From Paenibacillus sp. FSL R10-2782 (lineage in GTDB: Bacteria > Bacillota > Bacilli > Paenibacillales > Paenibacillaceae), in the NCBI RefSeq assembly GCF_038592985.1, contig NZ_CP151951.1, positions 5,496,501 to 5,560,500 on the forward strand: a stretch of DNA of 64,000 bases, written 5' to 3'. Shown piece after piece: positions 1 to 64,000 of this stretch (its first letter is position 1; every line of letters begins with the position of its first letter). Below the pieces are notes generated by a model, which saw nothing but the letters and a program-made list of their open reading frames with translations, was not told the DNA's origin and made no database searches. A program made the translations under genes and the position numbers.

Positions 1-526
1 CCGTATAAAGCATCTCATGCTCATCCGTTAACCTGCCCTGGATGTCCACCCATTCTTCAACGCCATGGATAAATGTGTTGCGTTTTAAATCGACCCCAAC
101 CAACAAGATGGTCGCCTTTCGATCGAGCAGCTTTCCCCAGGCGGAGCCTCTTGCGCATGGCGTATCATAACGATGATCGTCGTTGGTGAAAGCTATGGAA
201 TCCCGACCTAATGCTGCCACCGAATGGGTGGGGTGTAACGAACGTATCACGCCAGGCCTTTTGCGAAAAAGTTCAGGTAGGATACCGACGCAGCAAGCTG
301 ACTGATCCACGTAAAATCTGGGATTATCCGCATTGATGTAGGACCACGTATGGGTAGGTAACACCAGCAGCCCATCCTTCATGTACTCTGTAAACGCATC
401 CAAGACTGTGTCCGCACCACCCTCGACCGCCCCCATACTTTTCATCGAAGAATGGACCAACAATGTCCCTTTGCTGTCAATACCCATTTGCTCTAATTGC
501 TTCATTAAGCTCTCTATCGTGTGCAT
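1..526 (-). CDS. AAC(3)-family aminoglycoside N-acetyltransferase (3' end missing)
   Basis: The family transfers acetyl from acetyl-CoA to the 3-amino group of aminoglycosides in the cytoplasm. The 175 residues visible match the Antibiotic_NAT fold: HSSMKSMG near residue 25, LHPTHSVAALG at 97-107, TPCARGSAWGKLL at 122-134 and TFIHGVEEW at 151-159. Family members are about 265 residues, so roughly the last third lies beyond the left edge. The ATG at 526 follows GGAGGGAGAA at a good distance. The start is only 40 bp from the attachment-like core at 566-586, so the gene opens right at the rlmH-proximal end of its cassette and is read away from rlmH. Some family members are housekeeping (YokD-like) without strong resistance, so the substrate is uncertain. 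Confidence 0.85.
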   Translation of the reverse strand, partial: MHTIESLMKQLEQMGIDSKGTLLVHSSMKSMGAVEGGADTVLDAFTEYMKDGLLVLPTHTWSYINADNPRFYVDQSACCVGILPELFRKRPGVIRSLHPTHSVAALGRDSIAFTNDDHRYDTPCARGSAWGKLLDRKATILLVGVDLKRNTFIHGVEEWVDIQGRLTDEHEMLYT

Positions 527-565
527 GTTCTTCTCCCTCCCGGGTTATTATACCAAAACTTTCTA

Positions 566-586
566 TTATTTATGATACGACTCACC
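566..586 (-). repeat. rlmH-3'-end-like attachment core, copy 1 (leftmost)
   Basis: 18 of 21 bases match the rlmH end at 47657-47677. The right flank GCGCTGTCTG is shared with the copies at 31991 and 44707; the left flank is a weakened CAAAACTTTC arm. It separates the AAC(3) gene from the methyltransferase cassette. Confidence 0.8.
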
Positions 587-666
587 GCGCTGTCTGAAAA
601 GACAACGAAAAGACTGCTTGTCCAGAATCATAGCTATCTTCCCGATAGGGTACTCCTTTTTCTCAT

Positions 667-697
667 AAAAAAAGGAAGGCGTGGGGTGCACCTTCCC
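667..697 (-). terminator. Rho-independent terminator of the methyltransferase gene
   Basis: On the minus strand GGAAGG pairs with CCTTCC around an 11-base loop and is followed by seven T. It lies 59 bp after the stop codon at 756 and close inside the cassette end at 586. Confidence 0.75.
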
Positions 698-755
698 TTA
701 ACTCGTATAACTCAAAACTCAGGACCCACAGCTCAATTCTCGGCCACCTATGGAT

Positions 756-1466
756 TTAGCCTCCTGAATTCATCCGTTTTCTTAGCACCAAATGATACCT
801 GGAGTGGAAAACTCCTGTTAATATATTTTCATTACGAATCATCACAATCTCTTCAATAGCAAAGTCGCTGCCGATCAGGTCCAGAATTTTTGAGTAATTG
901 TAATACATTTGCACAGTTCCTTGTTCGTGCCCTGTACCGCAAATTTCTTCGCCAGTGAATTCCCTCGAATGGTTCGAATCATCTCCAGAGATTAAATCAC
1001 AATAAAATAACCCCTCTTTTTCTAACACTCTTGCAGTCTCTCGTATACCCTTTTTAGCAATTTCGAAGTTCATGCTATCGAATACACCGTTACTGCCCGC
1101 AAATTGAAAAAAACCATCGTTCCAAGGCATCTCAGTAATACTGCCTGCTACAATTTTACTCTCTATATGATCAATGCCAGCGCTTGAAGCCCATTCACGA
1201 GCTTTCATTACCGCTTCATCCGACAAGTCAATCCCGTAGGAATCCAAACCCATCTGCTTGCTGAAAATAATATGTCTGCCTATACCACAACCTACATCTA
1301 GGAATCTTGGTTGTGCTTGGTGAGTGTGGATGGTCTTGTAATCTTGGAGTCCCACTCGTTTTGTAATATATTTCGCAAAAAAACGTATCACTTCTTCATG
1401 GGGATAAAAAACGTGATTTTCACCGTTTTTATAAGAATTTTGCCATTCTTGTTTCTTGTTATCCAC
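756..1466 (-). CDS. Class I SAM-dependent methyltransferase
   Basis: Predicted cytoplasmic methyltransferase of 236 residues. The SAM-binding motif I is FLDVGCGIG at residues 55-63, followed by an acidic GID loop at about 78-80, typical of the Methyltransf_11/25 group; the substrate cannot be read from sequence. I place the start at the GTG at 1466 because GGAGGAGAT sits just upstream; a longer frame to 1511 has no such site. It is the cassette gene nearest the leftmost core and ends with its own terminator at 667-697. Small-molecule or antibiotic methylation would fit the neighbourhood but is only a guess. Confidence 0.8.
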   Translation of the reverse strand: MDNKKQEWQNSYKNGENHVFYPHEEVIRFFAKYITKRVGLQDYKTIHTHQAQPRFLDVGCGIGRHIIFSKQMGLDSYGIDLSDEAVMKAREWASSAGIDHIESKIVAGSITEMPWNDGFFQFAGSNGVFDSMNFEIAKKGIRETARVLEKEGLFYCDLISGDDSNHSREFTGEEICGTGHEQGTVQMYYNYSKILDLIGSDFAIEEIVMIRNENILTGVFHSRYHLVLRKRMNSGG

Positions 1467-1786
1467 TTTAAATCTCCTCCGCCCCGATATGTAAGGTGTT
1501 ATTTGGATCACAAAATGCTCGGTGAGCTATGAGTTCCTATTCCAAACAACTATCTAAATAGACTATCGGAAAAAAGAGCGATATTCATAATACTGATAAT
1601 TACTACTAACTCTTTCCACGTTCTATGGCTCCGTCCAGTTTGTTCTATATGAGTACTGGCTACTACGCCAACAGCAAACTCCATCGAATGAGCTGTATGA
1701 GCTCGCATGACTTTTCCGATTGAACCTTAACAAATTTACGGACTGTTAGGACGGCCTTGTTTCTTTAGTGAGCATGAGGCTCCACG
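1467..1786. other. Intergenic, 320 bp
   Basis: No convincing gene, repeat or attachment core seen. It should hold the promoter of the methyltransferase gene (minus strand) and the 3' end of the monooxygenase transcript; no clear terminator hairpin was found. Confidence 0.4.
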
Positions 1787-2107
1787 TTATACGCCCAATC
1801 CCTTGCCGCCCACCGGACGTAGTCGTATCGGCTCCACGCCCGCGATTAGAGGATTTGCACGCCGAATGACTGCCATCACTTGCTCGTTCTTGAGAGAGTC
1901 GGCATGAACTTGGGCATCGCGCCACAGCTCTGTGACCCAAACCGTGTCGGGATCGTCCACAGATTCATTGATAATATAGAGCTCACAGCCATCCATATCG
2001 TTCAGGCTCCGGGAAGCCTCCAGCAATAATGAAATGAGTTCCTCTCGCTTCCCAGGGTGAGCCGTCAACTTACCATACATAGTGAACTTGTCCATCTCTT
2101 TTTTCAT
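1787..2107 (-). CDS. Antibiotic-biosynthesis-monooxygenase (ABM/YgiN-like) domain protein
   Basis: A 106-residue single-domain protein with the ferredoxin-like ABM pattern: MYGKLTAHPGKREELISLL near residue 10, then WVTELWRDAQVHADSL near residue 57. The family includes quinone monooxygenases such as YgiN and haem-degrading IsdG-type enzymes; many members are just small-molecule binders. The start overlaps the stop of the upstream WYL regulator by the ATGA arrangement (2104-2107), so the pair is translationally coupled and the regulator probably controls this gene. No catalytic residue can be assigned. Confidence 0.75.
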   Translation of the reverse strand: MKKEMDKFTMYGKLTAHPGKREELISLLLEASRSLNDMDGCELYIINESVDDPDTVWVTELWRDAQVHADSLKNEQVMAVIRRANPLIAGVEPIRLRPVGGKGLGV

Positions 2108-3123
2108 CCTTTCCTATTATCTGTTTTAAATGGCATCGCTTCGTAGTGCTTCCACATTTCCAGGCTTACCTCCGCCATTCTTTCGATCAGCATGAGGGGC
2201 TCAAGTATTTCAAGAGACTTCCCGTATGGGAGAAGAAAGTAAGGCACGTATGTCTTCAAAGACGGTTCCCCGATCTTAAAGAGAGCTTCGTCGGGTCTCC
2301 TGCGCTCGCTTAACGCATGCCCGAATAGCCAATGCCTGCATAGCTCATTAAGCGCGTGTTCATGTCCCTTTAGCCTTACCGTGACCAGAGTCTCGGCGTC
2401 GAGCGAATCCGGGAGCAAAGAGCGCAAAAGAAAATCCCTTGCGGAGAAGGAGGATGGACGTTCGAAGCGTGTCCCCGCCGCTTCCAAATGGACTATTCGA
2501 TCCACGCGAAAGCTCCGGATCTCTTGCCGCAAACCGCAAAATCCGACAACGTACCAAATCCCTTTCCAATGCACGATGCCGTAGGGATTGAGGACTCGGT
2601 TGGTGCGGGCCAGCTCCGGTCCTTTGGCATAGACCATGTTCAGCGACTCTCCCCGCGCTGCGGCCTCCTCCAGATGCTTGAGCAGCTCAAGCTCGCGTAC
2701 GTCCGTGGGAGGGTGGATGACGGCCAGCCCGTCGCTGTGTCTGTTGATCCATTCGAGTTGCTCTTCATTGGTGTATCGCTTCAGCTTATCTATTGCTCGG
2801 ACGAGCGCATCCGTGAAGGGATAGCCTGCTTCCCGGGCGAAGACCGACGCATGCACTAGCGCCTTCTGCTCTTCGGAATCGAAGAGCAGCGGGGAATCGA
2901 CGAACTCGCCGAGCAGCCGGTAACCGCCGTTCGGACCGGAATCGGCTATAATCGGGGCACCGCTTGCACACAGTGAATCGATGCATCGGTAAACGGTACG
3001 GACATGAATCTCCAAATCATCCGCGAGCTGTTGAGCCGTCACCCGCTTCCCCGAACGAAGCAGCCATAGAATGGATAGCATATTATCCGCTTTGGACATG
3101 CCGCACTTCACTCCCTGAGCCAT
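2104..3123 (-). CDS. HTH/WYL-domain transcriptional regulator (YafY/DeoR-like)
   Basis: A 339-residue regulator with an N-terminal winged helix (RVTAQQLADDLEIHVRTVYR, about residues 27-46) and a WYL effector domain in the middle (IWYVVGFCGLRQEIRSFRVD). The WYL fold senses ligands or nucleic acid ends, and this architecture is common in accessory regions. A start at the Met at 3099 (MSKADNM) is an alternative, with GGGAG 11 bases upstream; the first Met at 3123 has a poor site. It lies upstream of and overlaps the ABM gene, so the two form an operon. Confidence 0.85.
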   Translation of the reverse strand: MAQGVKCGMSKADNMLSILWLLRSGKRVTAQQLADDLEIHVRTVYRCIDSLCASGAPIIADSGPNGGYRLLGEFVDSPLLFDSEEQKALVHASVFAREAGYPFTDALVRAIDKLKRYTNEEQLEWINRHSDGLAVIHPPTDVRELELLKHLEEAAARGESLNMVYAKGPELARTNRVLNPYGIVHWKGIWYVVGFCGLRQEIRSFRVDRIVHLEAAGTRFERPSSFSARDFLLRSLLPDSLDAETLVTVRLKGHEHALNELCRHWLFGHALSERRRPDEALFKIGEPSLKTYVPYFLLPYGKSLEILEPLMLIERMAEVSLEMWKHYEAMPFKTDNRKG

Positions 3124-3179
3124 TTTCTCGTTTTAAACTTTTACTCTACCGCCTTCAATACTTTCATTGTAAAGATTTT

Positions 3180-3677
3180 TTAGGCTAAAGGTGTTATCCC
3201 TTTTTCGATCCAGGTCTCGTAAGTAGGGCCGTAGATATTCGGCAATTGAAGGCCAGCCTGACGCATGAGAACGGTCATCTGTCCGCGATGATGCGATTGG
3301 TGCATGATCGAATAACGAAGAGAGCTTCCATTCAGCCAAGCTTCCTTGTTTATTACGACCGATTCGAACAAAGTTCCATCCTTCCACTGCGTACGAACCG
3401 CATGCAGCAGATCGTTGCTGATCCGCCGATACTCCGATGCTATTAATGCGGCAGAAACCGATGCCTCTTCTCCTCCAGAGAGAGCATCGAATACGAGCCC
3501 CAGGCTCGACATATAATGCAATGAATGTACCAAATGCCACGCGATTTGTCCAAGCGTACGCCGACCTTCGATAACCTCCTGTCCCAAAGAAGCATCCGTG
3601 AGCAAATCCAGCACCCTAGCGGTTAGTTCTGCCTCGTCAGTCCACTCTAACGCAAAATCTTCAATCCTAGTAAACAT
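3180..3677 (-). CDS. DinB-family protein (YfiT/DinB_2-like)
   Basis: A four-helix-bundle protein of 165 residues with the metal-binding histidine pattern of the DinB superfamily: HLVH near residue 47 and HQSHHRGQ near residue 125. Members act as metal-dependent thiol-S-transferases (bacillithiol/mycothiol) or are induced by DNA damage; the role here is unknown. GGGAGGAATGAAAA precedes the ATG at 3677. It ends 57 bp before the WYL regulator start, same strand, so it may head that operon. Confidence 0.8.
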   Translation of the reverse strand: MFTRIEDFALEWTDEAELTARVLDLLTDASLGQEVIEGRRTLGQIAWHLVHSLHYMSSLGLVFDALSGGEEASVSAALIASEYRRISNDLLHAVRTQWKDGTLFESVVINKEAWLNGSSLRYSIMHQSHHRGQMTVLMRQAGLQLPNIYGPTYETWIEKGITPLA

Positions 3678-3724
3678 TTTTCATTCCTCCCTTTCATTAT
3701 TGGCTTTAAGCAATACCAGCATAC

Positions 3725-3757
3725 AAAAAAAACACTGACAGTTACGGTCAGTGTTTT
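3725..3757 (-). terminator. Rho-independent terminator
   Basis: CACTGAC (3733-3739) pairs with GTCAGTG (3747-3753); on the minus strand the stem is followed by eight T. It ends transcription from the gene at 3887-4405. Confidence 0.8.
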
Positions 3758-3886
3758 CAATTTAGGCTTTCTCAAAAATGGTCGCTGGTCAACTTTAATT
3801 TCACGAGAAGCTGGAGACGCCCCCTTGATCCGCGCAGAATATGCGTCCGCACCTATCGTGAATAGCCCCCTTTGACAGATATACGA

Positions 3887-4405
3887 TTATTCGTTATCCG
3901 GGGCGGCCGGGGTCATCAAGCCTTGAATGGCGCCGAAGAACGGACGAATGGACTTGATCATGCCGTAGCCCATCTTCACGACCGGAACAAATTTCTGGAT
4001 CATGCCGAACAGCCGCAGGCCGCCACCGAGCGCACCGCCGAGCGCTCCTACGCCCGCACTGGCGCCGCCCAAGCCGCCGAGCAGCGAACCCATCATCGGT
4101 AGGAATGCCGACACCTTAGCGTCTGGCTTGCGGGAGCGCGAACGGACGGACGGTTTGCGCGCTCCGCTTCTCCGATTGCTGAGACGGACGCCCGGGGCAT
4201 GCGAACCAGCTCTGCGTTTGGGAGATCGGGAGCCTTGCTTCCCGGAAGAAGCGCGTGGGGGGGCTCCAGCACTGGCAAGTACCAACCCCCCGCAATTAAC
4301 GTCGGTGATGTAGCCGACGTAAGTCTCTCCGCTATGCAGGGTGACGCAGACCGGACGATCCTGAAGCTTCTTAGCCCGTGCGCGCATCTCATTCGATTGT
4401 GCCAT
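3887..4405 (-). CDS. Hypothetical protein: Sm-like N-terminus, basic linker, Gly/Ala-rich C-terminus
   Basis: Not recognised as a named family. The first 45 residues (RPVCVTLHSGETYVGYITDV) resemble an LSm/Hfq-type or spore-coat-associated beta strand pattern. Residues about 48-98 are a basic Ser/Arg/Lys linker. The rest is glycine- and alanine-rich with a hydrophobic stretch (LLGGLGGASAGVGALGGALG) ending FVPVVKMGYGMIKSIRPFFG. AGGTGA precedes the ATG at 4405. It has its own terminator at 3725-3757. The layout suggests a surface, spore or membrane-associated small protein; that is inference. Confidence 0.6.
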   Translation of the reverse strand: MAQSNEMRARAKKLQDRPVCVTLHSGETYVGYITDVNCGGLVLASAGAPPRASSGKQGSRSPKRRAGSHAPGVRLSNRRSGARKPSVRSRSRKPDAKVSAFLPMMGSLLGGLGGASAGVGALGGALGGGLRLFGMIQKFVPVVKMGYGMIKSIRPFFGAIQGLMTPAAPDNE

Positions 4406-4836
4406 GGAAGTTCACCTCGCTCACTGATTATAATTCAGTTTACGACAGGGGCGGACTGCCTGCTTGTGCGAATGGGGCATGCGCACGCCCAAAATCGCTT
4501 GATGGATGCTGTACTATTCCGTTCTTTTAAACTGACATCAAATTTCACTCTTCACTTAGTGTCGATACTTTACGTGAAAAGCAACAGAATATCATTATAA
4601 AGGCAAATAAATCGTTTGATATTCAAGGTAAAGTAACTTTAACTCATTATCGGACTATCCAATATACTTAGTTAATTAAATCAAAGCTTATCATAGGGCG
4701 AATTATGCAAGCTTAAAGGTTGCATTTTTTTTAGCGGATTCTGTAAGATCGGCTGGACGTTCAGTTCGGCTATGCACCTTCATGCCCTTATGCTATATTC
4801 GGTCTAACTTCAAAATCAGAAAGGGGCAACTCCATT
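4406..4836. other. Intergenic between divergent genes, 431 bp
   Basis: Holds the promoters of the divergent genes at 4405 (minus) and 4837 (plus). A TATGCTATA stretch at about 4790 is a possible -10 for the kinase gene. No repeat or attachment core seen. Confidence 0.4.
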
Positions 4837-6459
4837 ATGAATCAAAATATTAAACAAGCGATAGTCAGGGGAGAAACGTCGCTTGGCATCGAATTTGGAT
4901 CCACACGAATCAAGGCTGTACTGATTGACCGCAATTTTGAAACAATCGGTTCCAGCAGCTGTGAGTGGGAAAATCAATTGATCGACGGTTATTGGACCTA
5001 CCATCTCAATGAAATGATTAATGGGTTGCAAGAAACTTATCACCAATTAAAGCAAGAGGTTGAGAATAATTATGGCGTAACATTGCAAAAAATTGGATCA
5101 ATCGGATGTTCTGCCATGATGCAGGGCTATATTGCACTTGATCAAACAGGAGAGCTATTGGTTCCGTTCCGTACATGGCGCAATGCCACAACGGGTACAG
5201 CTGCATCTGAGCTAACCGAGAAATTCCAGTTTAAAATTCCTCAACGCTGGAGCATCGCACATTTGTATCAAGCGATTTTGAACGATGAAGAGCATGTCAC
5301 TAACATTGACTATATTACGACTTTGTCCGGTTACATTCATTGGCTGTTGACTGGCAGCAAGGCTCTTGGTATGGGGGATGCCTCTGGTATGTTCCCCATC
5401 GACGAATCTGCACAGCAATATAATGAAGATATGGTGAAGCAGTTTGCCGATTTAATTGCCAATAAAGAATACCCGTGGAATCTTAAAGATATTTTACCTA
5501 AAGTTTATTCTGCAGGTGAACATGCTGGATATCTAAGTGAAACTGGTGCCCGACTATTAGATCCATCGGGCAGCCTAAAAGCAGGTATTCCGCTATGTCC
5601 TCCAGAAGGCGATGCCGGAACAGGCATGGTCGCTACGAATAGTATCAAAAAACGTACCGGCAACATTTCCGTAGGTACGTCGATTTTTGCCATGGTTGTA
5701 CTAGAGAAAGATTTATCCACGGTGTACCCTGAGATTGACATCGTAACTACACCTGATGGCAGCCCTGTCGGCATGGTTCTTGCTAACAACTGCTCCAGCG
5801 ATATTAATGCATGGCTCGGCTTGTTCCGTGAATTTTATGAAGCAATGGGGCTGAAACCCGATATGAACCAGTTATTCAGCGTCCTGTTCAACAAAGCGCT
5901 GGAAGCAGACGCTGATGGCGGCGGCTTGCTGAGCTACGGCTACTATTCAGGCGAGAACATTACCGGGCTTGCAAAAGGTCGTCCGCTGTTCGTTCGTTCT
6001 CCAGAAAGCCGCTTCAATCTGGCTAACTTTATGAGAATACATCTGTTTACTGCGTTTGCTGCACTAAGGCTCGGGATGGATATTTTGACACAGAAGGAGC
6101 ATGTAACGATTGACCGTATTTTGGCGCATGGCGGATTGTTCAAAACGCCGCTAGTCGGTCAAAAAATGTGTGCCGCAGCACTGAATGTTCCTGTTTCGGT
6201 CATGTCTACGGCTGGTGAGGGTGGCGCATGGGGGATGGCAATTTTGGCATCCTACATGGCTAATAAGGAGCAGCACGAGTCCTTGGCTGATTACCTTACC
6301 ACTAAAGTGTTCAATGATGCAGAAGGACAAGAGGTCTATCCTGACAGCGCTGATGTGAATGGCTTTGCCTTGTTCATGGAGCGTTACACCGAAGGGCTGG
6401 CAATCGAGCAGGCAGCGGTAGATCATTTTGTGGAAAATTGGAAGAAAACAAAAGCATGA
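4837..6459 (+). CDS. FGGY-family carbohydrate kinase (xylulokinase-like)
   Basis: A 540-residue ATP-dependent sugar kinase of the FGGY family, which phosphorylates pentoses, hexoses or polyols in the cytoplasm. The N-terminal phosphate-1 motif is [16 protein letters not shown] (about residues 16-31); the C-terminal domain carries [15 protein letters not shown] and [17 protein letters not shown], the ATP-binding adenosine region. The sugar cannot be told from sequence, and the usual partners (epimerase, isomerase, transporter) are absent, so it stands alone. AAAGGGGCAACTCCATT precedes the ATG. A terminator follows at 6549. Confidence 0.85.
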
Positions 6460-6548
6460 AAATTAAAAATAATCGATGTCCACCCTATTGCAATAACAAG
6501 TAAGCAGCTAGTACATTACTCATATAAGGCATTTGAAAAGATAAACCG

Positions 6549-6582
6549 AAGGGCCATCCTTTTGTGGGATAGCCCTTTCTTT
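6549..6582 (+). terminator. Terminator hairpin at a cassette end (also present at 11414)
   Basis: AAGGGC-ATCC pairs with GGGAT-GCCCTT, followed by TTTCTTTG. It ends the kinase transcript. Almost the same hairpin stands next to the attachment core at 11371, so this is probably the left end of an old cassette whose core has decayed (a weak core-like TTACTCATATAAGG lies near 6514). Confidence 0.65.
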
Positions 6583-6647
6583 GATCTCGCATCTTTTTTG
6601 CAAATAGAAAAAGTGGATGGATTTCTCCAATTGCGCTTTCGCTTACT

Positions 6648-7109
6648 TTAATATTCTCTTTTAATTACAAAAAACGAACCCCGAATTGTTCCAGCTAGTT
6701 TTGACTTCTGCCTAGCAAACTTAAACTTCCCTTCTAGCTCCTTTGGTACCTCCATCCCCTCAGAAAGCTTAAAACCAACGGCCCGCTTCTTAGGGTCATC
6801 AACCGTATACATGACGTTGACCTCAAGACCATCCTCATAAAAAACGTAAGCAAATTTAATATTCTCAACTTGAAAACGTGACGTTTCTAAAGGTTTGGCC
6901 GCAAACTCAATATCACGCTCTTTCAGAACTCGGTTCACATAATCAAGGGTCTCCTGACTTTCACTAGCTGACACAACCGTAAATTCATGCTTGTATTTGT
7001 TCATAAAGTAACGGGCTTCATTTGCACGCAAACCAGCAAGCGCTTCTACTACAGGTGAAGACTCTAAACCAACCGTAGACACATTATTAAAATCAACGAT
7101 ATAGGACAT
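6648..7109 (-). CDS. Hypothetical protein, 153 residues, cargo of a small cassette
   Basis: Unrecognised cytoplasmic protein, mixed alpha/beta by look, with no signal or membrane segment. The start at 7109 (MSYIVDFNNV) is chosen for the AGGAGAG nine bases upstream; the frame extends to 7154 without a better site. The important point is that a shrunken copy of this gene and its flanks lies at 11414-11635, next to attachment cores, so the gene was the only cargo of a mobile cassette. The sequence just upstream (AAAAAAACTTGCCACTAC, about 7139-7156) matches the rlmH-proximal arm seen at 9684, which marks the other cassette end. Confidence 0.65.
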   Translation of the reverse strand: MSYIVDFNNVSTVGLESSPVVEALAGLRANEARYFMNKYKHEFTVVSASESQETLDYVNRVLKERDIEFAAKPLETSRFQVENIKFAYVFYEDGLEVNVMYTVDDPKKRAVGFKLSEGMEVPKELEGKFKFARQKSKLAGTIRGSFFVIKREY

Positions 7110-7202
7110 TTCCATCTCTCCTTTTATCTCATTATTTCCAAAAAAACTTGCCACTACTCAATAGTCTCAAATCTACTAACGGGATCATTTCTGCCTAAAA
7201 GT

Positions 7203-7805
7203 TTATTTTTGTGAATCAAGAATAAACATAGATGCATCATGTCCCATGAATATTTTACTTCCGTTAAAAAAGGTTTTGGACTGAATATCTCTATATCCTA
7301 TTTTAGTCATAATGTCAGTCAGCTCTTCTTGACTAAATCCGTTATGAACTATATCTGAAACTACTTTTTCATTTTTATTAAAATCTACGATTAATAAATG
7401 TCCTCCTTCATTTAGAACATCAAATAATCTTGATAAAACGAATTCAACATCATGAATATGGAGTAGAACCTGAGCCATAAAAATATAGTCAGCATGCAAA
7501 TCCGATAGACCTTCCTTTTCAAAATCAAAGCATAATGTATCTGCATTCTGAATATTAAAATCGGAAATTTTTTGCTTTATTTGATTAATCATGTTTTGTG
7601 AAGTATCCAGAAAAAGCATAGAATTAAAATCGTTTAACAAGTTCATTCCGACAAGACCCGTTCCGCACCCGAAATCAACAGCATTCTTACTATTAGCGTC
7701 AACTACATATTCACGAATGGCATCAGATGATGCCTTTGCAATTTGAATTCTTTCAGAAGTGTCATATATATTAGCTATCATTTCAAACTTATCCGTATTT
7801 CCCAT
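7203..7805 (-). CDS. Class I SAM-dependent methyltransferase
   Basis: A 200-residue methyltransferase. Motif I reads AVDFGCGTGLVGMNLL (about residues 42-57) and LFLDTSQNMI follows as the acidic ribose-binding strand; HADYIFMAQVLLHI is motif II/post-II. GGAGAGGTAATC precedes the ATG. It lies 78 bp downstream of the SMI1-like gene on the same strand and shares its cassette, so the two are probably cotranscribed. Substrate unknown. Low GC compared with the kinase next door. Confidence 0.8.
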   Translation of the reverse strand: MGNTDKFEMIANIYDTSERIQIAKASSDAIREYVVDANSKNAVDFGCGTGLVGMNLLNDFNSMLFLDTSQNMINQIKQKISDFNIQNADTLCFDFEKEGLSDLHADYIFMAQVLLHIHDVEFVLSRLFDVLNEGGHLLIVDFNKNEKVVSDIVHNGFSQEELTDIMTKIGYRDIQSKTFFNGSKIFMGHDASMFILDSQK

Positions 7806-7883
7806 GATTACCTCTCCAATCTAAATTAATAAAATCCTGAATATAACAATATAGAATGATATGGTGGTTCATGTACACCTTTC

Positions 7884-9218
7884 TCACGATTCGTCTTTGT
7901 CGAAATAATCATCTGGCAAATGTAGTTCTCGCAAACAACCGATAAATTTTTCTCTGAATTTTGGATCTCTTTTATATTTCGGCCATACCGCCTTATAGTA
8001 AGGCAGCAACTTCTCATGTGGAATAATGCCGCAGTATAAAATCAAGTTATTCATAACCTGCGGGCCGCCCCCCATCAACATCTGTTCAATGATCTGCCAG
8101 TCTCCCAGCTTGTTTTCGCAACTACGCGCGGCATAGATGGCCGTGGTTTGCATTTTCGGGTCGGCGTGACACAAGAAAGGCGCAAAGTTCTGGAGAGTAA
8201 TCGCACCGTTATCTTCCAAGATATACCCTGCATAACGCAACGTTTCCGGGTCGTGAATCCTGTCAAGCCTTTGCAAGATCACTGGAATAAATTCCGTTAA
8301 ATCCGCAGTTTTACTGGAAGCATGTAGAATCTGTAAAGCTTGCAGAAAATCCTCATGCCCATCCGATTGCAACAGCTCCAGAAGATATTTTCTACCCGCG
8401 TCAAAAGAAGTTTTGCAGATTAGCCAAATGGCTGTGGGCCGATTTTTTGGGCTTTGCTCCGCAATATTCTTCAAAAAACCAAGGGTTGGCTGAGAGACTT
8501 TCTTAAACTTGTACATTCCATCAAGCGCTTTTGCTTGGATTTCTTCGTTTGGAGCGCTCTGATAAATCTGGATCAGCGCATTCTCATCACCCGGCATTCG
8601 ACTGCCAAACCACCCGATATCATAATCCAGAATAATTTCATCCAGCCAGCGCTCGTACCAGTCCAGAAAGCTGTTTTCATAGACAAAGAAAAAAGGATGA
8701 TCGGGATGAAAATCGGAGGTGTACACAATTCTCCCCCTATATTTCCCTTCAAGTACGAGATACATTTCGTATTCGCAGCCTTGGGTGCCTATGTACAACA
8801 TGCCGCCCAGCACCTTATTACAGACGTCGTCGTATTCCTCATCTGGGATGTCCTCATCCTTGGCCAGGGGCTCAATTAGATGGTTCCATTCCTCTTTGGT
8901 CATCCCGGGATGCAGAACGGATTTTGCAAGGAGTGCCTGGCGTTCAGTATAGGAAGCTGCCTTTTCAATCGGATAAATTCCATAATAGGGTCCGGCGCCT
9001 CCGTTGCCGACTTTCGTTAAAAACTGCGCGTAAGGCTCAGGAAGAGTGACCTGATTGTGGGCTTGCCAGTCCGCCAGCTCTTTTGCAGTAAGCTTCTCAT
9101 TAACCTTGTATTGATGTGAGGATGCTCCAAACACCGAGAAAGCCGTGTCTTTGCGCATGGCTTGACTCAGTTTGTTTTTTATTCGATCCAGTTGCGTTTC
9201 TTTCTTCCCAAACCACAT
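7884..9218 (-). CDS. SMI1/KNR4-family protein with HEAT-like C-terminus
   Basis: A 444-residue cytoplasmic protein. Residues about 45-200 match the SMI1/KNR4 (SUKH) fold: VTLPEPYAQFLTKVGNGGAG with GIYPIEKA, then LVLEGKYRGRIVY and FLDWYERWLDE. The rest is helical with HEAT-like repeats (PVILQRLDRIHDPETLRYAG). SUKH proteins are best known as immunity proteins against polymorphic toxins, though stand-alone ones have other roles; no toxin is beside it. AGGAGGGTTCAAAT precedes the ATG. It lies in the same cassette as the methyltransferase at 7203. Confidence 0.8.
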   Translation of the reverse strand: MWFGKKETQLDRIKNKLSQAMRKDTAFSVFGASSHQYKVNEKLTAKELADWQAHNQVTLPEPYAQFLTKVGNGGAGPYYGIYPIEKAASYTERQALLAKSVLHPGMTKEEWNHLIEPLAKDEDIPDEEYDDVCNKVLGGMLYIGTQGCEYEMYLVLEGKYRGRIVYTSDFHPDHPFFFVYENSFLDWYERWLDEIILDYDIGWFGSRMPGDENALIQIYQSAPNEEIQAKALDGMYKFKKVSQPTLGFLKNIAEQSPKNRPTAIWLICKTSFDAGRKYLLELLQSDGHEDFLQALQILHASSKTADLTEFIPVILQRLDRIHDPETLRYAGYILEDNGAITLQNFAPFLCHADPKMQTTAIYAARSCENKLGDWQIIEQMLMGGGPQVMNNLILYCGIIPHEKLLPYYKAVWPKYKRDPKFREKFIGCLRELHLPDDYFDKDES

Positions 9219-9692
9219 ATTTGAACCCTCCTGTTGACTATAGCCAGGTTTCCTCTATTTGCTTATCCAGCAATTTTATTATTTCTCTATGGGTCTTACC
9301 TATTTAGAATTATATGTATCTTTAAGTAGGTTTTCATTGTATCTTCTCCTAAGGTCACCACTGAACCACCTTAGAGTACCACAGAAAAAGTCCAAATGAA
9401 TGGAATCTAACTAAACTCATCAAACGCAGATCATTTTAACCAAAATATAGTGAGGAGGAAAATAATGAAAAGCCAATTAAGAAATATTACAGTCGTCGGT
9501 TATGCATTCGTTTATTGGTACTCAGGCGGGTCTCGCTTCATCTTAAACCTATCTTCCAAAGAGAATAAAAACATCAAAATCACGCTCGTCTTTCAGGCAA
9601 ATCCTCCTGCACCAAGGGAGACGCTTGAATGCACCTGCGAAAATCCTTGCCCAGCAAGGAGCCTGTCCGATCTCCGCCAAAAAAACTTGCCA
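9219..9692. other. Cassette end region without an assured gene
   Basis: Between the SMI1 gene start and the attachment core at 9693. It holds a short plus-strand reading frame (9465) with a good ribosome site and, at 9684-9692, the AACTTGCCA arm that precedes most cores. Confidence 0.4.
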
Positions 9693-9782
9693 CTCCTTAT
9701 GATACGGTTCAGCTTAACGTCTCTATCAGCGAAATTGCTAAAGGAGCTGCATCTATCAGCTCTTTTAGCAATTTCGATCTGA
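9465..9782 (+). CDS. Possible 5' remnant of an unidentified gene, running through the attachment core
   Basis: GAGGAGGAAAATA lies right before an ATG at 9465, and the first 34 or so residues (MKSQLRNITVVGYAFVYWYS at the start) look coding. The frame then runs into the cassette arm and core at 9684-9713 and stops at 9780, so the end is arbitrary. Most likely a gene cut by cassette insertion or deletion. No family recognised. Confidence 0.3.
   Translation: MKSQLRNITVVGYAFVYWYSGGSRFILNLSSKENKNIKITLVFQANPPAPRETLECTCENPCPARSLSDLRQKNLPLLMIRFSLTSLSAKLLKELHLSALLAISI
9693..9713 (-). repeat. rlmH-3'-end-like attachment core, copy 2
   Basis: TTATGATACGGTTCA is intact; 16 of 21 bases match the rlmH end. 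AAAAAAACTTGCCA on its left is the rlmH-proximal arm of the SMI1 cassette. It bounds the oxidase cassette on the other side. Confidence 0.8.
9731..9775. terminator. Hairpin terminator at the cassette end, downstream of the oxidase gene
   Basis: GAAATTGCTAAAGGAGCTG pairs almost fully with CAGCTCTTTTAGCAATTTC. It lies 18 bp inside the core at 9693-9713 and 19 bp after the oxidase stop. T-tracts are poor, so it may also be a structural cassette-end hairpin. Confidence 0.6.
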
Positions 9783-9793
9783 TGTGCGTATTG

Positions 9794-11173
9794 TCATTTT
9801 CTGAACTGTTTATCCACTGGAATACTCTGAGCAAAACGGAACACATTATGAGGATCGTACTTTCGTTTCACCTGCTTCAATCTGCCAAAGTTCACGCCAT
9901 AATACGCCTTGGGCCAGTTCTTAATCTGCAGATCGGGAAAATTCACATAATCCCCTTTAACAAAGGGACGTAACGCTCTGCGAAACCTTTCCACCCACTG
10001 AATATTCCGCTCCTGCTCCCCATTGTTTCTCCAGCGGGCTGACAGTTCGTAGATTGTCTCAGCCTTCCGATGAGGATAGGCCGTTGCAGTAGGCGATACT
10101 CGACTCACCGCGCTTCCTGCACCACCTAAGCTTTGACTCCACACGCTAGAATGTCTGTTGGGTGCTTTGGATAAAAAGTCACGTATAATTCGTACTCCTA
10201 CAGGCGGCAAAGCTTGGAACCCGTAGGCCCCGGTTATTTTAAACTTCGGTTCCAAATTCAGGTCCGATTCGGCAAAAAATTTGGTTGCTTCAATAAAAGG
10301 TACTGTCTTCACCATCACCTTCACCGGAGTGCCTGCTCGCAAGAGCGGTCTAATCAATCGACGCAGCTCCTCTGCACCGCCAAGCAATTGCCCGGTAGAT
10401 ACAATGGTTCCCACCTGCTTGGCAGCCACCTCAATTGTTGAGGTTAAGCGGTTCGTGACAGACGGTGCCCAGCGCTGCCAAGCCGGTAACACTTTCTCAA
10501 GATCACTCCATTTCCATGTAATACTGTAAATAGATACCGATGAAATCGGTCTAACCCGAAATGTATATTCTGTAGCAACACCAAAGTTCCCTCCCCCTCC
10601 GCCTCGTGATGCCCACAACAGATCGGAATGTTTCTTTCTGTTTGCCACAATCGTCTTTGCCCCATACCGTCCCGAAGCTACGACCATCTTCACTTGTTTC
10701 AAGTTATCGCACGTAAGTCCATATTTGCGGGAAAGAAGTCCAATGCCTCCTCCCAGGGTAAGCCCAGCTACGCCTACGTCGGGCGCAGTCCCCGCCGGAA
10801 TGGCCACACGCTTATCCCACAGCTTTTTGTACACACGGGCAAGTGGATTTCCCGTTTGTACAATGGCCACTCTATTTTTTCGATCAACCTTAACCTTATT
10901 CATCTCGCTCACATCAATAATAATACCGCCATTTACAGCCGAGAAGCCTTCATAGCTATGCCGCCCGCTGCGCACTCGCAGCCGTATGTCCCGCTCACGA
11001 GCCCATTTGACTGCGTTGATCACATCCTGAGTTCGTTGGCAAAAAACAATGACCCTTGGAAATTTGGAAAAGCGCCTATTAAACTCCATTCTGGCCGTAT
11101 TGTATGACGGATTGCCCGGAATTACGATCCTTCCGGTTAATCGTGTACTTTTCTTTTGCAACTTTTGTGCCAT
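9794..11173 (-). CDS. FAD-linked oxidase, berberine-bridge-enzyme type
   Basis: A 459-residue flavoprotein oxidase with FAD_binding_4 (residues about 35-180) and a C-terminal BBE segment (YYGVNFGRLKQVKRKYDPHN). Both residues for bicovalent FAD attachment are visible: His72 in RSGRHSYEGFS and Cys155 in YGLTCDNL; GAGGxGIGLLSRKYG-like binding loop between them. Relatives (YgaK/YvdP, GOOX) oxidise sugars, alcohols or secondary metabolites with O2, giving H2O2. It is the only gene of the segment 9693-11371, that is, a single-gene cassette. The rRNA-binding site before the ATG at 11173 is weak (GGGATGG). Confidence 0.88.
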   Translation of the reverse strand: MAQKLQKKSTRLTGRIVIPGNPSYNTARMEFNRRFSKFPRVIVFCQRTQDVINAVKWARERDIRLRVRSGRHSYEGFSAVNGGIIIDVSEMNKVKVDRKNRVAIVQTGNPLARVYKKLWDKRVAIPAGTAPDVGVAGLTLGGGIGLLSRKYGLTCDNLKQVKMVVASGRYGAKTIVANRKKHSDLLWASRGGGGGNFGVATEYTFRVRPISSVSIYSITWKWSDLEKVLPAWQRWAPSVTNRLTSTIEVAAKQVGTIVSTGQLLGGAEELRRLIRPLLRAGTPVKVMVKTVPFIEATKFFAESDLNLEPKFKITGAYGFQALPPVGVRIIRDFLSKAPNRHSSVWSQSLGGAGSAVSRVSPTATAYPHRKAETIYELSARWRNNGEQERNIQWVERFRRALRPFVKGDYVNFPDLQIKNWPKAYYGVNFGRLKQVKRKYDPHNVFRFAQSIPVDKQFRK

Positions 11174-11224
11174 CTACTTTACACCATCCCTGCTCATGAC
11201 ATAAGCCTTTCTCATCAACCTATT

Positions 11225-11258
11225 TCTATGTAGGGACACCTGTCCTAGTAACGGCAAA
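11225..11258 (-). repeat. Decayed attachment core with intact right arm
   Basis: CTATGTAGGGACACC is a damaged core, followed by TGTCCTAGTAACGGCAA, which keeps the GTAACGGCAA arm found beside most cores. It would make 11259-11370 a 0.1-kb relic cassette holding only a hairpin. Confidence 0.45.
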
Positions 11259-11263
11259 CGCCC

Positions 11264-11361
11264 AGTTTATATCGTAAAAGTAAAACTAAGACGTGGTCGT
11301 TTATCTGATCAAGAAGAACAAAAAACCTCTAAAACTTAAAGTCTCAGAGGCAATGAATCCC
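11264..11361 (-). repeat. Hairpin-bearing repeat, copy A (copy B at 27040-27125)
   Basis: About 86 aligned bases are nearly identical to 27040-27125, with a 10-base gap. On the minus strand it contains a terminator: CCTCTGAGACTT pairs with AAGTTTTAGAGG (11326-11350) and is followed by TTTTTTG. It lies directly beside the core at 11371. Confidence 0.8.
11320..11350 (-). terminator. Rho-independent terminator inside repeat copy A
   Basis: An 11-bp stem with G-T pairs and a short loop, then six T on the minus strand. It would stop transcripts coming from the rlmH side just before the oxidase gene. Confidence 0.65.
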
Positions 11362-11370
11362 TTCATCTTA

Positions 11371-11391
11371 CTACTTGTGGTACGGTTCACC
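11371..11391 (-). repeat. rlmH-3'-end-like attachment core, copy 3
   Basis: 18 of 21 bases match the rlmH end; the right arm GCGATGGCTGTAACGGCAAG is nearly the consensus. A terminator hairpin identical in type to 6549 follows at 11414. Confidence 0.85.
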
Positions 11392-11413
11392 GCGATGGCT
11401 GTAACGGCAAGAT

Positions 11414-11635
11414 TTAGGGCCATCCTTTTGTGGGATAGCCCTTTCTCCAATTGCGCTTTCGCTTACTTTAATATTCTCCTTTAATTACAAAAAACGAACC
11501 CCGAATTGTTCCAACTAGTTTTGACTTCTGCCTAGCAAACTTAAACTTCCCTTCTAACTCCTTTGGTACCTCCATCCCCTCAGAAAGCTTGGACATTTCC
11601 ATCTCTCCTTTTATCCCATTATTCCCAAAAAAATT
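11414..11635 (-). pseudogene. Shrunken copy of the hypothetical-gene cassette at 6549-7145
   Basis: This stretch repeats the terminator hairpin, the last 35 or so codons and the ribosome-site/start region of the gene at 6648-7109 with about 95 percent identity, but lacks about 58 bp after the hairpin and about 320 bp of the coding middle. It keeps both cassette ends: core and arm at 11371-11411 and a degraded core at 11640. The two copies are therefore the same cassette in two states, one intact in its gene and one with decayed cargo but better ends. Confidence 0.8.
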
Positions 11636-11639
11636 GCTG

Positions 11640-11660
11640 CTATTTATGTTACGGTTCTGC
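11640..11660 (-). repeat. Degenerate rlmH-3'-end-like attachment core, copy 4
   Basis: TTATGTTACGGTTC-like; 17 of 21 bases match the rlmH end, with AAAAAAATTGCTG as the left arm. The right arm is lost. Confidence 0.6.
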
Positions 11661-11925
11661 GATCACAACTTACTGGTACACATAAATCGTCACCGATCCG
11701 AAGGAATATTCTCTCCAACTTCCTTCTGTCTGTGGAAACATGGACAGACTTTATTTCAGATCGAATCAATACTTTCTTTTCTAATCGTGTGTACCATCAC
11801 TTGTGATACGGTATGTTGAAACTACTGGCTGATGGGAAGCGAGGTAACTTCTCCACCGTTATCACGTAGAAACTTACCTGTTGACATTTTATGGAGGATA
11901 CCGTATATATTCGAAGCCAATATGA

Positions 11926-12378
11926 AAGACAAAAAAGGAGGATCTGCATGCACAGAGTGATCAAAATCAATTTACGCTCTTTTACGGTGAGGAAATAGAC
12001 ATCTATGCCGGGCAATATGAAGATTTGTCCATTTCTTTACTATCGATAAATATGTATGGCACACAGGAAATAATTCTCCTCCAAAAATTTCTTCCAAAGC
12101 TGGAAAACATCTTGTCCATCCTATGTAGCCTTATACTACCTCATCTAACCAAAGAAGGGATGGCCATGTATTGTCGGATAACGCAGGTTGATAAAACTCT
12201 TCCCCCAAGCTATGCTACAAGCCAGATCAATCGGGTGGAGGCTTGGAAGGCTCAACATGAGGCCGCCAAGGCATCTACGATCAGCAATATTCACCAAAAA
12301 AAGGTAAAAGCCAGAGGCAGAATCATAAGTGTTCGCCTCTGGCTTATTTTGTTGTCTATTTGGGGTTATCGTGATTAG
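11926..12378 (+). pseudogene. Unidentified open frame without a good start
   Basis: An open frame from a TGA at 11923 to 12378 encodes a plausible protein stretch (FTLFYGEEIDIYAGQYEDLS, then a Leu-rich part and QINRVEAWKAQHEAAK). GGAGGA at 11937 is followed by an ATG in another frame, so a frameshift near the start is possible. It ends beyond the terminator at 12305. Probably a remnant; no family recognised. The preceding 11661-11925 shows nothing else except a weak core-like TTGTGATACGG at 11801. Confidence 0.3.
12305..12352. terminator. Bidirectional terminator
   Basis: AAGCCAGAGGC (12308-12318) pairs perfectly with GCCTCTGGCTT (12335-12345); T-rich on the plus side and TTTTACC on the minus side. 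It ends the acetyltransferase gene and any plus-strand transcript from 11926. Confidence 0.8.
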
Positions 12379-12387
12379 TTGGATTAG

Positions 12388-13506
12388 TCAGAACTTATCA
12401 ATCTTGTACCAGAATATGGGTAGGGGAAACCATCCTACGGGCGCAGTTACTGCCATATAACGACTGTGTTGTGTAAGCAGAAGTGCCTGAGCCTGCTGCT
12501 TATTAAGGACAACTGCATCGGGCTTAGCAGACCGCTCGACAGTCACGCCACTCGCATCCACTCGCGCAGTAATCGGCTGACCGTCCATGACTGCGGAGAA
12601 TTCCCCCTGGACAATCCCTGTGGTCTTAAACTTAAGCGTCAGATAAGCCTTCAATACATTGGCAAAATCCAGAATATGATACATATCAGATGTCTCGATA
12701 ACATAGTCTTCAGCAATGCTGCCAAGAGTCGTATTCAGCGGAATGTCATACTCCGGCGTATACACAGAAATCCGCTCTGCTCTGCTATATACCATATAAG
12801 CCTTGATAGTCCGCGAAATATCGTCCGTATTTTCCATCGCGAATTCAGATATTTCATCGCCTGCCTCGTTTACGATCAGATACCCAATCAACTTACCTTT
12901 ATCCAGGACACCCAGCGCATTTTGATGGAGGGTGTTAAAAATAAGTGGCAATTGCTGTACGTTACGTTCAATATAAGCAAGCCGCGAGGTGTTAATGCTA
13001 TGCGCAAAGGATTCTGCTCCTTCAACCTCGAATAACGGGCAGAAGGATATTCCTGTGTCGTTCACATGTCTTAAGGCATGGCGCACGTTGGCCTCCCCCA
13101 CGAAATACTTGAACTTTACACCGCCAAGAGTGAAGCCAAAATACTCATATCTCTGTCGCTGACCATATAATACAACCATATCATACGTATTGCGCAGTTC
13201 TCCAAGCCACATGTTCATGAGCGCCTTCATATGTCCTTCGCCACGCGCACGTGGATGGACCGATACGGTACCCAAATAGCAGGTTCGCAGAGTATAGTCA
13301 CATACCGTCAGAGGCTCTGGAAAAACGGCCACCTGTGCGCGCAGCCTGCCTTTCTCATCCACAGCAACCTTATGCATGGCTGAAGAATCTACGCTCTTTC
13401 CATACGCTTTGGGCATCAGGGTTTCAAAATCTAAGCGAAAAGCATAGTTGGCTAAATCTATGCATTCATCGCGCTCGTTCGGAGTTGCCATTCTGTATTT
13501 AACCAT
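12388..13506 (-). CDS. Eis-like GNAT-family N-acetyltransferase
   Basis: A 372-residue protein with the three-part Eis layout: N-terminal GNAT domain with the acetyl-CoA loop VSVHPRARGEGHMKAL (about residues 81-96), a central GNAT-like part with YGQRQRYEYFGFTLGG, and a C-terminal SCP2-like domain (about 275-370). Eis enzymes acetylate several amines of aminoglycosides, but many Bacillales relatives have unknown substrates. GGAAAGGGTAGGGAAA precedes the ATG at 13506. It lies in the cassette that also holds a recombinase relic 56 bp upstream. Confidence 0.82.
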   Translation of the reverse strand: MVKYRMATPNERDECIDLANYAFRLDFETLMPKAYGKSVDSSAMHKVAVDEKGRLRAQVAVFPEPLTVCDYTLRTCYLGTVSVHPRARGEGHMKALMNMWLGELRNTYDMVVLYGQRQRYEYFGFTLGGVKFKYFVGEANVRHALRHVNDTGISFCPLFEVEGAESFAHSINTSRLAYIERNVQQLPLIFNTLHQNALGVLDKGKLIGYLIVNEAGDEISEFAMENTDDISRTIKAYMVYSRAERISVYTPEYDIPLNTTLGSIAEDYVIETSDMYHILDFANVLKAYLTLKFKTTGIVQGEFSAVMDGQPITARVDASGVTVERSAKPDAVVLNKQQAQALLLTQHSRYMAVTAPVGWFPLPIFWYKIDKF

Positions 13507-13562
13507 TTTCCCTACCCTTTCCGTCTAAATATTAAACTACCTTCCTAAACTATAATTCTAGA

Positions 13563-13760
13563 AGCATATTCAATATCCTGCCCAACAGCGTAGTAGAGAT
13601 CGACAAGGAACTGGCGACCATCGAGAGCCTGCGCAAGCGGTTCTTCAAGCTGTTCGAATCAAGCGGCGTAGATGACAATCTGTTCGTCGCGTGGCTATGC
13701 GAGTTGAAGGTTCAGCAAGAACGACTCACTCGGCGCAAGTCAGAGGCTGAGCGTCAATAA
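13563..13760 (+). pseudogene. Relic of a large serine recombinase (coiled-coil region)
   Basis: 66 codons open at both ends of homology: VEIDKELATIESLRKRFFKL and WLCELKVQQERLTRRKSEAE align along their length with the coiled-coil part of the recombinase relic at 46737-47498 (ASVDKELGTLDAQKKKYFKL, MNELKQQHEALTRRRQEA). The N-terminal catalytic domain, zinc ribbon and C-terminus are missing. Its GC content is clearly higher than that of its neighbours. Confidence 0.75.
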
Positions 13761-13798
13761 AATATCATTCTAATTGCACACCTGTGCGCGAAATCTCT

Positions 13799-14695
13799 TT
13801 AGGTGTTATTTTTCAAAAAGGTTTCTCTGGTCAAGCTCAAAAAGGCTTCGATTGCAGGCGAGATCCACTTCTCTTCATGCCAAAACATTTGGGTTGCAAA
13901 CGATGTGGCGGTCAAATCCCACGGCAACGGAACGAGTTCTCCCCGATTCACTTCTCCGATCACGGCCATTTCAGGCAATATGGCAATGCCCATTCCTATT
14001 TTCGCACATTGTTTAATAGCCTCAGCACTGTAAAACTCCAATTCGGTAATTCCCCCCATGCCCTTCTGTGAAAGACTTCGATCAAAAAAAGTGCGATAGG
14101 AGCATCCCTTCTCCGTCAACAATAAGGTCTCGCCATGAAAATCTTCAATGGTCAATGCAGTATGTGCAGCCAAAGGATGATCTGGTGATACCAATAAATA
14201 AAAGGGCTCATCCAGCATTTTTTCACCGCAAAATCCTGTCTCGCCCTTGTCCTCATCCAGCATAAAAATAATGTCAGCGTCCCCTTCACGCAAGCTCTGT
14301 TTGAGATTCGAATTAGCCAGCGGTCGAAACATTAACCGAATCCCTGGATAGCTCAAACGAAACTGGCGCAATACAGTCGGCAGCCGGTACGTACACAACG
14401 TTTCATCGGCACTTATGACTACCGTACCCGTCAATTCGCCGGATTGCTTGACGGCATGCTGTGCTTCTTCAACCACACTCAATATGTTATCTGCATAGCG
14501 CAGGAACGTTCTCCCTGCATCGGTCAAAGTCACATTTTTACCCAATCTGTCCACCAACTTGACACCTAATTCTTCCTCTAAGGCCTTCATTTGCATCGTA
14601 ACCGTGGAAGGGACATAGTTCTGCACTTCTGCAGCTCGGGTAAAGTTGAGTGTGGAAGCAAGCGTATAAAAAGTTTTTAATTGGCGCAATTCCAT
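13799..14695 (-). CDS. LysR-family transcriptional regulator
   Basis: A 298-residue LTTR with an N-terminal helix-turn-helix (LKTFYTLASTLNFTRAAEVQ, residues about 6-25) and a C-terminal substrate-binding domain from about residue 90. It is divergent from the hydrolase gene at 14830 across 134 bp, the usual LTTR arrangement, and probably controls it through the inverted repeat at 14727-14747. The effector is unknown. Confidence 0.9.
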   Translation of the reverse strand: MELRQLKTFYTLASTLNFTRAAEVQNYVPSTVTMQMKALEEELGVKLVDRLGKNVTLTDAGRTFLRYADNILSVVEEAQHAVKQSGELTGTVVISADETLCTYRLPTVLRQFRLSYPGIRLMFRPLANSNLKQSLREGDADIIFMLDEDKGETGFCGEKMLDEPFYLLVSPDHPLAAHTALTIEDFHGETLLLTEKGCSYRTFFDRSLSQKGMGGITELEFYSAEAIKQCAKIGMGIAILPEMAVIGEVNRGELVPLPWDLTATSFATQMFWHEEKWISPAIEAFLSLTRETFLKNNT

Positions 14696-14726
14696 CGAGT
14701 TCCCGCTCCTTAATTCAAAAAAAATG

Positions 14727-14779
14727 AACGTTCTCTTTATGAACGTTTCTTTGACTTAACAATAGCAGCATCGTAGAGT
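14727..14779 (+). promoter_or_regulatory. Divergent control region: LysR-type inverted repeat and hydrolase promoter
   Basis: AACGTTC (14727-14733) and GAACGTT (14741-14747) form an inverted repeat just upstream of TTGACT (14751-14756), a 17-bp spacer and TAGAGT (14774-14779). The position of the repeat directly upstream of the -35 box fits activation of the hydrolase gene by the divergent LysR protein. Confidence 0.55.
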
Positions 14780-14829
14780 GATGACAAGGAAGGCAGTCCA
14801 TACTTTAGCTATGAAAAGGAGTTTTTTGT

Positions 14830-15840
14830 ATGAGGGATTATGAAATTTATGAACTAGGAGATGTTCTGCTGCAATCCGGTGATACTCTGCCAAATGCCAT
14901 TCTCGCCTACAAAACATACGGCATGCTAAATGCAGCCAAAAATAATGTGATTGTATATCCCACCTGGTTTGCCGGCTTGCATACTGATAACGAATGGTTA
15001 ATCGGACCTGGCAAGGCTCTGGATCCAGAAAAATATTTTATTATCGTCCCTAATATGTTGGGCAATGGGCTCTCCTCCTCGCCAAGCAATACGCCACCGC
15101 CCTATCATCAAGCAAATTTTCCGCTGATTTCGATTTATGATAATGTGCGACTGCAGCATCAACTGGTGAATCAAAAGTTTGGTATTGCAGAAATCGCCCT
15201 CGTTGTAGGTTGGTCACTAGGCGCTGTACAGACCTTTCAGTGGGGGGCAAGTTATCCTGATATGGTAAAACGAATCGCTCCATTCGGCGGAACTGCCATG
15301 ACCCGGCCACATGCAAAGGTTGTATTTGAAGGAATGATCGCTGCCCTTCAGGCTGATTCTGCTTGGAAAAATGGCTTTTACACGCAGAAGCCCAAAACGG
15401 GATTGGCAGCCATGGGTCGAGTCTACGCAGCTTGGGGATTCTCTCAGGCTTATTATCTAGAGCAGCTCTATCAGCAAGAGGGCTACCACACACTGGAGGA
15501 ATATCTCGTCGATTACTGGGATCACGTATTTTTGACCTTTGACGCGAATGACCTGATCACCATGTTACGTACCGGAATTGCAGGTGACATTAGCGATAAT
15601 CCGACGTATAACGGCGATTTTGAACTTGCATTAAGCAGGATAACAGCACGGGCCCTGGTTATGCCGGGAAGTACAGACCTTTTCTTCCCTCCCCAGGATA
15701 ACAAAGTTGAAGCATCACATATACCCAATGCATTCTTCCTCCCGATTGAATCCAAGTGGGGGCATTGCGCAGGCATTGGACAGCATGAACCAGATTCCGT
15801 ATTTATAGATAAAAGTCTAAAAAGTTTCTTGCTTGAATGA
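14830..15840 (+). CDS. Alpha/beta-hydrolase, homoserine O-acetyltransferase (MetX)-like
   Basis: A 336-residue alpha/beta-hydrolase of the MetX-like group. The nucleophile elbow is VVGWSLGAVQ (Ser near residue 129), the acid Asp lies in MPGSTDLFFPP and the His in WGHCAGIG. MetX enzymes acetylate homoserine, but this small subgroup, found next to LysR and MFS genes, is more often annotated as a hydrolase of unknown substrate. AAAAGGAG precedes the ATG. It is followed at once by a broken MFS gene, so LysR-hydrolase-MFS was probably one regulon. Confidence 0.8.
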   Translation: MRDYEIYELGDVLLQSGDTLPNAILAYKTYGMLNAAKNNVIVYPTWFAGLHTDNEWLIGPGKALDPEKYFIIVPNMLGNGLSSSPSNTPPPYHQANFPLISIYDNVRLQHQLVNQKFGIAEIALVVGWSLGAVQTFQWGASYPDMVKRIAPFGGTAMTRPHAKVVFEGMIAALQADSAWKNGFYTQKPKTGLAAMGRVYAAWGFSQAYYLEQLYQQEGYHTLEEYLVDYWDHVFLTFDANDLITMLRTGIAGDISDNPTYNGDFELALSRITARALVMPGSTDLFFPPQDNKVEASHIPNAFFLPIESKWGHCAGIGQHEPDSVFIDKSLKSFLLE

Positions 15841-15862
15841 AACGGAGGAGGATCGGATTAAA

Positions 15863-16138
15863 TTGAAAAATAAATTGATTATATATGTCCTAGCACTTGC
15901 TGTTTTTCTAATTGGAACCATTGAATACATTATTACAGGAGTCATTGAAATGATCGCCACGGACTTGAGAGTAGCTACTTCCGAAGCTGGTTTACTAGTG
16001 ACTGTATTTGCTCTCGCAGCGGCCATTGTTGCTCCGATTCTGATTGCATTAACAATAAATATGGATCGCAAGAAGCTACTGATGGCTGCAATCAGAGAAG
16101 AAGAAGCTGTTACACCCAGGATGCAGCTGCGTCCATAG
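15863..16138 (+). pseudogene. MFS transporter, truncated after two membrane segments
   Basis: GGAGGAGG precedes a TTG start at 15863. The product begins like a 12-helix DHA1-type MFS exporter (LIIYVLALAVFLIGTIEYII, then TM2 and NMDRKKLL of loop 2-3), but homology ends at about residue 80 and the frame closes after an unrelated tail. About 300 residues are missing. The break lies 90 bp before the attachment core at 16230, so cassette insertion or deletion cut the gene. Confidence 0.75.
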
Positions 16139-16229
16139 TTCTCTTACCGAAGCAGGTCCTTCATCGAAATCGAGATCAGGGTTGAAATGCGGAAGATCGC
16201 CCAATCCTTTCCTTGAAAAAAATTTGTTC

Positions 16230-16250
16230 CTAATTATGATAAGGTTCACC
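16230..16250 (-). repeat. rlmH-3'-end-like attachment core, copy 5
   Basis: 17 of 21 bases match the rlmH end; GGTTCACCGCGCTGGCTT is well kept. AAAAAAATTTGTTCC stands in the arm position on the left, AAGGAGCAAG on the right. Confidence 0.8.
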
Positions 16251-16274
16251 GCGCTGGCTTAAGGAGCAAGTTTT

Positions 16275-16311
16275 AAGGCCAGCCCTTAAAGAGCTGGCCT
16301 TAAAAACTTTT
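16275..16311. terminator. Cassette-end terminator hairpin
   Basis: AAGGCCAGC (16275-16283) pairs perfectly with GCTGGCCTT (16293-16301). It lies 25 bp inside the core at 16230-16250 and overlaps the stop of the HTH relic. Confidence 0.7.
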
Positions 16312-16506
16312 TCTTCTATTATCATTTTTATCACTTTTCATAGAACTTATGATGCTTGTCTCTTCGAGATTTTTTATAGCATTTCTTAAAGAACCATGAT
16401 TAGCATAACCAAATTTATCCTGATCGTTTAATTGAAATGAACCACCTAATTCTTGTACTCTTCTAATGATTTTCCAATCTTTATCGGTTAGCTTTTTATT
16501 TAACGC
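16300..16506 (-). pseudogene. Relic of a small winged-helix-like protein
   Basis: 68 codons (KKLTDKDWKIIRRVQELGGS at the start, NHGSLRNAIKNLEETSII later) read like a small HTH or phage-type protein, but the frame has no start codon: it is closed by TAG right upstream, although AGGGGG is in place. AT-rich. Perhaps the last relic of the first cargo of this cassette. Nothing else is seen in 16507-16760. Confidence 0.4.
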
Positions 16507-16583
16507 CCCCTATTTACATAATATGTTATATATGGTACCATAAAAATGAATACGCTTACATTAATGACTGCGCATTGCTTTGA

Positions 16584-17816
<1,233 letters not shown>

Positions 17817-17888
17817 ATAAAACTATAGCGATTGCACGCTTCTTACGTGGCACAAGCCCATGGGACTGTCCAATACGTCTCTAAAATG

Positions 17889-17930
17889 AAAGCTGGACGA
17901 AAAACGCAATGTTTTCCGTCCAGCTTTTTT
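17889..17930 (+). terminator. Rho-independent terminator of the esterase gene
   Basis: AAGCTGGACG (17890-17899) pairs with CGTCCAGCTT (17917-17926), followed by six T. Confidence 0.85.
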
Positions 17931-17986
17931 ATGACAAGGTACCTACTTCACTAGACCCCCTGTACAAGATTAAAGGATGTAATGAT

Positions 17987-18137
17987 AGCGTATTCCTGAA
18001 TTCCCATGACCAAATACTTCTCTTTTAACTTGCCAACACCTATAAGTTGAATAAACAAATTCCATACCCCTATCTATGTTGAATGATAATGTAAAATCGC
18101 ATTTACGATCCCTAACATGAAAAGATACCTTTAACAT
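17987..18137 (-). pseudogene. Fragment of a second rlmH: first 24 codons plus upstream region
   Basis: 151 bp repeat 48065-48215 with about five differences: codons 1-24 (TTG start at 18058, through ...MGIQEYA) and about 80 bp upstream. Homology stops on one side inside codon 25 and on the other exactly at the end of the IS element at 18138. Same strand as rlmH. It is a partial duplicate or a fragment brought in from another rlmH region. Confidence 0.9.
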
Positions 18138-19385
18138 CACGCCTGTTGATTAACCAGAATAAGTAATTTGATTCATAGAAGCAGAGACACGCTTAAGAGG
18201 AACATGCTGAATCTGGATCAGCTATTCCACCGGTAGATTTTGCAGAAGAAAAAGACGAGAAAATCGAGCAAAGGAAAGAATGGCATGTTGGGGCCACGTC
18301 CCTTGAGCGGCATCAAATAACCATTTAAGCAGGACATAAACGATGAGCGCACAAAAGAGTTGCCCATAGACCGCATTTTCGGTTGTCCCAAACAGCGTTG
18401 GAATATTCAAATGTTGCTTGATCCAACGGAAAAAGACCTCAATCTGCCATCGAGCTTTATACATCTATGCAATTTGCTCCGCTGTGACCTGCATTAAATC
18501 GGTAACGACTCGGATGACTCGACCTTCAAAATCTCGAAACATCACCACACGATGACGTCGCTTGGAACGACACTGCAGTGTCCCCAACTGGCAGGTGATA
18601 TCCCGAAAGATAGTTGAATCCGATGGCTTGAGACGGGAAATGGCATGAGGCTTTTCCAAATGGACATTGTCACGAAGCCGAATGACAAAGGATTGTCCTT
18701 GGATTTTGAAGTCATCCAGACGCTCCAGTTTCCCATAAGCACGGTCCATCACCACAATGTAGTCCGGTTGAGCCAACGCTTCACTCATGGGGCCATCATG
18801 CTTGGAACCCAGCGTTTCGACCACCTGAAGGGGTTGCCCATTTTGGGCTCGTAAAGCAACATGAAGTTTAATACCTGCACGCTCCCCGTGATAAGGAGCC
18901 CAGGGTAGTCGTGTTTTTCCCACCGTCATGGTGGTCGAATCGATGAGGAGTAATTCTTTGGGAAACGCAAGTTTTCGGCGTGTTTCTCGGCTACACTTGT
19001 GAATGACCCGATGAAGAAGCTCCTTAAATATAGCAAAGGGGACTTCGGCCGCTTTGGTGGAAAAACACGAATAATGAGCCGCAGGTAAGCTACTGTGAGC
19101 GGCATGATCCACCCCGGAACGATAACTGTCCCATTGTTCTAAGGCAGCTACACACCAGTATTGAAGTAAGTGGGTTACCGTGAATTTACGGGCTTTATCT
19201 TCATAGTCTGTTTCCTTGGCAACGCTTTGCACTTCTTCTGGTGTCAGAATAGATTGAAGGATGAATGGGATCGTGATAGACTTTTTCATGGAGTCGTCAC
19301 CTTTCGGTTAAGTTTGTAGGGGTACAAACATTTTACCGAGTTGACGGCTCTTTTTCTACCATTTAGTGGTTAATCAACAGGTGTG
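18138..19385. mobile_element. IS4-family insertion sequence (transposase interrupted)
   Basis: About 1248 bp bounded by 19-bp inverted repeats, CACGCCTGTTGATTAACCA and its partner ending CAACAGGTGTG, with one mismatch. It contains one transposase frame on the minus strand. No target-site duplication is visible, so one flank has been rearranged since insertion; the left flank is the rlmH fragment. Confidence 0.85.
18222..19289 (-). pseudogene. IS4-family DDE transposase with an in-frame stop
   Basis: The reading frame of 355 codons is intact except for a TAG at 18465-18467 (codon 275), one base from GAG. Upstream lie the DDE residues LLIDSTTMTV and VVMDRAYGKL; right after the stop comes YKARWQIEVFFRWIKQ with the family signature Y-2-R-3-E-6-K. 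The catalytic Glu is thus beyond the stop, and a truncated protein would be inactive. An ATG follows the stop directly, but an 80-residue product would be useless. Confidence 0.9.
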
Positions 19386-19540
19386 ATACTGTAGTAGTCT
19401 TCACTAATTTCCTAGATTCTACAGGTGGCTAATATGACTAATAAGGGATGATCCACTTCCTTGTCTGTATGAAGAGGATATGCTGGAGGTGCATTTGCTT
19501 AAGGAACGAAACGGTGGCGTCAGATGGAGAGATTGGTCAC

Positions 19541-19584
19541 AAAAAAATAGAAGAGAGGCACTAATGCCCTGCCTCTCTTCTATA
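19541..19584 (-). terminator. Terminator of the adhesin-sortase operon
   Basis: TAGAAGAGAGGC (19548-19559) pairs perfectly with GCCTCTCTTCTA (19571-19582); seven T follow on the minus strand. It lies 39 bp after the sortase stop codon. Confidence 0.85.
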
Positions 19585-19622
19585 ACGCATATGAAGCAGC
19601 TTGACACCGTGTTTCAATATCG

Positions 19623-20402
19623 TCATTTACGCTTTCGGGCAATCACCGCTAACCGGCCGTCCTCGGTTGAGTATTCACACGTAGACAGTACAATAAGCTT
19701 GTCGCCATATCGGGCTGTCACGCCCGTATCGTAAAGAGCGAGTTTTTTGATGTTCTGAATATATGAGTCAAACTCGGCGGGCGTACTTACCTTCTCAATC
19801 TGGTAGTATTTAAAAACGTCGTCCGATTTGCGATAAACTTTTGACAGAATAACGGCAACAATTTCATACTCTTCCTTTTCGTAAAGCGCGCTGAACTGGA
19901 ACGTAGCATGCTCTTTATAAAAGCTTTCGTTCTTGTACTTCATTAAATCTTTAAACATCCAGCCGCTTTTCATGTGGTGTCCGTGAATCAGCAAAATGCC
20001 CGAACCGTTGGTCCGGCTATGCGCGTCCAAAAAGGGGAGGCCCCCTTTGTTTTCCTTTTTATCGAAATCATGATTGAGATAGTACTCCGCATCCTGTGGA
20101 TTCTGCATGACTGGGTACTCAATTCGGGTGCCGTCAATCTTCAGCCAGCCGACGATGTCCGAGTTCCTCTCGTAAAGCTCTCGAAATTCGGGAAGCATAA
20201 CCGGCTCATTCGCCTTATTGAACAAAAGGGAGGGGAATGCATCCCCTCCGCCTTTGTTCGACCCTTCCTCCCAAACTTTTGTCAGCTCTTCGATTTTCTG
20301 CTGCTCGGCATAATCCCCCAGAAAGGTTCTCGCAATATTAACGAGGGAAAATACCAACAGAAGGGAGGAAACGGCGATAAGAAACTTTTTAGTTTTGCTC
20401 AT
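19623..20402 (-). CDS. Class B sortase
   Basis: A 259-residue membrane-anchored transpeptidase: N-terminal membrane segment (FLIAVSSLLLVFSLVNIA, residues 7-24), then the sortase barrel. GWLKIDGTRIEYPVMQ and the length are class B features. The catalytic residues are His142 (HGHHM), Cys242 (VLSTCEYS) and Arg250 (DGRLAVIAR). The ATG at 20402 is preceded by GGAAGGCGG; a longer frame to 20468 overlaps the adhesin gene. It lies 19 bp downstream of the adhesin gene and so is almost surely the enzyme that anchors that protein to peptidoglycan. Confidence 0.9.
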   Translation of the reverse strand: MSKTKKFLIAVSSLLLVFSLVNIARTFLGDYAEQQKIEELTKVWEEGSNKGGGDAFPSLLFNKANEPVMLPEFRELYERNSDIVGWLKIDGTRIEYPVMQNPQDAEYYLNHDFDKKENKGGLPFLDAHSRTNGSGILLIHGHHMKSGWMFKDLMKYKNESFYKEHATFQFSALYEKEEYEIVAVILSKVYRKSDDVFKYYQIEKVSTPAEFDSYIQNIKKLALYDTGVTARYGDKLIVLSTCEYSTEDGRLAVIARKRK

Positions 20403-20421
20403 TTTCTTACCGCCTTCCCGG

Positions 20422-23400
20422 TCACTGGATGTGCTTGTTCTTCTTGTTACCGAGTAGACAGAACCCAATCGTCATCAAGGACATCAGCGCCAAAACCATA
20501 TAGAAGATTGGTGATACGCTGTTGTCTCCGGTTTTCGGAGCATCGTCCAGCTCGTTGCCGACGTTGTCAGTTCCGTTGCCGACGTTGTCGGTTTCGTTGT
20601 TACCGTTGTCGGTTTCGTTGTTACCGTTGTCGGTTCCGTTGTTACCGTTGTCGGTTCCGTTGTTACCGTTGTCGGTTCCGCTGTTACCGTTGTCGGTTCC
20701 GTTGTTACCGTTGTCGGTTCCGCTGTTACCGTTGTCGGTTCCGTTGTTACCGTTGTCGGTTCCGTTGTTACCGTTGTCGGTTCCGTTGTTACCGTTGTCG
20801 GTTCCGTTGTTACCGTTGTCGGTTCCGTTGTTACCGTTGTCGGTTCCACTGTTACCGTTGCCGGTTCCACTGTTACCGTTGCCGGTTCCGTTGTTGCCGT
20901 TGTCGGTTCCACTGTTACCGTTGCCGGTTCCGCTGTTACCATTGCCGGTTTCGTTGTTGCCGTTGTCGGTTCCGTTGTTGCCATTGCCGGTTCCGCTGTT
21001 ACCGTTGCCGGAGTTGCCGCCGGAGCCGCCACCGGAACTGATCGGCTTCATTGGCACGTCGTATTTTATAATGTCAAAATCGACAGAAATCGTATCACTC
21101 CGGTGCGTCTCGTATCCGTCCTTCGTTACGATCAGATAGTAATCCGCTTCAGGAAACACCATGTACGCATAGGAGCCATTTGCATCGCTATCCTGCTCCG
21201 GGCTCTCGTTGTTGTGCGGTGGAAAATTTGGAACCGGAGGAAGCGTTACTTTCGTACCCGGAATGCGGCCGTTATCTCTATTCCGCTTCGTATCCGCATA
21301 ATACAGTGTAACTTTGGCTCCGTCAATTTTCTTGCCAGTGATGGCATCTCCTGTCGTTTCATCATAAACCGTACCATAAGGGTCGACCAATTCCTCGGAA
21401 ATATTCAGCTCTCCGTTAGCTTTCACGTCCAGTTGCGTCACTTTGAGGAGCAGTTCCTCGCCGGTCTCAGCTTTATAGCGAACTTCCATGGTGTACTTCT
21501 GCTCGCTTAGCCCTTCCACAGAGAAAGTTCCGTTCGAAGCCATCGGAAACGCCTTAGGACGACCGTTCTCCTTAATATAATTGCCGTCCTTGTCCTTCAA
21601 ATAGATATGCATATGGTTGGTAAACGAATCGTTGAATAGCTCTTTTGCTCCATTCAGCTGCTTGAACAGAACGATCCCTACCGCCGTAATGTCCGCCGGA
21701 ACGGTCTCGTCCGTCACGCTACCGTCCACATTTGCTTTTTGCGTGAACTCGACAGGCACATCCTTCCCACCTACCTGATACCACTTCGTATATGTGATCG
21801 TATAGTCGGTATCCGCTGCGGCTGGGACCGAATATTCACCCTTCTCATTTGTCTTCGTCTGAAGCTCCTTGCCTGTGTTCAGATCGGTCACCGTGATGGG
21901 GGCATTCGGAATGACTTCTCCTGTGTTGTTATCACGCAGCACGCCTTCCAGATACGGGCGGGTATTGACAAAGTGTGCTTCGGCCGCTTTTTTCTGTGGA
22001 ATGGTGCCTGTGCGAACGAGACTTTCAGGATCTGTCACATAGCCGTCTTTCGTATAATCATCCTGGGTCACCTTATACTGGAGATATGTCGGAAGTCCTT
22101 GCACAATGAGCGTCTGGCCATCTGTAAGCTCGAAGGTCTCTCCGCTCTTGATCGTGCCCTTACTGCCATCCGACTTCACATAAGAGTAGGATTCGTTCGC
22201 TCTCTCGCCTGTGAAGGTGACTGTGTACTTGAACGGCTTCTTTTTGTCGTCGTCTTTGCCTTTAATCGTGTTGCTGATTAGCAAGTCGCCCTCCAAGACT
22301 CGCACGTTCGTAAACGGGGCATCTTCATCTTTGCCCTCCATGACACCGGTATAATACCGTTCCTCAGGAATGGTCACGTATTCGTCGGCTGTGTATTCCT
22401 TCTGGGTAATTGTGTATTTCAGACCCTTAGGCAGACCCGAAATATCCAGTGTCTCTCCATGCTTGAGCTTGAAGGTATCGCGGGACTTGATCGTACCTGT
22501 GCCCCCGCCCGACTTCAAGTAAGAGTAGCTTCCATCCTTGCCTGCATCCTCAAAGACGACGGTGTACTCGAACATCTTCGTCTTGTCGCCGCCGTTGCCC
22601 ATGACCGTATTGCTGACGGTCAGTTTGTTGACGGTCCGTTCATTGATGAAATCCGCCTTGTGGTCGCCTTTGTTCACGATTGTGCCGGACAGCTCTCTCG
22701 TCTCCGGCGTGGTGATATAACCGTCAACGGTCGTATAATCGGCCTCTGTTACGGTATAGACCAGATCCGCAGGCAATATCGGGAGCGTCACAGATTCCCC
22801 GTGCTTGAGGGTAATCTTATCTCCGCTCTTGATCGTGCCAAACGTATTATCCGGCTTCTTATAGGTGTACTTTCCGTCCTTGCCTTCGCCGGTAAAGGTC
22901 ACGGTGTATTCAAATTCCTTGGAAGAATCGCTGCCGTTTCCTCCAACCTTATTGCTGATAGTCAGCTTTCCTTGCGCCGGCGTAGGTACGACCAGCGGAT
23001 TATCAGAGGTTACTTTTACGCCATCTACCCAGATGGGCTTCCCGGGCGTATTCCCTACGTACACCTGATAAATTCTTGTAGTCGGCAACCATGTCGTTGT
23101 GTCAATATAAGTTTCCTTCAGCTCATAATACCCTGGATCTGGGAATAGCAGATTAAGTTTCCCTCCGCTATCGGTTGTTCCTTTGGCGATTTGAGTTCCA
23201 TCGTCCTTCTTATAGAGCGTAAACTCTACGCCTTTTAGCGGATTGCCATTAGGATCCACCTTTTTCATGGGCAGCAGGGCATTGGAGCTTGAACTGCCGG
23301 CTACGTCCGAACTGTCCAGCGTGCTTTCGCTTCTGGCACTGACAGATTTCAGATTGTCATCACCCTCCAGCTTTACCTCGTTGCCCATTTTGTCTCCGGC

Positions 23401-26400
23401 TTTCGCTTTAGATGAATCAACCTCTGTTTGGTACACAAACTGGTAAAACTTATTAGGGTCGTTCATTTTGAATTTTAAAACTGTGGTGCCTCCCGCGCCT
23501 GGTGCAGCTTCTACCTGAACTTCAGCATTCGGGTCGCTTAGATCCAGTGCTGCGCCCTCTCGTTCCAGAGCACCGCTGGCAGTCAGTTTAGCACGATAGA
23601 CTGCCATACTAGGCGCTGTCAGCACAAGCTTTCCGTTTTCTTCATAGCGCAGGTTCATGCCTGCACCTAGGGTATCCTGCAGATAAACGCCCTGCTTCAT
23701 GTTAAATGGCGGGGTATAGTTCACTGTCCATTCCAGCACCCCTGGAACTGGCTTAGTTACCGACTTGCCCAAGGTCTGAATAGGTACGATAATCTTACGT
23801 TGTTCAGTGAGAACCTTTTCCTCTCCGCCCCATGTCATATGAAGGTCGGCTTTGTTATACAGCACCTGCTTGTCTGTGCCGTTGGTCGTGTATTCCTCTA
23901 AATATTTGCCTAATGCCACATTGGATGGTCTTGCCTTTACCAAAATGACATAAGGACTTTCCAATTTAGAGAAGGTGAAAGTTCCTACGTTTTCATTATG
24001 GGAGAAGCTTACCACATGAGCATTAGTGCCTGGTTCAATAATTGTTCTGGCGTCGTTTCGGACACCATACTCGGTGCCTCCACCATTGTCCGAGTAGCCT
24101 TTCCAAAGCTCAACATCTTTGCTCTCAGAAAACGGCACGAATTCCCAGCCTTCAGGCAGTGTATCCACTAGCTTGATGTTGCTGATTACTCGGCTACCAC
24201 CGTCCTTAGCCATTTCTTCTGTGTTGTATCCTGGCATATTCACCCCTAAGCGGAATGTAACAGTCTTGGTTGTCCTGTCATAGCCAGAAATCGTCCACGC
24301 TTCATTGCTGTCGTTTCTAATGTAGTTATTTACGTTATTTGGATTAACATTTTCAAGTGTACCATCTGCTTTCAATGGCTTCGACGCAAAGAGCATATCC
24401 TTGTTCAGCATACGCAGATGAAGATTAACAGCGTTTTCCGCAGCAGTTTTTACGGTTTCGCCGTCAAAGAGCAAGGCCCGATTCCAGCTTATTTTCCCTG
24501 CGTTAATATCCTGTCTGAAGAGGATATCCGGCTTGGTCTCAAGTGAACGGAAGCTGAAGGATGCAGCTTTGTCGGTGTATCCGGTTACCTTGATCAAATC
24601 GGCTACGACTTCACCGTTCACTGTCAAAGGGATAACCTTCAAGGTTAAGCCGTTTGCGCTCTTGAGAGTACCTTCGCGATATTGCTTCCAAAGCTGAGCA
24701 GTATTAACATTCGCCTTGATTTTCGCAATCGTTTCCGCGCTCACCTCGCCGGTTGCATCCACTGCGTTGTCCAAGACGTTCAAATCTCCGCCATGCACCA
24801 GCACATCGTATACCGCCGCATTTGGCAGGGCATACTGTGGCGTTAGATTAACGCTCCACGTGATGCCGCCCAGGTTATAATCCTCCATCGAAACAGATCC
24901 ATTTTTTGTAAAATTATGCGCACCAATAGTAACGATTGCCTCGTCAGTTACTGCGGCAGGTCTTATACCAGTTATCACATCATTGTTCTGAATACCGCCT
25001 GGTGTGTCCAAATTCCAGTTAGCGCGTGGATCGATTCTGAAATTTGAACCGTTTTTCACCTTAGTCTTAATCACTAATTCCACTTTACCGTTAATGTCCC
25101 CAAAGGAATAAACACTGTTCGCATCCGGTGCAATTGATTGTACCTCAGATGCAGTGCCATCCACCCATGTCTGCCATGTGGCTGAAGTAAAATCCAGCCC
25201 TTCAGGTAGTACATTTGTGATGGTAAAGTTCTTTAAACCTTTTTTGTTATACTGGTTAACAGTGACTTTCCATGTGATTGTTTCATTAGGATTGTCATAC
25301 GAGGCGCTGGCTTGAATCCAGTCGGGTGCGAAAGAAATTTCCTGACCTGCCTGCACCAACATATTATTGTCCTGTCTCAGTTCCACTTTGCCATTCATAT
25401 CCCGATAGCTGCGACCAAGATTGCCTGGCGGATTCCGGTGCTCGTAATAATAGGCTTCCTTTGGAATCCATGTTTTATATTCAACCTTTGGATCTACACC
25501 TGTTCCCTGTGGGAAAGTGTAAGTCAGCGATCCGTCTGCCCCAATGTCTGGAGTTACATTTTGGTCATTTACTTTGAATGAATCCTCCATATAGATACCG
25601 CGGACATTTCCAAAGCTGGTATTATAAGTTGAAGGATTCGTATAAAATGTCTTCCCGTCTAGCGGTAATTTGATTGTTTTATCAAACTGATCGAATGCAG
25701 ATACGCTTGACTGCCAAGTAATCGCTCCCTCAACAAATTGTGCCGGTTGAATTCCGCGATAACTATACTGATCCCACCTGATCATTCCAGGCGAGCTTAA
25801 AGTAATGCTATACGCTGCTGTAACATTTGGGTTCTCTAGCTGATAAGCACCGCCAAAGATGTTGATAGGCTTTATATCGCCATACTCCATTCCCGTTACA
25901 TCTGCATCGGCAGTAGTTTCAAAGCTGAAGACAATACCTCGTCCAACACCATTGAAAAAGTTATCATCACCGTTAAATACAATCCTGATGCTATTTGGAG
26001 TGAAATAGGCGGTACCAAGCTGTTTCATACCTGATTCAGTCTGTGCATTCAGGGTTTTATTAGTTGTCGGCAACACCACTTCCTTGAAGTAGTCTTCTCT
26101 TTTCAGCTCGATCCAGTCACCCTTCTGAATGTATAGGTCGAGATTCGCATTTGTCGGATTAGAGTCATCACCATTCACTGGCACCTTCAGACCTTCCGAT
26201 TTGAGAGTAAATGGCTGTCTACCCTGAATAATACCGTTTGGATCAATAACAGCATTCCCCTGCGTCACTTCCAGCGGAAAGGTTGAATTAGCATCCATGA
26301 ACACCGCCGTTTTGTCCGTCGGGACTGCCGCCATCGCTACGAGATTGGCCGGCATAGCCAACACCGCCTCTGGTACTAGCAACGGTTCGGTCGGCGCAGC

Positions 26401-26562
26401 GTACACTGCCTCAGATACCGACGACGGTTCGTCCGCCGTCCCGAAACCGTCTGACGTTCTCTCCGCAAACGCGACAGCAGAGAACGTCACCGTCTGCAAG
26501 ACAAGCAAAACTGCTAGGCAGAGAGATAGCACAGCTTTGCTCAAACTGCGTTTTCTTTTCAA
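20422..26562 (-). CDS. Giant sortase-anchored surface protein (adhesin, 2046 residues)
   Basis: Signal peptide at residues 1 to about 33 (LSLCLAVLLVLQTVTFSAVA). Residues about 60-1080 are a series of beta-rich adhesin domains like those of Cna/Sdr-type or bacterial isopeptide proteins. A Cna_B/SpaA-like domain starts near 1094 (MKKVDPNGNPLKGVEFTLYK). Three tandem pilin-isopeptide-linkage-type domains of about 113 residues begin near 1198, 1312 and 1426 (each ..SNxVxGxG.. to ..F-N). A carboxypeptidase-regulatory-like domain follows at about 1536. Residues about 1845-2000 are a Gly/Asn/Thr repeat stalk. The C-terminus has APKTGD near 2005, a hydrophobic segment and NKKNKHIQ: a sorting signal, but APKTG rather than LPxTG. 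The start is TTG at 26562 after AAAGGGGTAATTTG. Isopeptide bonding and adhesion are inferred. Confidence 0.88.
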   Translation of the reverse strand: MKRKRSLSKAVLSLCLAVLLVLQTVTFSAVAFAERTSDGFGTADEPSSVSEAVYAAPTEPLLVPEAVLAMPANLVAMAAVPTDKTAVFMDANSTFPLEVTQGNAVIDPNGIIQGRQPFTLKSEGLKVPVNGDDSNPTNANLDLYIQKGDWIELKREDYFKEVVLPTTNKTLNAQTESGMKQLGTAYFTPNSIRIVFNGDDNFFNGVGRGIVFSFETTADADVTGMEYGDIKPINIFGGAYQLENPNVTAAYSITLSSPGMIRWDQYSYRGIQPAQFVEGAITWQSSVSAFDQFDKTIKLPLDGKTFYTNPSTYNTSFGNVRGIYMEDSFKVNDQNVTPDIGADGSLTYTFPQGTGVDPKVEYKTWIPKEAYYYEHRNPPGNLGRSYRDMNGKVELRQDNNMLVQAGQEISFAPDWIQASASYDNPNETITWKVTVNQYNKKGLKNFTITNVLPEGLDFTSATWQTWVDGTASEVQSIAPDANSVYSFGDINGKVELVIKTKVKNGSNFRIDPRANWNLDTPGGIQNNDVITGIRPAAVTDEAIVTIGAHNFTKNGSVSMEDYNLGGITWSVNLTPQYALPNAAVYDVLVHGGDLNVLDNAVDATGEVSAETIAKIKANVNTAQLWKQYREGTLKSANGLTLKVIPLTVNGEVVADLIKVTGYTDKAASFSFRSLETKPDILFRQDINAGKISWNRALLFDGETVKTAAENAVNLHLRMLNKDMLFASKPLKADGTLENVNPNNVNNYIRNDSNEAWTISGYDRTTKTVTFRLGVNMPGYNTEEMAKDGGSRVISNIKLVDTLPEGWEFVPFSESKDVELWKGYSDNGGGTEYGVRNDARTIIEPGTNAHVVSFSHNENVGTFTFSKLESPYVILVKARPSNVALGKYLEEYTTNGTDKQVLYNKADLHMTWGGEEKVLTEQRKIIVPIQTLGKSVTKPVPGVLEWTVNYTPPFNMKQGVYLQDTLGAGMNLRYEENGKLVLTAPSMAVYRAKLTASGALEREGAALDLSDPNAEVQVEAAPGAGGTTVLKFKMNDPNKFYQFVYQTEVDSSKAKAGDKMGNEVKLEGDDNLKSVSARSESTLDSSDVAGSSSSNALLPMKKVDPNGNPLKGVEFTLYKKDDGTQIAKGTTDSGGKLNLLFPDPGYYELKETYIDTTTWLPTTRIYQVYVGNTPGKPIWVDGVKVTSDNPLVVPTPAQGKLTISNKVGGNGSDSSKEFEYTVTFTGEGKDGKYTYKKPDNTFGTIKSGDKITLKHGESVTLPILPADLVYTVTEADYTTVDGYITTPETRELSGTIVNKGDHKADFINERTVNKLTVSNTVMGNGGDKTKMFEYTVVFEDAGKDGSYSYLKSGGGTGTIKSRDTFKLKHGETLDISGLPKGLKYTITQKEYTADEYVTIPEERYYTGVMEGKDEDAPFTNVRVLEGDLLISNTIKGKDDDKKKPFKYTVTFTGERANESYSYVKSDGSKGTIKSGETFELTDGQTLIVQGLPTYLQYKVTQDDYTKDGYVTDPESLVRTGTIPQKKAAEAHFVNTRPYLEGVLRDNNTGEVIPNAPITVTDLNTGKELQTKTNEKGEYSVPAAADTDYTITYTKWYQVGGKDVPVEFTQKANVDGSVTDETVPADITAVGIVLFKQLNGAKELFNDSFTNHMHIYLKDKDGNYIKENGRPKAFPMASNGTFSVEGLSEQKYTMEVRYKAETGEELLLKVTQLDVKANGELNISEELVDPYGTVYDETTGDAITGKKIDGAKVTLYYADTKRNRDNGRIPGTKVTLPPVPNFPPHNNESPEQDSDANGSYAYMVFPEADYYLIVTKDGYETHRSDTISVDFDIIKYDVPMKPISSGGGSGGNSGNGNSGTGNGNNGTDNGNNETGNGNSGTGNGNSGTDNGNNGTGNGNSGTGNGNSGTDNGNNGTDNGNNGTDNGNNGTDNGNNGTDNGNNGTDNGNSGTDNGNNGTDNGNSGTDNGNNGTDNGNNGTDNGNNETDNGNNETDNVGNGTDNVGNELDDAPKTGDNSVSPIFYMVLALMSLMTIGFCLLGNKKNKHIQ
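20570..21015 (-). repeat. About twenty 21-bp tandem repeats coding GTDNGNN
   Basis: Seven-residue units of Gly, Asn, Thr and Asp/Gly (GNGNSGT and GTDNGNN variants) form the wall-spanning stalk of the adhesin. Long identical runs make copy-number change by slippage likely. Confidence 0.9.
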
Positions 26563-27199
26563 ACAAATTACCCCTTTATTGCCAGATTTTTTTCTATATC
26601 GAGCTCATTTCCTCGATTTAACCGCTCAAGCGAATAAACATATGCTATTGGCTTGATCCCAGCAGCCTTTATATCATCGAAACTCTTGCGGAGTTCCAGA
26701 TGAACGTGTAAGTGCCGTGGGGTGCTGGCTGTTGATCATACTTAGTAGCTATCTTCCCCTCTCCTTCGATGGTCTTTGCCACTTACATACTGCAAATGGC
26801 AGAATACGCACAGTCTACACGACGTATTTCAACATTATATTACGAAGGACCTATACAAAAACTAAACAACCGATCGACTCTTAGGAACTGATTGGCTTGC
26901 TGGTAGATGTAGTAGTTCCTTCTTCCTAGTATCTTGTCTGACAATGTTGAAGAATATTTGCTTTTTCAAAACACAATTTTATTGTGATCCTTAAGAAATC
27001 AGCTCATGATAACTACATTTTCACCAAAACTTTTTTCATAGTTTAAATCGTAAGACGTGGTCGTATATCTGAGCAAGAAGAACAAAAAAACTCTAAAACT
27101 TAAAGTCTCAGAGGCAATGAATCCCTATTTTCAAGTTAAGTTAACCTTTTTTGTCGAAAGACAGCTAATTAGCGGGGTGAAAAAAATCCATCAGAATGA
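26563..27199. other. Divergent intergenic region between adhesin and sigma factor genes
   Basis: No gene is seen. It must contain the adhesin promoter (minus). It also carries repeat copy B at 27040-27125 and, just before it (27003-27024), CATGATAACTACATTTTCACC, which may be a decayed attachment core, so an old cassette boundary probably runs here. Confidence 0.5.
27040..27125 (-). repeat. Hairpin-bearing repeat, copy B (copy A at 11264-11361)
   Basis: Nearly identical to copy A over about 86 bases. On the minus strand CTCTGAGACTT pairs with AAGTTTTAGAG and seven T follow (27084-27114), a terminator. Confidence 0.8.
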
Positions 27200-27228
27200 T
27201 GAAACTATTTGGGACGCTGATCTGTCTA
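27200..27228 (+). promoter_or_regulatory. ECF-type promoter of the sigma/anti-sigma operon
   Basis: TGAAAC (27200-27205), a 17-bp spacer and TGTCTA (27223-27228) closely match the ECF consensus TGAAAC-N16/17-CGTCTA, 45 bp before the sigma factor start. This indicates autoregulation by the sigma factor encoded downstream. Confidence 0.7.
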
Positions 27229-27273
27229 ACATACATTACACAATAAACAATGAAAGTCGAGGTATAACCAGCA

Positions 27274-27795
27274 ATGGGGGTGTATCAACTGAACAAAGCA
27301 AACGCGTCGTTAACCGAACAACAGTTTAGCGACCGGCTGATGGGATACAAAGAACGAATGTACCGGATTGCATACTCATACGTCAAGAATCAACAGGATG
27401 CGCTTGAGATCGTATCAGAGGCATCGTATAGGGCTTTTCTCTCATATAAGAAACTGGAGAGTCTGGACTATGTAGAAACTTGGATTGCGAGGATTGTCAT
27501 CAACTGTGCGATTGATCACTCAAGGCGGAAGAAGAAATATACGTATATAGAGGACAGCCAACATTCGCTAACATCCGCAGATTCGAATATAAGTTTGGAA
27601 GAAAAGATGGATTTGTACAAGGCCCTTGAAGTTTTGAAGCCTGAGGAAAGGTCCTTTATCATTCTAAAATTTTTTGAAGGCCAGCGATTCAAGGATATTG
27701 CTGAGGTGCTTTCACTTTCAGAAAATACTGTAAAAAGCAAGTTTTATCGCATTCTCAATAAGCTCAAATTACAACTAACGAAGAAAGAAGGTTGA
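27274..27795 (+). CDS. ECF-type RNA polymerase sigma factor
   Basis: A 173-residue group 4 sigma factor. Region 2 covers about residues 20-95 (YKERMYRIAYSYVKNQQDAL, then YVETWIARIVINCAIDHSRR); region 4 covers about 115-170 with ILKFFEGQRFKDIAEVLSLS, the -35-binding helix-turn-helix. It overlaps or touches the anti-sigma gene and lies behind an ECF-like promoter, so it likely drives its own operon. The divergent adhesin/sortase operon is the obvious candidate target, but no matching promoter was found there. Confidence 0.88.
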   Translation: MGVYQLNKANASLTEQQFSDRLMGYKERMYRIAYSYVKNQQDALEIVSEASYRAFLSYKKLESLDYVETWIARIVINCAIDHSRRKKKYTYIEDSQHSLTSADSNISLEEKMDLYKALEVLKPEERSFIILKFFEGQRFKDIAEVLSLSENTVKSKFYRILNKLKLQLTKKEG

Positions 27796-27800
27796 AGCAG

Positions 27801-28655
27801 ATGTATGGTAAAGAAAAATATGATGAGATCGAAATTCCGTCCAGTCTTTCAGAAGTGATTCAGGATGCTCGCAAGCGTGCACATAAAATGAAACGGAATA
27901 GACGAGTGTGGCGCGGTTCTTCTTTGGTTGCGGCCTGCGCGGCTATGGTCATTACAGTTAATGTGCCAACCGTAGCTCTGGCGCTGTCTGATGTACCAAT
28001 CATCGGGTCTGTCGTGAAAATCTTTCAAATAGGCGGCGGGGGACAATCCACAGATGGGGCAGTCGCAACAACCAAACAGGAAAGCGACTCGTTAAGCATT
28101 CATTTCAAGATCGATGGCAATCAGCTTGCGTCTGCTCCAGCCTACACCGTAGAGCGACTTGCAGGTCCAGATCGGCTAGTTTTCACCTTTAACGGAGTAC
28201 GTGAGCTTGATTATGTCAAAATGGAGAAGGATATTCGAGCTCTTAATTATGTGAAAGATGTATATCGTAATATTATTCTGGATGATTCGGCAGTCCGCTT
28301 TGTAATTGAGCTTAAGGAGAATGTGGATTATTCCGTATCAGAGTATAAAGATCCTGGCTACATCCAGCTTAAGCTGTTCTCTGCTGCAAACCGTTCGCAG
28401 CCGCGAGAGTTGTTCTTTGTGCGAAGTGAGGACATGGAAGAGGGGGAAGCACTGGCCATGCTGGCCGAACAGTTTCATGATAAAGGAAGCAGCATGGTTA
28501 AAACCCGCACTGGCAAGTTTGTAGTGGTAATAGGTGGATTTGACAATCTGGCGCAAGCAGAAACGCTGTTACAGCAAATGAAACAGCAAAAAGAAGAGGA
28601 GGCTGTAAGCCAGCTTTATGTAGCCCATTGGATGAGTAACGCTAACCCAAAATAG
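27801..28655 (+). CDS. Membrane-anchored anti-sigma factor with SPOR-like C-terminus
   Basis: 284 residues. A short cytoplasmic N-terminus (IEIPSSLSEVIQDARKRAHK) should bind the sigma factor; one membrane segment follows (SSLVAACAAMVITVNVPTVA, about residues 39-58). The extracellular part has a strand-rich AMIN-like segment (DRLVFTFNGVRELDYVKM) and a C-terminal SPOR-like fold (ELFFVRSEDMEEGEALAMLA, then KFVVVIGGFDNLAQAETLL). The ATG at 27801 with GAAGG upstream is preferred; a TTG at 27792 overlapping the sigma stop is possible. The outer domains suggest sensing of cell wall or surface state, an inference. Confidence 0.8.
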   Translation: MYGKEKYDEIEIPSSLSEVIQDARKRAHKMKRNRRVWRGSSLVAACAAMVITVNVPTVALALSDVPIIGSVVKIFQIGGGGQSTDGAVATTKQESDSLSIHFKIDGNQLASAPAYTVERLAGPDRLVFTFNGVRELDYVKMEKDIRALNYVKDVYRNIILDDSAVRFVIELKENVDYSVSEYKDPGYIQLKLFSAANRSQPRELFFVRSEDMEEGEALAMLAEQFHDKGSSMVKTRTGKFVVVIGGFDNLAQAETLLQQMKQQKEEEAVSQLYVAHWMSNANPK

Positions 28656-28759
28656 TAGTTTGATCCCTACCCTACTTATAAAAGACCTACACCCTCAAAA
28701 CCCGCTGCTCTAGAATGCTTCAAAATAGTCGAGGCATACATGGAAAAATTGAATTTTTG

Positions 28760-28794
28760 AAACCGTTAATCTGAAAATGATCGACGGTTTTTTG
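28760..28794 (+). terminator. Terminator of the sigma/anti-sigma operon
   Basis: AAACCGT pairs with ACGGTTT around a 17-base loop and six T follow, 105 bp after the anti-sigma stop. Confidence 0.7.
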
Positions 28795-29204
28795 TTCCCT
28801 TCTATTTGTTATGCGATTATAATCCCCATGAACAAAATGTTTGGCCGGAATTGTTTGTAAATAAAATTTTCAAATTTCTTCATATTTCCCTAGGGGAGAT
28901 CTTTACTCCCCCCCCTTTAGGAAAGAACTCTCGAAGCAAACCGTTCGCATTCTCATTCGACCCTCTTTGCCAGGAAGAGTATGGGTCAGCAAAGTAGATC
29001 TGCACGCCATGTGTGGTTTCCAGGTTCGCGTAACAAGCGAATTCTTTACCTCCGCTGTTTGAAACGCCCTAACAGATTACAATCCGTCTTTAAAAAAGTT
29101 GTGTTTGAAAGGATAACTAAGCCTTATAGGAATCTGCTCCTGGCCGCAGATTGCCCTCGAAATACTGGTTTCGTTGCAAAAAAGGGGGGGGGTAAAAACT
29201 TGCC
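28795..29204. other. Gene-free cassette end with C8 and G9 tracts
   Basis: No gene recognised. A run of eight C near 28909-28916 and nine G near 29184-29192 stand 270 bp apart. TAAAAACTTGCC at 29193-29204 is the usual arm before the attachment core. Confidence 0.4.
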
Positions 29205-29225
29205 TTACTTATGATATGGTTCAAT
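29205..29225 (-). repeat. rlmH-3'-end-like attachment core, copy 6
   Basis: TTACTTATGATATGGTTCA; 16 of 21 bases match the rlmH end. AAAAACTTGCC on the left; the right arm is lost. It bounds the Tet-type GTPase cassette. Confidence 0.8.
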
Positions 29226-29303
29226 GAATCTTCTCAACAGCACATTATTAGATTTACTACTCACGATAATTTCTTAGTTGCTTAGTTTCCTAATAGAGAT
29301 CAT

Positions 29304-31268
29304 TCAAGGTTCTAATTCAAGGTGCATCTTGGCTTCCGCCTCATCCCATGGCACCGAGTAACCCGCCCCCTTGGCGCAAAAGATGGAGGAGGATGTATAC
29401 AGTGGATCCGCCCCTTTGTGGTAGCCCATCCGTTCTATGACTTCCTCCGTATTATGGCAGCGGTCGTAGCCGCTGAACACGCAACGGATACTGCCTCGTC
29501 CATGCGTAAAGGATGCAAATTCGGCACTGTAGTTCATGAAAGTCGACACGGGCACCCTGCCCGTGACCACCGCTTGCGTTCCGGTTGTCTGCGGCGGATT
29601 AAAAATACCTGAAGCACGCTGAATATCGGACAGTACCCTGCCCATTTCATCGATAGCGACCTTGATTTTGAAATCGTAATAGGGCTCCAACAGCACGTTG
29701 TCCGCCTTCTCCAGACCCTGCCGTAGTGCTCGAAAGGCAGCCTCACGAAAATCGCCGCCATGGGTATGTTCTTTATGCGCGCGGCCCCTCAGTAGCGTAA
29801 TGTTCACGTCGGTGACCGGCATGCCAGTCAGCAGTCCGTGATGCTCCCGTTCGTAGAGATGATTCCGAATCAGATTCTGATAGCTGACATTCAGATCATC
29901 GGCATGACATCTGCTATCGAACATGATGCCGTTGCCCCTTTCTCCCGGTTCAATCAGCAGATGCACTTCCGCATAATGCCTGAGCGGTTCGAAGTGGCCG
30001 TACCCTTTCACAGCCGATTGAATCGTTTCCTTATACAAGATTTCCGGTTGTCCAAAAGAGATAGCAAAGCCAAACCGCTCTCTAACAAGCTGCTCCAGCA
30101 CTTCCAGTTGAATCAATCCCATGACGCGGATAGAAATCTCCTGCAGTTTCTCATCCCAAACGACGTTCAGAGACGGCTCCTCCGCCTCCAGCTTGCGAAA
30201 AGCACCGAGCACCTTCTGTACATGTATCGAGTTGTCGAATAATACCTTCGATTGTAACGTCGGCTCCGAATCGTAAGCTAACTTGTCTGATATCGCCCCC
30301 AAGCCTTGTCCAGCCCCGGCGGCGGACAAGCCAGTAACCGCAAACAAATCGCCAGCTTCCACTTGCTCCACTGGCTGCGATTTAAGGCCGTTAAACAAGA
30401 AGAGCCGCGTAACTTTTTCGTCATATTGAACCCCGCCGCTCTCGTAACTAAGCTGTTCTCTCACCTTCAGCCGACCACCCAGCGCCTTAATGAACGTGAG
30501 TCTCGCTCCGCCTGCATCGTGCCGAATTTTATAAACCCTCCCCTGGAACGAAGCATTCTCGTCATAAGTGGTTGTCGTCAGCAGATGTAGCTGATCCAGA
30601 AATTCAATGACGCCTGTATCCTGAAGCGCAGAGCCGTAAGCACAGGTGAAGAGATGACCCGCCGCTATCATCCTCTGCAAAGCCTCCAGCCAGAAGCCGG
30701 AATCCTCTCTCCCCTCCAGGAATGCTTCCAGCAAGGCTTCGTCCCGCTCCGCCATGGTCTCCCGCAGCGGCTCGCCGACTATGCCTTCAGCGAAGCTCTG
30801 TGTAATGCAGCATACTTCCCCCGTCAACTGCTGACGGATATCCGCCTCGGTTCTGCCTGCATCCGCGCCGATCCGATCTGTCTTGTTGATAAAGAAGAAC
30901 GTCGGAATCCGATGCTTGCGCAGCAGCTGCCAGACCGTCTCCGTATGGCCCTGGACACCTTCAACTGCGCTTACAATCAGGATGGCATAATCAATGACCT
31001 GAATCGCCCGCTCCATCTCCGGGGAGAAATCGACGTGTCCGGGCGTGTCTATCAAATAATAGCTGTCTCCTTTATATTCAATTACCGCCTGATCTGCAAA
31101 CACCGTAATGCCCCTTGCCCGCTCAATGTCGTGGCTGTCCAGAAACGCATCCTGATGATCCACCCGCCCCCGCGACCGGATACTGTTCGTATGGTACAGT
31201 AGCTGTTCCGCAAAAGTTGTCTTACCTGCATCCACATGGGCGAACAGGCCAATCGTTAGTCGCTTCAT
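29304..31268 (-). CDS. Tetracycline-resistance-type ribosomal protection GTPase (EF-G-like)
   Basis: A 654-residue translational GTPase of the TetM/TetB(P)/OtrA type. G1 is AHVDAGKTT (residues 10-18), G2 RGITVFAD, G3 LIDTPGHVDF and G4 FINKTDRIGAD; EF-G-like domains II-V follow, with the RPP-type C-terminus ending ..GYSVPWDEAEAKM. Length fits RPPs (about 640-660), shorter than EF-G. Proteins of this kind bind the ribosome and expel tetracycline. The sequence is not classical Tet(M), so whether it confers resistance needs testing. It is the only gene between the cores at 29205 and 31685. Confidence 0.82.
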   Translation of the reverse strand: MKRLTIGLFAHVDAGKTTFAEQLLYHTNSIRSRGRVDHQDAFLDSHDIERARGITVFADQAVIEYKGDSYYLIDTPGHVDFSPEMERAIQVIDYAILIVSAVEGVQGHTETVWQLLRKHRIPTFFFINKTDRIGADAGRTEADIRQQLTGEVCCITQSFAEGIVGEPLRETMAERDEALLEAFLEGREDSGFWLEALQRMIAAGHLFTCAYGSALQDTGVIEFLDQLHLLTTTTYDENASFQGRVYKIRHDAGGARLTFIKALGGRLKVREQLSYESGGVQYDEKVTRLFLFNGLKSQPVEQVEAGDLFAVTGLSAAGAGQGLGAISDKLAYDSEPTLQSKVLFDNSIHVQKVLGAFRKLEAEEPSLNVVWDEKLQEISIRVMGLIQLEVLEQLVRERFGFAISFGQPEILYKETIQSAVKGYGHFEPLRHYAEVHLLIEPGERGNGIMFDSRCHADDLNVSYQNLIRNHLYEREHHGLLTGMPVTDVNITLLRGRAHKEHTHGGDFREAAFRALRQGLEKADNVLLEPYYDFKIKVAIDEMGRVLSDIQRASGIFNPPQTTGTQAVVTGRVPVSTFMNYSAEFASFTHGRGSIRCVFSGYDRCHNTEEVIERMGYHKGADPLYTSSSIFCAKGAGYSVPWDEAEAKMHLELEP

Positions 31269-31684
31269 AGAATCCCACTTTCAACGCTTCTTGTTGATAC
31301 TGCTCATTTTATTAAAGCATAGAAATCGGGAGAGAGGGTCTTTTTTCATAGGCGGAAGATAAAAGCAACGAGTTACATTTATGTTGAGCGATTTCTCCAG
31401 ATTAAAATATAATTAATGTACTATCGCTTAAACGGAACCTTGAAACTGATTTACCGCTTGCATGAAGGAAACTTTCCTCAAACATACCTTTAAAGTGAGC
31501 TTGGCAAGTTCAGAGATTGATGCGATGATTTCGGAGAACTATCTCGAATGCAGTCTTTACAGGCACCGAATCTACACCATTCTAATCTGTATTAGTAATG
31601 TAAAAGAAAGACGGCAGTCAACGAAAAAGTTGAAGACTGCCGCTTTTTATAGTCCTGATAAATTTCGCAATTTCAAGTTTCGCC
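31269..31684. other. Upstream region of the GTPase gene and cassette end
   Basis: No gene. It should hold the GTPase promoter and possibly leader; a plus-strand terminator lies at 31609 and AAGTTTCGCC at 31675 is the weakened arm before the core. No leader peptide was made out. Confidence 0.4.
31609..31648 (+). terminator. Rho-independent terminator near cassette end
   Basis: CGGCAGTC (31612-31619) pairs with GACTGCCG (31635-31642), followed by CTTTTT. It faces rlmH, so it would stop plus-strand transcripts leaving the GTPase cassette. Confidence 0.7.
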
Positions 31685-31705
31685 CTACTTATGATACGGT
31701 TCACC
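31685..31705 (-). repeat. rlmH-3'-end-like attachment core, copy 7
   Basis: 18 of 21 bases match the rlmH end, with the full right arm GCGCTGTTTGTAACGGCAAG. One of the best kept copies. Confidence 0.88.
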
Positions 31706-31797
31706 GCGCTGTTTGTAACGGCAAGTGTATTGAAAAAAGTCGATCCCTGCTAGGATGGACTTCCTCATTACGAACAAAATCATGTAGCGAGAAAGCA

Positions 31798-31869
31798 TCA
31801 TTTGGGCACTTGTACTTGAAAAGGAGTGTGCGCCAGATGCTCTGCTAACTGATTAACGTTGATTTTCAC
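31798..31869 (-). CDS. Possible 23-residue peptide or gene remnant in the 306-bp cassette
   Basis: TGAGGTATACAAT precedes a GTG at 31869; the product starts MKINVNQLAEHLAHTPFQVQ and ends three residues later. Either a very small gene or the first codons of a gene lost by deletion. It is the only frame with a good ribosome site in this cassette. Confidence 0.3.
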   Translation of the reverse strand: MKINVNQLAEHLAHTPFQVQVPK

Positions 31870-31990
31870 ATTGTATACCTCATTTCAATAGTAATCGACC
31901 GTTATAGCGAACTCCTTTCTGCTCAAGCATTAGAAATAATATTTTCACAAATAACGCCTTCACGTTCCTTTTTCAATCAAAGTTTATTAG

Positions 31991-32011
31991 TTATTTATGG
32001 TACGGCTCTCC
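31991..32011 (-). repeat. rlmH-3'-end-like attachment core, copy 8
   Basis: 19 of 21 bases match the rlmH end; right arm GCGCTGTCTGTAACGGCAG, followed by a GGCCGTCC/GGATGGCC hairpin. Confidence 0.88.
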
Positions 32012-32033
32012 GCGCTGTCTGTAACGGCAGTTT

Positions 32034-32201
32034 TTAGGCCGTCCCTTGCTGGATGGCCATTGAACGTGTCTCGTTAACGAAATGCTTAATCAGTTGACTC
32101 TCTGGGAACACCGAGTATTTCCGATGCTGCTTCCATTTCATAGAGTTTTGTTCATCGGAATAATCTTCAAACTTTATTTTTTTGTTGTCTTCTGCAAACA
32201 T
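32034..32201 (-). CDS. Short unidentified frame, possible remnant
   Basis: 55 codons (MFAEDNKKIKFEDYSDEQNS, then WKQHRKYSVFPESQLIKHFV) that read like real protein but with only a weak GGAT site upstream and a stop inside the cassette-end hairpin. No family recognised. It may be the C-terminal piece of a lost gene. Confidence 0.3.
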   Translation of the reverse strand: MFAEDNKKIKFEDYSDEQNSMKWKQHRKYSVFPESQLIKHFVNETRSMAIQQGTA

Positions 32202-32428
32202 CGATCCAATGGTTAGTAGCTACACGAAAAAGATACGACTTTGGGTGCAATATTTGTGCGCGAATGGAAAGGGAAGACAAACGGGTAATCTAAACAAATG
32301 ATCGTTATACTCTTTTCGTTCGTTTGGAACCGGTTCAAGAAAATTTTGGGACATATATCATATTCGTGACCCAGTACCATGACCCCTTTTCGAGGGGTCA
32401 TTTTCATTTTCAGGAGGGATGTATGAAT

Positions 32429-32699
32429 GCGGATCATCAAGACCCCGGTGTACGTCGGGAAAATCAGGTACAACGTGCGGGACGAGGCTTGGAGCACACC
32501 GCGTCCGGACACGCTCAAGGATGGCACTGTCGTCAACCGAAGGTACTACGTATGCAATAGCTTCCGCAGCCGTAGAAGCCGAGTTTGCAGTTCGAACTCC
32601 GTCCGAGCCGACATGGTCGAGAGCTTTGTCTTCGAGCGACTTGCTGAGGTCGTCCAGAAACCATATGCTCCCGCAAATAAATTGAATAATACGATTTGA
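32429..32699 (+). pseudogene. Relic of a large serine recombinase with internal deletion
   Basis: The start (RIIKTPVYVGKIRYNVRDEA) is the end of the recombinase domain; it then jumps into the zinc-ribbon region (DTLKDGTVVNRRYYVCNSFR, RVCSSNSVRADMVE), which aligns with 46806-46950 of the better kept relic. The first two zinc-ribbon cysteines fall in the deletion. Catalytic N-terminus and C-terminal coiled coil are missing. GC-rich against an AT-rich background. A TGACCCC/GGGGTCA terminator stands at 32379-32399 just upstream. Confidence 0.8.
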
Positions 32700-32756
32700 A
32701 TACTCATCCCAAAGATAATCTTTATTTTCAATAATTAATTTTGGGATTTCCCATGA

Positions 32757-32832
32757 CCAAAAAAGAGCGACAAGCATAGATGCAAGATCATTAAACTAAC
32801 TAATGATTTCAATCTATACGGTCGCTCTTTAT
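32757..32832. terminator. Long bidirectional terminator hairpin
   Basis: AAAGAGCGAC (32762-32771) pairs with GTCGCTCTTT (32821-32830) and the interior pairs further (GATCATTA/TAATGAT). Six T follow on the minus strand, ending the TetR transcript. Confidence 0.75.
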
Positions 32833-32843
32833 GCTCGTATTAT

Positions 32844-33482
32844 TTATTTTTGTGGCTTTACAAAATTTAAAATCATATTCATTGTATTTTGCAAAACAAC
32901 GGAAGTCTTTACTTTTTGGTCAAGCTGCAGCAGCTTGCTACGTAATAGATTACGCTGTAGAGATGCCATAACTATGTTACTGATCGTATATCCAATTTCT
33001 CTAGCGTCAATATCCTGCCGCATAGATCCATCTTGTATACCAGCTTGGATTAGCGAGACAAAAGGATGTGCTCCACTTTGCAAAAACGATCGAAACTGCT
33101 GCTCTAGCTCCGGAGTAGGATAGTTATTTAGATATAATGTATCAAACATAGCAGTAAATCGAATCGTCTCCATGTTTTTATCAGCATCTAATAACTGCTT
33201 TTTAAGCATGTACTCAAGCTTTTCATAGCTATTGTTACCTTTTAATTTGGTCTCTTTATTATTATCCACCCAACCCGATAATATATCTATTTGCACTTGA
33301 AAAATAATTTCATCTAATGAAGTGAAATATTTATATAGCGTCACTTTACTGATGCCACATGCCGCTACAATATCTTTTAGGGTTACTTCGGTTAAGCTTC
33401 GCTCAATGAACAGCTTCTTCGAGGTCTGGATAATATCTTCCCTTCTTTGGTTTCTGTGTTGCTCCAGATTATCTTTCCACAT
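32844..33482 (-). CDS. TetR-family transcriptional regulator
   Basis: 212 residues: N-terminal TetR helix-turn-helix (EVTLKDIVAACGISKVTLYKYF, about 32-53, quoted in part) and a helical ligand domain. It is the last gene of the AT-rich minus-strand module and is separated from the phosphatase by 250 bp, so it may be transcribed alone. It could repress the importer operon; no operator was identified. Confidence 0.88.
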   Translation of the reverse strand: MWKDNLEQHRNQRREDIIQTSKKLFIERSLTEVTLKDIVAACGISKVTLYKYFTSLDEIIFQVQIDILSGWVDNNKETKLKGNNSYEKLEYMLKKQLLDADKNMETIRFTAMFDTLYLNNYPTPELEQQFRSFLQSGAHPFVSLIQAGIQDGSMRQDIDAREIGYTISNIVMASLQRNLLRSKLLQLDQKVKTSVVLQNTMNMILNFVKPQK

Positions 33483-33734
33483 TATGTAGAATACCCCCCT
33501 TTCCTGGTTAAATATAAATAAAGACCTTTTATTTACAATTATCTGTATGTCATAGTATATGCTTTAGAACTGAAAAAGATTCGCGCAGTTCATCTATGTT
33601 GCACCCGCCAGCGTATTCAATCGAATTATGCAAAATGCTATGAATAGAATGCTCGCCTAACCTTTATCTAGAGTATATTACAACCTATTTCTAGATACAA
33701 AGTTTAGCGAGCACCCTACATATTATTGTGTTGA

Positions 33735-34517
33735 TTACTCCAAATATATAGATTTTAAAAGTGCTTGTTTATCTGGTGTTAGCTCTAATGCTACCTCTAT
33801 ATATTGATTTAATGAGCCGTATTGTTTCACGGCTTCTTCAAAGGCTGTATCCAGATAATTGGGTTCTACTAGCATCATTTCTGAAATAATACTAAGCTCC
33901 TCTACATCTCCAATAGCTTCTTTAATAGCAGCAATCCATTGCTTATTTGCTTCAAGTCGATTTTGATTGCTTCGCAAGTAATCCTCTCTAATCATACTAA
34001 GAGGTACACCTAATACGTGTAATAATATCGCTGCTGCAAAACCGGTACGATCCTTACCAGCAGTACAATGCCAGAGTACAGGCTTGCCGTTAGCTTCTAA
34101 CAGTAAATGAAAAAAGCGTTTATAAGCATCTTTAGCTTTAGGAGTAGAAATAAATTGCTTATACGCTCCAAGTAGTAACGAGCCTTGTTTTGCAGCCTCC
34201 CCCATACTTTTAATGTACGAAAACATTTCTTGCGGATTTACAGATCCGCCTAGTGCAGGCAAACTAATACCTACAGCCTTACCAATGGTTGGATTTGGCT
34301 TTTGCTGCTGCTCACTTTCTGTTCGAAAGTCTACGATATAGTGAATCTCTATTTCTTCTAGCAGTTGTAGATCATTTTCATTAAGTGCATACAGTTCACC
34401 TGAGCGAAACAAAAGCCCATTTTTAATAACTTTACTGTCTGTTGTGTAGTATCCGCCAAGCTGTCGAAGATTGGCTCTGTATTCTAAATCGTTCCATTGC
34501 TGATGGATCTGCGTCAT
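33735..34517 (-). CDS. Tyrosine/lipid phosphatase (Y_phosphatase3, MptpB-like)
   Basis: 260 residues. The P-loop is HCTAGKDRTG with the nucleophile Cys151 and Arg157; NLRQLGGY near residue 16 is typical of the DSP/LPP family related to MptpB. The extra Lys/Asp in the P-loop favours phosphoinositide or multi-specific activity in this family. It lies 100 bp downstream of a metallophosphoesterase gene; two phosphatases beside an importer suggest use of a phosphorylated nutrient. Confidence 0.85.
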   Translation of the reverse strand: MTQIHQQWNDLEYRANLRQLGGYYTTDSKVIKNGLLFRSGELYALNENDLQLLEEIEIHYIVDFRTESEQQQKPNPTIGKAVGISLPALGGSVNPQEMFSYIKSMGEAAKQGSLLLGAYKQFISTPKAKDAYKRFFHLLLEANGKPVLWHCTAGKDRTGFAAAILLHVLGVPLSMIREDYLRSNQNRLEANKQWIAAIKEAIGDVEELSIISEMMLVEPNYLDTAFEEAVKQYGSLNQYIEVALELTPDKQALLKSIYLE

Positions 34518-34619
34518 CTTATCACCTACTATTTCATAAGTTGTGGTCAGAGCGTTTAAATGCTATAAGCTAGATATAAGCATTTAGTTGAAATATAGTT
34601 TACAAATAGCGGGTGATAA

Positions 34620-35438
34620 CTAGTGTTTACCTGATAGAGCAGAAATAGGTATTTTCATATATTCACCACGAGGACGTGGCAAATCAATATATTTAGCTGT
34701 TACACCATCCTCATGAACAGTAACAACACTATAACCACACAAGTCAACAAAGCTAATATGCTCTTTATTTCCAGTAAACTCTGCTGTGAACGAAGTACCA
34801 GCTGCCGCAATATGCAAAACATCGTTATAATTCGCAAAATAATTGGAGTGAATATGTCCAGAGAAAACACCAACGACGTCAGTTCCACTAATCGCTTGCA
34901 TGACATCATTACGATTTTCTACTAGCATGCCAGGTAAAGTATAATCGCCCAAATAAATAAGCGGGTGATGCAGAGCAATAACAGTACCTTTAACTGCAGG
35001 CTCTTCTAGCTGTTGTTGTAACCACACTAATTGCGTCTCATCAATGATCCCCCCTGGTTGCCCTGGGATTTGGGAATTTAAACCGATAATACGTAGCCCC
35101 TCTACATGCTGAGAATAGTAATATTTATCAGATGATGGATCTTCACCCAGGTACCCTTCTCTAAATGCAGGTAAATGATCATGGTTGCCTAACACGACAT
35201 AAATAGGTACGCCTAGCTCCTCAGATGCCTTATTAAAAAGTGAGCGGATAAAACGGTAATCCTCAACATCTCCTTCATGCGAAATATCCCCTGTAATAAG
35301 TACAAATGAAGGCTTTACATTCGTTTCTTGAATATGACGAAATGCTTGCTCTACTTTTTCAGCATGGTGAGCAATTGGAAACTGTTTTGCATTTCCCGGA
35401 GCGTTAATATGTGTATCTGTAATGTGTATAAATTTCAT
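34620..35438 (-). CDS. Calcineurin-like metallophosphoesterase
   Basis: 272 residues with all blocks of the dimetal phosphoesterases: ITDTHINAP (D-x-H), LITGDISHEG, VLGNHDHLP, ALHHPLIYLG and FSGHIHSNYF. Closest in style to cyclic-nucleotide or glycerophosphodiester phosphodiesterases (CpdA/GpdQ type). Cytoplasmic, no signal peptide. It lies 18 bp after the substrate-binding protein gene, so it is part of the importer operon and probably acts on the imported compound. Confidence 0.88.
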   Translation of the reverse strand: MKFIHITDTHINAPGNAKQFPIAHHAEKVEQAFRHIQETNVKPSFVLITGDISHEGDVEDYRFIRSLFNKASEELGVPIYVVLGNHDHLPAFREGYLGEDPSSDKYYYSQHVEGLRIIGLNSQIPGQPGGIIDETQLVWLQQQLEEPAVKGTVIALHHPLIYLGDYTLPGMLVENRNDVMQAISGTDVVGVFSGHIHSNYFANYNDVLHIAAAGTSFTAEFTGNKEHISFVDLCGYSVVTVHEDGVTAKYIDLPRPRGEYMKIPISALSGKH

Positions 35439-35456
35439 AATCTTTTGATCCTCTCT

Positions 35457-36980
35457 TTATTTAGTCTGTGCCCATTCATCTAATTGCTTTTGTTTTTCAG
35501 CAATAATTTTATCAACACCAGATGCCTTCAATTTTTCGATAAACGTAGGAAGATTTTCCACAGGGTCTAGCGTTCCAGTTTCTAATCCAAGACGAAATTC
35601 AGACATAACATTATTTACTGCAGCTACCTCTGTCTTCACATTATCTACATGGAATAAGAATCCAAGCGCTTTTGATTGTGTAGCAGATTTGTTAAAGTCA
35701 TCAATTTTTTTGTAGATATCTGGCTTCTCAGTTGACCATGTATAGGAAAGGAATTGATTCCCGAACATATAAGGCGTATTAAAATTGTATCCAATGTTTT
35801 TCAAGTCAACAGCTGGTGGATAGTCAATAACGTTGTCAGATGTTTTTACATAGTGCTTGTCCTGAATCCCCCATGCCAATAAGTTGTAAAAGTCCTTATC
35901 TGAATAAAGCAAATTTAATACCATCATTGCTCTTTCAGGATCACTGGAGTTTTCAGGTATAGACCACATTAAAGAATCAATAAGATCCGTAGTTGTATGA
36001 GCTTCCGTTAGAGGAACAGATACAAATTCCACACCTAATCTTCTTGAATTTTCTTGGTCAGAGCCAGGCTTCATATTAGAAAGGAAAGAAAATGCCTTTC
36101 CTGCTTTAATTATTTCTCTTCCATCCTGCTTACTAGTAGCAGCATCCTTTAATACATATCCATTTTGATACCAGCTTCTAAGTAGCTTAAGCTGATTTGC
36201 ATACTCTTCTGTTTCAAACCAATTCACAACTTTTAAGCCATTATCATAATGAGGCAAGACACCAATTCCATCACCTAGAGAATCATAGGTCGTATATCCA
36301 GCAGTAAATGGAGCAGTACCTGGATTTTTTGCGACTAATGGCACGACATCAGGCTCATTCTTCTTGATGATTTCAAAAACACCGTCTAGATCATTAATCG
36401 TTTTTATTTTGGTTAGATCAATTTTATATTTGTCCACGAGGTCTTTACGCATATTAATCCCATAATAAGCAGCCATATCACGGACATTGGGAACTGCGTA
36501 TTTTTCTCCGTTGATTTGAGAGGCTTCGAGCTGATAAGGAGCAAGTGCGCTTTTAATACCAGTACCGTATTTATCTAATAACTCATTAAGTGGTCTAAGC
36601 TGCCCCTTCGCTACCTGTGATGCATAGTTAAACAAAGTTGAAGTAAACATAAGGTCCACTTTCTCATTACCGACAAGCATTAAATTAGTTTGTTGCGCCC
36701 AAGCACTTAGACTAATAGGCATTAGCTTTACTGTTGCGTTAAATTTTTCTTTCGTGATTTTGCTCATTTCATCCTGTACTGCTTGTAAATCGGTTTGGTC
36801 ATTTCCATAAAATGCGATAACTACCTCATACGGCTTAAGATTTTCACCCGCTGCATGGGATGAATCATTCGAATTGGCATGGTCCATGTTGCCATTACCA
36901 TTTTTGCTACTACACCCTCCAAGCAGCATAACTGTTGAAATTACAATTAATAACGTGGTAATAAAGCTCTTCCTTCTCAT
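35457..36980 (-). CDS. ABC-type sugar-family substrate-binding lipoprotein
   Basis: 507 residues with a lipoprotein signal: LLIVISTVMLLGGCSS, Cys at about residue 23 for lipidation. The rest is a large extracellular binding protein of the LipO/YtcQ type found with LplB/YtcP permeases in Paenibacillus. It captures the substrate outside the membrane for the two permeases encoded upstream. No ATPase gene is present; this class commonly shares a general ATPase such as MsmX. Confidence 0.88.
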   Translation of the reverse strand: MRRKSFITTLLIVISTVMLLGGCSSKNGNGNMDHANSNDSSHAAGENLKPYEVVIAFYGNDQTDLQAVQDEMSKITKEKFNATVKLMPISLSAWAQQTNLMLVGNEKVDLMFTSTLFNYASQVAKGQLRPLNELLDKYGTGIKSALAPYQLEASQINGEKYAVPNVRDMAAYYGINMRKDLVDKYKIDLTKIKTINDLDGVFEIIKKNEPDVVPLVAKNPGTAPFTAGYTTYDSLGDGIGVLPHYDNGLKVVNWFETEEYANQLKLLRSWYQNGYVLKDAATSKQDGREIIKAGKAFSFLSNMKPGSDQENSRRLGVEFVSVPLTEAHTTTDLIDSLMWSIPENSSDPERAMMVLNLLYSDKDFYNLLAWGIQDKHYVKTSDNVIDYPPAVDLKNIGYNFNTPYMFGNQFLSYTWSTEKPDIYKKIDDFNKSATQSKALGFLFHVDNVKTEVAAVNNVMSEFRLGLETGTLDPVENLPTFIEKLKASGVDKIIAEKQKQLDEWAQTK

Positions 36981-37034
36981 GTTTGAACCTTCCTTCTGTT
37001 TTTTATGCTAACCGGTATGAAGCTGGTGTAAGCC

Positions 37035-37919
37035 TTAGCCTTTTACTGCACCAACGGTAAGTCCCTTTACAAAATATCTTTGGAAAAATGGATACACAAT
37101 TAAGATCGGCAAGACACCAATTACCGCAAGCGCCATACGTGTAGATTCCTGTGGAATGTCTGCTGCCAGCTCTGTTTGAGTGCCAAAGTCACTGCTAGAT
37201 AAATACTGAATATCAAGTAAAATACGGTTCAATAGGTTTTGTAAGCTGTATAGCTTACTGTCTGTTATATAAACCATGCCATTAAACCAATCATTCCAGT
37301 ATTGAATCGTTAGAAATAAACCAACGGTAGCAAGTATCGGCAAGGACAGAGGTAACACAATTCTTAAAAAGGTGAAAAACTCACCCGCTCCATCTATTTT
37401 TGCTGACTCAATAAGAGCACTAGGAATAGATGTCATAAAAAAGGTTCGCATTAACATGATGTAAAAAGCATTCGTCAGCAAGGAAGGTAGAATTAATGCC
37501 AGCATCGTATTTTTTAAGTCAAATAGCTGGGTATAAACGAGATAGGTTGGCACTAAACCACCATTAAACAGCATCGTGAAGAAAACAAATAATGATAAAA
37601 ATTTATTTAGGGGCATATCTTTTCGTGATAACGGGTATGCAAGTGAAGCAGTAATAATTAATCCGCATACCGTACCTATTAAAGTAACCATGATCGTAAT
37701 GCCATACGCGTGAAAAATCCGATCTGCATCTTGCCAAATATATTGATAAGCATCAAAACTAAATTTTTCAGGTATAAAAGAATAACCATTCAAATAAATA
37801 GTCCTTTCATCTGTAACAGAAGAAATAACAAGTAAAATAAAAGGTAGAATACACATAGCTGAGATGAGAAAGAGGATCACGTGCATACTTATTTGCCAAA
37901 TTTGTTGTCGCTGTTTCAA
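37035..37919 (-). CDS. ABC-type sugar-family permease (YtcP/LplC-like)
   Basis: 294 residues, six membrane segments, with the ATPase-coupling EAA loop near SIPSALIESAKIDGAGEFFT. The TTG start at 37919 is chosen because AAGGAGGTAACTAGC lies just upstream; the open frame to 37997 overlaps the preceding gene. Second of the two membrane subunits, 13 bp after the first permease gene. Confidence 0.88.
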   Translation of the reverse strand: MKQRQQIWQISMHVILFLISAMCILPFILLVISSVTDERTIYLNGYSFIPEKFSFDAYQYIWQDADRIFHAYGITIMVTLIGTVCGLIITASLAYPLSRKDMPLNKFLSLFVFFTMLFNGGLVPTYLVYTQLFDLKNTMLALILPSLLTNAFYIMLMRTFFMTSIPSALIESAKIDGAGEFFTFLRIVLPLSLPILATVGLFLTIQYWNDWFNGMVYITDSKLYSLQNLLNRILLDIQYLSSSDFGTQTELAADIPQESTRMALAVIGVLPILIVYPFFQRYFVKGLTVGAVKG

Positions 37920-37932
37920 GCTAGTTACCTCC

Positions 37933-38865
37933 TTAGAACATAGCGTTATCTTTGTTGATTTTTCTAACAATATAGTTGGATATAAATACAAGCACACAGC
38001 CTACAATCGACTGATACAAACCTGCAGCAGAGGACATTCCAATGTCTCCTAGTGTCATTAAAGAACGGTACACATAAGTATCAATAACGTTCGTAGTTGA
38101 TTGCAATGCCCCTGCATTTAACGGTACTTGATAAAATAATCCAAAGTCAGAATAAAAAATTCTACCAATTTGAAGTAAAGTCATAATCGTGACAACAGGC
38201 ATTAAAAGTGGAATTGTAATCGTGCGAATTTGTTGCCAAGTTGTTGCACCATCTAATTTTGCCGCCTCATAGTATTCATTGTCGATACCAACAATAGTGG
38301 CTAAAAAGATAACACATAGATAGCCGGCACTTTTCCATATGTGCACGATAGTTAAAATGTAAGGCCAATATTTTGCCTCGCTATACCATGAAATATCTGA
38401 TATGCCAAGCCAAGGTAAAATAGTTTTGTTAATAAACCCAGTTTCAAGACTAAGTAGTGCAAATACGAGATAACCCACGATAATCATCGAAATTAAATAA
38501 GGCATAAGTATGGCGGTTTGATAAAAACGTGACATAAAGCGGTTTTTAATTTCGTTTAAAAAAATAGCAATACTTACGCCAACAATAAGGTTTAATATAA
38601 TAAAGCCGCCATTGTACAGAATAGTATTTCGTGTAATGATGTAAGCATCCGTTGTTTTAAAAAGATATTCAAAGTTTTCAAGTCCGATCCATTCACTTCT
38701 AAAAATGCCTTGTGAGTAGTTGTAATCTTTAAAGGCAATGATAATGCCAAATAGAGGTAAATAATTGTTAATAATCAAATATGCAAGTCCAGGCACCATC
38801 ATCAGAAAAAGCACAAAGTATTTTTTCGTTTTGTTCATTCGCTTTTGAAATGCAAGCTGAGTCAT
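37933..38865 (-). CDS. ABC-type sugar-family permease (LplB/YtpP-like)
   Basis: 310 residues, six membrane segments starting FVLFLMMVPGLAYLIIN; EAA-type coupling loop near DNEYYEAAKLDGATTWQQIR. The ATG at 38865 follows GAGGGAAGGATTTGTTTC. First gene of the operon permease-permease-binding protein-phosphoesterase. The whole block is noticeably AT-rich, unlike the chromosomal genes at the right. Confidence 0.88.
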   Translation of the reverse strand: MTQLAFQKRMNKTKKYFVLFLMMVPGLAYLIINNYLPLFGIIIAFKDYNYSQGIFRSEWIGLENFEYLFKTTDAYIITRNTILYNGGFIILNLIVGVSIAIFLNEIKNRFMSRFYQTAILMPYLISMIIVGYLVFALLSLETGFINKTILPWLGISDISWYSEAKYWPYILTIVHIWKSAGYLCVIFLATIVGIDNEYYEAAKLDGATTWQQIRTITIPLLMPVVTIMTLLQIGRIFYSDFGLFYQVPLNAGALQSTTNVIDTYVYRSLMTLGDIGMSSAAGLYQSIVGCVLVFISNYIVRKINKDNAMF

Positions 38866-39046
38866 GAAACAAATCCTTCCCTCTTTGTTGTAGTAAGTCA
38901 GTAGTATCACAGAAAGATTTACCAGAAGTAACTAGGTATTTACCACAAGTAAACATCTTGATTATAAAACAGCTTTATTAATACTAAATTAACTACCCGT
39001 TAAGTACGTGTAAATATAGTAGTTTCCTAACTTGCTCTTGTTGTCA

Positions 39047-39100
39047 TAAAAAAAACACCTTCAAGATCATATCTTACGACATGATCTTGAAGGTGTTTTG
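39047..39100 (-). terminator. Strong terminator hairpin
   Basis: AACACCTTCAAGATCAT (39054-39070) pairs perfectly with ATGATCTTGAAGGTGTT (39081-39097); eight or more T follow on the minus strand. It shields the importer operon from the ABC-F side. Confidence 0.85.
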
Positions 39101-39393
39101 ATGAGTTTCACGTTTTGGGGGGCAGTCCCCGTTCACTTTGCAAGTCCTTAAGTATCCCCTGATAAACGGGCGAACTGCCCATCGTTTGACATGACTACAT
39201 AATCGCTAACTAAGCTACTATTATTGGCTGATTTCAACCAATTTTTGTACAAGATCCTCGACCAGTGCCAACTCAGATAAAAAATCTTTATAAAATGCCA
39301 GGTCAGGTTGGATTGGAGGGTAAAAAACGATAATATCTCCATGGTTCAGATATCATCACGACCACGGCAAGAGCTATCAAGAAATCAATGCAG

Positions 39394-39430
39394 TAAAAAG
39401 ACACTGAGATTCTATTCATCAGTGTCTTAT
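39394..39430 (-). terminator. Terminator of the ABC-F gene
   Basis: AAGACACTGA (39398-39407) pairs with TCAGTGTCTT (39419-39428) and five T follow on the minus strand. Confidence 0.8.
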
Positions 39431-39550
39431 TTATTGATACTTTTCCACCAACATCATGTTTCATCATTGAACTCGAACTAATTCACTTTAGCCCTATTCG
39501 CTGTAACTGACTTCACTTTCTTGTAATCATTTCAATCAGAGAGTTGTAAT

Positions 39551-41290
39551 TTAAAGCAACTTAATCAGCTCTTCTAGCTCATCAACCAATACTTTTGCAA
39601 GTTCAAAATCAGTATCTTTTAAAGCCAATTCTATTTTCATTTCAACTGATTTTTTCTTTTGTTCAGTTTCTAAATAGTCTCTATCAAAATGACTAGCATA
39701 AATCATCTGTCTAAATTTTCGCATACTCATTTTTCTAATCGTCTTATCGTCAATGATTAAAACATAATCCATACCATTTACAACAGAATAGAAATCATGA
39801 GAAATCATGAGAATCGCACCTTTATAGTCTTCAATCGCTTTCTCCAGTGCTATTTGTGTATAGGTGTCTAAATGGCTTGTCGGTTCATCAAGAAGCAATA
39901 CATTTGCTTTACTGGCAGAAACTTTAGCCAATTGAAGCATATTTCTTTCTCCACCAGATAAAGATTCTATCTTTTGATTAACGGTTTCTCCTTCAAAGCC
40001 ATAGTTTGAAATATACGATCTAATCTCATCATAAGTTTTAAACCCAGCATCGATGAATTCATCTAGTATTGTATTAGTATCCTTTAGCATTTCACCTTGA
40101 ATCTGAGATAAATAAGCCACTTTAACATCAGCATTTATTTCAATTGAATCATGATTATTTTTAAAGATTTCTCGGAGTAAAGTCGTTTTCCCGGTACCGT
40201 TTGAACCGATAATGGCTACTTTATCTGTAGATTTTATCTCAAAGTTAACATTGTCTAAAAGCAACTCATCAAAGGCAACACTATAATTATTGACATTTAC
40301 AACAATGGTGTCTTCAATTTCATTATCAATACCAAAACTAATATTCGGTTGCTTAATATCAACAAATGGCGCTTTAATTCTGCGCGCTTCCAATCTTTCT
40401 TGAAACTTAACTCTAGCTTTTAACGCTCTACCTCTAGATGCTTCTGCATTATAAGTTGCGATAGCTCTAAGATTATTGATTATGTTCTCGTTTCTCTCAA
40501 TTTCTTCATCTTCAGCGATTGTGAGTTCTTGTAACTCAATTTTAGTCTGAAGTAATGAGAAGTTATAATCAATATATCGCCCATCGAACTCTTGGATTTC
40601 CGTATTTTCAAGGTGTATAATTTTGTTGAAACAATGATTCAATAGATATCGGTTGTGCGTAACAACTAGCAGCATTCCCTTGTGGGAATTAATAAGATTT
40701 TTAAGTGCATTTAGGTTTTCAAAGTCTAAAAATACATCTGGTTCGTCCATAATCATTAAGTCTGGACTACTAAGCATTTCCTTCATCACTTGAATAAGTT
40801 TGAATTCCCCACCACTCAGGTCGGATACCCTAAGATCTTTTAGCTTCATGAGGTTTGCTAGATTTAGTTTCTTATTAATGTTGCTTTCAAAATCATCCCC
40901 ACCCATTGAATCAAATGCGTCTAAAGCTAATTGATACTTTTCTAGTAACGATTCAATATCCGATGATGTTTCCATTTCAGTACAAATAGATGTTATTTCA
41001 TTTTGTATCTTAATAAATTCTTCTCCTATATATTCAAAAACGGTTGTTTCTTTAGTTTTGTCTACTTGTGAGAACTGACTTACATACCCAATTCTGCAAG
41101 TTGGGTCTATCTCTAACTTGCCATCGAACAAATATCTTTCCGGATCCATCAGTATATCTATCAGTGTACTTTTCCCACTGCCACTTGTTCCTATAAAAGC
41201 GCAATGCTGTGCCTCTTCAAACGTAAATGAAATGTTTTTATATAGTTCTTTTTGCGGAAATGAGAAGGATAAATTATCAACTTTTATCAT
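39551..41290 (-). CDS. ABC-F family ATPase (Lsa/Vga-type ribosomal protection group)
   Basis: 579 residues, two ABC domains and no membrane segments. Walker A motifs: GTSGSGKST (34-42) and GSNGTGKTT in the second half; signatures LSGGEFKL and LSGGERNM; Walker B LMIMDEPDVFLD and VLLLDEPTSHLD. The inter-domain linker lies around residues 240-310 (RALKARVKFQERLEARRIK). ABC-F proteins act on ribosomes; the antibiotic-resistance branch protects against lincosamides, pleuromutilins, streptogramins or macrolides, but others are housekeeping. Very AT-rich. It stands next to a decayed AraC-GyrI gene. Resistance is a possibility only. Confidence 0.85.
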   Translation of the reverse strand: MIKVDNLSFSFPQKELYKNISFTFEEAQHCAFIGTSGSGKSTLIDILMDPERYLFDGKLEIDPTCRIGYVSQFSQVDKTKETTVFEYIGEEFIKIQNEITSICTEMETSSDIESLLEKYQLALDAFDSMGGDDFESNINKKLNLANLMKLKDLRVSDLSGGEFKLIQVMKEMLSSPDLMIMDEPDVFLDFENLNALKNLINSHKGMLLVVTHNRYLLNHCFNKIIHLENTEIQEFDGRYIDYNFSLLQTKIELQELTIAEDEEIERNENIINNLRAIATYNAEASRGRALKARVKFQERLEARRIKAPFVDIKQPNISFGIDNEIEDTIVVNVNNYSVAFDELLLDNVNFEIKSTDKVAIIGSNGTGKTTLLREIFKNNHDSIEINADVKVAYLSQIQGEMLKDTNTILDEFIDAGFKTYDEIRSYISNYGFEGETVNQKIESLSGGERNMLQLAKVSASKANVLLLDEPTSHLDTYTQIALEKAIEDYKGAILMISHDFYSVVNGMDYVLIIDDKTIRKMSMRKFRQMIYASHFDRDYLETEQKKKSVEMKIELALKDTDFELAKVLVDELEELIKLL

Positions 41291-41328
41291 GGTGTTACCT
41301 TTCTTTATAACTAAAATGGTGACTATTA

Positions 41329-41849
41329 TTAGAGGTATTGCAGAACATAGATTTTGAGTTTACCGTTGTTAGAGTAACACTGTTTACCACCAAGTTCAAT
41401 CCATTTGTAGCCCATCCCTTGGGGGTCAAAGTTCCATGCTACCTCCTCAACTGTCCTCATAAAAGTGCCGGAATGAACTCGACTTTGATCTCTCCCAGTT
41501 GTAAATGTACCTTATTCGTCTTATCTCGCTCCTTGATCAAATAATGATAAGGCGAGAATACCTCCTGACGAATAGCCAACGGAATAGGTCGGGGAGCTTT
41601 TTGGTAGGCTGCAGGGGTGAGCTGAAAAGCCTTGTTGAATGCTCGTGTAAACGTCTCTTGTGATGAGAATCCATACTTTACGGCAACATCCAGAACCCGC
41701 TGATCCGTGTCGCGGAGCTCGAAGGCGGCACGGCTGATCCTTCGAGTCCAGATGTAATCCCGCAATGTCATCCCGGTTAATCGATTGAACTGTCTGGAAC
41801 AATAATAGGGTGAATAGCCTATTCGTTCCATTTTATTCCATTCGTACAT
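41329..41849 (-). pseudogene. AraC-family regulator with GyrI-like domain, decayed
   Basis: AGGAGGGAAGACTTCC precedes an ATG at 41849. The protein begins MYEWNKMERIGYSPYYCSRQ, which joins the normal start directly to the helix-turn-helix, so about 20 residues are missing. The second HTH is kept (FSSQETFTRAFNKAFQLTPA). The first frame stops at 41457, but the GyrI-like C-terminus continues in another frame: FMRTVEEVAWNFDPQGMGYK, then YKWIELGGKQCY and a stop at 41329. So deletions and a frameshift broke the gene. Such regulators bind drugs or other hydrophobic ligands. Confidence 0.8.
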
Positions 41850-41932
41850 GGAAGTCTTCCCTCCTTTCCTTTTGATCATATCACCGGCGATTTTTGCATA
41901 CTTGATTCGAGTTGTACAATAAAAACTTGCCG

Positions 41933-41953
41933 TTACTTATGATACGGTTCACC
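41933..41953 (-). repeat. rlmH-3'-end-like attachment core, copy 9
   Basis: TTACTTATGATACGGTTCAC; 19 of 21 bases match the rlmH end. AAAAACTTGCCG on the left is the consensus arm; CATAACGGCG on the right is its inverted partner. Confidence 0.9.
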
Positions 41954-41969
41954 TTAGCGTTCATAACGG

Positions 41970-42015
41970 CGAAAAATCAAAAGGAGCTTGCCGCGGCAGC
42001 TCCTTTTGATTGCTA
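41970..42015 (-). terminator. Cassette-end terminator, downstream of marR-like gene
   Basis: AATCAAAAGGAGCT (41975-41988) pairs perfectly with AGCTCCTTTTGATT (41998-42011), 21 bp inside the core. It ends the MarR transcript 77 bp after its stop; T follows on the minus strand (TTTTTC). Confidence 0.8.
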
Positions 42016-42087
42016 TACTTATTGCACTATCGCTATATCCGATTTCTTAACCTTTGCTTTTTGCTCACACCGATCTCCCGGTGTTCC

Positions 42088-42552
42088 TTACGTCTCTTTA
42101 CAAGACGATGAAGATCTTGTTTTTGTTCTTTCCGCCAGCTTAGTAATCGACTCAATATCTTGATCGGTTAATTGATCCAAAAAATGCTTGCGTATGGCCT
42201 TTGAGACTATGGGAAGGGCTTCATCCAAGGCTGACTTTCCGCCGGGAGTAATAATAACTTCAACACCACGTTCTCTGTCCAATGGCTTTCTCAATACAAG
42301 TCCGCGTTTTTCCATCCGCGTTAGATGATGTGATAATCGGCTCTTATCCCAGTCCATCGAGTCGGCTAATTCCTGTTGGCGAAGCCTACCGTTCCCAAAT
42401 TGGACTAACCGATCTAATACTCCAAAATCGCCCTCTGATAGACCTGTGTGTTCGGACATGTCCTTTACAACACAACCGAAAATTCTCTTAAAGGAACCTT
42501 TCCACATATTCCATATTCCCATTTCCTCTACGTTTAGTTCGTTCTTATCCAT
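42088..42552 (-). CDS. MarR-family transcriptional regulator
   Basis: 154 residues with a winged helix (RLRQQELADSMDWDKSRLSH, then EKRGLVLRKPLDRERGVEVI). It is divergent from the SDR/AKR genes, and the space between holds two copies of GGTTGA-4-TCAACC, the first just upstream of its start. The Met at 42552 (MDKNELN) is preferred over the longer frame to 42588, which would run into the operator; no good ribosome site is visible for either. It probably represses itself and the SDR gene, and responds to a drug, phenolic or oxidant. Confidence 0.88.
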   Translation of the reverse strand: MDKNELNVEEMGIWNMWKGSFKRIFGCVVKDMSEHTGLSEGDFGVLDRLVQFGNGRLRQQELADSMDWDKSRLSHHLTRMEKRGLVLRKPLDRERGVEVIITPGGKSALDEALPIVSKAIRKHFLDQLTDQDIESITKLAERTKTRSSSSCKET

Positions 42553-42568
42553 AGGAACATAATAACAT

Positions 42569-42622
42569 GGTTGACGTATCAACTTCAAGATGTTACAGTG
42601 TTCGTAGGTTGATACGTCAACC
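42569..42622. promoter_or_regulatory. Two palindromic operator sites for the MarR protein
   Basis: GGTTGACGTATCAACt (42569-42584, last base off) and GGTTGATACGTCAACC (42607-42622, perfect). A third, looser pair of half sites (GTTGAC...TATCAACC) lies at 42636-42661. On the minus strand TTGACG of the second site, a 17-bp spacer and TGTAAC form a promoter for the MarR gene, so the operator overlaps it. Confidence 0.65.
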
Positions 42623-42717
42623 TAAAAGGATGACAGTTGACCCGGGGTTAATGTATCAACCAGAGGCTGTATTACAAAGATCGCAGTGGATAAAAGAATG
42701 AAAGGAGTGGTATTACT

Positions 42718-43470
42718 ATGCAGGATAAACCCGTCGCCTTGGTCACCGGGGCCAATAAAGGAATCGGTCTTCAAATCGCGAAGGATCTCGCGGTGCACGG
42801 CTTCACTGTGCTCGTCGGATCGCGCAATCTCGAGAAAGGGGAGACGGCCGTGAAGAGCGTCGGAGCGGATGCCCGCGCCCTCCAGCTCGACGTTACAAAT
42901 CAGGATTCCATCTCCGCCGCGGCAGAGCGCATCCGCAGCGAGCTCGGCCGTCTCGACGTGCTCGTGAACAATGCGGGCATATCGCACGCGGGTCAGCCGG
43001 GCAGGACTCTCGATGAGGTCGGGAAGTCGGGGCGCCCAAGCATCGCGTCTCTAGACGAGGTGCGCGCGGTGTTCGAGACGAACGTGTTCGGCGTCATCGC
43101 CGTCACGCAAGCGATGCTGCCGCTCCTTCGTGAAGCGTCAGCCGCACGTATCGTCAACGTATCGAGCGGCTCGGGCTCACTGACGTTAAACGCGGACCCG
43201 ACTAATTCGCATCGCGAGATGTTCGGCGCCGTTTACAGCCCTTCGAAGACGGCTCTCAACGCGATTACGCTCGCCTTCGCCATCGAACTCGAGTCGACAG
43301 GCATCAAGGTCAATGCGGTATGCCCGGGCTTCACCGCGACGGACCTCAACAACTTTGAAGGCACGGGCACCGTCGAGCAGGCTGCTCGTCATCCCGTACG
43401 CCTTGCAATGCTCGGCGAGGACGGTCCGACGGGAACATTCTCAAACGAGAGACGCCAGCTCCCTTGGTGA
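42718..43470 (+). CDS. Short-chain dehydrogenase/reductase
   Basis: 250 residues, classical SDR: TGANKGIG (NAD(P) binding, about residues 10-17), LVNNAGISH, catalytic Ser in VNVSSGSGSL and YSPSK with Tyr/Lys. The end DGPTGTFSNERRQLPW is the normal C-terminus of this group of carbonyl-reductase-like enzymes. AAAGGAGTGG precedes the ATG. GC-rich (clearly above the neighbours), which suggests a separate source. Likely regulated by the divergent MarR. Confidence 0.9.
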   Translation: MQDKPVALVTGANKGIGLQIAKDLAVHGFTVLVGSRNLEKGETAVKSVGADARALQLDVTNQDSISAAAERIRSELGRLDVLVNNAGISHAGQPGRTLDEVGKSGRPSIASLDEVRAVFETNVFGVIAVTQAMLPLLREASAARIVNVSSGSGSLTLNADPTNSHREMFGAVYSPSKTALNAITLAFAIELESTGIKVNAVCPGFTATDLNNFEGTGTVEQAARHPVRLAMLGEDGPTGTFSNERRQLPW

Positions 43471-43560
43471 TTTAATCTCGAGCACTGGCTCGCCAGAAAA
43501 TGCGTGAACAACCTGAAGGCGTGACCCTTCCCTATATACACTTAAGGAGTGTGTTATCAA

Positions 43561-44532
43561 ATGGAATATGTAAAACTTGGACGCAGCGGATTGGAAATTT
43601 CAAAGTTAAGCCTTGGAACCATGAGCTTCGGAGTACCTGAAAGTGGCAATACCCCGTGGTCGTTAAATGAAGAGCAAAGCAGACCGATCATTAATAAAGC
43701 ACTGGAATTGGGCATCAACTTTTTCAGTACCGCCAATATGTATTCCGATGGAACAAGCGAAGAAATTCTCGGACGTGCCTTAAAGGACTTCGCTCGTCGT
43801 GACGAAGTCGTCATTGCTACAAAGGTATTTGTTCCGATGCGTAAGGGTCCGAATGCGATGGGACTTTCCCGTAAAGCCATCATGACCGAAATTGATAACA
43901 GTCTAAAACGGCTTGGAACGGACTACATCGATTTGTACCAGATCCATCGTTGGGATCCACATACGCCAATTGAGGAGACAATGGAGGCTCTTCACGATTT
44001 AGTTAAGGCAGGCAAGGTCAGATACATCGGAGCATCCTCCATGCTGGCATGGCAGTTTGCGAAAGCTCAGCATGTCGCGAAGCGAAATGGCTGGACACGG
44101 TTCGTTTCCATGGAAAATAGACTTAATTTGCTCTATCGGGAAGAAGAAAGGGAAATGCTCCCCCTTTGCAAAGATGAGGGAGTTGGCGTCACTCCTTACC
44201 TGCCTTTGGCTGCAGGCCGGTTAACCCGGGATTGGAATGAGCAGACCTCGCGATCCGAGAATGACCAGGTAGCAAAGGCGTTGTTTTCAAGAACGGAAGA
44301 AGCTGATCGCAAAGTTGCGGCAAGAGTTGCGGAAGTTGCCGCTACCCGAGGCCTGCCACGCGCACAAATTGCACTTGCGTGGTTGTTGCAAAAAGAAGAG
44401 ATCACAGCACCGATTATCGGGTCGACCAAGATCAGCCATCTCGAAGATGCTGTTTCGGCATTGTCGGTTAAATTGACAGCTGAAGAAATCACGAGTTTAG
44501 AAGAACTTTATGTACCGCATCCACTAGTATAA
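43561..44532 (+). CDS. Aldo/keto reductase
   Basis: 323 residues, AKR barrel without membrane segments. Tyr of the active site in STANMYSDGTSEE, Lys in VIATKV, His in YQIHRWDPH; the C-terminal NADPH-binding part has APIIGSTKISHLEDA. The ATG at 43561 follows AAGGAG by 12 bases. It lies 90 bp after the SDR gene on the same strand, so both reductases likely share the MarR-controlled transcript and detoxify carbonyl compounds. Confidence 0.9.
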   Translation: MEYVKLGRSGLEISKLSLGTMSFGVPESGNTPWSLNEEQSRPIINKALELGINFFSTANMYSDGTSEEILGRALKDFARRDEVVIATKVFVPMRKGPNAMGLSRKAIMTEIDNSLKRLGTDYIDLYQIHRWDPHTPIEETMEALHDLVKAGKVRYIGASSMLAWQFAKAQHVAKRNGWTRFVSMENRLNLLYREEEREMLPLCKDEGVGVTPYLPLAAGRLTRDWNEQTSRSENDQVAKALFSRTEEADRKVAARVAEVAATRGLPRAQIALAWLLQKEEITAPIIGSTKISHLEDAVSALSVKLTAEEITSLEELYVPHPLV

Positions 44533-44593
44533 ACTGGGTAAAAATGCACAACTGCTCTTCGGGCGGACACGCGATAGTTCATTCAATACAAAC

Positions 44594-44640
44594 AGCGGCA
44601 GCTTCGGACTTTATTTTCTCGTCCATGGCTGCCGCTATTT
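44594..44640 (+). terminator. Terminator of the SDR/AKR operon
   Basis: AGCGGCAGC (44594-44602) pairs with GCTGCCGCT (44628-44636), followed by ATTTCTTC. Confidence 0.75.
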
Positions 44641-44706
44641 CTTCATTTCATCGGCGAAGGTTAGATTCCAAAAAAGATGCAGACGAACCTCTGATATCTT
44701 TCGCCG

Positions 44707-44727
44707 TCACTTATGGTACGGTTCTCC
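44707..44727 (-). repeat. rlmH-3'-end-like attachment core, copy 10
   Basis: 18 of 21 bases match the rlmH end; right arm GCGCTGTCTGTAACGGCAAG is the consensus; TTTCGCCG is the left arm. Confidence 0.9.
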
Positions 44728-44792
44728 GCGCTGTCTGTAACGGCAAGTTTTTGTCGAAGCTCCTTTCTGCACAGAGTATGGCCCAACATTTG

Positions 44793-45137
44793 TTACCGTA
44801 ACTGATGAGGTTCTTTAGCTGAAAATGTAGAAGGAATCTCTCCATCAGAGTAGTAGCGGATTGCCTTACCCGTTTTTCCAGCATACTCAATCTCATTTCT
44901 TGTGCTGTTGCCAATGTAGCCATTTACATCAATCACGAAGATTTCGTCAGAAATATCAATCTTTCTAAAATGGAGATCTCCCAGTAACTCCGCTTGTTCT
45001 TCTGTGATTTCAAAACTTTCAGTTTGTTCAAAGAAGGCTACACTAATCACTATGTTCCCTTGTAGTGTAAGAAATGCATTAGCTTGTCCAAATTGCTCCT
45101 TGAATTTTGTAGAACCGCATAAAGTAATTATTTTCAT
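44793..45137 (-). CDS. Small nucleoside-2-deoxyribosyltransferase/TIR-like fold protein
   Basis: 114 residues beginning MKIITLCGSTKFKEQF, a pattern seen in nucleoside 2-deoxyribosyltransferase-like and related nucleotide-binding Rossmann proteins; EIFVIDVNGYIGNSTRNEIE contains the conserved N/D and NST-x-x-E loop of that fold. Family members hydrolyse or transfer nucleoside bases; some serve in phage defence. The ATG at 45137 follows AGGAAGG. The assignment to the fold is fairly good; the substrate is unknown. Confidence 0.65.
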   Translation of the reverse strand: MKIITLCGSTKFKEQFGQANAFLTLQGNIVISVAFFEQTESFEITEEQAELLGDLHFRKIDISDEIFVIDVNGYIGNSTRNEIEYAGKTGKAIRYYSDGEIPSTFSAKEPHQLR

Positions 45138-45644
45138 AAGCATATCCTTCCTGAGCCGTTTTAAATGGTTTTTCAGGTTCTACACGAAACATAGTGCTTG
45201 AAACCAATGATTTGTTATGCTTTAATCCATAAAATATGGAAAAATATCTGTACATTCCGTAAGATGGTTGTACGAGCAATCCAACTTGAGGGAGTGACAG
45301 ATGCACAAACAGTATACCCGAAATCCGTTGTCATGGATTTAGCTCCCTATTACCATACCTGGTGGAGGAATGCAACCAACCACGTTATGCTCATTAACAT
45401 GTGTGGCTCAAAACCTCAAGAACTAACTTTGGTGTAGAGCCTATTAATTCATATTAAATTTTGTACATTCTCGCACTTTATCCTTCTTTTTCATGATTAA
45501 GCTCTTGACTGTTGTATATAACTCCTATAAACTCATGTCCAAATAGCAATTGAAATTATTATATATAATACTATTATAAGTTAATTTCAAACTGCTAGAG
45601 TTTAGTAAAGAAAGAAATTACATAGGAATAGGAGATCGAATAAA
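45138..45644. other. Intergenic, 507 bp
   Basis: It holds promoters of the divergent genes. A plus-strand stretch at about 45264-45437 (VVMDLAPYYHTWWRNATNHV) reads like a fragment of a protein end, without a start; no family recognised. Confidence 0.35.
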
Positions 45645-46607
45645 ATGAGACAACTATCTTTAGGAAAATCAGGACCGCAGGTGAGCGCTCTATGTCTTGG
45701 TTGTCTAAACTTCGGTACGAATACCGACAAAAGCTTATCGTATCGACTACTGGATCAATATGTGGAGGCAGGAGGTAACTTTCTGGATACTTCCAACAAC
45801 TATGCCTTTTGGAATGGAACCGGAGTAGGCGGACAAAGCGAGACCTTGCTGGGAGAATGGATGAAGGAACAAGGAAACCGGAATCGCATCTTTCTGGCAA
45901 CCAAAGTTGGAGCGAACCCAACCATTCCCGGTGGCGGCTTTTCTTCTAAAGAAGGGTTGTCCAAAAAGGCCATTCATAAAGCGGTTGATGAAAGCCTCAA
46001 GCGGCTGCAAACCGATTATATTGATTTGTATTACGCCCATATCGACGATATGGATGTCCCTCTGGAGGTAACGCTCGAGGCCTTCAATCAATTAGTACAA
46101 TCCGGCAAAGTAGGGGCCATCGGATGCAGTAACCATTACACCTGGCGGCTTGAAGAAGCAAGAAGTATTAGTCAATCCCACGGTTTTGCTTCCTATCAAT
46201 GTATTCAGCAGAGATATACCTATTTGCGCCCTAGACCAGGCGCCGACTTCGATGTACAGCTCAGCGTTTCGGAGGAAATGCTCAAATATATTGAGACCCA
46301 TGAGGAAATCGCTTTACTTGCCTATTCACCTCTGTTGAACGGTGCGTACAGCCGCCAGGATCGTCCAATTCCTGTGCAATACGCTGGCCTAGATGCTGAG
46401 ACAAGAATTTCCGTTTTACAAGAAATCTCCAAAGAAACGGGCGCAACGCATAATCAGGTAGTCCTCGCTTGGATGCTGAGTAACTCCCCGGTTATCCTGC
46501 CGTTAATTGCAGCAAGCTCAACGGAACAGCTTCAGGAGAACCTACAGGCACTCGATGTAACGCTTACTCAGGAGCAGATTAAAAGGTTAAATGAAGCAAC
46601 CTATTAA
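45645..46607 (+). CDS. Aldo/keto reductase
   Basis: 320 residues, second AKR of the array and only distantly like the one at 43561. Active-site Tyr lies in DTSNNYAFWNGTG, Lys in FLATKVGAN, His in DLYYAHIDD; the cofactor loop ILPLIAASSTEQLQENL is near the C-terminus. AGGAATAGGAGATCG precedes the ATG. Substrate unknown. Only cargo enzyme of the cassette next to rlmH apart from the 44793 gene. Confidence 0.9.
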   Translation: MRQLSLGKSGPQVSALCLGCLNFGTNTDKSLSYRLLDQYVEAGGNFLDTSNNYAFWNGTGVGGQSETLLGEWMKEQGNRNRIFLATKVGANPTIPGGGFSSKEGLSKKAIHKAVDESLKRLQTDYIDLYYAHIDDMDVPLEVTLEAFNQLVQSGKVGAIGCSNHYTWRLEEARSISQSHGFASYQCIQQRYTYLRPRPGADFDVQLSVSEEMLKYIETHEEIALLAYSPLLNGAYSRQDRPIPVQYAGLDAETRISVLQEISKETGATHNQVVLAWMLSNSPVILPLIAASSTEQLQENLQALDVTLTQEQIKRLNEATY

Positions 46608-46736
46608 AATATTAGCTGAATAAATTTGATTGTGAGGGTGTCCCCTATGAATAGGGAAAATGATCCGCTCCGTTCCCATTCTGGGATCAGCTAGTTCTCC
46701 TTTGCAGAAGTCCAATGGGATTAAGCCTCTTTTACG

Positions 46737-47498
46737 TATGGAACCTATTTGTTGACCGGAATGATGCGTTGCCCTGACTGCGGAGCCACGCTTGTCGCAC
46801 ATCGAATTCATGATACGCTCAAGGATGGAACCAAGGTTGTACGGCGATACTACATTTGCAGCAACTTCCGTGCTAAAGGTAGCCGCGTTTGTACTTCAAA
46901 CAGTGTGAAGGCTGACATGGCTGAGCAATATGTAACCGACCGAATTGCTGCCGTTGTGAGAAAGCCTAAGATATTGGAGGACATCGTGGCACGAATCAAT
47001 AATAACCGTACAGTGAATGTCGTCCCTCTCCAAAAAGAACTAGCTTCCGTTGACAAGGAGCTTGGAACGTTGGATGCCCAAAAGAAGAAATACTTCAAGC
47101 TCTACGAAGCCGATGTTGTTGATAATGAATTTCTAATCCAGCGTATGAATGAACTTAAGCAGCAGCATGAAGCACTGACAAGAAGAAGGCAAGAGGCCTT
47201 ACGACAGCTTGAACGAAGCTCCGCTGACCCGGTTCCGCTGCATCAAGTAAAGCAGGAACTGTCTCAATTCCATGAGTTGTTATCGTCAACACCGATTGAA
47301 ACACAAAAGAACCTGCTTCAGATCATCGTGAAGCAGATTCATGTGAAGAAAGGCCAGAAAATCGAAGGCATCGAATTGGAGTTCGATGATAAAGTCAATG
47401 CGTGTTTTTTAGGATATGCCCCTTCCACCCAAACGGTGGCAGGGGCTTTTGCTTTTCCCAAGCAAAAGTTCAACGCTCTGTACACTATCGTCATTTGA
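46737..47498 (+). pseudogene. Large serine recombinase, C-terminal part only
   Basis: About 254 codons from YGTYLLTGMMRCPDCGATLV to the end. The zinc ribbon (CPDC near the start, then CSNFRAKGSRVC) and the coiled coil (ELASVDKELGTLDAQKKKYF onward) of large serine recombinases are complete, but the frame is closed by TAA just upstream and the catalytic resolvase domain and recombinase domain are gone. It lies 160 bp from the rlmH attachment core. Of the three relics it is the longest; it may be the remnant of the integrase that built the array. CcrA/B/C relationship cannot be judged by eye. Confidence 0.85.
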
Positions 47499-47656
47499 TG
47501 CCAAATAGGAATAAGTCATGGACAGCTCCATGCCCTCAAATCACAGCACATTGCCTTTGTAGCAGGCTTTTTCACAGAAAGTGACTTAGGGTAAACCCTT
47601 GCCATGCTAATCTTTTTCCACGCCTTTTAAGCAGTTCCCCAACAAAAAACATGCCG

Positions 47657-47677
47657 TTATTTATGGTACGGTTCACC
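47657..47677 (-). repeat. Chromosomal attachment site at the end of rlmH (core copy 11)
   Basis: The core codes for GEPYHK-stop. CATGCCG just downstream (47651) is the arm of the first cassette. In the rlmH reading direction, GAACCGTACCATAAATAA differs little from the SCC attachment site GAAGCATATCATAAATGA of Staphylococcus. Confidence 0.85.
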
Positions 47678-48136
47678 CCGATTAATCTTCACCGCTCGGT
47701 AAATCTGTTCCACCAGCACCAGCCGCATCAGTTGATGAGGCAAGGTCATCCTTCCGAAGCTCAGCTTCTGCTGGGCGCGACGGAGGACTTCGTCAGAGAG
47801 GCCGTGGCTGCCGCCAATGACGAAGACAACATGGCTTGTACCGTAGGTGCCGAGCTTATCCAATCCCTCCGCAAGTTCTTCCGAGCTCCAGAGCTTGCCG
47901 TCGATGGCGAGCACAATGACATGTGCCTCACTCTTCACATGGGCAAGGATGCGCTCGCCTTCCCGCTCCTTGACCTGTCGAACTTCCGCTTCGCTCAGTG
48001 TGTCAGGAGCCTTTTCATCGGCTACCTCGATCATTTGGAACTTAATGTATGGCCCTAGCCGTTTAGCATATTCCTGAATTCCCATGACCAAATACTTCTC
48101 TTTTAACTTGCCAACACCTATAAGTTGAATAAACAA
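47657..48136 (-). CDS. rlmH: 23S rRNA (pseudouridine1915-N3)-methyltransferase RlmH
   Basis: 159 residues, a SPOUT-class enzyme that methylates pseudouridine 1915 in helix 69 of 23S rRNA. The knot region [13 protein letters not shown] and the C-terminus [17 protein letters not shown] are typical. Start is TTG at 48136, with ATAGGGG upstream. Its last codons are the integration site: the 21 bp at 47657-47677 are repeated ten times downstream. In staphylococci this gene is orfX, the target of SCC elements. The insertion leaves the protein end intact. A partial copy of its 5' end is at 17987. Confidence 0.97.
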
Positions 48137-48297
48137 ATTCCATACCCCTATCTATATCGAATGATAATGTAAAATCGCATTTACGATCCCTAACATGGAA
48201 AAATACCTTTAACATAGTTATTTTAGCACCTGAAACGTCTCTTACCTATCTATTTCCTCTCCGTTACGAGCCTATTCTCTGTTCAGATCATAGCGGA

Positions 48298-49149
48298 TCA
48301 TTCATTTACTTTCTTCATGATGCTATCCCTACCAGTTTCGTATTCATCAAGACACTGCATTAGCATCTTTCGATATTCGCTGATTTGTTCTACTGTCGCC
48401 CACTCGCGCAGTAATTCAAACAATGCCGTACATCTCTTAAAATTACGATCGTTACCTAACTGATTAGCTATGTGCATCGCCTGCACAGCAAGCTTCACCG
48501 CTGCCTGTAATTTGTCGTACTTCCGATAGTACAAAGCCAAATGATAGCAGTATTTATAATAGTATGATACGTTCTCCGCATCCTCGTAATCCCCAAATTC
48601 ATCAATCTGCTCCGCTAACGTATGTAAAACGCCCTCTACATCCAAATGATACATAAGCGCTGCCTCTAATATGGTATTTAGCCCTGGTAATATTTCCTCG
48701 GGATTGTCCTGCAAAAAGCCTACATATTCCTCCACAAGCTCTATATTTCCAGATAGAATTTCTACTGTGTATAAATTGGTCTTGGCTAAAAACCTGAATT
48801 CATCGACAACCAGTAGGCCTTCTCCCTCTAAATCCTCCATCCAACCCAGCTCAGCATACTTATAAATGCACTCCCTTGCCTGTTCATATGCACCTTGATT
48901 CTGGTGAGCCATTCCACACATCAGGTGACTGAGCCCAAAATAATATACCAGCGGGCGCTCTAAATTGACATGCGGGATGGGTAATTTCATTGCTTTATGA
49001 TACTGCCGTTCTTCATAGATACGCTGTACACATTGGTACAGAATATCCGCCGTCTCCATGACTTTTTTCCAATTCTCAAAAGCCACAGCCATTTCCAATA
49101 TTTCAACAATGATGTCCGGTTTGAGTGATTTTAGGATAGAAGTTCTCAA
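48298..49149 (-). CDS. All-helical TPR-like protein
   Basis: 283 residues without signal or membrane segment, almost entirely amphipathic helices with TPR-like spacing (AHQNQGAYEQARECIYKYAE; ALYYRKYDKLQAAVKLAVQA). It resembles the C-terminal sensor part of Rgg/PlcR/Rap-type regulators but has no DNA-binding domain. The TTG at 49149 is preceded by AGGAGGG; the frame to 49182 lacks a site. It is divergent from two small XRE repressors, so it may work with them as a partner or antagonist, possibly peptide-controlled; this is inference. Confidence 0.65.
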   Translation of the reverse strand: MRTSILKSLKPDIIVEILEMAVAFENWKKVMETADILYQCVQRIYEERQYHKAMKLPIPHVNLERPLVYYFGLSHLMCGMAHQNQGAYEQARECIYKYAELGWMEDLEGEGLLVVDEFRFLAKTNLYTVEILSGNIELVEEYVGFLQDNPEEILPGLNTILEAALMYHLDVEGVLHTLAEQIDEFGDYEDAENVSYYYKYCYHLALYYRKYDKLQAAVKLAVQAMHIANQLGNDRNFKRCTALFELLREWATVEQISEYRKMLMQCLDEYETGRDSIMKKVNE

Positions 49150-49312
49150 AAAAACCCTCCTTACATTTCCATTTACAACCAATTGTATAGAAAATGAGAA
49201 CCAAGGTCAATATAAAAAGTACTTATAAGTACTGTTTTCAATAATTTTATTTTGCACAAGATAGTCTGTAACGATATTCTATCCTCTTCTAACCTTAAGT
49301 GGAGGTGATTAC

Positions 49313-49657
49313 ATGAGTTTACCAGAAAGCGTCGGAAATCGGATACGGGAACTAAGAAAAGCTAAAGGATGGACACAGGAACAATTGGCAGAAGCAGCAG
49401 GACTTCATTACAGTTATATTGGCGGAGTAGAACGTGGAGATCGAAATATTTCATTGGAGACGTTGGAAAAAATAGTTTTAGCGTTAAAGGTTCCACCCTT
49501 TGAACTTTTCCAATTCGATGAAACTTCGGATCGAAAAGAAATCATAAATGAACTTATGTTACTCATAAATTCAAGAGAGACAATAGAGCTAGAAATTCTT
49601 ACTACTATAACTAAAAATATTGTTGATTTAGTTGAGTTACAACAAAAAAAGAATTGA
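49313..49657 (+). CDS. XRE-family transcriptional regulator
   Basis: 114 residues: helix-turn-helix at residues about 8-63 (RIRELRKAKGWTQEQLAEAA, YIGGVERGDRNISLETLEKI) and a short helical tail for dimerisation. GTGGAGGTGATTAC precedes the ATG. It is a paralogue of the next gene (49721); together they resemble SinR-like or restriction-controller repressors. Confidence 0.88.
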   Translation: MSLPESVGNRIRELRKAKGWTQEQLAEAAGLHYSYIGGVERGDRNISLETLEKIVLALKVPPFELFQFDETSDRKEIINELMLLINSRETIELEILTTITKNIVDLVELQQKKN

Positions 49658-49720
49658 ACAATTCTCTTCCACCTGACTTTTACACTTCATCTTCCATAAG
49701 CTTGTTATGAGGTGGTTAAT

Positions 49721-50065
49721 ATGACAAAATTACGGAATTCGGTTGGAGAAAGAATTAGAACGATTCGGAAGGCTAAGGGATTAACACAGCAACAACTTGC
49801 GGAACTTTCAGGATTAGATGATTCGTATATCGGATCGGTAGAGCGTGGCGAAAGAAACTTTTCGATTGATACCTTGGAGAAAGTGTTAACTGCCTTAAAC
49901 GTGTCTATCAGTGAGTTGATGTTTTCCAAAGAACATATGACTAAAGACGAAACTATTCGGCAAGAGGCAGTAGATGAATTTGTTGCGTTGACCAGCAGAT
50001 TAAATGAAGAGCAGATCGGCATTCTCAGACGAGTTAGTAAAGAAGTTTCACGTGCGTTTGAGTAA
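49721..50065 (+). CDS. XRE-family transcriptional regulator (paralogue)
   Basis: 114 residues, about half identical to the protein of 49313 in the helix-turn-helix (RIRTIRKAKGLTQQQLAELS, YIGSVERGERNFSIDTLEKV). The tail differs. GAGGTGGTTAAT precedes the ATG. The 63-bp distance suggests one transcript with its paralogue. Confidence 0.88.
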   Translation: MTKLRNSVGERIRTIRKAKGLTQQQLAELSGLDDSYIGSVERGERNFSIDTLEKVLTALNVSISELMFSKEHMTKDETIRQEAVDEFVALTSRLNEEQIGILRRVSKEVSRAFE

Positions 50066-50098
50066 GCCATTCCACCCTCAAAAAGCCTTAAATAAAAC

Positions 50099-50128
50099 CA
50101 AAAAAGAGCACCGCACAGGTGCCCTCTA
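50099..50128 (-). terminator. Terminator of the AraC-DinB operon
   Basis: On the minus strand GGGCACC pairs with GGTGCTC around TGTGC and six T follow, 19 bp after the DinB gene stop. Confidence 0.75.
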
Positions 50129-50146
50129 AACCTTTTATAAAAATAC

Positions 50147-50635
50147 TCAAGCGTACAACATAAAAAAGCTCACTTCATGTCCCAGTTGCTTCAGATAATT
50201 ATAAATCTGGGAACGATGATGGAATACATGGGTCATGGTCTCAATCTGCCATTGGACCTGCAAATGTCCATGCTCCATATAAAAGGCTTTGGTCGAACGA
50301 TTCAGATAATCCTCTTCGCTGAGCGAAAGAATGTAAGCCTTATAGGCCTCAAAATTCTCCCTGAAACTTGCAGCCAAGCGTTCGGGATCGTTTATCTCGG
50401 ACAGGCTGTTTTCAATGCTTCCCACTTCACCCTCAGACTTCTCCTGCATGATCGCAAGATCCGAAGCAGGAATAAGCACAAAGTGATGTACTAACTCCAG
50501 CAGCGAGCGGAAATTGTCCTGCGGGCGAAATTCCCAATCCTCTGGACGTATTTTACGGATCAAGGCTTCCCCCGTCCGTACTCCGGTCTCCAGCTCATTC
50601 AGCAAATGATCTCGAACTTGCAGCGTTCCACTCAT
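50147..50635 (-). CDS. DinB-family protein
   Basis: 162 residues, four-helix bundle with the metal-site histidines LVHHF (about residue 60) and HVFHHRSQIYNYL near the C-terminus. The ATG at 50635 follows AAAGGAGAG; the frame reaches up to 50776 but would overlap the AraC gene. It lies 28 bp after the AraC gene on the same strand, so it is probably its target and product of one operon. Confidence 0.85.
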   Translation of the reverse strand: MSGTLQVRDHLLNELETGVRTGEALIRKIRPEDWEFRPQDNFRSLLELVHHFVLIPASDLAIMQEKSEGEVGSIENSLSEINDPERLAASFRENFEAYKAYILSLSEEDYLNRSTKAFYMEHGHLQVQWQIETMTHVFHHRSQIYNYLKQLGHEVSFFMLYA

Positions 50636-50663
50636 ATTCTCATCTCTCCTTTGCCATTCTTCT

Positions 50664-51599
50664 TCATATTTTGAGTATAGCGGAAGCCTTCGAACGTGTA
50701 TTGTAAAAATCGGACAACCTGCGAAAATCCTTTGCGGCAGTAAGCGGAGAATCTCCATAGAACCTGCGAAAATCACGAATCAGGTGGGCCTGATCGAAAA
50801 AGCTGTGCTCCAACGCAAGCTCCGTCCAATCCAGAGGGTCACCGCTTTGAATACTTTGCAGAACGCTCTGGAAGCGGACGACTTCACTGAACTTTTTGGG
50901 ACTGATCCCGATCCATTGCCCGAACTTGCGGTTGATCTGTCTTTCACTGATCGCTTCGCGCTCTGCTAGCTCTTTAACACTCATACTCCCACTACCTACA
51001 AAAATACGATGCAGCAAATTTTTCATCAGATCACAATCGTTCGTGCGTTGGCGCAGCAGAAGCTGGTTAAGATACTCATCCATGATGCGCACCCGTTCAT
51101 TAAAATCCTGTGCCTCCAGAATACGCTCACCTATGACCGCGATGCTTTCGGGCCAGATATCTTCCAAGCGGAAGTGTCCACCTGTAAACAGATGAGTTGG
51201 CATGCCGTGAAAATAATGTGCTCCGCCCGGAAAAAATCGCACAGCAAACATGCGTGTCTCGGTACCTGCTTGTCTGGCAGACACGAACGGATGTGTAAAC
51301 GTCCCGCAGTACGAGATATCCTGACGCTTACTCACCGGGTCATATTCAAATAGAATATCCGTACAGCCGTCAGGTAATACCCGCTCCATGGTTTCTTCCT
51401 GCGGCAAGCTTAACAAAGCGGTGTCTTCGCACGAAGCTGTTAGATTCTCTTCTACCACCCTATTGGCAGAACCAGACTCCCAATAGCAAGCGACATAAGC
51501 TCTCAGCGCAGCAGACGGCTTTTGTTCGATATAATACGTGGAGAGATCACATCCATTGACCTGAATCGGACGAAACAGTGAATGCAGCAAAGGGTCCAT
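50664..51599 (-). CDS. AraC-family transcriptional regulator
   Basis: 311 residues. N-terminal ligand domain of the DUF6597 type (RVLPDGCTDILFEYD; AVRFFPGGAHYFHGMPTHLF) and C-terminal double helix-turn-helix (VKELAEREAISERQINRKFG; ALEHSFFDQAHLIRDFRRFY). Such regulators usually control the adjacent gene, here the DinB-family gene. Confidence 0.9.
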   Translation of the reverse strand: MDPLLHSLFRPIQVNGCDLSTYYIEQKPSAALRAYVACYWESGSANRVVEENLTASCEDTALLSLPQEETMERVLPDGCTDILFEYDPVSKRQDISYCGTFTHPFVSARQAGTETRMFAVRFFPGGAHYFHGMPTHLFTGGHFRLEDIWPESIAVIGERILEAQDFNERVRIMDEYLNQLLLRQRTNDCDLMKNLLHRIFVGSGSMSVKELAEREAISERQINRKFGQWIGISPKKFSEVVRFQSVLQSIQSGDPLDWTELALEHSFFDQAHLIRDFRRFYGDSPLTAAKDFRRLSDFYNTRSKASAILKI

Positions 51600-51677
51600 C
51601 CATCATTCACTCCTGTCTCAGCACGTGTTGGAAATTAGTAAAGCTCTATGTATGAGGATTTTGCAAAATCCTAGTAT

Positions 51678-51707
51678 ACAAAAGGACGTTTCTGCCCGAA
51701 ACGCCCG
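51678..51707 (-). terminator. Terminator of the CxxH/CxxC gene
   Basis: On the minus strand GGGCGTTTC pairs with GAAACGTCC, followed by TTTTG, 11 bp after the stop. Confidence 0.75.
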
Positions 51708-51717
51708 TGCTTGTTTT

Positions 51718-51963
51718 TTAGACGACTAAAAATTCCGCTTTCTGCTCACATTCCTTGCACTTCACTGGAGGGTCCCAATCCGAAAATTTCGTTTCCTTGA
51801 GATCGACGACATCCGGTGCATCCTCGTATTCATCGACGAACATATCAATTGCCAGTTCCACATGCTCTTTACATACCACGTACATCCCAGTTGCATCCCT
51901 TTCCGTATGAAGCTCTTCCAGTTGTTTGGTGTCTGTTACAAACACCTTCTTTTGTTCTACCAT
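51718..51963 (-). CDS. CxxH/CxxC protein (BA_5709 family)
   Basis: 81 residues. VVCKEHVELAID holds the CxxH motif and KCKECEQKAEF the CxxC motif, so it probably binds a zinc ion. The family is conserved near rlmH and htrA in Bacillales, as here. No good ribosome site is visible before either Met (51963 or 51972). Function unknown. Confidence 0.8.
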   Translation of the reverse strand: MVEQKKVFVTDTKQLEELHTERDATGMYVVCKEHVELAIDMFVDEYEDAPDVVDLKETKFSDWDPPVKCKECEQKAEFLVV

Positions 51964-51993
51964 ACTTAACACGGAAAGAAAAGGGCTTGATTC

Positions 51994-52764
51994 CTATCCC
52001 TGACGCTTGGTTTTAAAAATGAGAAAATGACTGACGTTCAGGTCCTCGTGGAAATCGGGATATCGCTCCAGCATCTCTGCGGACGGCTTCGGTTCGATCA
52101 TTGCCTCTAGCAGCAAACCCGCTCCAGTAATAGCTTGTACGTAGCTGCCCAGCGTGCGGTGGAAGTACAGAAGCTTTTCCTCCTGATCATAAGGCATATC
52201 TTGCTCCAATGCGCCTTCGCTGAAATAACGGTTTACTTTCCAGTACAGCTTTTTCCCTGTCTCATCCTTCACCCATCCACTCTGCGGTGTCTGAAAGCAC
52301 GGATTCAAAATAGAGAAAATAAAGCGGCCCCCTGGCACCAGCAACCGCCGCATTTCCGCAATCGCCTGCTCATAACTCTCCAAGTCCTGTATGACCATAT
52401 TGGATACGACCAGGTCAAAGCTCTGATCCCCGAACATCTCCAGCTTCTCCAGATTACCGTGATGATACGTAATCCCCCAGTCTGACGGTGTCCGCTTTCT
52501 TGCAAGCTCCAGCATTTCCGGCGAATAATCGACACCTTCCACCAGCGCACCCGCCTTGACCATTTTACGGCTCAGATAACCTTCACCACACCCGGCATCC
52601 AGCACTTTTTTACCCGCGAAGGTGCCCATGCATTCTTGTAATGCAGGATTCAACAGCACTTGGCGAGAGCGATCCCCTTCTTCAGTGTATCTTGCGGTAA
52701 AATTCTCTGCATGCATATTCCAGCGCCGAATGGCTTCTTCCGTGTCCCACTTGTTTATATTCAT
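51994..52764 (-). CDS. Class I SAM-dependent methyltransferase
   Basis: 256 residues. Motif I KKVLDAGCGEGYLSRKMVK (about 50-68), EGVDYSPEM as acidic loop, FDLVVSNMVIQDL as motif II. N-terminus (NKWDTEEAIRRWNMHAENFT) is common in UbiE/SmtA-like proteins. It ends 22 bp before the CxxH/CxxC gene start, perhaps one operon. GAAGGAGATGAAT precedes the ATG. Confidence 0.85.
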   Translation of the reverse strand: MNINKWDTEEAIRRWNMHAENFTARYTEEGDRSRQVLLNPALQECMGTFAGKKVLDAGCGEGYLSRKMVKAGALVEGVDYSPEMLELARKRTPSDWGITYHHGNLEKLEMFGDQSFDLVVSNMVIQDLESYEQAIAEMRRLLVPGGRFIFSILNPCFQTPQSGWVKDETGKKLYWKVNRYFSEGALEQDMPYDQEEKLLYFHRTLGSYVQAITGAGLLLEAMIEPKPSAEMLERYPDFHEDLNVSHFLIFKTKRQG

Positions 52765-52896
52765 CTCCTTCTTTCTCCTGTATTTACTAATTCAATGCTG
52801 CTCTGCTTTCTGCGTAGGGCCATAGATTCTACACTCATTCTTACATTTTGGCAATTACAACGTTTATAATCATAAAATAACGAATTATCACATGAT

Positions 52897-52965
52897 TTTT
52901 CCACTAATTATATAGGTACTCTATAATGGAATAGTATGGTAGTATCTCAATGGAAAGCGCTTTCA
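52897..52965 (+). promoter_or_regulatory. Cellulase promoter with catabolite-response element
   Basis: TATAAT (52922-52927) with TTTCCA 18 bp upstream, then TGGAAAGCGCTTTCA (52951-52965) about 20 bp after the expected start of transcription. The palindrome fits the CcpA-binding cre consensus, so repression by roadblock in the presence of glucose is likely. Confidence 0.7.
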
Positions 52966-52994
52966 AAAATAACTTTGTAAAGGGGCCTGCCACT

Positions 52995-54716
52995 ATGTTC
53001 AAACGAAGACCCGTTTCATTGCTGTCGTTGACGCTTGCCATCATCCTCTTGTTATCCACGTTCGCGTCCGTTGCCGCCGCTGCTGAATCTGAAGGACAAG
53101 CACCACAAGCCACCGCCGCCAGCAGTATGCAATCGTATGTCGAAGCCATGCAGCCTGGATGGAATTTAGGAAATTCTCTGGATGCTGTCGGGGCAGATGA
53201 GACTGCCTGGGGCAATCCACGCATTACTCAGGCACTGATCCAGCAAATTGCTGCCCAAGGATACAAAAGCATTCGTATTCCCGTCACCTGGGATAAACAC
53301 ATAGGAGCGGCACCGAATTATACCGTTGACGCTGCCTACATGAACCGTGTAGAAGAAGTCGTCCGCTGGGCACTGGATGCCAATCTGTACGTCATGCTCA
53401 ATGTCCATCATGATTCATGGTTATGGGTAAGCAGTATGGAGCCCAAGCATGATGAAGTGCTGGCTCGTTATAACGCATTATGGACACAAATTGCCAATCG
53501 CTTTAAAGATCAGCCGAACAAGCTGATGTTCGAGAGCATTAACGAACCCCGTTTCTCCGAAGGAGGAACGACGAATGAAGCGAAAATGAACCAGATGCTC
53601 CAAGAACTAAATGTTTCCTTCCACAAAATCGTCCGCGCCTCTGGCGGTAATAATGCAGCCCGCCCACTTGTTCTGCCTGGCTTGGATACTTCACCTGCCC
53701 AGAATAAAATCAACGAGCTGTACAACACAATAACCAAGCTGAGCGATCCCAACCTGATTGCAACCATTCACTATTACGGCTATTGGCCTTTCAGTGTGAA
53801 TATTGCCGGATATACTACATTTGAGAAAGATACCAAAAACGATGTTATCCAAACCTTTGATAATGCCTATAACACATTTGTGGCTAAAGGCATTCCGGTC
53901 ATTGTAGGCGAATATGGTCTACTCGGCTTCGATAAAAACACAGGCGTTATCGAACAGGGCGAAAAGCTGAAATTCTTTGAGTTTTTGACCTATTATATGA
54001 AAGAGAAAAAATTAACAGGCATCCTCTGGGATAATGGCCAGCATTTGAACCGCACAACATACAAGTGGTCCGATCCTGAGCTCTTTAATGTCATGAAATC
54101 CAGCTTAAAAGGGCGTTCCTCCAATGCAGTCCGTGACCTCATTCACTTGAAGAAAGGCACTTCCGTTCAGGATGCCACGGTCACTTTAAACCTGAATGGC
54201 AATCAGTTGAGCACACTAAGCGCCAACAACAAGCAACTGAAACAGGGCACCGACTACACACTGAGCGGAGATACATTAACCTTGAAGGCCAGCTTGCTCA
54301 CCAGCCTAACCACCTCCGGTAAATATGGTGAGAATGCGGTGATTAACGCCAAGTTCAACAAGGGTGCAGACTGGAATTTCAAAGTAATCGTGTATGATAC
54401 GCCAACATTAAGTGCTACCGAGGGCACTACGCAAACCTTTACCATTCCAACAGACTTCCGTGGCAGCCAACTTGCCACAATGGAAGCTGTTTATACCAAT
54501 GGGGGCAATGCCGGCCCGCAGGACTGGACACCCTATAAGGAATTTGGCAACACCTTTGCCCCTGCGTATGATACGAATGGCATCAAGCTGCTGCCTGAAT
54601 TTTTTAACAGTGTGAAGGATGGTGAAGTCACACTGAAGTTCCATTTCTGGAGCGGCGATGTGGTAACCTACAAAATGACCAAGAGCGGAACCCGTGTAAC
54701 GGGAACGGCATCCTAA
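52995..54716 (+). CDS. Secreted endoglucanase GH5 with CBM_X2 and CBM46
   Basis: 573 residues. Signal peptide to about residue 30 (LAIILLLSTFASVAAAA). GH5 (subfamily 4-like) catalytic domain to about 370: general acid Glu184 in MFESINEPRF, nucleophile Glu306 in VIVGEYGLLG, GWNLGNSLDA at the start. Then an Ig-like CBM_X2 module (about 378-465) and a CBM46 (about 470-570, GGNAGPQDWTPYKEFGN). The layout matches Bacillus/Paenibacillus endoglucanases active on cellulose, beta-glucan and xyloglucan. Start chosen at 52995 for AAGGGG; the frame upstream begins inside the cre. Catabolite control by the cre at 52951. Confidence 0.93.
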   Translation: MFKRRPVSLLSLTLAIILLLSTFASVAAAAESEGQAPQATAASSMQSYVEAMQPGWNLGNSLDAVGADETAWGNPRITQALIQQIAAQGYKSIRIPVTWDKHIGAAPNYTVDAAYMNRVEEVVRWALDANLYVMLNVHHDSWLWVSSMEPKHDEVLARYNALWTQIANRFKDQPNKLMFESINEPRFSEGGTTNEAKMNQMLQELNVSFHKIVRASGGNNAARPLVLPGLDTSPAQNKINELYNTITKLSDPNLIATIHYYGYWPFSVNIAGYTTFEKDTKNDVIQTFDNAYNTFVAKGIPVIVGEYGLLGFDKNTGVIEQGEKLKFFEFLTYYMKEKKLTGILWDNGQHLNRTTYKWSDPELFNVMKSSLKGRSSNAVRDLIHLKKGTSVQDATVTLNLNGNQLSTLSANNKQLKQGTDYTLSGDTLTLKASLLTSLTTSGKYGENAVINAKFNKGADWNFKVIVYDTPTLSATEGTTQTFTIPTDFRGSQLATMEAVYTNGGNAGPQDWTPYKEFGNTFAPAYDTNGIKLLPEFFNSVKDGEVTLKFHFWSGDVVTYKMTKSGTRVTGTAS

Positions 54717-54738
54717 CCTAAAATACAACCGAGAAACT

Positions 54739-54782
54739 AAAAAGGCGCTCCCGGAAAATGATCCGGAGAACGCCTTTTTTAT
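54739..54782. terminator. Bidirectional terminator between cellulase and htrA
   Basis: AAGGCG...CCGGA pairs with TCCGG...CGCCTT; AAAAA on the left and TTTTTT on the right allow use from both convergent genes. Confidence 0.85.
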
Positions 54783-54804
54783 AGTTATGCCTAACCATTA
54801 AACC

Positions 54805-56040
54805 TTAGCCTTCCGGCTTATCCGTTAACTTCAACGTCACGGATTCTTCCTTGCCTGCCCGGTAAAAGATAACCTTCAGCTCGTCGCCAATTTTCTTGTT
54901 ATCGTACAAGTAGCGTCGCAAATCAAGCGTCGAGTTGATCGGTTCACTATCGAACGCGGTAATGACATCGTTCAGCTTCAAGCCTGCCTCCTCGGCAGGG
55001 CCATGCGCCTCCAGAACAACCGCCCCGTTCTTTACGGTGTCAGGCAGCTTGAGTTCCTTGCGCTGTGTTTCATCCAGCGGAGCATACTCATTATTGAGGT
55101 CAACCGTGTATACCCCCAGATAAGGACGGGTAATCTTGCCATCCTCGACCAGTTCATTCACCGTCTTCATGACCTCATTGGCCGGAATCGCGAAGCCGAG
55201 TCCTTCCACACCGGTATCGGCAATTTTCATCGTATTGATGCCTATCACACGTCCGTCCAGATCGACCAGCGCACCGCCGCTGTTTCCTTCATTAATCGCT
55301 GCATCGGTCTGGATGACATGCTGTTCCCAGTCATATACGCCGTCCTGATTAATGGAAATGGGAATAATCCGATTCGTATAACTTACAATGCCGGAAGTGA
55401 GCGTATCGCCCAAGCCGAGCGGATTACCAATGGCAATCACGGTCTCGCCCAGACGAAGCTTACTGGAATCACCGATATCCGCTATCGTGCTAATGCCCTT
55501 ATCGTCTACCGCCAGCACTGCGATATCGCTAATGCGATCCTTACCGATCAGCTTCGCCTCTTTTTTGATACCATCCACAGTTACAATCTCCAGATCATCC
55601 GAGCCTTCGATCACATGGTTGTTAGTCATAATGAAGGCTTTGCCGGAAGCTATTCGGAAAATAACACCCGATCCAAGCGCCGACGGCTCCGTGCTATGTC
55701 CGTCTTCCCCTTTCAGGTTCACAATGCTGACGACCGCCGGACGCACCTTGGCTGCCGCCTGCACAATCCGGTCATACGGGTCACCCGCCGCTTGGCGCAT
55801 GGGATAATGACTTGCTCCGGTTACTGCTGTAGTGGAGGGCAGACCTGTAATAAAGCTGAACAGCAGCACCGCAACCACCGCACTGACTGCACCGCTAATG
55901 ACAGCAGCTTGCACCGGACTCACGCTCCGGTTCCTGTGTGGCCAACGTTTCTGTCCTCCGCGACGTGCCTTGAATGCCTTTTTTTTGGCCGCACGCGTGG
56001 ATACCCTCGTTGAATAAAAATCGTCATCAAACAAGCCCAT
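54805..56040 (-). CDS. htrA: HtrA/DegP-like membrane-anchored serine protease
   Basis: 411 residues. One membrane anchor near residues 45-66 (AAVISGAVSAVVAVLLFSFI), trypsin-like domain with His142 (TNNHVIEG), Asp172 (SDIAVL) and Ser254 (EGNSGGAL), and one PDZ domain at about 320-405. It degrades misfolded proteins at the membrane outer face. The Met at 56040 (MGLFDDDFYS) has GGGGAG nine bases upstream; starts at 56046 and 56076 are possible. The place next to walJ is conserved in Bacillales (yycK), though here a small gene lies between. Confidence 0.92.
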   Translation of the reverse strand: MGLFDDDFYSTRVSTRAAKKKAFKARRGGQKRWPHRNRSVSPVQAAVISGAVSAVVAVLLFSFITGLPSTTAVTGASHYPMRQAAGDPYDRIVQAAAKVRPAVVSIVNLKGEDGHSTEPSALGSGVIFRIASGKAFIMTNNHVIEGSDDLEIVTVDGIKKEAKLIGKDRISDIAVLAVDDKGISTIADIGDSSKLRLGETVIAIGNPLGLGDTLTSGIVSYTNRIIPISINQDGVYDWEQHVIQTDAAINEGNSGGALVDLDGRVIGINTMKIADTGVEGLGFAIPANEVMKTVNELVEDGKITRPYLGVYTVDLNNEYAPLDETQRKELKLPDTVKNGAVVLEAHGPAEEAGLKLNDVITAFDSEPINSTLDLRRYLYDNKKIGDELKVIFYRAGKEESVTLKLTDKPEG

Positions 56041-56524
56041 GTTCATCCTCTCCCCTTCGTTGTCATGCACCGACACTCACTAAAAAATTAGGGCTATTCG
56101 GGCTTGCGCCAACCTATGCTACAGAGACTCGCTCCGTTTGAACGCCAAAATGGATTGAATATCCCCCATGACCGAAACAACAGATCATTTCAGCCTACTT
56201 ATTAATCACCACAAATGGGGCCTCCCTAAGCACCTGATCTCATAAACCAGCATACACGCCGCAATCCACTCCGAATAGAGGAAAAAGGAGGAATGATTTC
56301 CAAATCAATTGACTACAATAGTAACAAGTCTTCTATTCTATTACAAAATGATCGTCTCATAGAGACGTTCTGGCCTGTTCCCTTTCGCTTGTAACAGCTT
56401 ATGCTTCCGATACGAGCCTTTTTTCAGAAAGCTTTCAGTTGTTAGCTTTATTGTATCACAGCACCCAGCAAAACCAAGCTGATCACACGCCATTTTTCAA
56501 ATATTTTAACAGGAGGAATATATG
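56041..56524. other. Divergent intergenic region, 484 bp
   Basis: Promoters of htrA (minus) and of the small gene at 56525 (plus) must lie here. No repeat, RNA structure or further gene recognised. Confidence 0.4.
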
Positions 56525-56731
56525 ATGAATCAACATCGCTCAGCTATGGATGAAGTTCGTATGGCTGCCAAGCTTGCGGATCTGAAAGACGAGCATTACC
56601 GCAACACCCTGGCGTTAAGTACACTCATTGAGCTACTGGTGGACAAAGGCATCGTGACCCGCGAAGAGGTAGAACGCAAAGCCGCCGAGCTGGACAGCTT
56701 TATGGCTCACTTACCTTATCCCACGGTGTAG
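56525..56731 (+). CDS. Small conserved-looking hypothetical protein
   Basis: 68 residues, helical (RMAAKLADLKDEHYRNTLAL; IELLVDKGIVTREEVERKAA). AGGAGGAATAT precedes two adjacent ATG codons (56522 and 56525). The GIVTREEVERKAAEL segment resembles the small-subunit or nitrile-hydratase-associated helical motif, but no family is assured. Its last 32 bp overlap the end of walJ on the other strand, so the transcripts are convergent and overlap. Confidence 0.6.
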   Translation: MNQHRSAMDEVRMAAKLADLKDEHYRNTLALSTLIELLVDKGIVTREEVERKAAELDSFMAHLPYPTV

Positions 56732-57506
56732 GACGGTCATAATACGTATCGCACAATCGGAACTCACTGTCCTTGTAAAAGCAGCCGCGATCTTCCATCG
56801 CCCCGCGCACGGTCAGCTTTGCCAACTCCATCATATTGTGGTCGCGGCTCAAATGTGCCAAATACGTTCGCTTCGTCCGTCCTGTCAGCAGCTCGCTAAG
56901 GATCGCGCCCGCCATCTCATTGGATAAGTGACCGATATCGCTGAGAATACGGCGCTTGATGTTCCATGGATAACGTCCCATGCGCAGCATTTCCACATCA
57001 TGATTAGACTCCAGTACCAATACATCTGCGTCTGAAATGGCCTGCTTCACCTTGTCGCTGACATAGCCGAGATCGGTGGCTACACTGAGCTTCTCTGCCC
57101 CGTCGTAAAAGCTATACCCTACTGGCTCTGCCGCATCATGAGATATACCAAAAGACTCTACACGCAACGATTCAAATTCCCGTGTCGCGCCTGTCTCCAA
57201 TATTCTGCGGTTATCGTCCGCGATCTGCCCGACAGCATTGCTGATGGCAAACCACGTCTTCTCATTCGCATACACAGGTAAATTATATTTACGCGCCATG
57301 GCGCCTAGTCCTTTCACATGATCGGAATGCTCATGTGTGACCAAAATACCATCCAACTCTTCTCCGCTCAGATCGCGTTCCTTCAGCAATTCATCAATAC
57401 GCTTCGCGCTGAGACCTGCGTCGATGAGTAATGTCGTGTCTTCGTTCCGGACAACGGTGGCGTTGCCGGTCGAACCGCTCGACAGCACGGTAAATGAAAT
57501 CCCCAT
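56700..57506 (-). CDS. walJ: Metallo-beta-lactamase-fold exonuclease WalJ (YycJ)
   Basis: 268 residues. Metal ligands THEHSDHVKG near residue 58 and later His/Asp residues (ISHDAAEPVG; ATDLGYVSD; LAHLSRDHN). WalJ/YycJ is a 5'-3' exonuclease in the MutSL-type mismatch repair of Bacillales and part of the wal operon. It follows yycI by 6 bp. Last gene of the operon. Confidence 0.93.
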   Translation of the reverse strand: MGISFTVLSSGSTGNATVVRNEDTTLLIDAGLSAKRIDELLKERDLSGEELDGILVTHEHSDHVKGLGAMARKYNLPVYANEKTWFAISNAVGQIADDNRRILETGATREFESLRVESFGISHDAAEPVGYSFYDGAEKLSVATDLGYVSDKVKQAISDADVLVLESNHDVEMLRMGRYPWNIKRRILSDIGHLSNEMAGAILSELLTGRTKRTYLAHLSRDHNMMELAKLTVRGAMEDRGCFYKDSEFRLCDTYYDRPTPWDKVSEP

Positions 57507-57512
57507 ATCTGT

Positions 57513-58277
57513 TCAAGACCCTTCTGTTTGTTCTGTCTTTGGACTAATGACATCTCCGTTCATCTGCACGTAATACACGCCTTGCCCGTTATCCAGCATA
57601 AACCGCCATACAGGCGCAGCCACCTGGCTATCCGAGTTAAAGGTCTGTCCGTAATAACCCAGCCGGATATCCTTCACAATCGCATCACGCGGCAAATAAC
57701 TGTCAATCAACCGTGCCAGCGCCTTGGATGCGGGCAGCATTTTCTTCGCTTCATCCGAGGGCTGGAGATCAACCTGAATTTTGCGATATCCGATAATTTT
57801 CTGATTACTGTAAAACAGGGCCAGCTTCACATTAAATAAAGGCCACTTTCCCTGTACCAACGGGTGTAGCACAAAAGCATCTGCCTGTCCAGATGCAAGC
57901 TCCTCCTGAACATCCAGCGGATCATACTGGTAGTTGTCGATGTCCCTGATTTGCGGCTGCAATGCCTCAACCAGCGCATCGTGGGTGAATACCAGCTTGC
58001 TGTCTACAGGCTCCGGTAGACTCACACGCCCATCCTTTTCCCCGCCATGAACATATGTGTAAGACAGCTTCGGCAACTGGGGAGTATCCCCGGGAATGGG
58101 AGCCAGCACCTGAATGCTCTTCTCTTCCATTGAACGCTGCGTATTTTCATCCAGCGAAGTAAAATCCAGATTCGGCCCTGCCGTTTCCTGCGCATCATTC
58201 CACAACTGGCGCCCGAGTACTACATTGAGCAGCAAAAACGTACAGATCAGTACGTTTTTGGCGCGACTCCAATCCAT
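57513..58277 (-). CDS. yycI: WalK-regulating membrane protein YycI
   Basis: 254 residues with one N-terminal membrane helix (NVLICTFLLLNVVLGRQLW) and an extracellular YycH/YycI fold. With YycH it binds WalK in the membrane and lowers its activity. It lies 88 bp after yycH, same strand. Confidence 0.92.
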   Translation of the reverse strand: MDWSRAKNVLICTFLLLNVVLGRQLWNDAQETAGPNLDFTSLDENTQRSMEEKSIQVLAPIPGDTPQLPKLSYTYVHGGEKDGRVSLPEPVDSKLVFTHDALVEALQPQIRDIDNYQYDPLDVQEELASGQADAFVLHPLVQGKWPLFNVKLALFYSNQKIIGYRKIQVDLQPSDEAKKMLPASKALARLIDSYLPRDAIVKDIRLGYYGQTFNSDSQVAAPVWRFMLDNGQGVYYVQMNGDVISPKTEQTEGS

Positions 58278-58365
58278 TCCCGTTCCCCCTTTCTGTCATA
58301 ACCCTGTCCATGCTTTATCCCTTTGCTGGTGCTATGCTGTGTGAGTAGCACGAAACCTGAATCCG

Positions 58366-59709
58366 TCACTTCTTTACCGCCTGAGATTGCTGCGTTTGCG
58401 CTGTACTCGACGTTGTCGCTGTTACGGCCACAGCGTGAATCTCTGCCACAGAACCGTCGCCCAACGTAACACGCCACTCGGGAACGAGCTTTAACCCATC
58501 ATTGATCAGCTCCGGCTGATATACAGGGGTCAGATCTCTAATCGTTATCCCTTTAGCTACAGCTTCGAGCTGCTTCTTCAAGGTTTCGCCACCCGGAAGC
58601 ATAACCTTCTTCGAGGATTGCTCGCCGCCCTTGAGATACAACAGCGAACGATCATAGACGGATGCCGTTTCCTGCTGGATTTCCAACAAAATCGTGCCAA
58701 ACCGGAAGGATGGCGTATCCAGTACCGGATAAGATCCGTAATACTGCTGGAATAGCACATTGGTACGGCTCTCGTCGCTGCTTCTCATTTTCAACTGATA
58801 CGAAGCATCCCAACCGCCATGCTGATTCACAAAATCAACCGCCGCCAGTACATCCCTCACCGAACTGCTTCCGCCCGCCCCCGGTGCACTCGGATCGGTA
58901 TAGCTCATCCAACGCTGCTCCTGCTTAATTTGCAGACTGCGCTTGCTGTCCGTGTAAATTTGGGAACCGTCCTTCTCCTGAATATTACGCGTAATCCCCG
59001 GATCGAAAAACAAATTCCGCTGCATCTGCTCTGTCGTGAACAACCCGGCATATACCACGGGCTGCACCGTCTCCAGGTTATCTGCCGGAATGTAATACTG
59101 ATTATCCACCAGCTCGTACAACGGGGCATTTTTAGCGAAATTCACATGCTGCCGGATATCCTCCATCGTCATATCAAACTGATTCGCCTCATACACTACA
59201 TCGCCTCTGGCACTGAAAAAGAGGGCGTGCGGCTTGGCATTTTTCTCATCTATATAGATCCAGATACGATTAATCGTCTCTCCCTGAAACACAGAATCCG
59301 GCGTCAGACGCATAACTCGCTCCAGTAATGAAACCGGGACACCGCCTGAAAAGGATAATTCCATGCCCTCATTCTCGCTGCGAATCCGCGCCCAATCTGC
59401 CGACTGGATACTGCGACGTTGAAAGCTGTTAAAGCTCCGGCTCTCCAGCCGTGTAAAAATCAAATCGTAGAAAGCAACGCCCGGATAAAAAACGGTATGC
59501 TTGTTTTGCCCTTGGTGAATTAGCATTTTATCAGGAAACACGAGCTTTTCAATCTTTTTCTCCTGTCCCATACTCTCGGTTTTGACATAGTTCGTCTCCG
59601 AGGTAAGTACAGAATCACTGCCTGGAAGACGGTAAATCAGAAAATAACTCTGTACAAGGCTGGAAGCAACCAGCAAAATAAGCGCCCATGACTTCAAACG
59701 TTCCCTCAC
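58366..59709 (-). CDS. yycH: WalK-regulating membrane protein YycH
   Basis: 447 residues; N-terminal membrane helix (WALILLVASSLVQSYFLIY) and a large extracellular part. Its start overlaps the end of walK by four bases (ATGA type), so translation is coupled. Works with YycI as negative regulator of the WalKR system. Confidence 0.92.
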   Translation of the reverse strand: MRERLKSWALILLVASSLVQSYFLIYRLPGSDSVLTSETNYVKTESMGQEKKIEKLVFPDKMLIHQGQNKHTVFYPGVAFYDLIFTRLESRSFNSFQRRSIQSADWARIRSENEGMELSFSGGVPVSLLERVMRLTPDSVFQGETINRIWIYIDEKNAKPHALFFSARGDVVYEANQFDMTMEDIRQHVNFAKNAPLYELVDNQYYIPADNLETVQPVVYAGLFTTEQMQRNLFFDPGITRNIQEKDGSQIYTDSKRSLQIKQEQRWMSYTDPSAPGAGGSSSVRDVLAAVDFVNQHGGWDASYQLKMRSSDESRTNVLFQQYYGSYPVLDTPSFRFGTILLEIQQETASVYDRSLLYLKGGEQSSKKVMLPGGETLKKQLEAVAKGITIRDLTPVYQPELINDGLKLVPEWRVTLGDGSVAEIHAVAVTATTSSTAQTQQSQAVKK

Positions 59710-61535
59710 TGTGCTTCCCTCCCTTCACCCAACATGGGGAGCGTAAAGGTCGTGCAGGTCCCTTGACCATATTCTGACTCCAGAAAAATCTGGCCTCCAT
59801 GCGCCTTTACAATTTCCCGGGCAATCGACAGCCCTAGTCCCGTACCGCCCATATTACGCGATCTGGCCTTGTCCACACGGTAAAACCGTTCAAAAATTCG
59901 CTCCAAATCCTTTTTGGGAATCCCTATCCCGGTATCCTGTACCGAAATAGACAGCATTCCCTCACTATTGCGGCGAGCTTCAATCCGAATACTTCCACCC
60001 TCCGGTGTATATTTCAAAGCATTGGACATCAGATTGTCCAACACCTGCTCAATTTGATCCCGGTCAATCACGACCTTGCCGATCCCCTGCTCCACGAACA
60101 TTCCAGACCGGATATGCTTTTGCTTCATTTGAAAAGAAAACCGATCTGCGACTTCGTCCAGCATTTCCATTACATCCGCAGGCTGCATCCGCAAGGGCGC
60201 TTCATTGGAATCCAGCCGCGACAGATGCAGCAAATCCGTGACTAACCGGATCATACGCTCCGTCTCGTTGCGGATCACACCTACGAAACGCTCCGCGAGC
60301 TGCGGTTCACCCATTGCCCCGTCATCCAGCGCTTCGGCATAGCTGCGGATCGTCGTCAATGGGGTGCGCAGCTCATGCGATACATTCGCTACGAACTCCC
60401 GGCGTGTCGTCTCCATCTCCTCCTGCTCCGTCACGTCCTGAAGCACGGCAATCGTCCCCGTAATGCCAAATTCCCGCCGATGAATCGGCGTGAATGTCAC
60501 GCGGATGACGATCGGCTCGTCCTGACCCGCAGGCTCCAGCTGCAGCAGCGTGGAGGCCGAAGAGCCGCTGTACAGGGCCTCCGTTTCCTCCGGGTCGATA
60601 CCGAGCAGCACCGCGATATGTCTGCCGGTCATTTCGTTCTCGTTCACGCCCAGCATGGCGCTGGCCCGACGGTTAACCAGAATGACCCGGCCATGATCAT
60701 CTGTAGCGACCACACCGTCGCTCATATTGGTCAAGATGGAGGAGAGCTTCTCCTTCTCCTCTTCATTTTGCGACAGCGCCTCACGCAAGCGGCCTGTCAT
60801 ATAGTTAAAGGCCACGCTGAGCCTGCCAATCTCATCATCACCAAACACTGGCATCTGCTGATCGAATTTGCCCTCGGCAACCTCTGTCGCATGACGCGTC
60901 ATCACCTTGATCGGGTGCGTAATCGTATGCGCCAGCACCACGCCCAGCACAGCTGTCAACGCCAGCGCAATCAGCATGCCTGAAAGAAACACATTGTTAA
61001 TGCGCTTCATCGTATCGTACAGCTCCGTCATCGAGGCGGCGATATACACCGCACCGACAATTTTGCCCTGGCTGATGACTGGCTTGGCGACGACCTTCTT
61101 GCGGATATTATCCTCGTCCACCATGTATTCCTCATTGTCACGGATACCCTGGAGTGCACGGCTGACCACCGTCTGCGTATTTTTGCGTCCGACATAATCG
61201 GCGTGTGAGCCTTGAGAAGTAATCAGCACCTTGCCGCTGGCATCCAATACCTGAATTTCTGCGCCGCTAAAATCAAACAGATTATTCACACGTGCGCGCA
61301 GACTTTCCACGCTGTCTTCCTCCATTTTACCGTCACTGCCGTTCAGATCCTGCTCTGCCAGCACGGACAGCATTTCCGCCCGCGCCTGCAAGTCCTGTGT
61401 AAAGTTGCTCGTCAAAGAGTTCTTCATGGAGCTGACAAAATAGACCCCGATCAGCTGCATCGCCACTAAAATCAACAGCACATAAATAATGATCAGCTTC
61501 GCATGAATCGTACGAAAGAAAGACAGCCATCTCAT
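59706..61535 (-). CDS. walK: Sensor histidine kinase WalK
   Basis: 609 residues: two membrane helices (about 12-35 and 183-205) around an extracellular Cache-like sensor, HAMP (205-255), PAS (about 262-372), HisKA with phospho-acceptor His387 ([13 protein letters not shown]), and HATPase ([30 protein letters not shown]). The essential WalKR system controls cell-wall hydrolases. It overlaps walR by four bases. Confidence 0.96.
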
Positions 61536-62263
61536 GCCCGCAGGCCACCTTTGCCCCCGCTAATAATGTATCCGAGTCCACGGCGCGTCAGGATCGTCTC
61601 CGGCTTGCTCGGGTTTTCCTCAATCTTCTCGCGCAGCCGCCGGATCGTCACATCCACCGTCCGCACATCCCCATAGTATTCGAAGCCCCACACCGCCTGG
61701 AGCAAATGCTCCCTTGTCATGACCTTTCCGGCATTTTTAGCCATATAATACAGAAGCTCATACTCCCGATGCGTCAGATCGAGCGGTGTACCGTTTTTGT
61801 AAGCTGTATACATATCCGTATCAAAAAAGAGGTCCGCCACGCGCAGCCCCTGCTTCTCTTCCTGCGAGCGGCTTTCCGACGTGCCTGCCCCGCCGCGCTG
61901 CTGTCTGCGCATCTGTGCCTTCACCCGCGCCAGCAATTCCCGTGTGCTGAACGGCTTTGTCACATAATCATCTGCGCCCAGCTCCAACCCCAGCACCTTG
62001 TCGATTTCCCCGTCCTTGGCGGTCAGCATAATAATCGGCGTCTGGAGCTGATGCCCGCGCACCTCGCGGCACACATCCATGCCATCCATCCCCGGCAGCA
62101 TCAGGTCCAGCAAGATTAGGTCAGGCTGCTGCTTGACCGCGATATCCACCGCGCTGATTCCATCGAAGGCGCAAATCACCTGATAGCCCTCTTTTTCCAA
62201 ATTAAATTTCAAAATATCAGCGATAGGCTGTTCATCATCCACCACCAGAATCGTTCCCTGCAT
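61532..62263 (-). CDS. walR: Response regulator WalR
   Basis: 243 residues, OmpR/PhoB type. Receiver domain with Asp53 ([13 protein letters not shown]) and acidic DDE at 9-11; C-terminal winged helix ([20 protein letters not shown]). AGAGGTGAGCGCTGT precedes the ATG. First gene of walR-walK-yycH-yycI-walJ. Confidence 0.96.
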
Positions 62264-62293
62264 ACAGCGCTCACCTCTTCCTACGGATCATGT

Positions 62294-62323
62294 TATATAT
62301 TAACTTTCGTTTGTCAGTGTCCA
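62294..62323 (-). promoter_or_regulatory. Possible wal operon promoter
   Basis: On the minus strand TGGACA, an 18-bp spacer and TATATA lie about 30 bp before the walR start. Fair match to a sigma-A promoter; other pairings are possible in this AT-rich stretch. Confidence 0.4.
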
Positions 62324-62390
62324 TAAGCTGCTTATTCTATTCTACCATACCCACACGCCATTCCATTACTTGTCCAGCCCCTTTTTCTTG

Positions 62391-62443
62391 CACAAAAAAA
62401 GCCATGCCTGCACCTACTGTTAAGCATGCAGAAAAACATGGCC
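62391..62443 (-). terminator. Terminator of the M23 peptidase gene
   Basis: GCCATG/CATGGC with an inner CTGCA/TGCAG stem; seven T follow on the minus strand. It separates the peptidase gene from the wal operon. Confidence 0.8.
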
Positions 62444-62490
62444 TTCCCCGTATCCTCATGAATCATCATCCAGCGTTATAAACGATCCAT

Positions 62491-64000
62491 CTATCTTAAA
62501 TACGTCATTGGATTGCGTGGCGTATTGTCTTTACGAATTTCAAAATGCAGATGTGTTCCTGTCGAGCGTCCTGTGTTCCCCATAACTCCGATCGACTCGC
62601 CTTGCTGAACCACCTGTCCCACATGAACGCCAATGCTGCTCAAATGCCCGTATACTGTCTGGTAGCCATTACCATGGTCAATCATAATGACATTGCCGTA
62701 GCCATTCTGCTGACCTGCAAATGTAACTACACCTTCATCCGATGCGTGGATGTCAGGACTGCCGACCAAATCGACACCCTCATGCATACGTCCCCAGCGT
62801 GCGCCAAAGCTGCTCGACATCGCTGCGCCGGACACCGGCCAAGCGAACTCTCCCGATCCTTCGCCTACGACCTTTGTTCCTTTCAACACCACCTCGGAAA
62901 CAGACGGCTGCAACACCTTTTGACCGAGCCATTCCTCTCGCACGACCTCGCCGTTCTCCTTGGTCAGACGGTAATCCATTTCCTTCAAGCCTGCTTGTCC
63001 CGGTCTGACAACCTTGGTGACTCCTGCTTTCAGTTCGTCACTTTGGCGAACCTCAATCTCAGGCTCAATAGCAATCTGCTCAACGACCTTCTCCACTGTT
63101 TGCACCGTAACCGGAGCCTTTGGAGCGGTAAGCTTCAATTCATCTCCAATTTGCAGATACAGCTCACGCGATCCGGGGTTGTTCTGCTTAATCTCCCAAG
63201 CGGTCATATTAAATTTATTCGCAATCGACGACAAGGAATCGCCCTCCTGTACCGTATACGTTACAGGTGCCTCACGCGCCTCGGTCAGCGCTTTAACCGC
63301 TTCTGCCTCGGTCAGCACCTTGTTCGGGTCTGCTTTTACAGGCTCATATGCAATTTTCTCACGAATAGTGGCAGACTCCAGCCATGCTTTAGAGGCTTTG
63401 CTACTGGCATTTGCATGACTACTGCCCACGGATGTTTTGCGAACCAGTCCCTTGATGCCTGTAGCCGTGCCCTCACCCGCAGGTGTGTATTTCTTCTGCA
63501 CTTGCTTCAAAGCAGCCTGTGCAGTCGCTTTATCCTTTACAATACCGACCGTCTGGCCGTTGACCTTCACTTCTACGCCTTTGGCATACGCGGTCAGCAT
63601 GCCATCCAGCTTCTTCAGTGTTGCTCCGCTGTCGATATCCACTTTATACGCCTTTTCAATACCTGTCGTTACTGCGCTCGTATTGAGCACCATGTCCACA
63701 CCGGGATACTTGTCCTTATATTGCTTGCTCTTCGTTGCATACAGTTGATTTAGCTGTTGCTCATTGAGGATGCTTCCGACCTCCACACCCTTTACATACA
63801 CTTTATAATAAGGAACCGTATTCGCCCCGACATATTGATTTCCAGCAAAAATAAGACTGCCTGCAATCACCACACCGCCCGCAGTCCAACTCAACCACTT
63901 TCTGCGCCCGCTCAACCACATTGCTATTTTTCCTGCTGCTCCAGCAGGCTTGTCTTCAGCGCTTGAATCTTCATTCCTGCTCTCTGATGAATGCTTTCCC
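62491..64000 (-). CDS. Membrane-anchored M23 peptidase with G5 and LysM domains (5' end outside window)
   Basis: At least 502 residues. One membrane helix (SWTAGGVVIAGSLIFAGNQY), a long repeat-like extracellular part (about 60-200), LysM (TYTVQEGDSLSSIANKFNMT, about 245-290), G5 (about 295-380) and a C-terminal M23 peptidase (SSSFGARWGRMHEGVDLVG; VYGHLSSIGV; GRSTGTHLHFE, with the metal residues H/D and HLH). It cuts peptidoglycan cross-links. The frame is open to the window edge and coding-like (a charged cytoplasmic tail), so the true start is probably outside; the ATG at 63921, with AGGA upstream, is an alternative. The place before walR suits a WalR-controlled hydrolase. Confidence 0.88.
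   Translation of the reverse strand, partial: GKHSSESRNEDSSAEDKPAGAAGKIAMWLSGRRKWLSWTAGGVVIAGSLIFAGNQYVGANTVPYYKVYVKGVEVGSILNEQQLNQLYATKSKQYKDKYPGVDMVLNTSAVTTGIEKAYKVDIDSGATLKKLDGMLTAYAKGVEVKVNGQTVGIVKDKATAQAALKQVQKKYTPAGEGTATGIKGLVRKTSVGSSHANASSKASKAWLESATIREKIAYEPVKADPNKVLTEAEAVKALTEAREAPVTYTVQEGDSLSSIANKFNMTAWEIKQNNPGSRELYLQIGDELKLTAPKAPVTVQTVEKVVEQIAIEPEIEVRQSDELKAGVTKVVRPGQAGLKEMDYRLTKENGEVVREEWLGQKVLQPSVSEVVLKGTKVVGEGSGEFAWPVSGAAMSSSFGARWGRMHEGVDLVGSPDIHASDEGVVTFAGQQNGYGNVIMIDHGNGYQTVYGHLSSIGVHVGQVVQQGESIGVMGNTGRSTGTHLHFEIRKDNTPRNPMTYLR

Follow-up and report, generated by a model that had tools for sequence, protein, structure and literature searches.

Tandem cassettes behind rlmH in Paenibacillus, a probable product of serial site-specific insertion

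The 64-kb stretch of the Paenibacillus sp. FSL R10-2782 chromosome analyzed here (the window) contains rlmH, which encodes a SPOUT methyltransferase (47657-48136, minus strand; Pfam SPOUT_MTase, 6.7e-58) and whose last 21 bases (47657-47677) serve as the anchoring core of an array. A core scan of the window found ten extra copies of these 21 bp in one orientation, matching at 16-19 of 21 bases, exactly where an earlier note on this DNA had placed them. By chance, a mean of 0.175 sites with at least 16/21 matches is expected on both strands, as estimated from 40 order-2 Markov simulations of the window. The strict pattern E-P-Y-H-K-stop has seven matches in the 5.6-Mb genome, all on one strand, and seven in the window, all on the minus strand and including rlmH's own; there is therefore no copy elsewhere at that stringency. 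No tRNA gene was found in the window, and an island of the tRNA type was rejected on that ground. From rlmH leftward, the core-to-core intervals measure 2929, 2753, 9921, 285, 2459, 12954, 4569, 248, 1657 and 9106 bp. The cassette size of 0.3-3 kb suggested earlier thus describes the six intervals below 3 kb, but not the four larger ones, which reach 12954 bp. The array extends at least 5.4 kb to the left of the window, up to a weaker core at G000:C1:5491061-5491081, G000 being the genome label under which this core is given.

The cassette adjoining rlmH (44728-47656) carries a recombinase fragment and an aldo/keto reductase gene, and the core at its left (44707-44727, minus strand like all the others) has 18/21 matches and a full right-end arm. 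Cassette 2 (41954-44706) encodes a MarR-type regulator, a short-chain dehydrogenase and an aldo/keto reductase; it is followed by a 19/21 core (41933-41953), and the cassette to the left of this core shares its initial sequence with G061 and G063. Interval 3 (9.9 kb, 32012-41932) holds genes for an AraC-type regulator and an ABC-F protein on its rlmH side and, farther in, sugar transporter genes, two phosphatases and a TetR-type regulator. Plasmid carriage was considered for its ABC-F end (window 39400-41960) and rejected, as this region gave one distant match among plasmid records. A 285-bp interval (31706-31990) is flanked by cores on both sides, one with 19/21 matches (31991-32011) and one with 18/21 (31685-31705), each with a right-end arm. 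Cassette 5 (29226-31684) encodes an EF-G-like protein close to the proteins of tetracycline ribosomal protection, and it scores 413.8 bits against a cut-off of 775 for NCBIfam tet_protect. Beyond a 16/21 core with a left-end arm (29205-29225), interval 6 (13 kb, 16251-29204) contains genes for a sigma factor, a 2046-aa surface-type protein, a sortase, a transposase and an esterase-like protein as well as a 5' fragment of rlmH.

Next to a 17/21 core (16230-16250), where the right end of the cassette has a strong hairpin, lies cassette 7 (11661-16229), with genes for an acetyltransferase, a LysR-type regulator and an alpha/beta hydrolase. A 248-bp interval (11392-11639) is again enclosed by cores, at 11640-11660 (17/21) and at 11371-11391 (18/21, with a right-end arm and a hairpin). 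Cassette 9 (9714-11370) encodes a berberine-bridge-type oxidoreductase and is 99% identical in G063 and 93-98% identical in other species; the core at its left (9693-9713, 16/21) is another with a strong right-end hairpin. Interval 10 (9.1 kb, 587-9692) carries genes for a SUKH-type protein, methyltransferases, an FGGY kinase, a DinB protein, a WYL regulator and an ABM protein, and is closed by an 18/21 core with a right-end arm (566-586). The proposal that such an array is a resistance-gene store is only partly right, since the cargo is mixed and both of the two resistance-like window proteins that were tested score below their NCBIfam cut-offs.

Three relics of a recombinase were detected, all on the plus strand. 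The longest (46749-47498) is the C-terminal fragment of a CcrB-like large serine recombinase directed at rlmH (Pfam Zn_ribbon_recom, 1.8e-12); it scores 117.8 bits with NCBIfam SCCmet_CcrB and covers positions 295-497 of 542. A second, shorter relic (32508-32669) shows 63% identity to residues 22-75 of this fragment (3.2e-17), and a third, with one stop (13554-13760), shows 41% identity to its residues 84-154 (1.6e-10). The genome yielded no complete Ccr-like gene. Pfam scans of window proteins revealed no Cch-type helicase, nor was there a tyrosine integrase among the 40 scanned, a subset of the ORFs that includes three beyond rlmH.

Of 75 genomes of the genus, 55 have at least one further core downstream of rlmH. 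When every genome was searched with the core of its own rlmH, 84 sense, 4 antisense and 3 reversed matches were obtained in 44 of the 75 genomes. A weight matrix counted 145 sense matches versus 2 antisense and 1 reversed; it was trained on the same sites it counts, and the strand controls are the sole independent part of this result. Zero internal cores were counted in 20 genomes, some of them on short stretches, and the single internal core of G038 was left out of the 55 because its rlmH end differs. One relative has up to 16 cores besides that of rlmH. The median cassette size is 3.8 kb (144 cassettes). A cargo census covered 103 of 115 proteins drawn from these 144 cassettes, the other 12 being near-duplicates or very long. 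The largest ORF of a cassette was in the sense orientation in 91 cases and antisense in 47, indicating that cargo lies in both orientations.

The core forms the central part of an att-like site that is longer and dyad-symmetric. In a typical junction, a right end, in which CTTGCCG or TTTCGCC precedes the core by about 13 bases, is joined to a left end, in which the core is followed by GGCAAG or GGCGAA. As in SCC elements, direct repeats of the site and inverted repeats at the ends are both present. A core followed 58 of 81 right-end matches, and no good core followed the remaining 23. Over 138 junctions there is one dyad center, at core position 4.5 (z 4.2). Of 75 rlmH genes, 22 have AAT as the first three core bases, whereas in the genomes concerned this holds for 1 of 22 internal cores. 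From this alignment we predict that crossover occurs at the GA of core bases 4 and 5, within the glutamate codon, in which case each insertion would rebuild the last codons of rlmH. Hairpins at the right ends are a tendency rather than a rule. Four of the ten internal sites of the window fall in the lowest 5% of random stretches, and across the genus 37 of 136 right ends had z < -3 versus 4 of 136 random stretches (mononucleotide shuffles).

A search for full-length large serine recombinases at rlmH in relatives, as the earlier note had recommended, showed that 6 of 75 genomes, and 6 of 144 cassettes, carry complete or nearly complete Ccr-like genes. These six cassettes are all the first one after rlmH, and their recombinase genes are oriented toward it. 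Ccr-like sequence of any kind, fragments included, occurs in 12 of the 144. Six of the recombinases adjoining rlmH, from five of these genomes, were compared with NCBIfam profiles; the best match was SCC CcrB for five and CcrC for one, with scores of 287-431 bits against a cut-off of 900 that none of those tested reaches. Recombinase pairs are found in G016 and G382, and G016 has in addition a protein with DUF927 (1.5e-36) and Cch helix-turn-helix (4.7e-19) domains. A search with the G016 recombinase at 1e-40 yielded 8 plasmid and 93 phage records, all below 60% identity; three staphylococcal plasmid records are 47% identical to it over 386 residues. The relation to Ccr was thus assessed from profile scores and identity. 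The earlier note had left homology and convergence side by side; because the best NCBIfam scores are to SCC CcrB and CcrC and one relative combines a recombinase pair with a DUF927/Cch-type protein, kinship with SCC appears better supported than convergence.

Genome comparisons, also recommended earlier, showed an empty site in eight genome pairs. Empty sites at rlmH itself occur in relatives and the core is the end of rlmH, which places insertion at the rlmH 3' end as in SCC. The content between cores varies among genomes. A shared gene order between cores, which would have spoken against cassettes, was not seen throughout, even with the sole same-species genome, and shared ancestral order is ruled out by G000 versus G063 and by further pairs. 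Ends of shared blocks fell within 10 bp of a core in 54 of 2707 cases versus 8.8 expected, the other 2653 being away from any core. Seven shared stretches of at least 1 kb exceed the rlmH identity of the pair by 7-15 points; 51 of 58 do not surpass it by 5 points. Together with the 55 genomes with cores and the Ccr-like genes of relatives, the empty sites bear out the view of tandem cassettes at rlmH related to SCC. Ccr-family large serine recombinases are the movers of SCC elements. We propose that such enzymes most likely assembled this array, which comprises at least ten blocks, through serial site-specific insertion of one block at a time behind rlmH.

An unlikely alternative is that a few large SCC-like elements in tandem eroded by internal deletion, the small blocks being remnants that were never mobile alone. 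The recombinase fragments in the window and in further cassettes, the 248- and 285-bp intervals and the 6 of 144 cassettes without a 100-aa ORF are consistent with erosion, and composite and pseudo-SCC islands are already known, as the part of PMC10061031 used here describes. However, whole Ccr-free cassettes of 1.9-4.5 kb occur in more than one species, with different neighbors (G014 c1 with G073 c3; G032 c2 with G048 c2 and G065 c3), and those compared are 94-97% identical versus 81-82% for rlmH. It is still less probable that homologous recombination after DNA uptake reshuffled the array, with the cores and shared ends as mere short homology. Pieces of rlmH do lie within arrays (the first 24 codons in Paenibacillus sp. 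FSL R10-2782, the last 68 in G054 and the last 30 in G042), and G063, whose rlmH is 95% identical to that of G000, yet matches much of the distal array at 96-99%. But the breaks fall at the core itself, with unrelated flanks beyond, and dyad-symmetric sites and Ccr-like genes occur at the same place; the rlmH pieces hint that homologous exchange also contributes. It is hardly credible that the core is a repeat that is dispersed or arose by chance and has nothing to do with insertion at rlmH. Some relatives do have clusters elsewhere (such as those of four and three in G382), but for Paenibacillus sp. FSL R10-2782 the null and strand controls refute it, all seven strict matches lie inside the window, and empty sites occur at the core.

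Under serial insertion by Ccr-family enzymes, each block would have entered next to rlmH, in order of time. This age order is only partly supported: the first-place recombinases and the G000/G063 comparison argue for it, whereas G043 and G044 differ in mid-array, and insertion or loss is therefore not restricted to the rlmH end. Most cassettes lack a recombinase, and we predict that an element carrying one acts on them in trans. Where a complete or nearly complete gene is present, in six relatives, this element occupies the first place behind rlmH. In Paenibacillus sp. FSL R10-2782 it has likely decayed to the CcrB-like fragment, and we therefore predict that the array stays dormant as long as no helper arrives.

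The rlmH cassette site, known chiefly from MRSA, is thus a busy site of gene exchange in a genus of soil bacteria. Two questions about SCC become testable: whether one recombinase moves many recombinase-free cassettes in trans, and whether larger islands are put together from a stock of such small cassettes. The base pair of crossover can also be predicted from the att sites aligned across the genus.

The SCC elements found in Staphylococcus and Macrococcus, composite islands included, resemble the Paenibacillus arrays in their site at the last codons of rlmH (orfX), in direct repeats with inverted arms and in tandem composites, and Ccr-like recombinases and a Cch-type protein occur in Paenibacillus relatives. 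Unlike SCC, the units here are far more numerous and smaller, Ccr-like sequence is confined to 12 of 144 cassettes with proteins below Ccr cut-offs, and the complete ccr gene expected within an SCC element is represented in the window by fragments only. The Enterococcus cassette chromosome (ECC) shares the rlmH 3' region, ccrAB-type large serine recombinases and variable cargo, but measures 21-78 kb with fewer than five att hits per genome in the part of PMC6222049 drawn on here, compared with ten internal cores in our window and up to 16 in a relative. Such islands have been described in the genus itself, contrary to what the earlier note supposed: a 2023 paper that notes tandem rlmH islands in Bacillota names P. 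pinistramenti, with a tandem composite and several rlmH-end repeats (PMC10061031, in the portion used). Those islands likewise lie downstream of rlmH with large serine recombinases, but the study's focus is on islands with a PolA-SSB primase and helicase, and that portion holds nothing on small Ccr-free cassettes, their exchange, a genus-wide count or the crossover. Relative to these two descriptions, as far as the parts used go, the Paenibacillus cassettes are more numerous and smaller (PMC6222049, PMC10061031). The novel aspects are the scale, how small the cassettes are and how few of them contain a recombinase, together with the cassette-by-cassette exchange and the predicted GA crossover. 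Integrons have tyrosine recombinases and an array of small cassettes adjoining one anchoring site. The Paenibacillus array is alike in outline, with small cassettes beside a single anchoring site and hairpins at part of the ends, but differs in its serine recombinases, its dyad sites around a core and its cargo in both orientations. We tentatively suggest, as a possibility somewhat short of even, that Paenibacillus has a serine-recombinase counterpart of the integron. In this reading, small gene cassettes that lack recombinases and often end in hairpins would be stored in order of age at the last codons of rlmH; visiting Ccr-type elements would capture and release them in trans, and they would be traded singly between species.

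The open reading frame at 47657-48136 encodes a SPOUT methyltransferase, i.e. RlmH, and the core formed by its last 21 bp (47657-47677, minus strand) reads in the rlmH sense as the terminal codons E-P-Y-H-K-stop. The repetition of this core at ten positions in the window, as claimed in the earlier note, was borne out, with all copies in the same orientation and matching at 16-19 of 21 bases; simulations gave an expectation of 0.175 core-like sites per window. The strict E-P-Y-H-K-stop pattern was matched seven times in the entire genome and seven times in the window.

All 75 genus genomes contained rlmH, and the sequence downstream of it was examined over up to 20 kb in the 74 other genomes and further in 17 genomes including that of the window. 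Matches to a genome's own core at 16 of 21 bases numbered 84 in the sense, 4 in the antisense and 3 in the reversed direction, in 44 genomes. A weight matrix trained on the own-core sites (score threshold 13) gave 145 sense, 2 antisense and 1 reversed match in 1.85 Mb. At least one internal core was present in 55 of the 75 genomes and at least two in 33. The 144 core-bounded cassettes had a median length of 3.8 kb (57 below 3 kb, 22 below 1.5 kb); 75 of them had one to three ORFs of at least 100 aa and six had none. When 398 genomes were drawn evenly from the class, 14 of the 37 from the window's family had at least three strict matches on one strand and several other Bacilli had 3-7, while the reversed-pattern control gave at most two per strand among the matches listed. 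One family genome, G425, carried 17 strict cores including rlmH's own, spread along 105 kb of a single strand of the rlmH contig, and one more on a different contig. Another, G382, had 16 on one strand, eight of them within 62 kb at rlmH. Its strict cores distant from rlmH (L165-L172) formed clusters of four and three and one single, and G007 had three away from rlmH on the opposite strand (C1:4955118-5102151); these are possible secondary sites.

The conserved unit extends beyond the 21-bp core. In the rlmH sense, the best right ends of cassettes read CTTGCCGTTACAGACAGCGC followed by the core, GGTGAACCGTAYCATAARTAA, and the best left ends read core followed by CGGCAAGTTTTT; further arm variants, e.g. 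TTTCGCC..GTTAA and GGCGAA, occurred in other genomes. The arms of the site are inverted repeats, and complementarity across 138 junctions was maximal at a single centre, which falls between the fourth and fifth bases of the core (score 0.376 against a mean of 0.257 over the 80 centres tried; z 4.2, runner-up 1.5). AAT starts rlmH's own core in 22 of the 75 genomes but only one of 22 internal cores in the same genomes, as would be expected if the first core bases remain with rlmH. A scan of GTDB genomes using 19 bp of the right end as the pattern returned at least 120 stretches, and carriers among the 80 matches listed were Paenibacillus, Cohnella, Gordonibacillus, one Brevibacillus, one Bacillus sp. 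and Paenibacillaceae bacteria. Over 81 right-end matches, agreement with the consensus was 0.96-1.00 at core bases 1-5, the first two of which were set by the search pattern, and 0.70-0.94 at bases 6-21; in the 23 matches with a poor core it was 0.87-0.96 at bases 3-5 and 0.13-0.78 at bases 6-21. Based on the dyad centre, the AAT distribution and the base agreement in these matches, we infer that crossover would take place at the GA of the core. Of 136 right ends, 37 had a hairpin with z below -3, compared with 4 among an equal number of random stretches (Mann-Whitney 2e-5), and no comparable excess in folding energy was found at left ends. The right-end hairpins resemble terminators and may insulate the cassette.

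The earlier note had suggested a search of relatives for full-length large serine recombinases, and complete or nearly complete Ccr-like genes were indeed found in six of the 144 cassettes (any Ccr-like sequence in 12). The carriers G006, G008, G016, G056, G063 and G065 have 1, 3, 2, 4, 8 and 3 cassettes, respectively, and the gene was always in the first cassette, with matches directed toward rlmH; the calculated chance of first place in all six is 1 in 576. The recombinase of G008 was the weakest, with 89% of the query covered and one stop in the C-terminal match. Six proteins tested, from five of these genomes, all contained Resolvase, Recombinase and Zn_ribbon domains (Pfam). In NCBIfam, five of them matched SCCmet_CcrB best and the sixth SCCmet_CcrC. 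Their scores were 287-431 bits where the cut-off is 900, which makes these recombinases, judged by sequence, kin of the curated Ccr families rather than members. Genus matches of at least 40% identity over about 480-550 residues were all no more than 8 kb from rlmH; away from the rlmH region, serine recombinases showed at most 35%. The window's genome has the rlmH-side fragment, which aligns to CcrB positions 295-497, and three other serine recombinases at 28-30%. G016 has two tandem recombinase genes, as does G382, and a DUF927 protein with a Cch helix-turn-helix domain; homologues of its recombinase labelled Paenibacillus polymyxa were 81 and 85% identical.

At L065:17841-19916 and L082:46-2154, the recombinase frame continues past the core onto the antisense strand of rlmH; the recombinase C-terminus may therefore be altered by insertion. 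The last two residues of RlmH were RL or RF instead of HK in G063 (L065), G006 (L082) and G038 (L083), where a left end of a different type (GGGTAAAATA) adjoins the rlmH end, as if the inserted element had changed it. Additional rlmH 3' ends immediately precede internal cores at G054:C1:5866129-5866332 (68 codons, 94% identity) and G042:C1:3341951-3342040 (30 codons, 90%). In the window, 17986-18122 matches 48064-48200 at 133 of 137 bases and comprises the first 24 rlmH codons and the sequence upstream of them; it may be a remnant of an earlier second rlmH. It adjoins a DDE transposase gene (18465-19289) with inverted repeats at 18136-18156 and 19367-19387.

Empty sites, proposed earlier as a check across strains, were found at the core in eight genome pairs. 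For example, G020 is without 13,046 bp and six cores present in G021, and G051 is without 3,914 bp found in G001. Over the 45 bases compared, G042 reads the same after rlmH as G073 does past its first cassette. Ends of homology blocks lay within 10 bp of a core in 54 of 2707 cases versus 8.8 expected from core density. When the window was compared with G063, a genome of the same species, the rlmH-distal part was 95-99% identical with order kept and gaps present, and the rlmH-proximal part was different except for the common start of interval 3 (32012-41932), whose match to G061 and G063 starts 3 bases ahead of the core. Among 58 shared stretches within cassettes (at least 1 kb and 90% identity), seven surpassed the rlmH identity of the pair by 7-15 points and six of these occupied different array places in the two genomes; individual cassettes therefore appear to move from species to species. 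In G014 (first cassette) and G073 (third), the gene block of cassette 2 (41954-44706) has the opposite orientation with respect to the cores, at 82-89% identity. The stretch at 6550-7158 duplicates the right-end region at 11.4-11.6 kb (149 bp at 98%, hairpin 31/31), with the left arm present and no core after it, and is likely a decayed junction.

Window cargo included aldo/keto reductases, a dehydrogenase, phosphatases, an acetyltransferase, an oxidoreductase, methyltransferases, a sugar transporter, a sortase, a surface-type protein and regulators. By NCBIfam, an ABC-F protein scored 303 bits (cut-off 380) and an EF-G-like protein 413.8 bits with tet_protect (cut-off 775). A census covered 103 proteins, in most cases the largest ORF of a cassette. 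Its top Pfam families were ResIII (6) and AraC-type HTH and AAA_21 (5 each), followed at 4 each by aldo/keto reductase, beta-lactamase fold, MFS, ABC and others; defence models matched some proteins. The cargo is that of a general accessory store in which some genes are defence-like or drug-related, and the idea of a resistance-gene store is supported only in part. At 20422-26562, a 2046-aa protein has three stretches of DUF7601 and, close to its end, a 21-bp tandem repeat in about twenty copies; a sortase gene comes next.

The earlier note knew of no description of such a system in the genus. One study (PMC10061031) already reports an island of P. pinistramenti that resembles a tandem composite; beyond this species, the titles and abstract openings listed from one open-access library yielded no description of rlmH cassettes in Paenibacillus. 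The same study places the majority of its primase islands downstream of rlmH and such islands in many Bacillota, and the Enterococcus cassette chromosome (ECC) is described in Enterococcus in a further report (PMC6222049).
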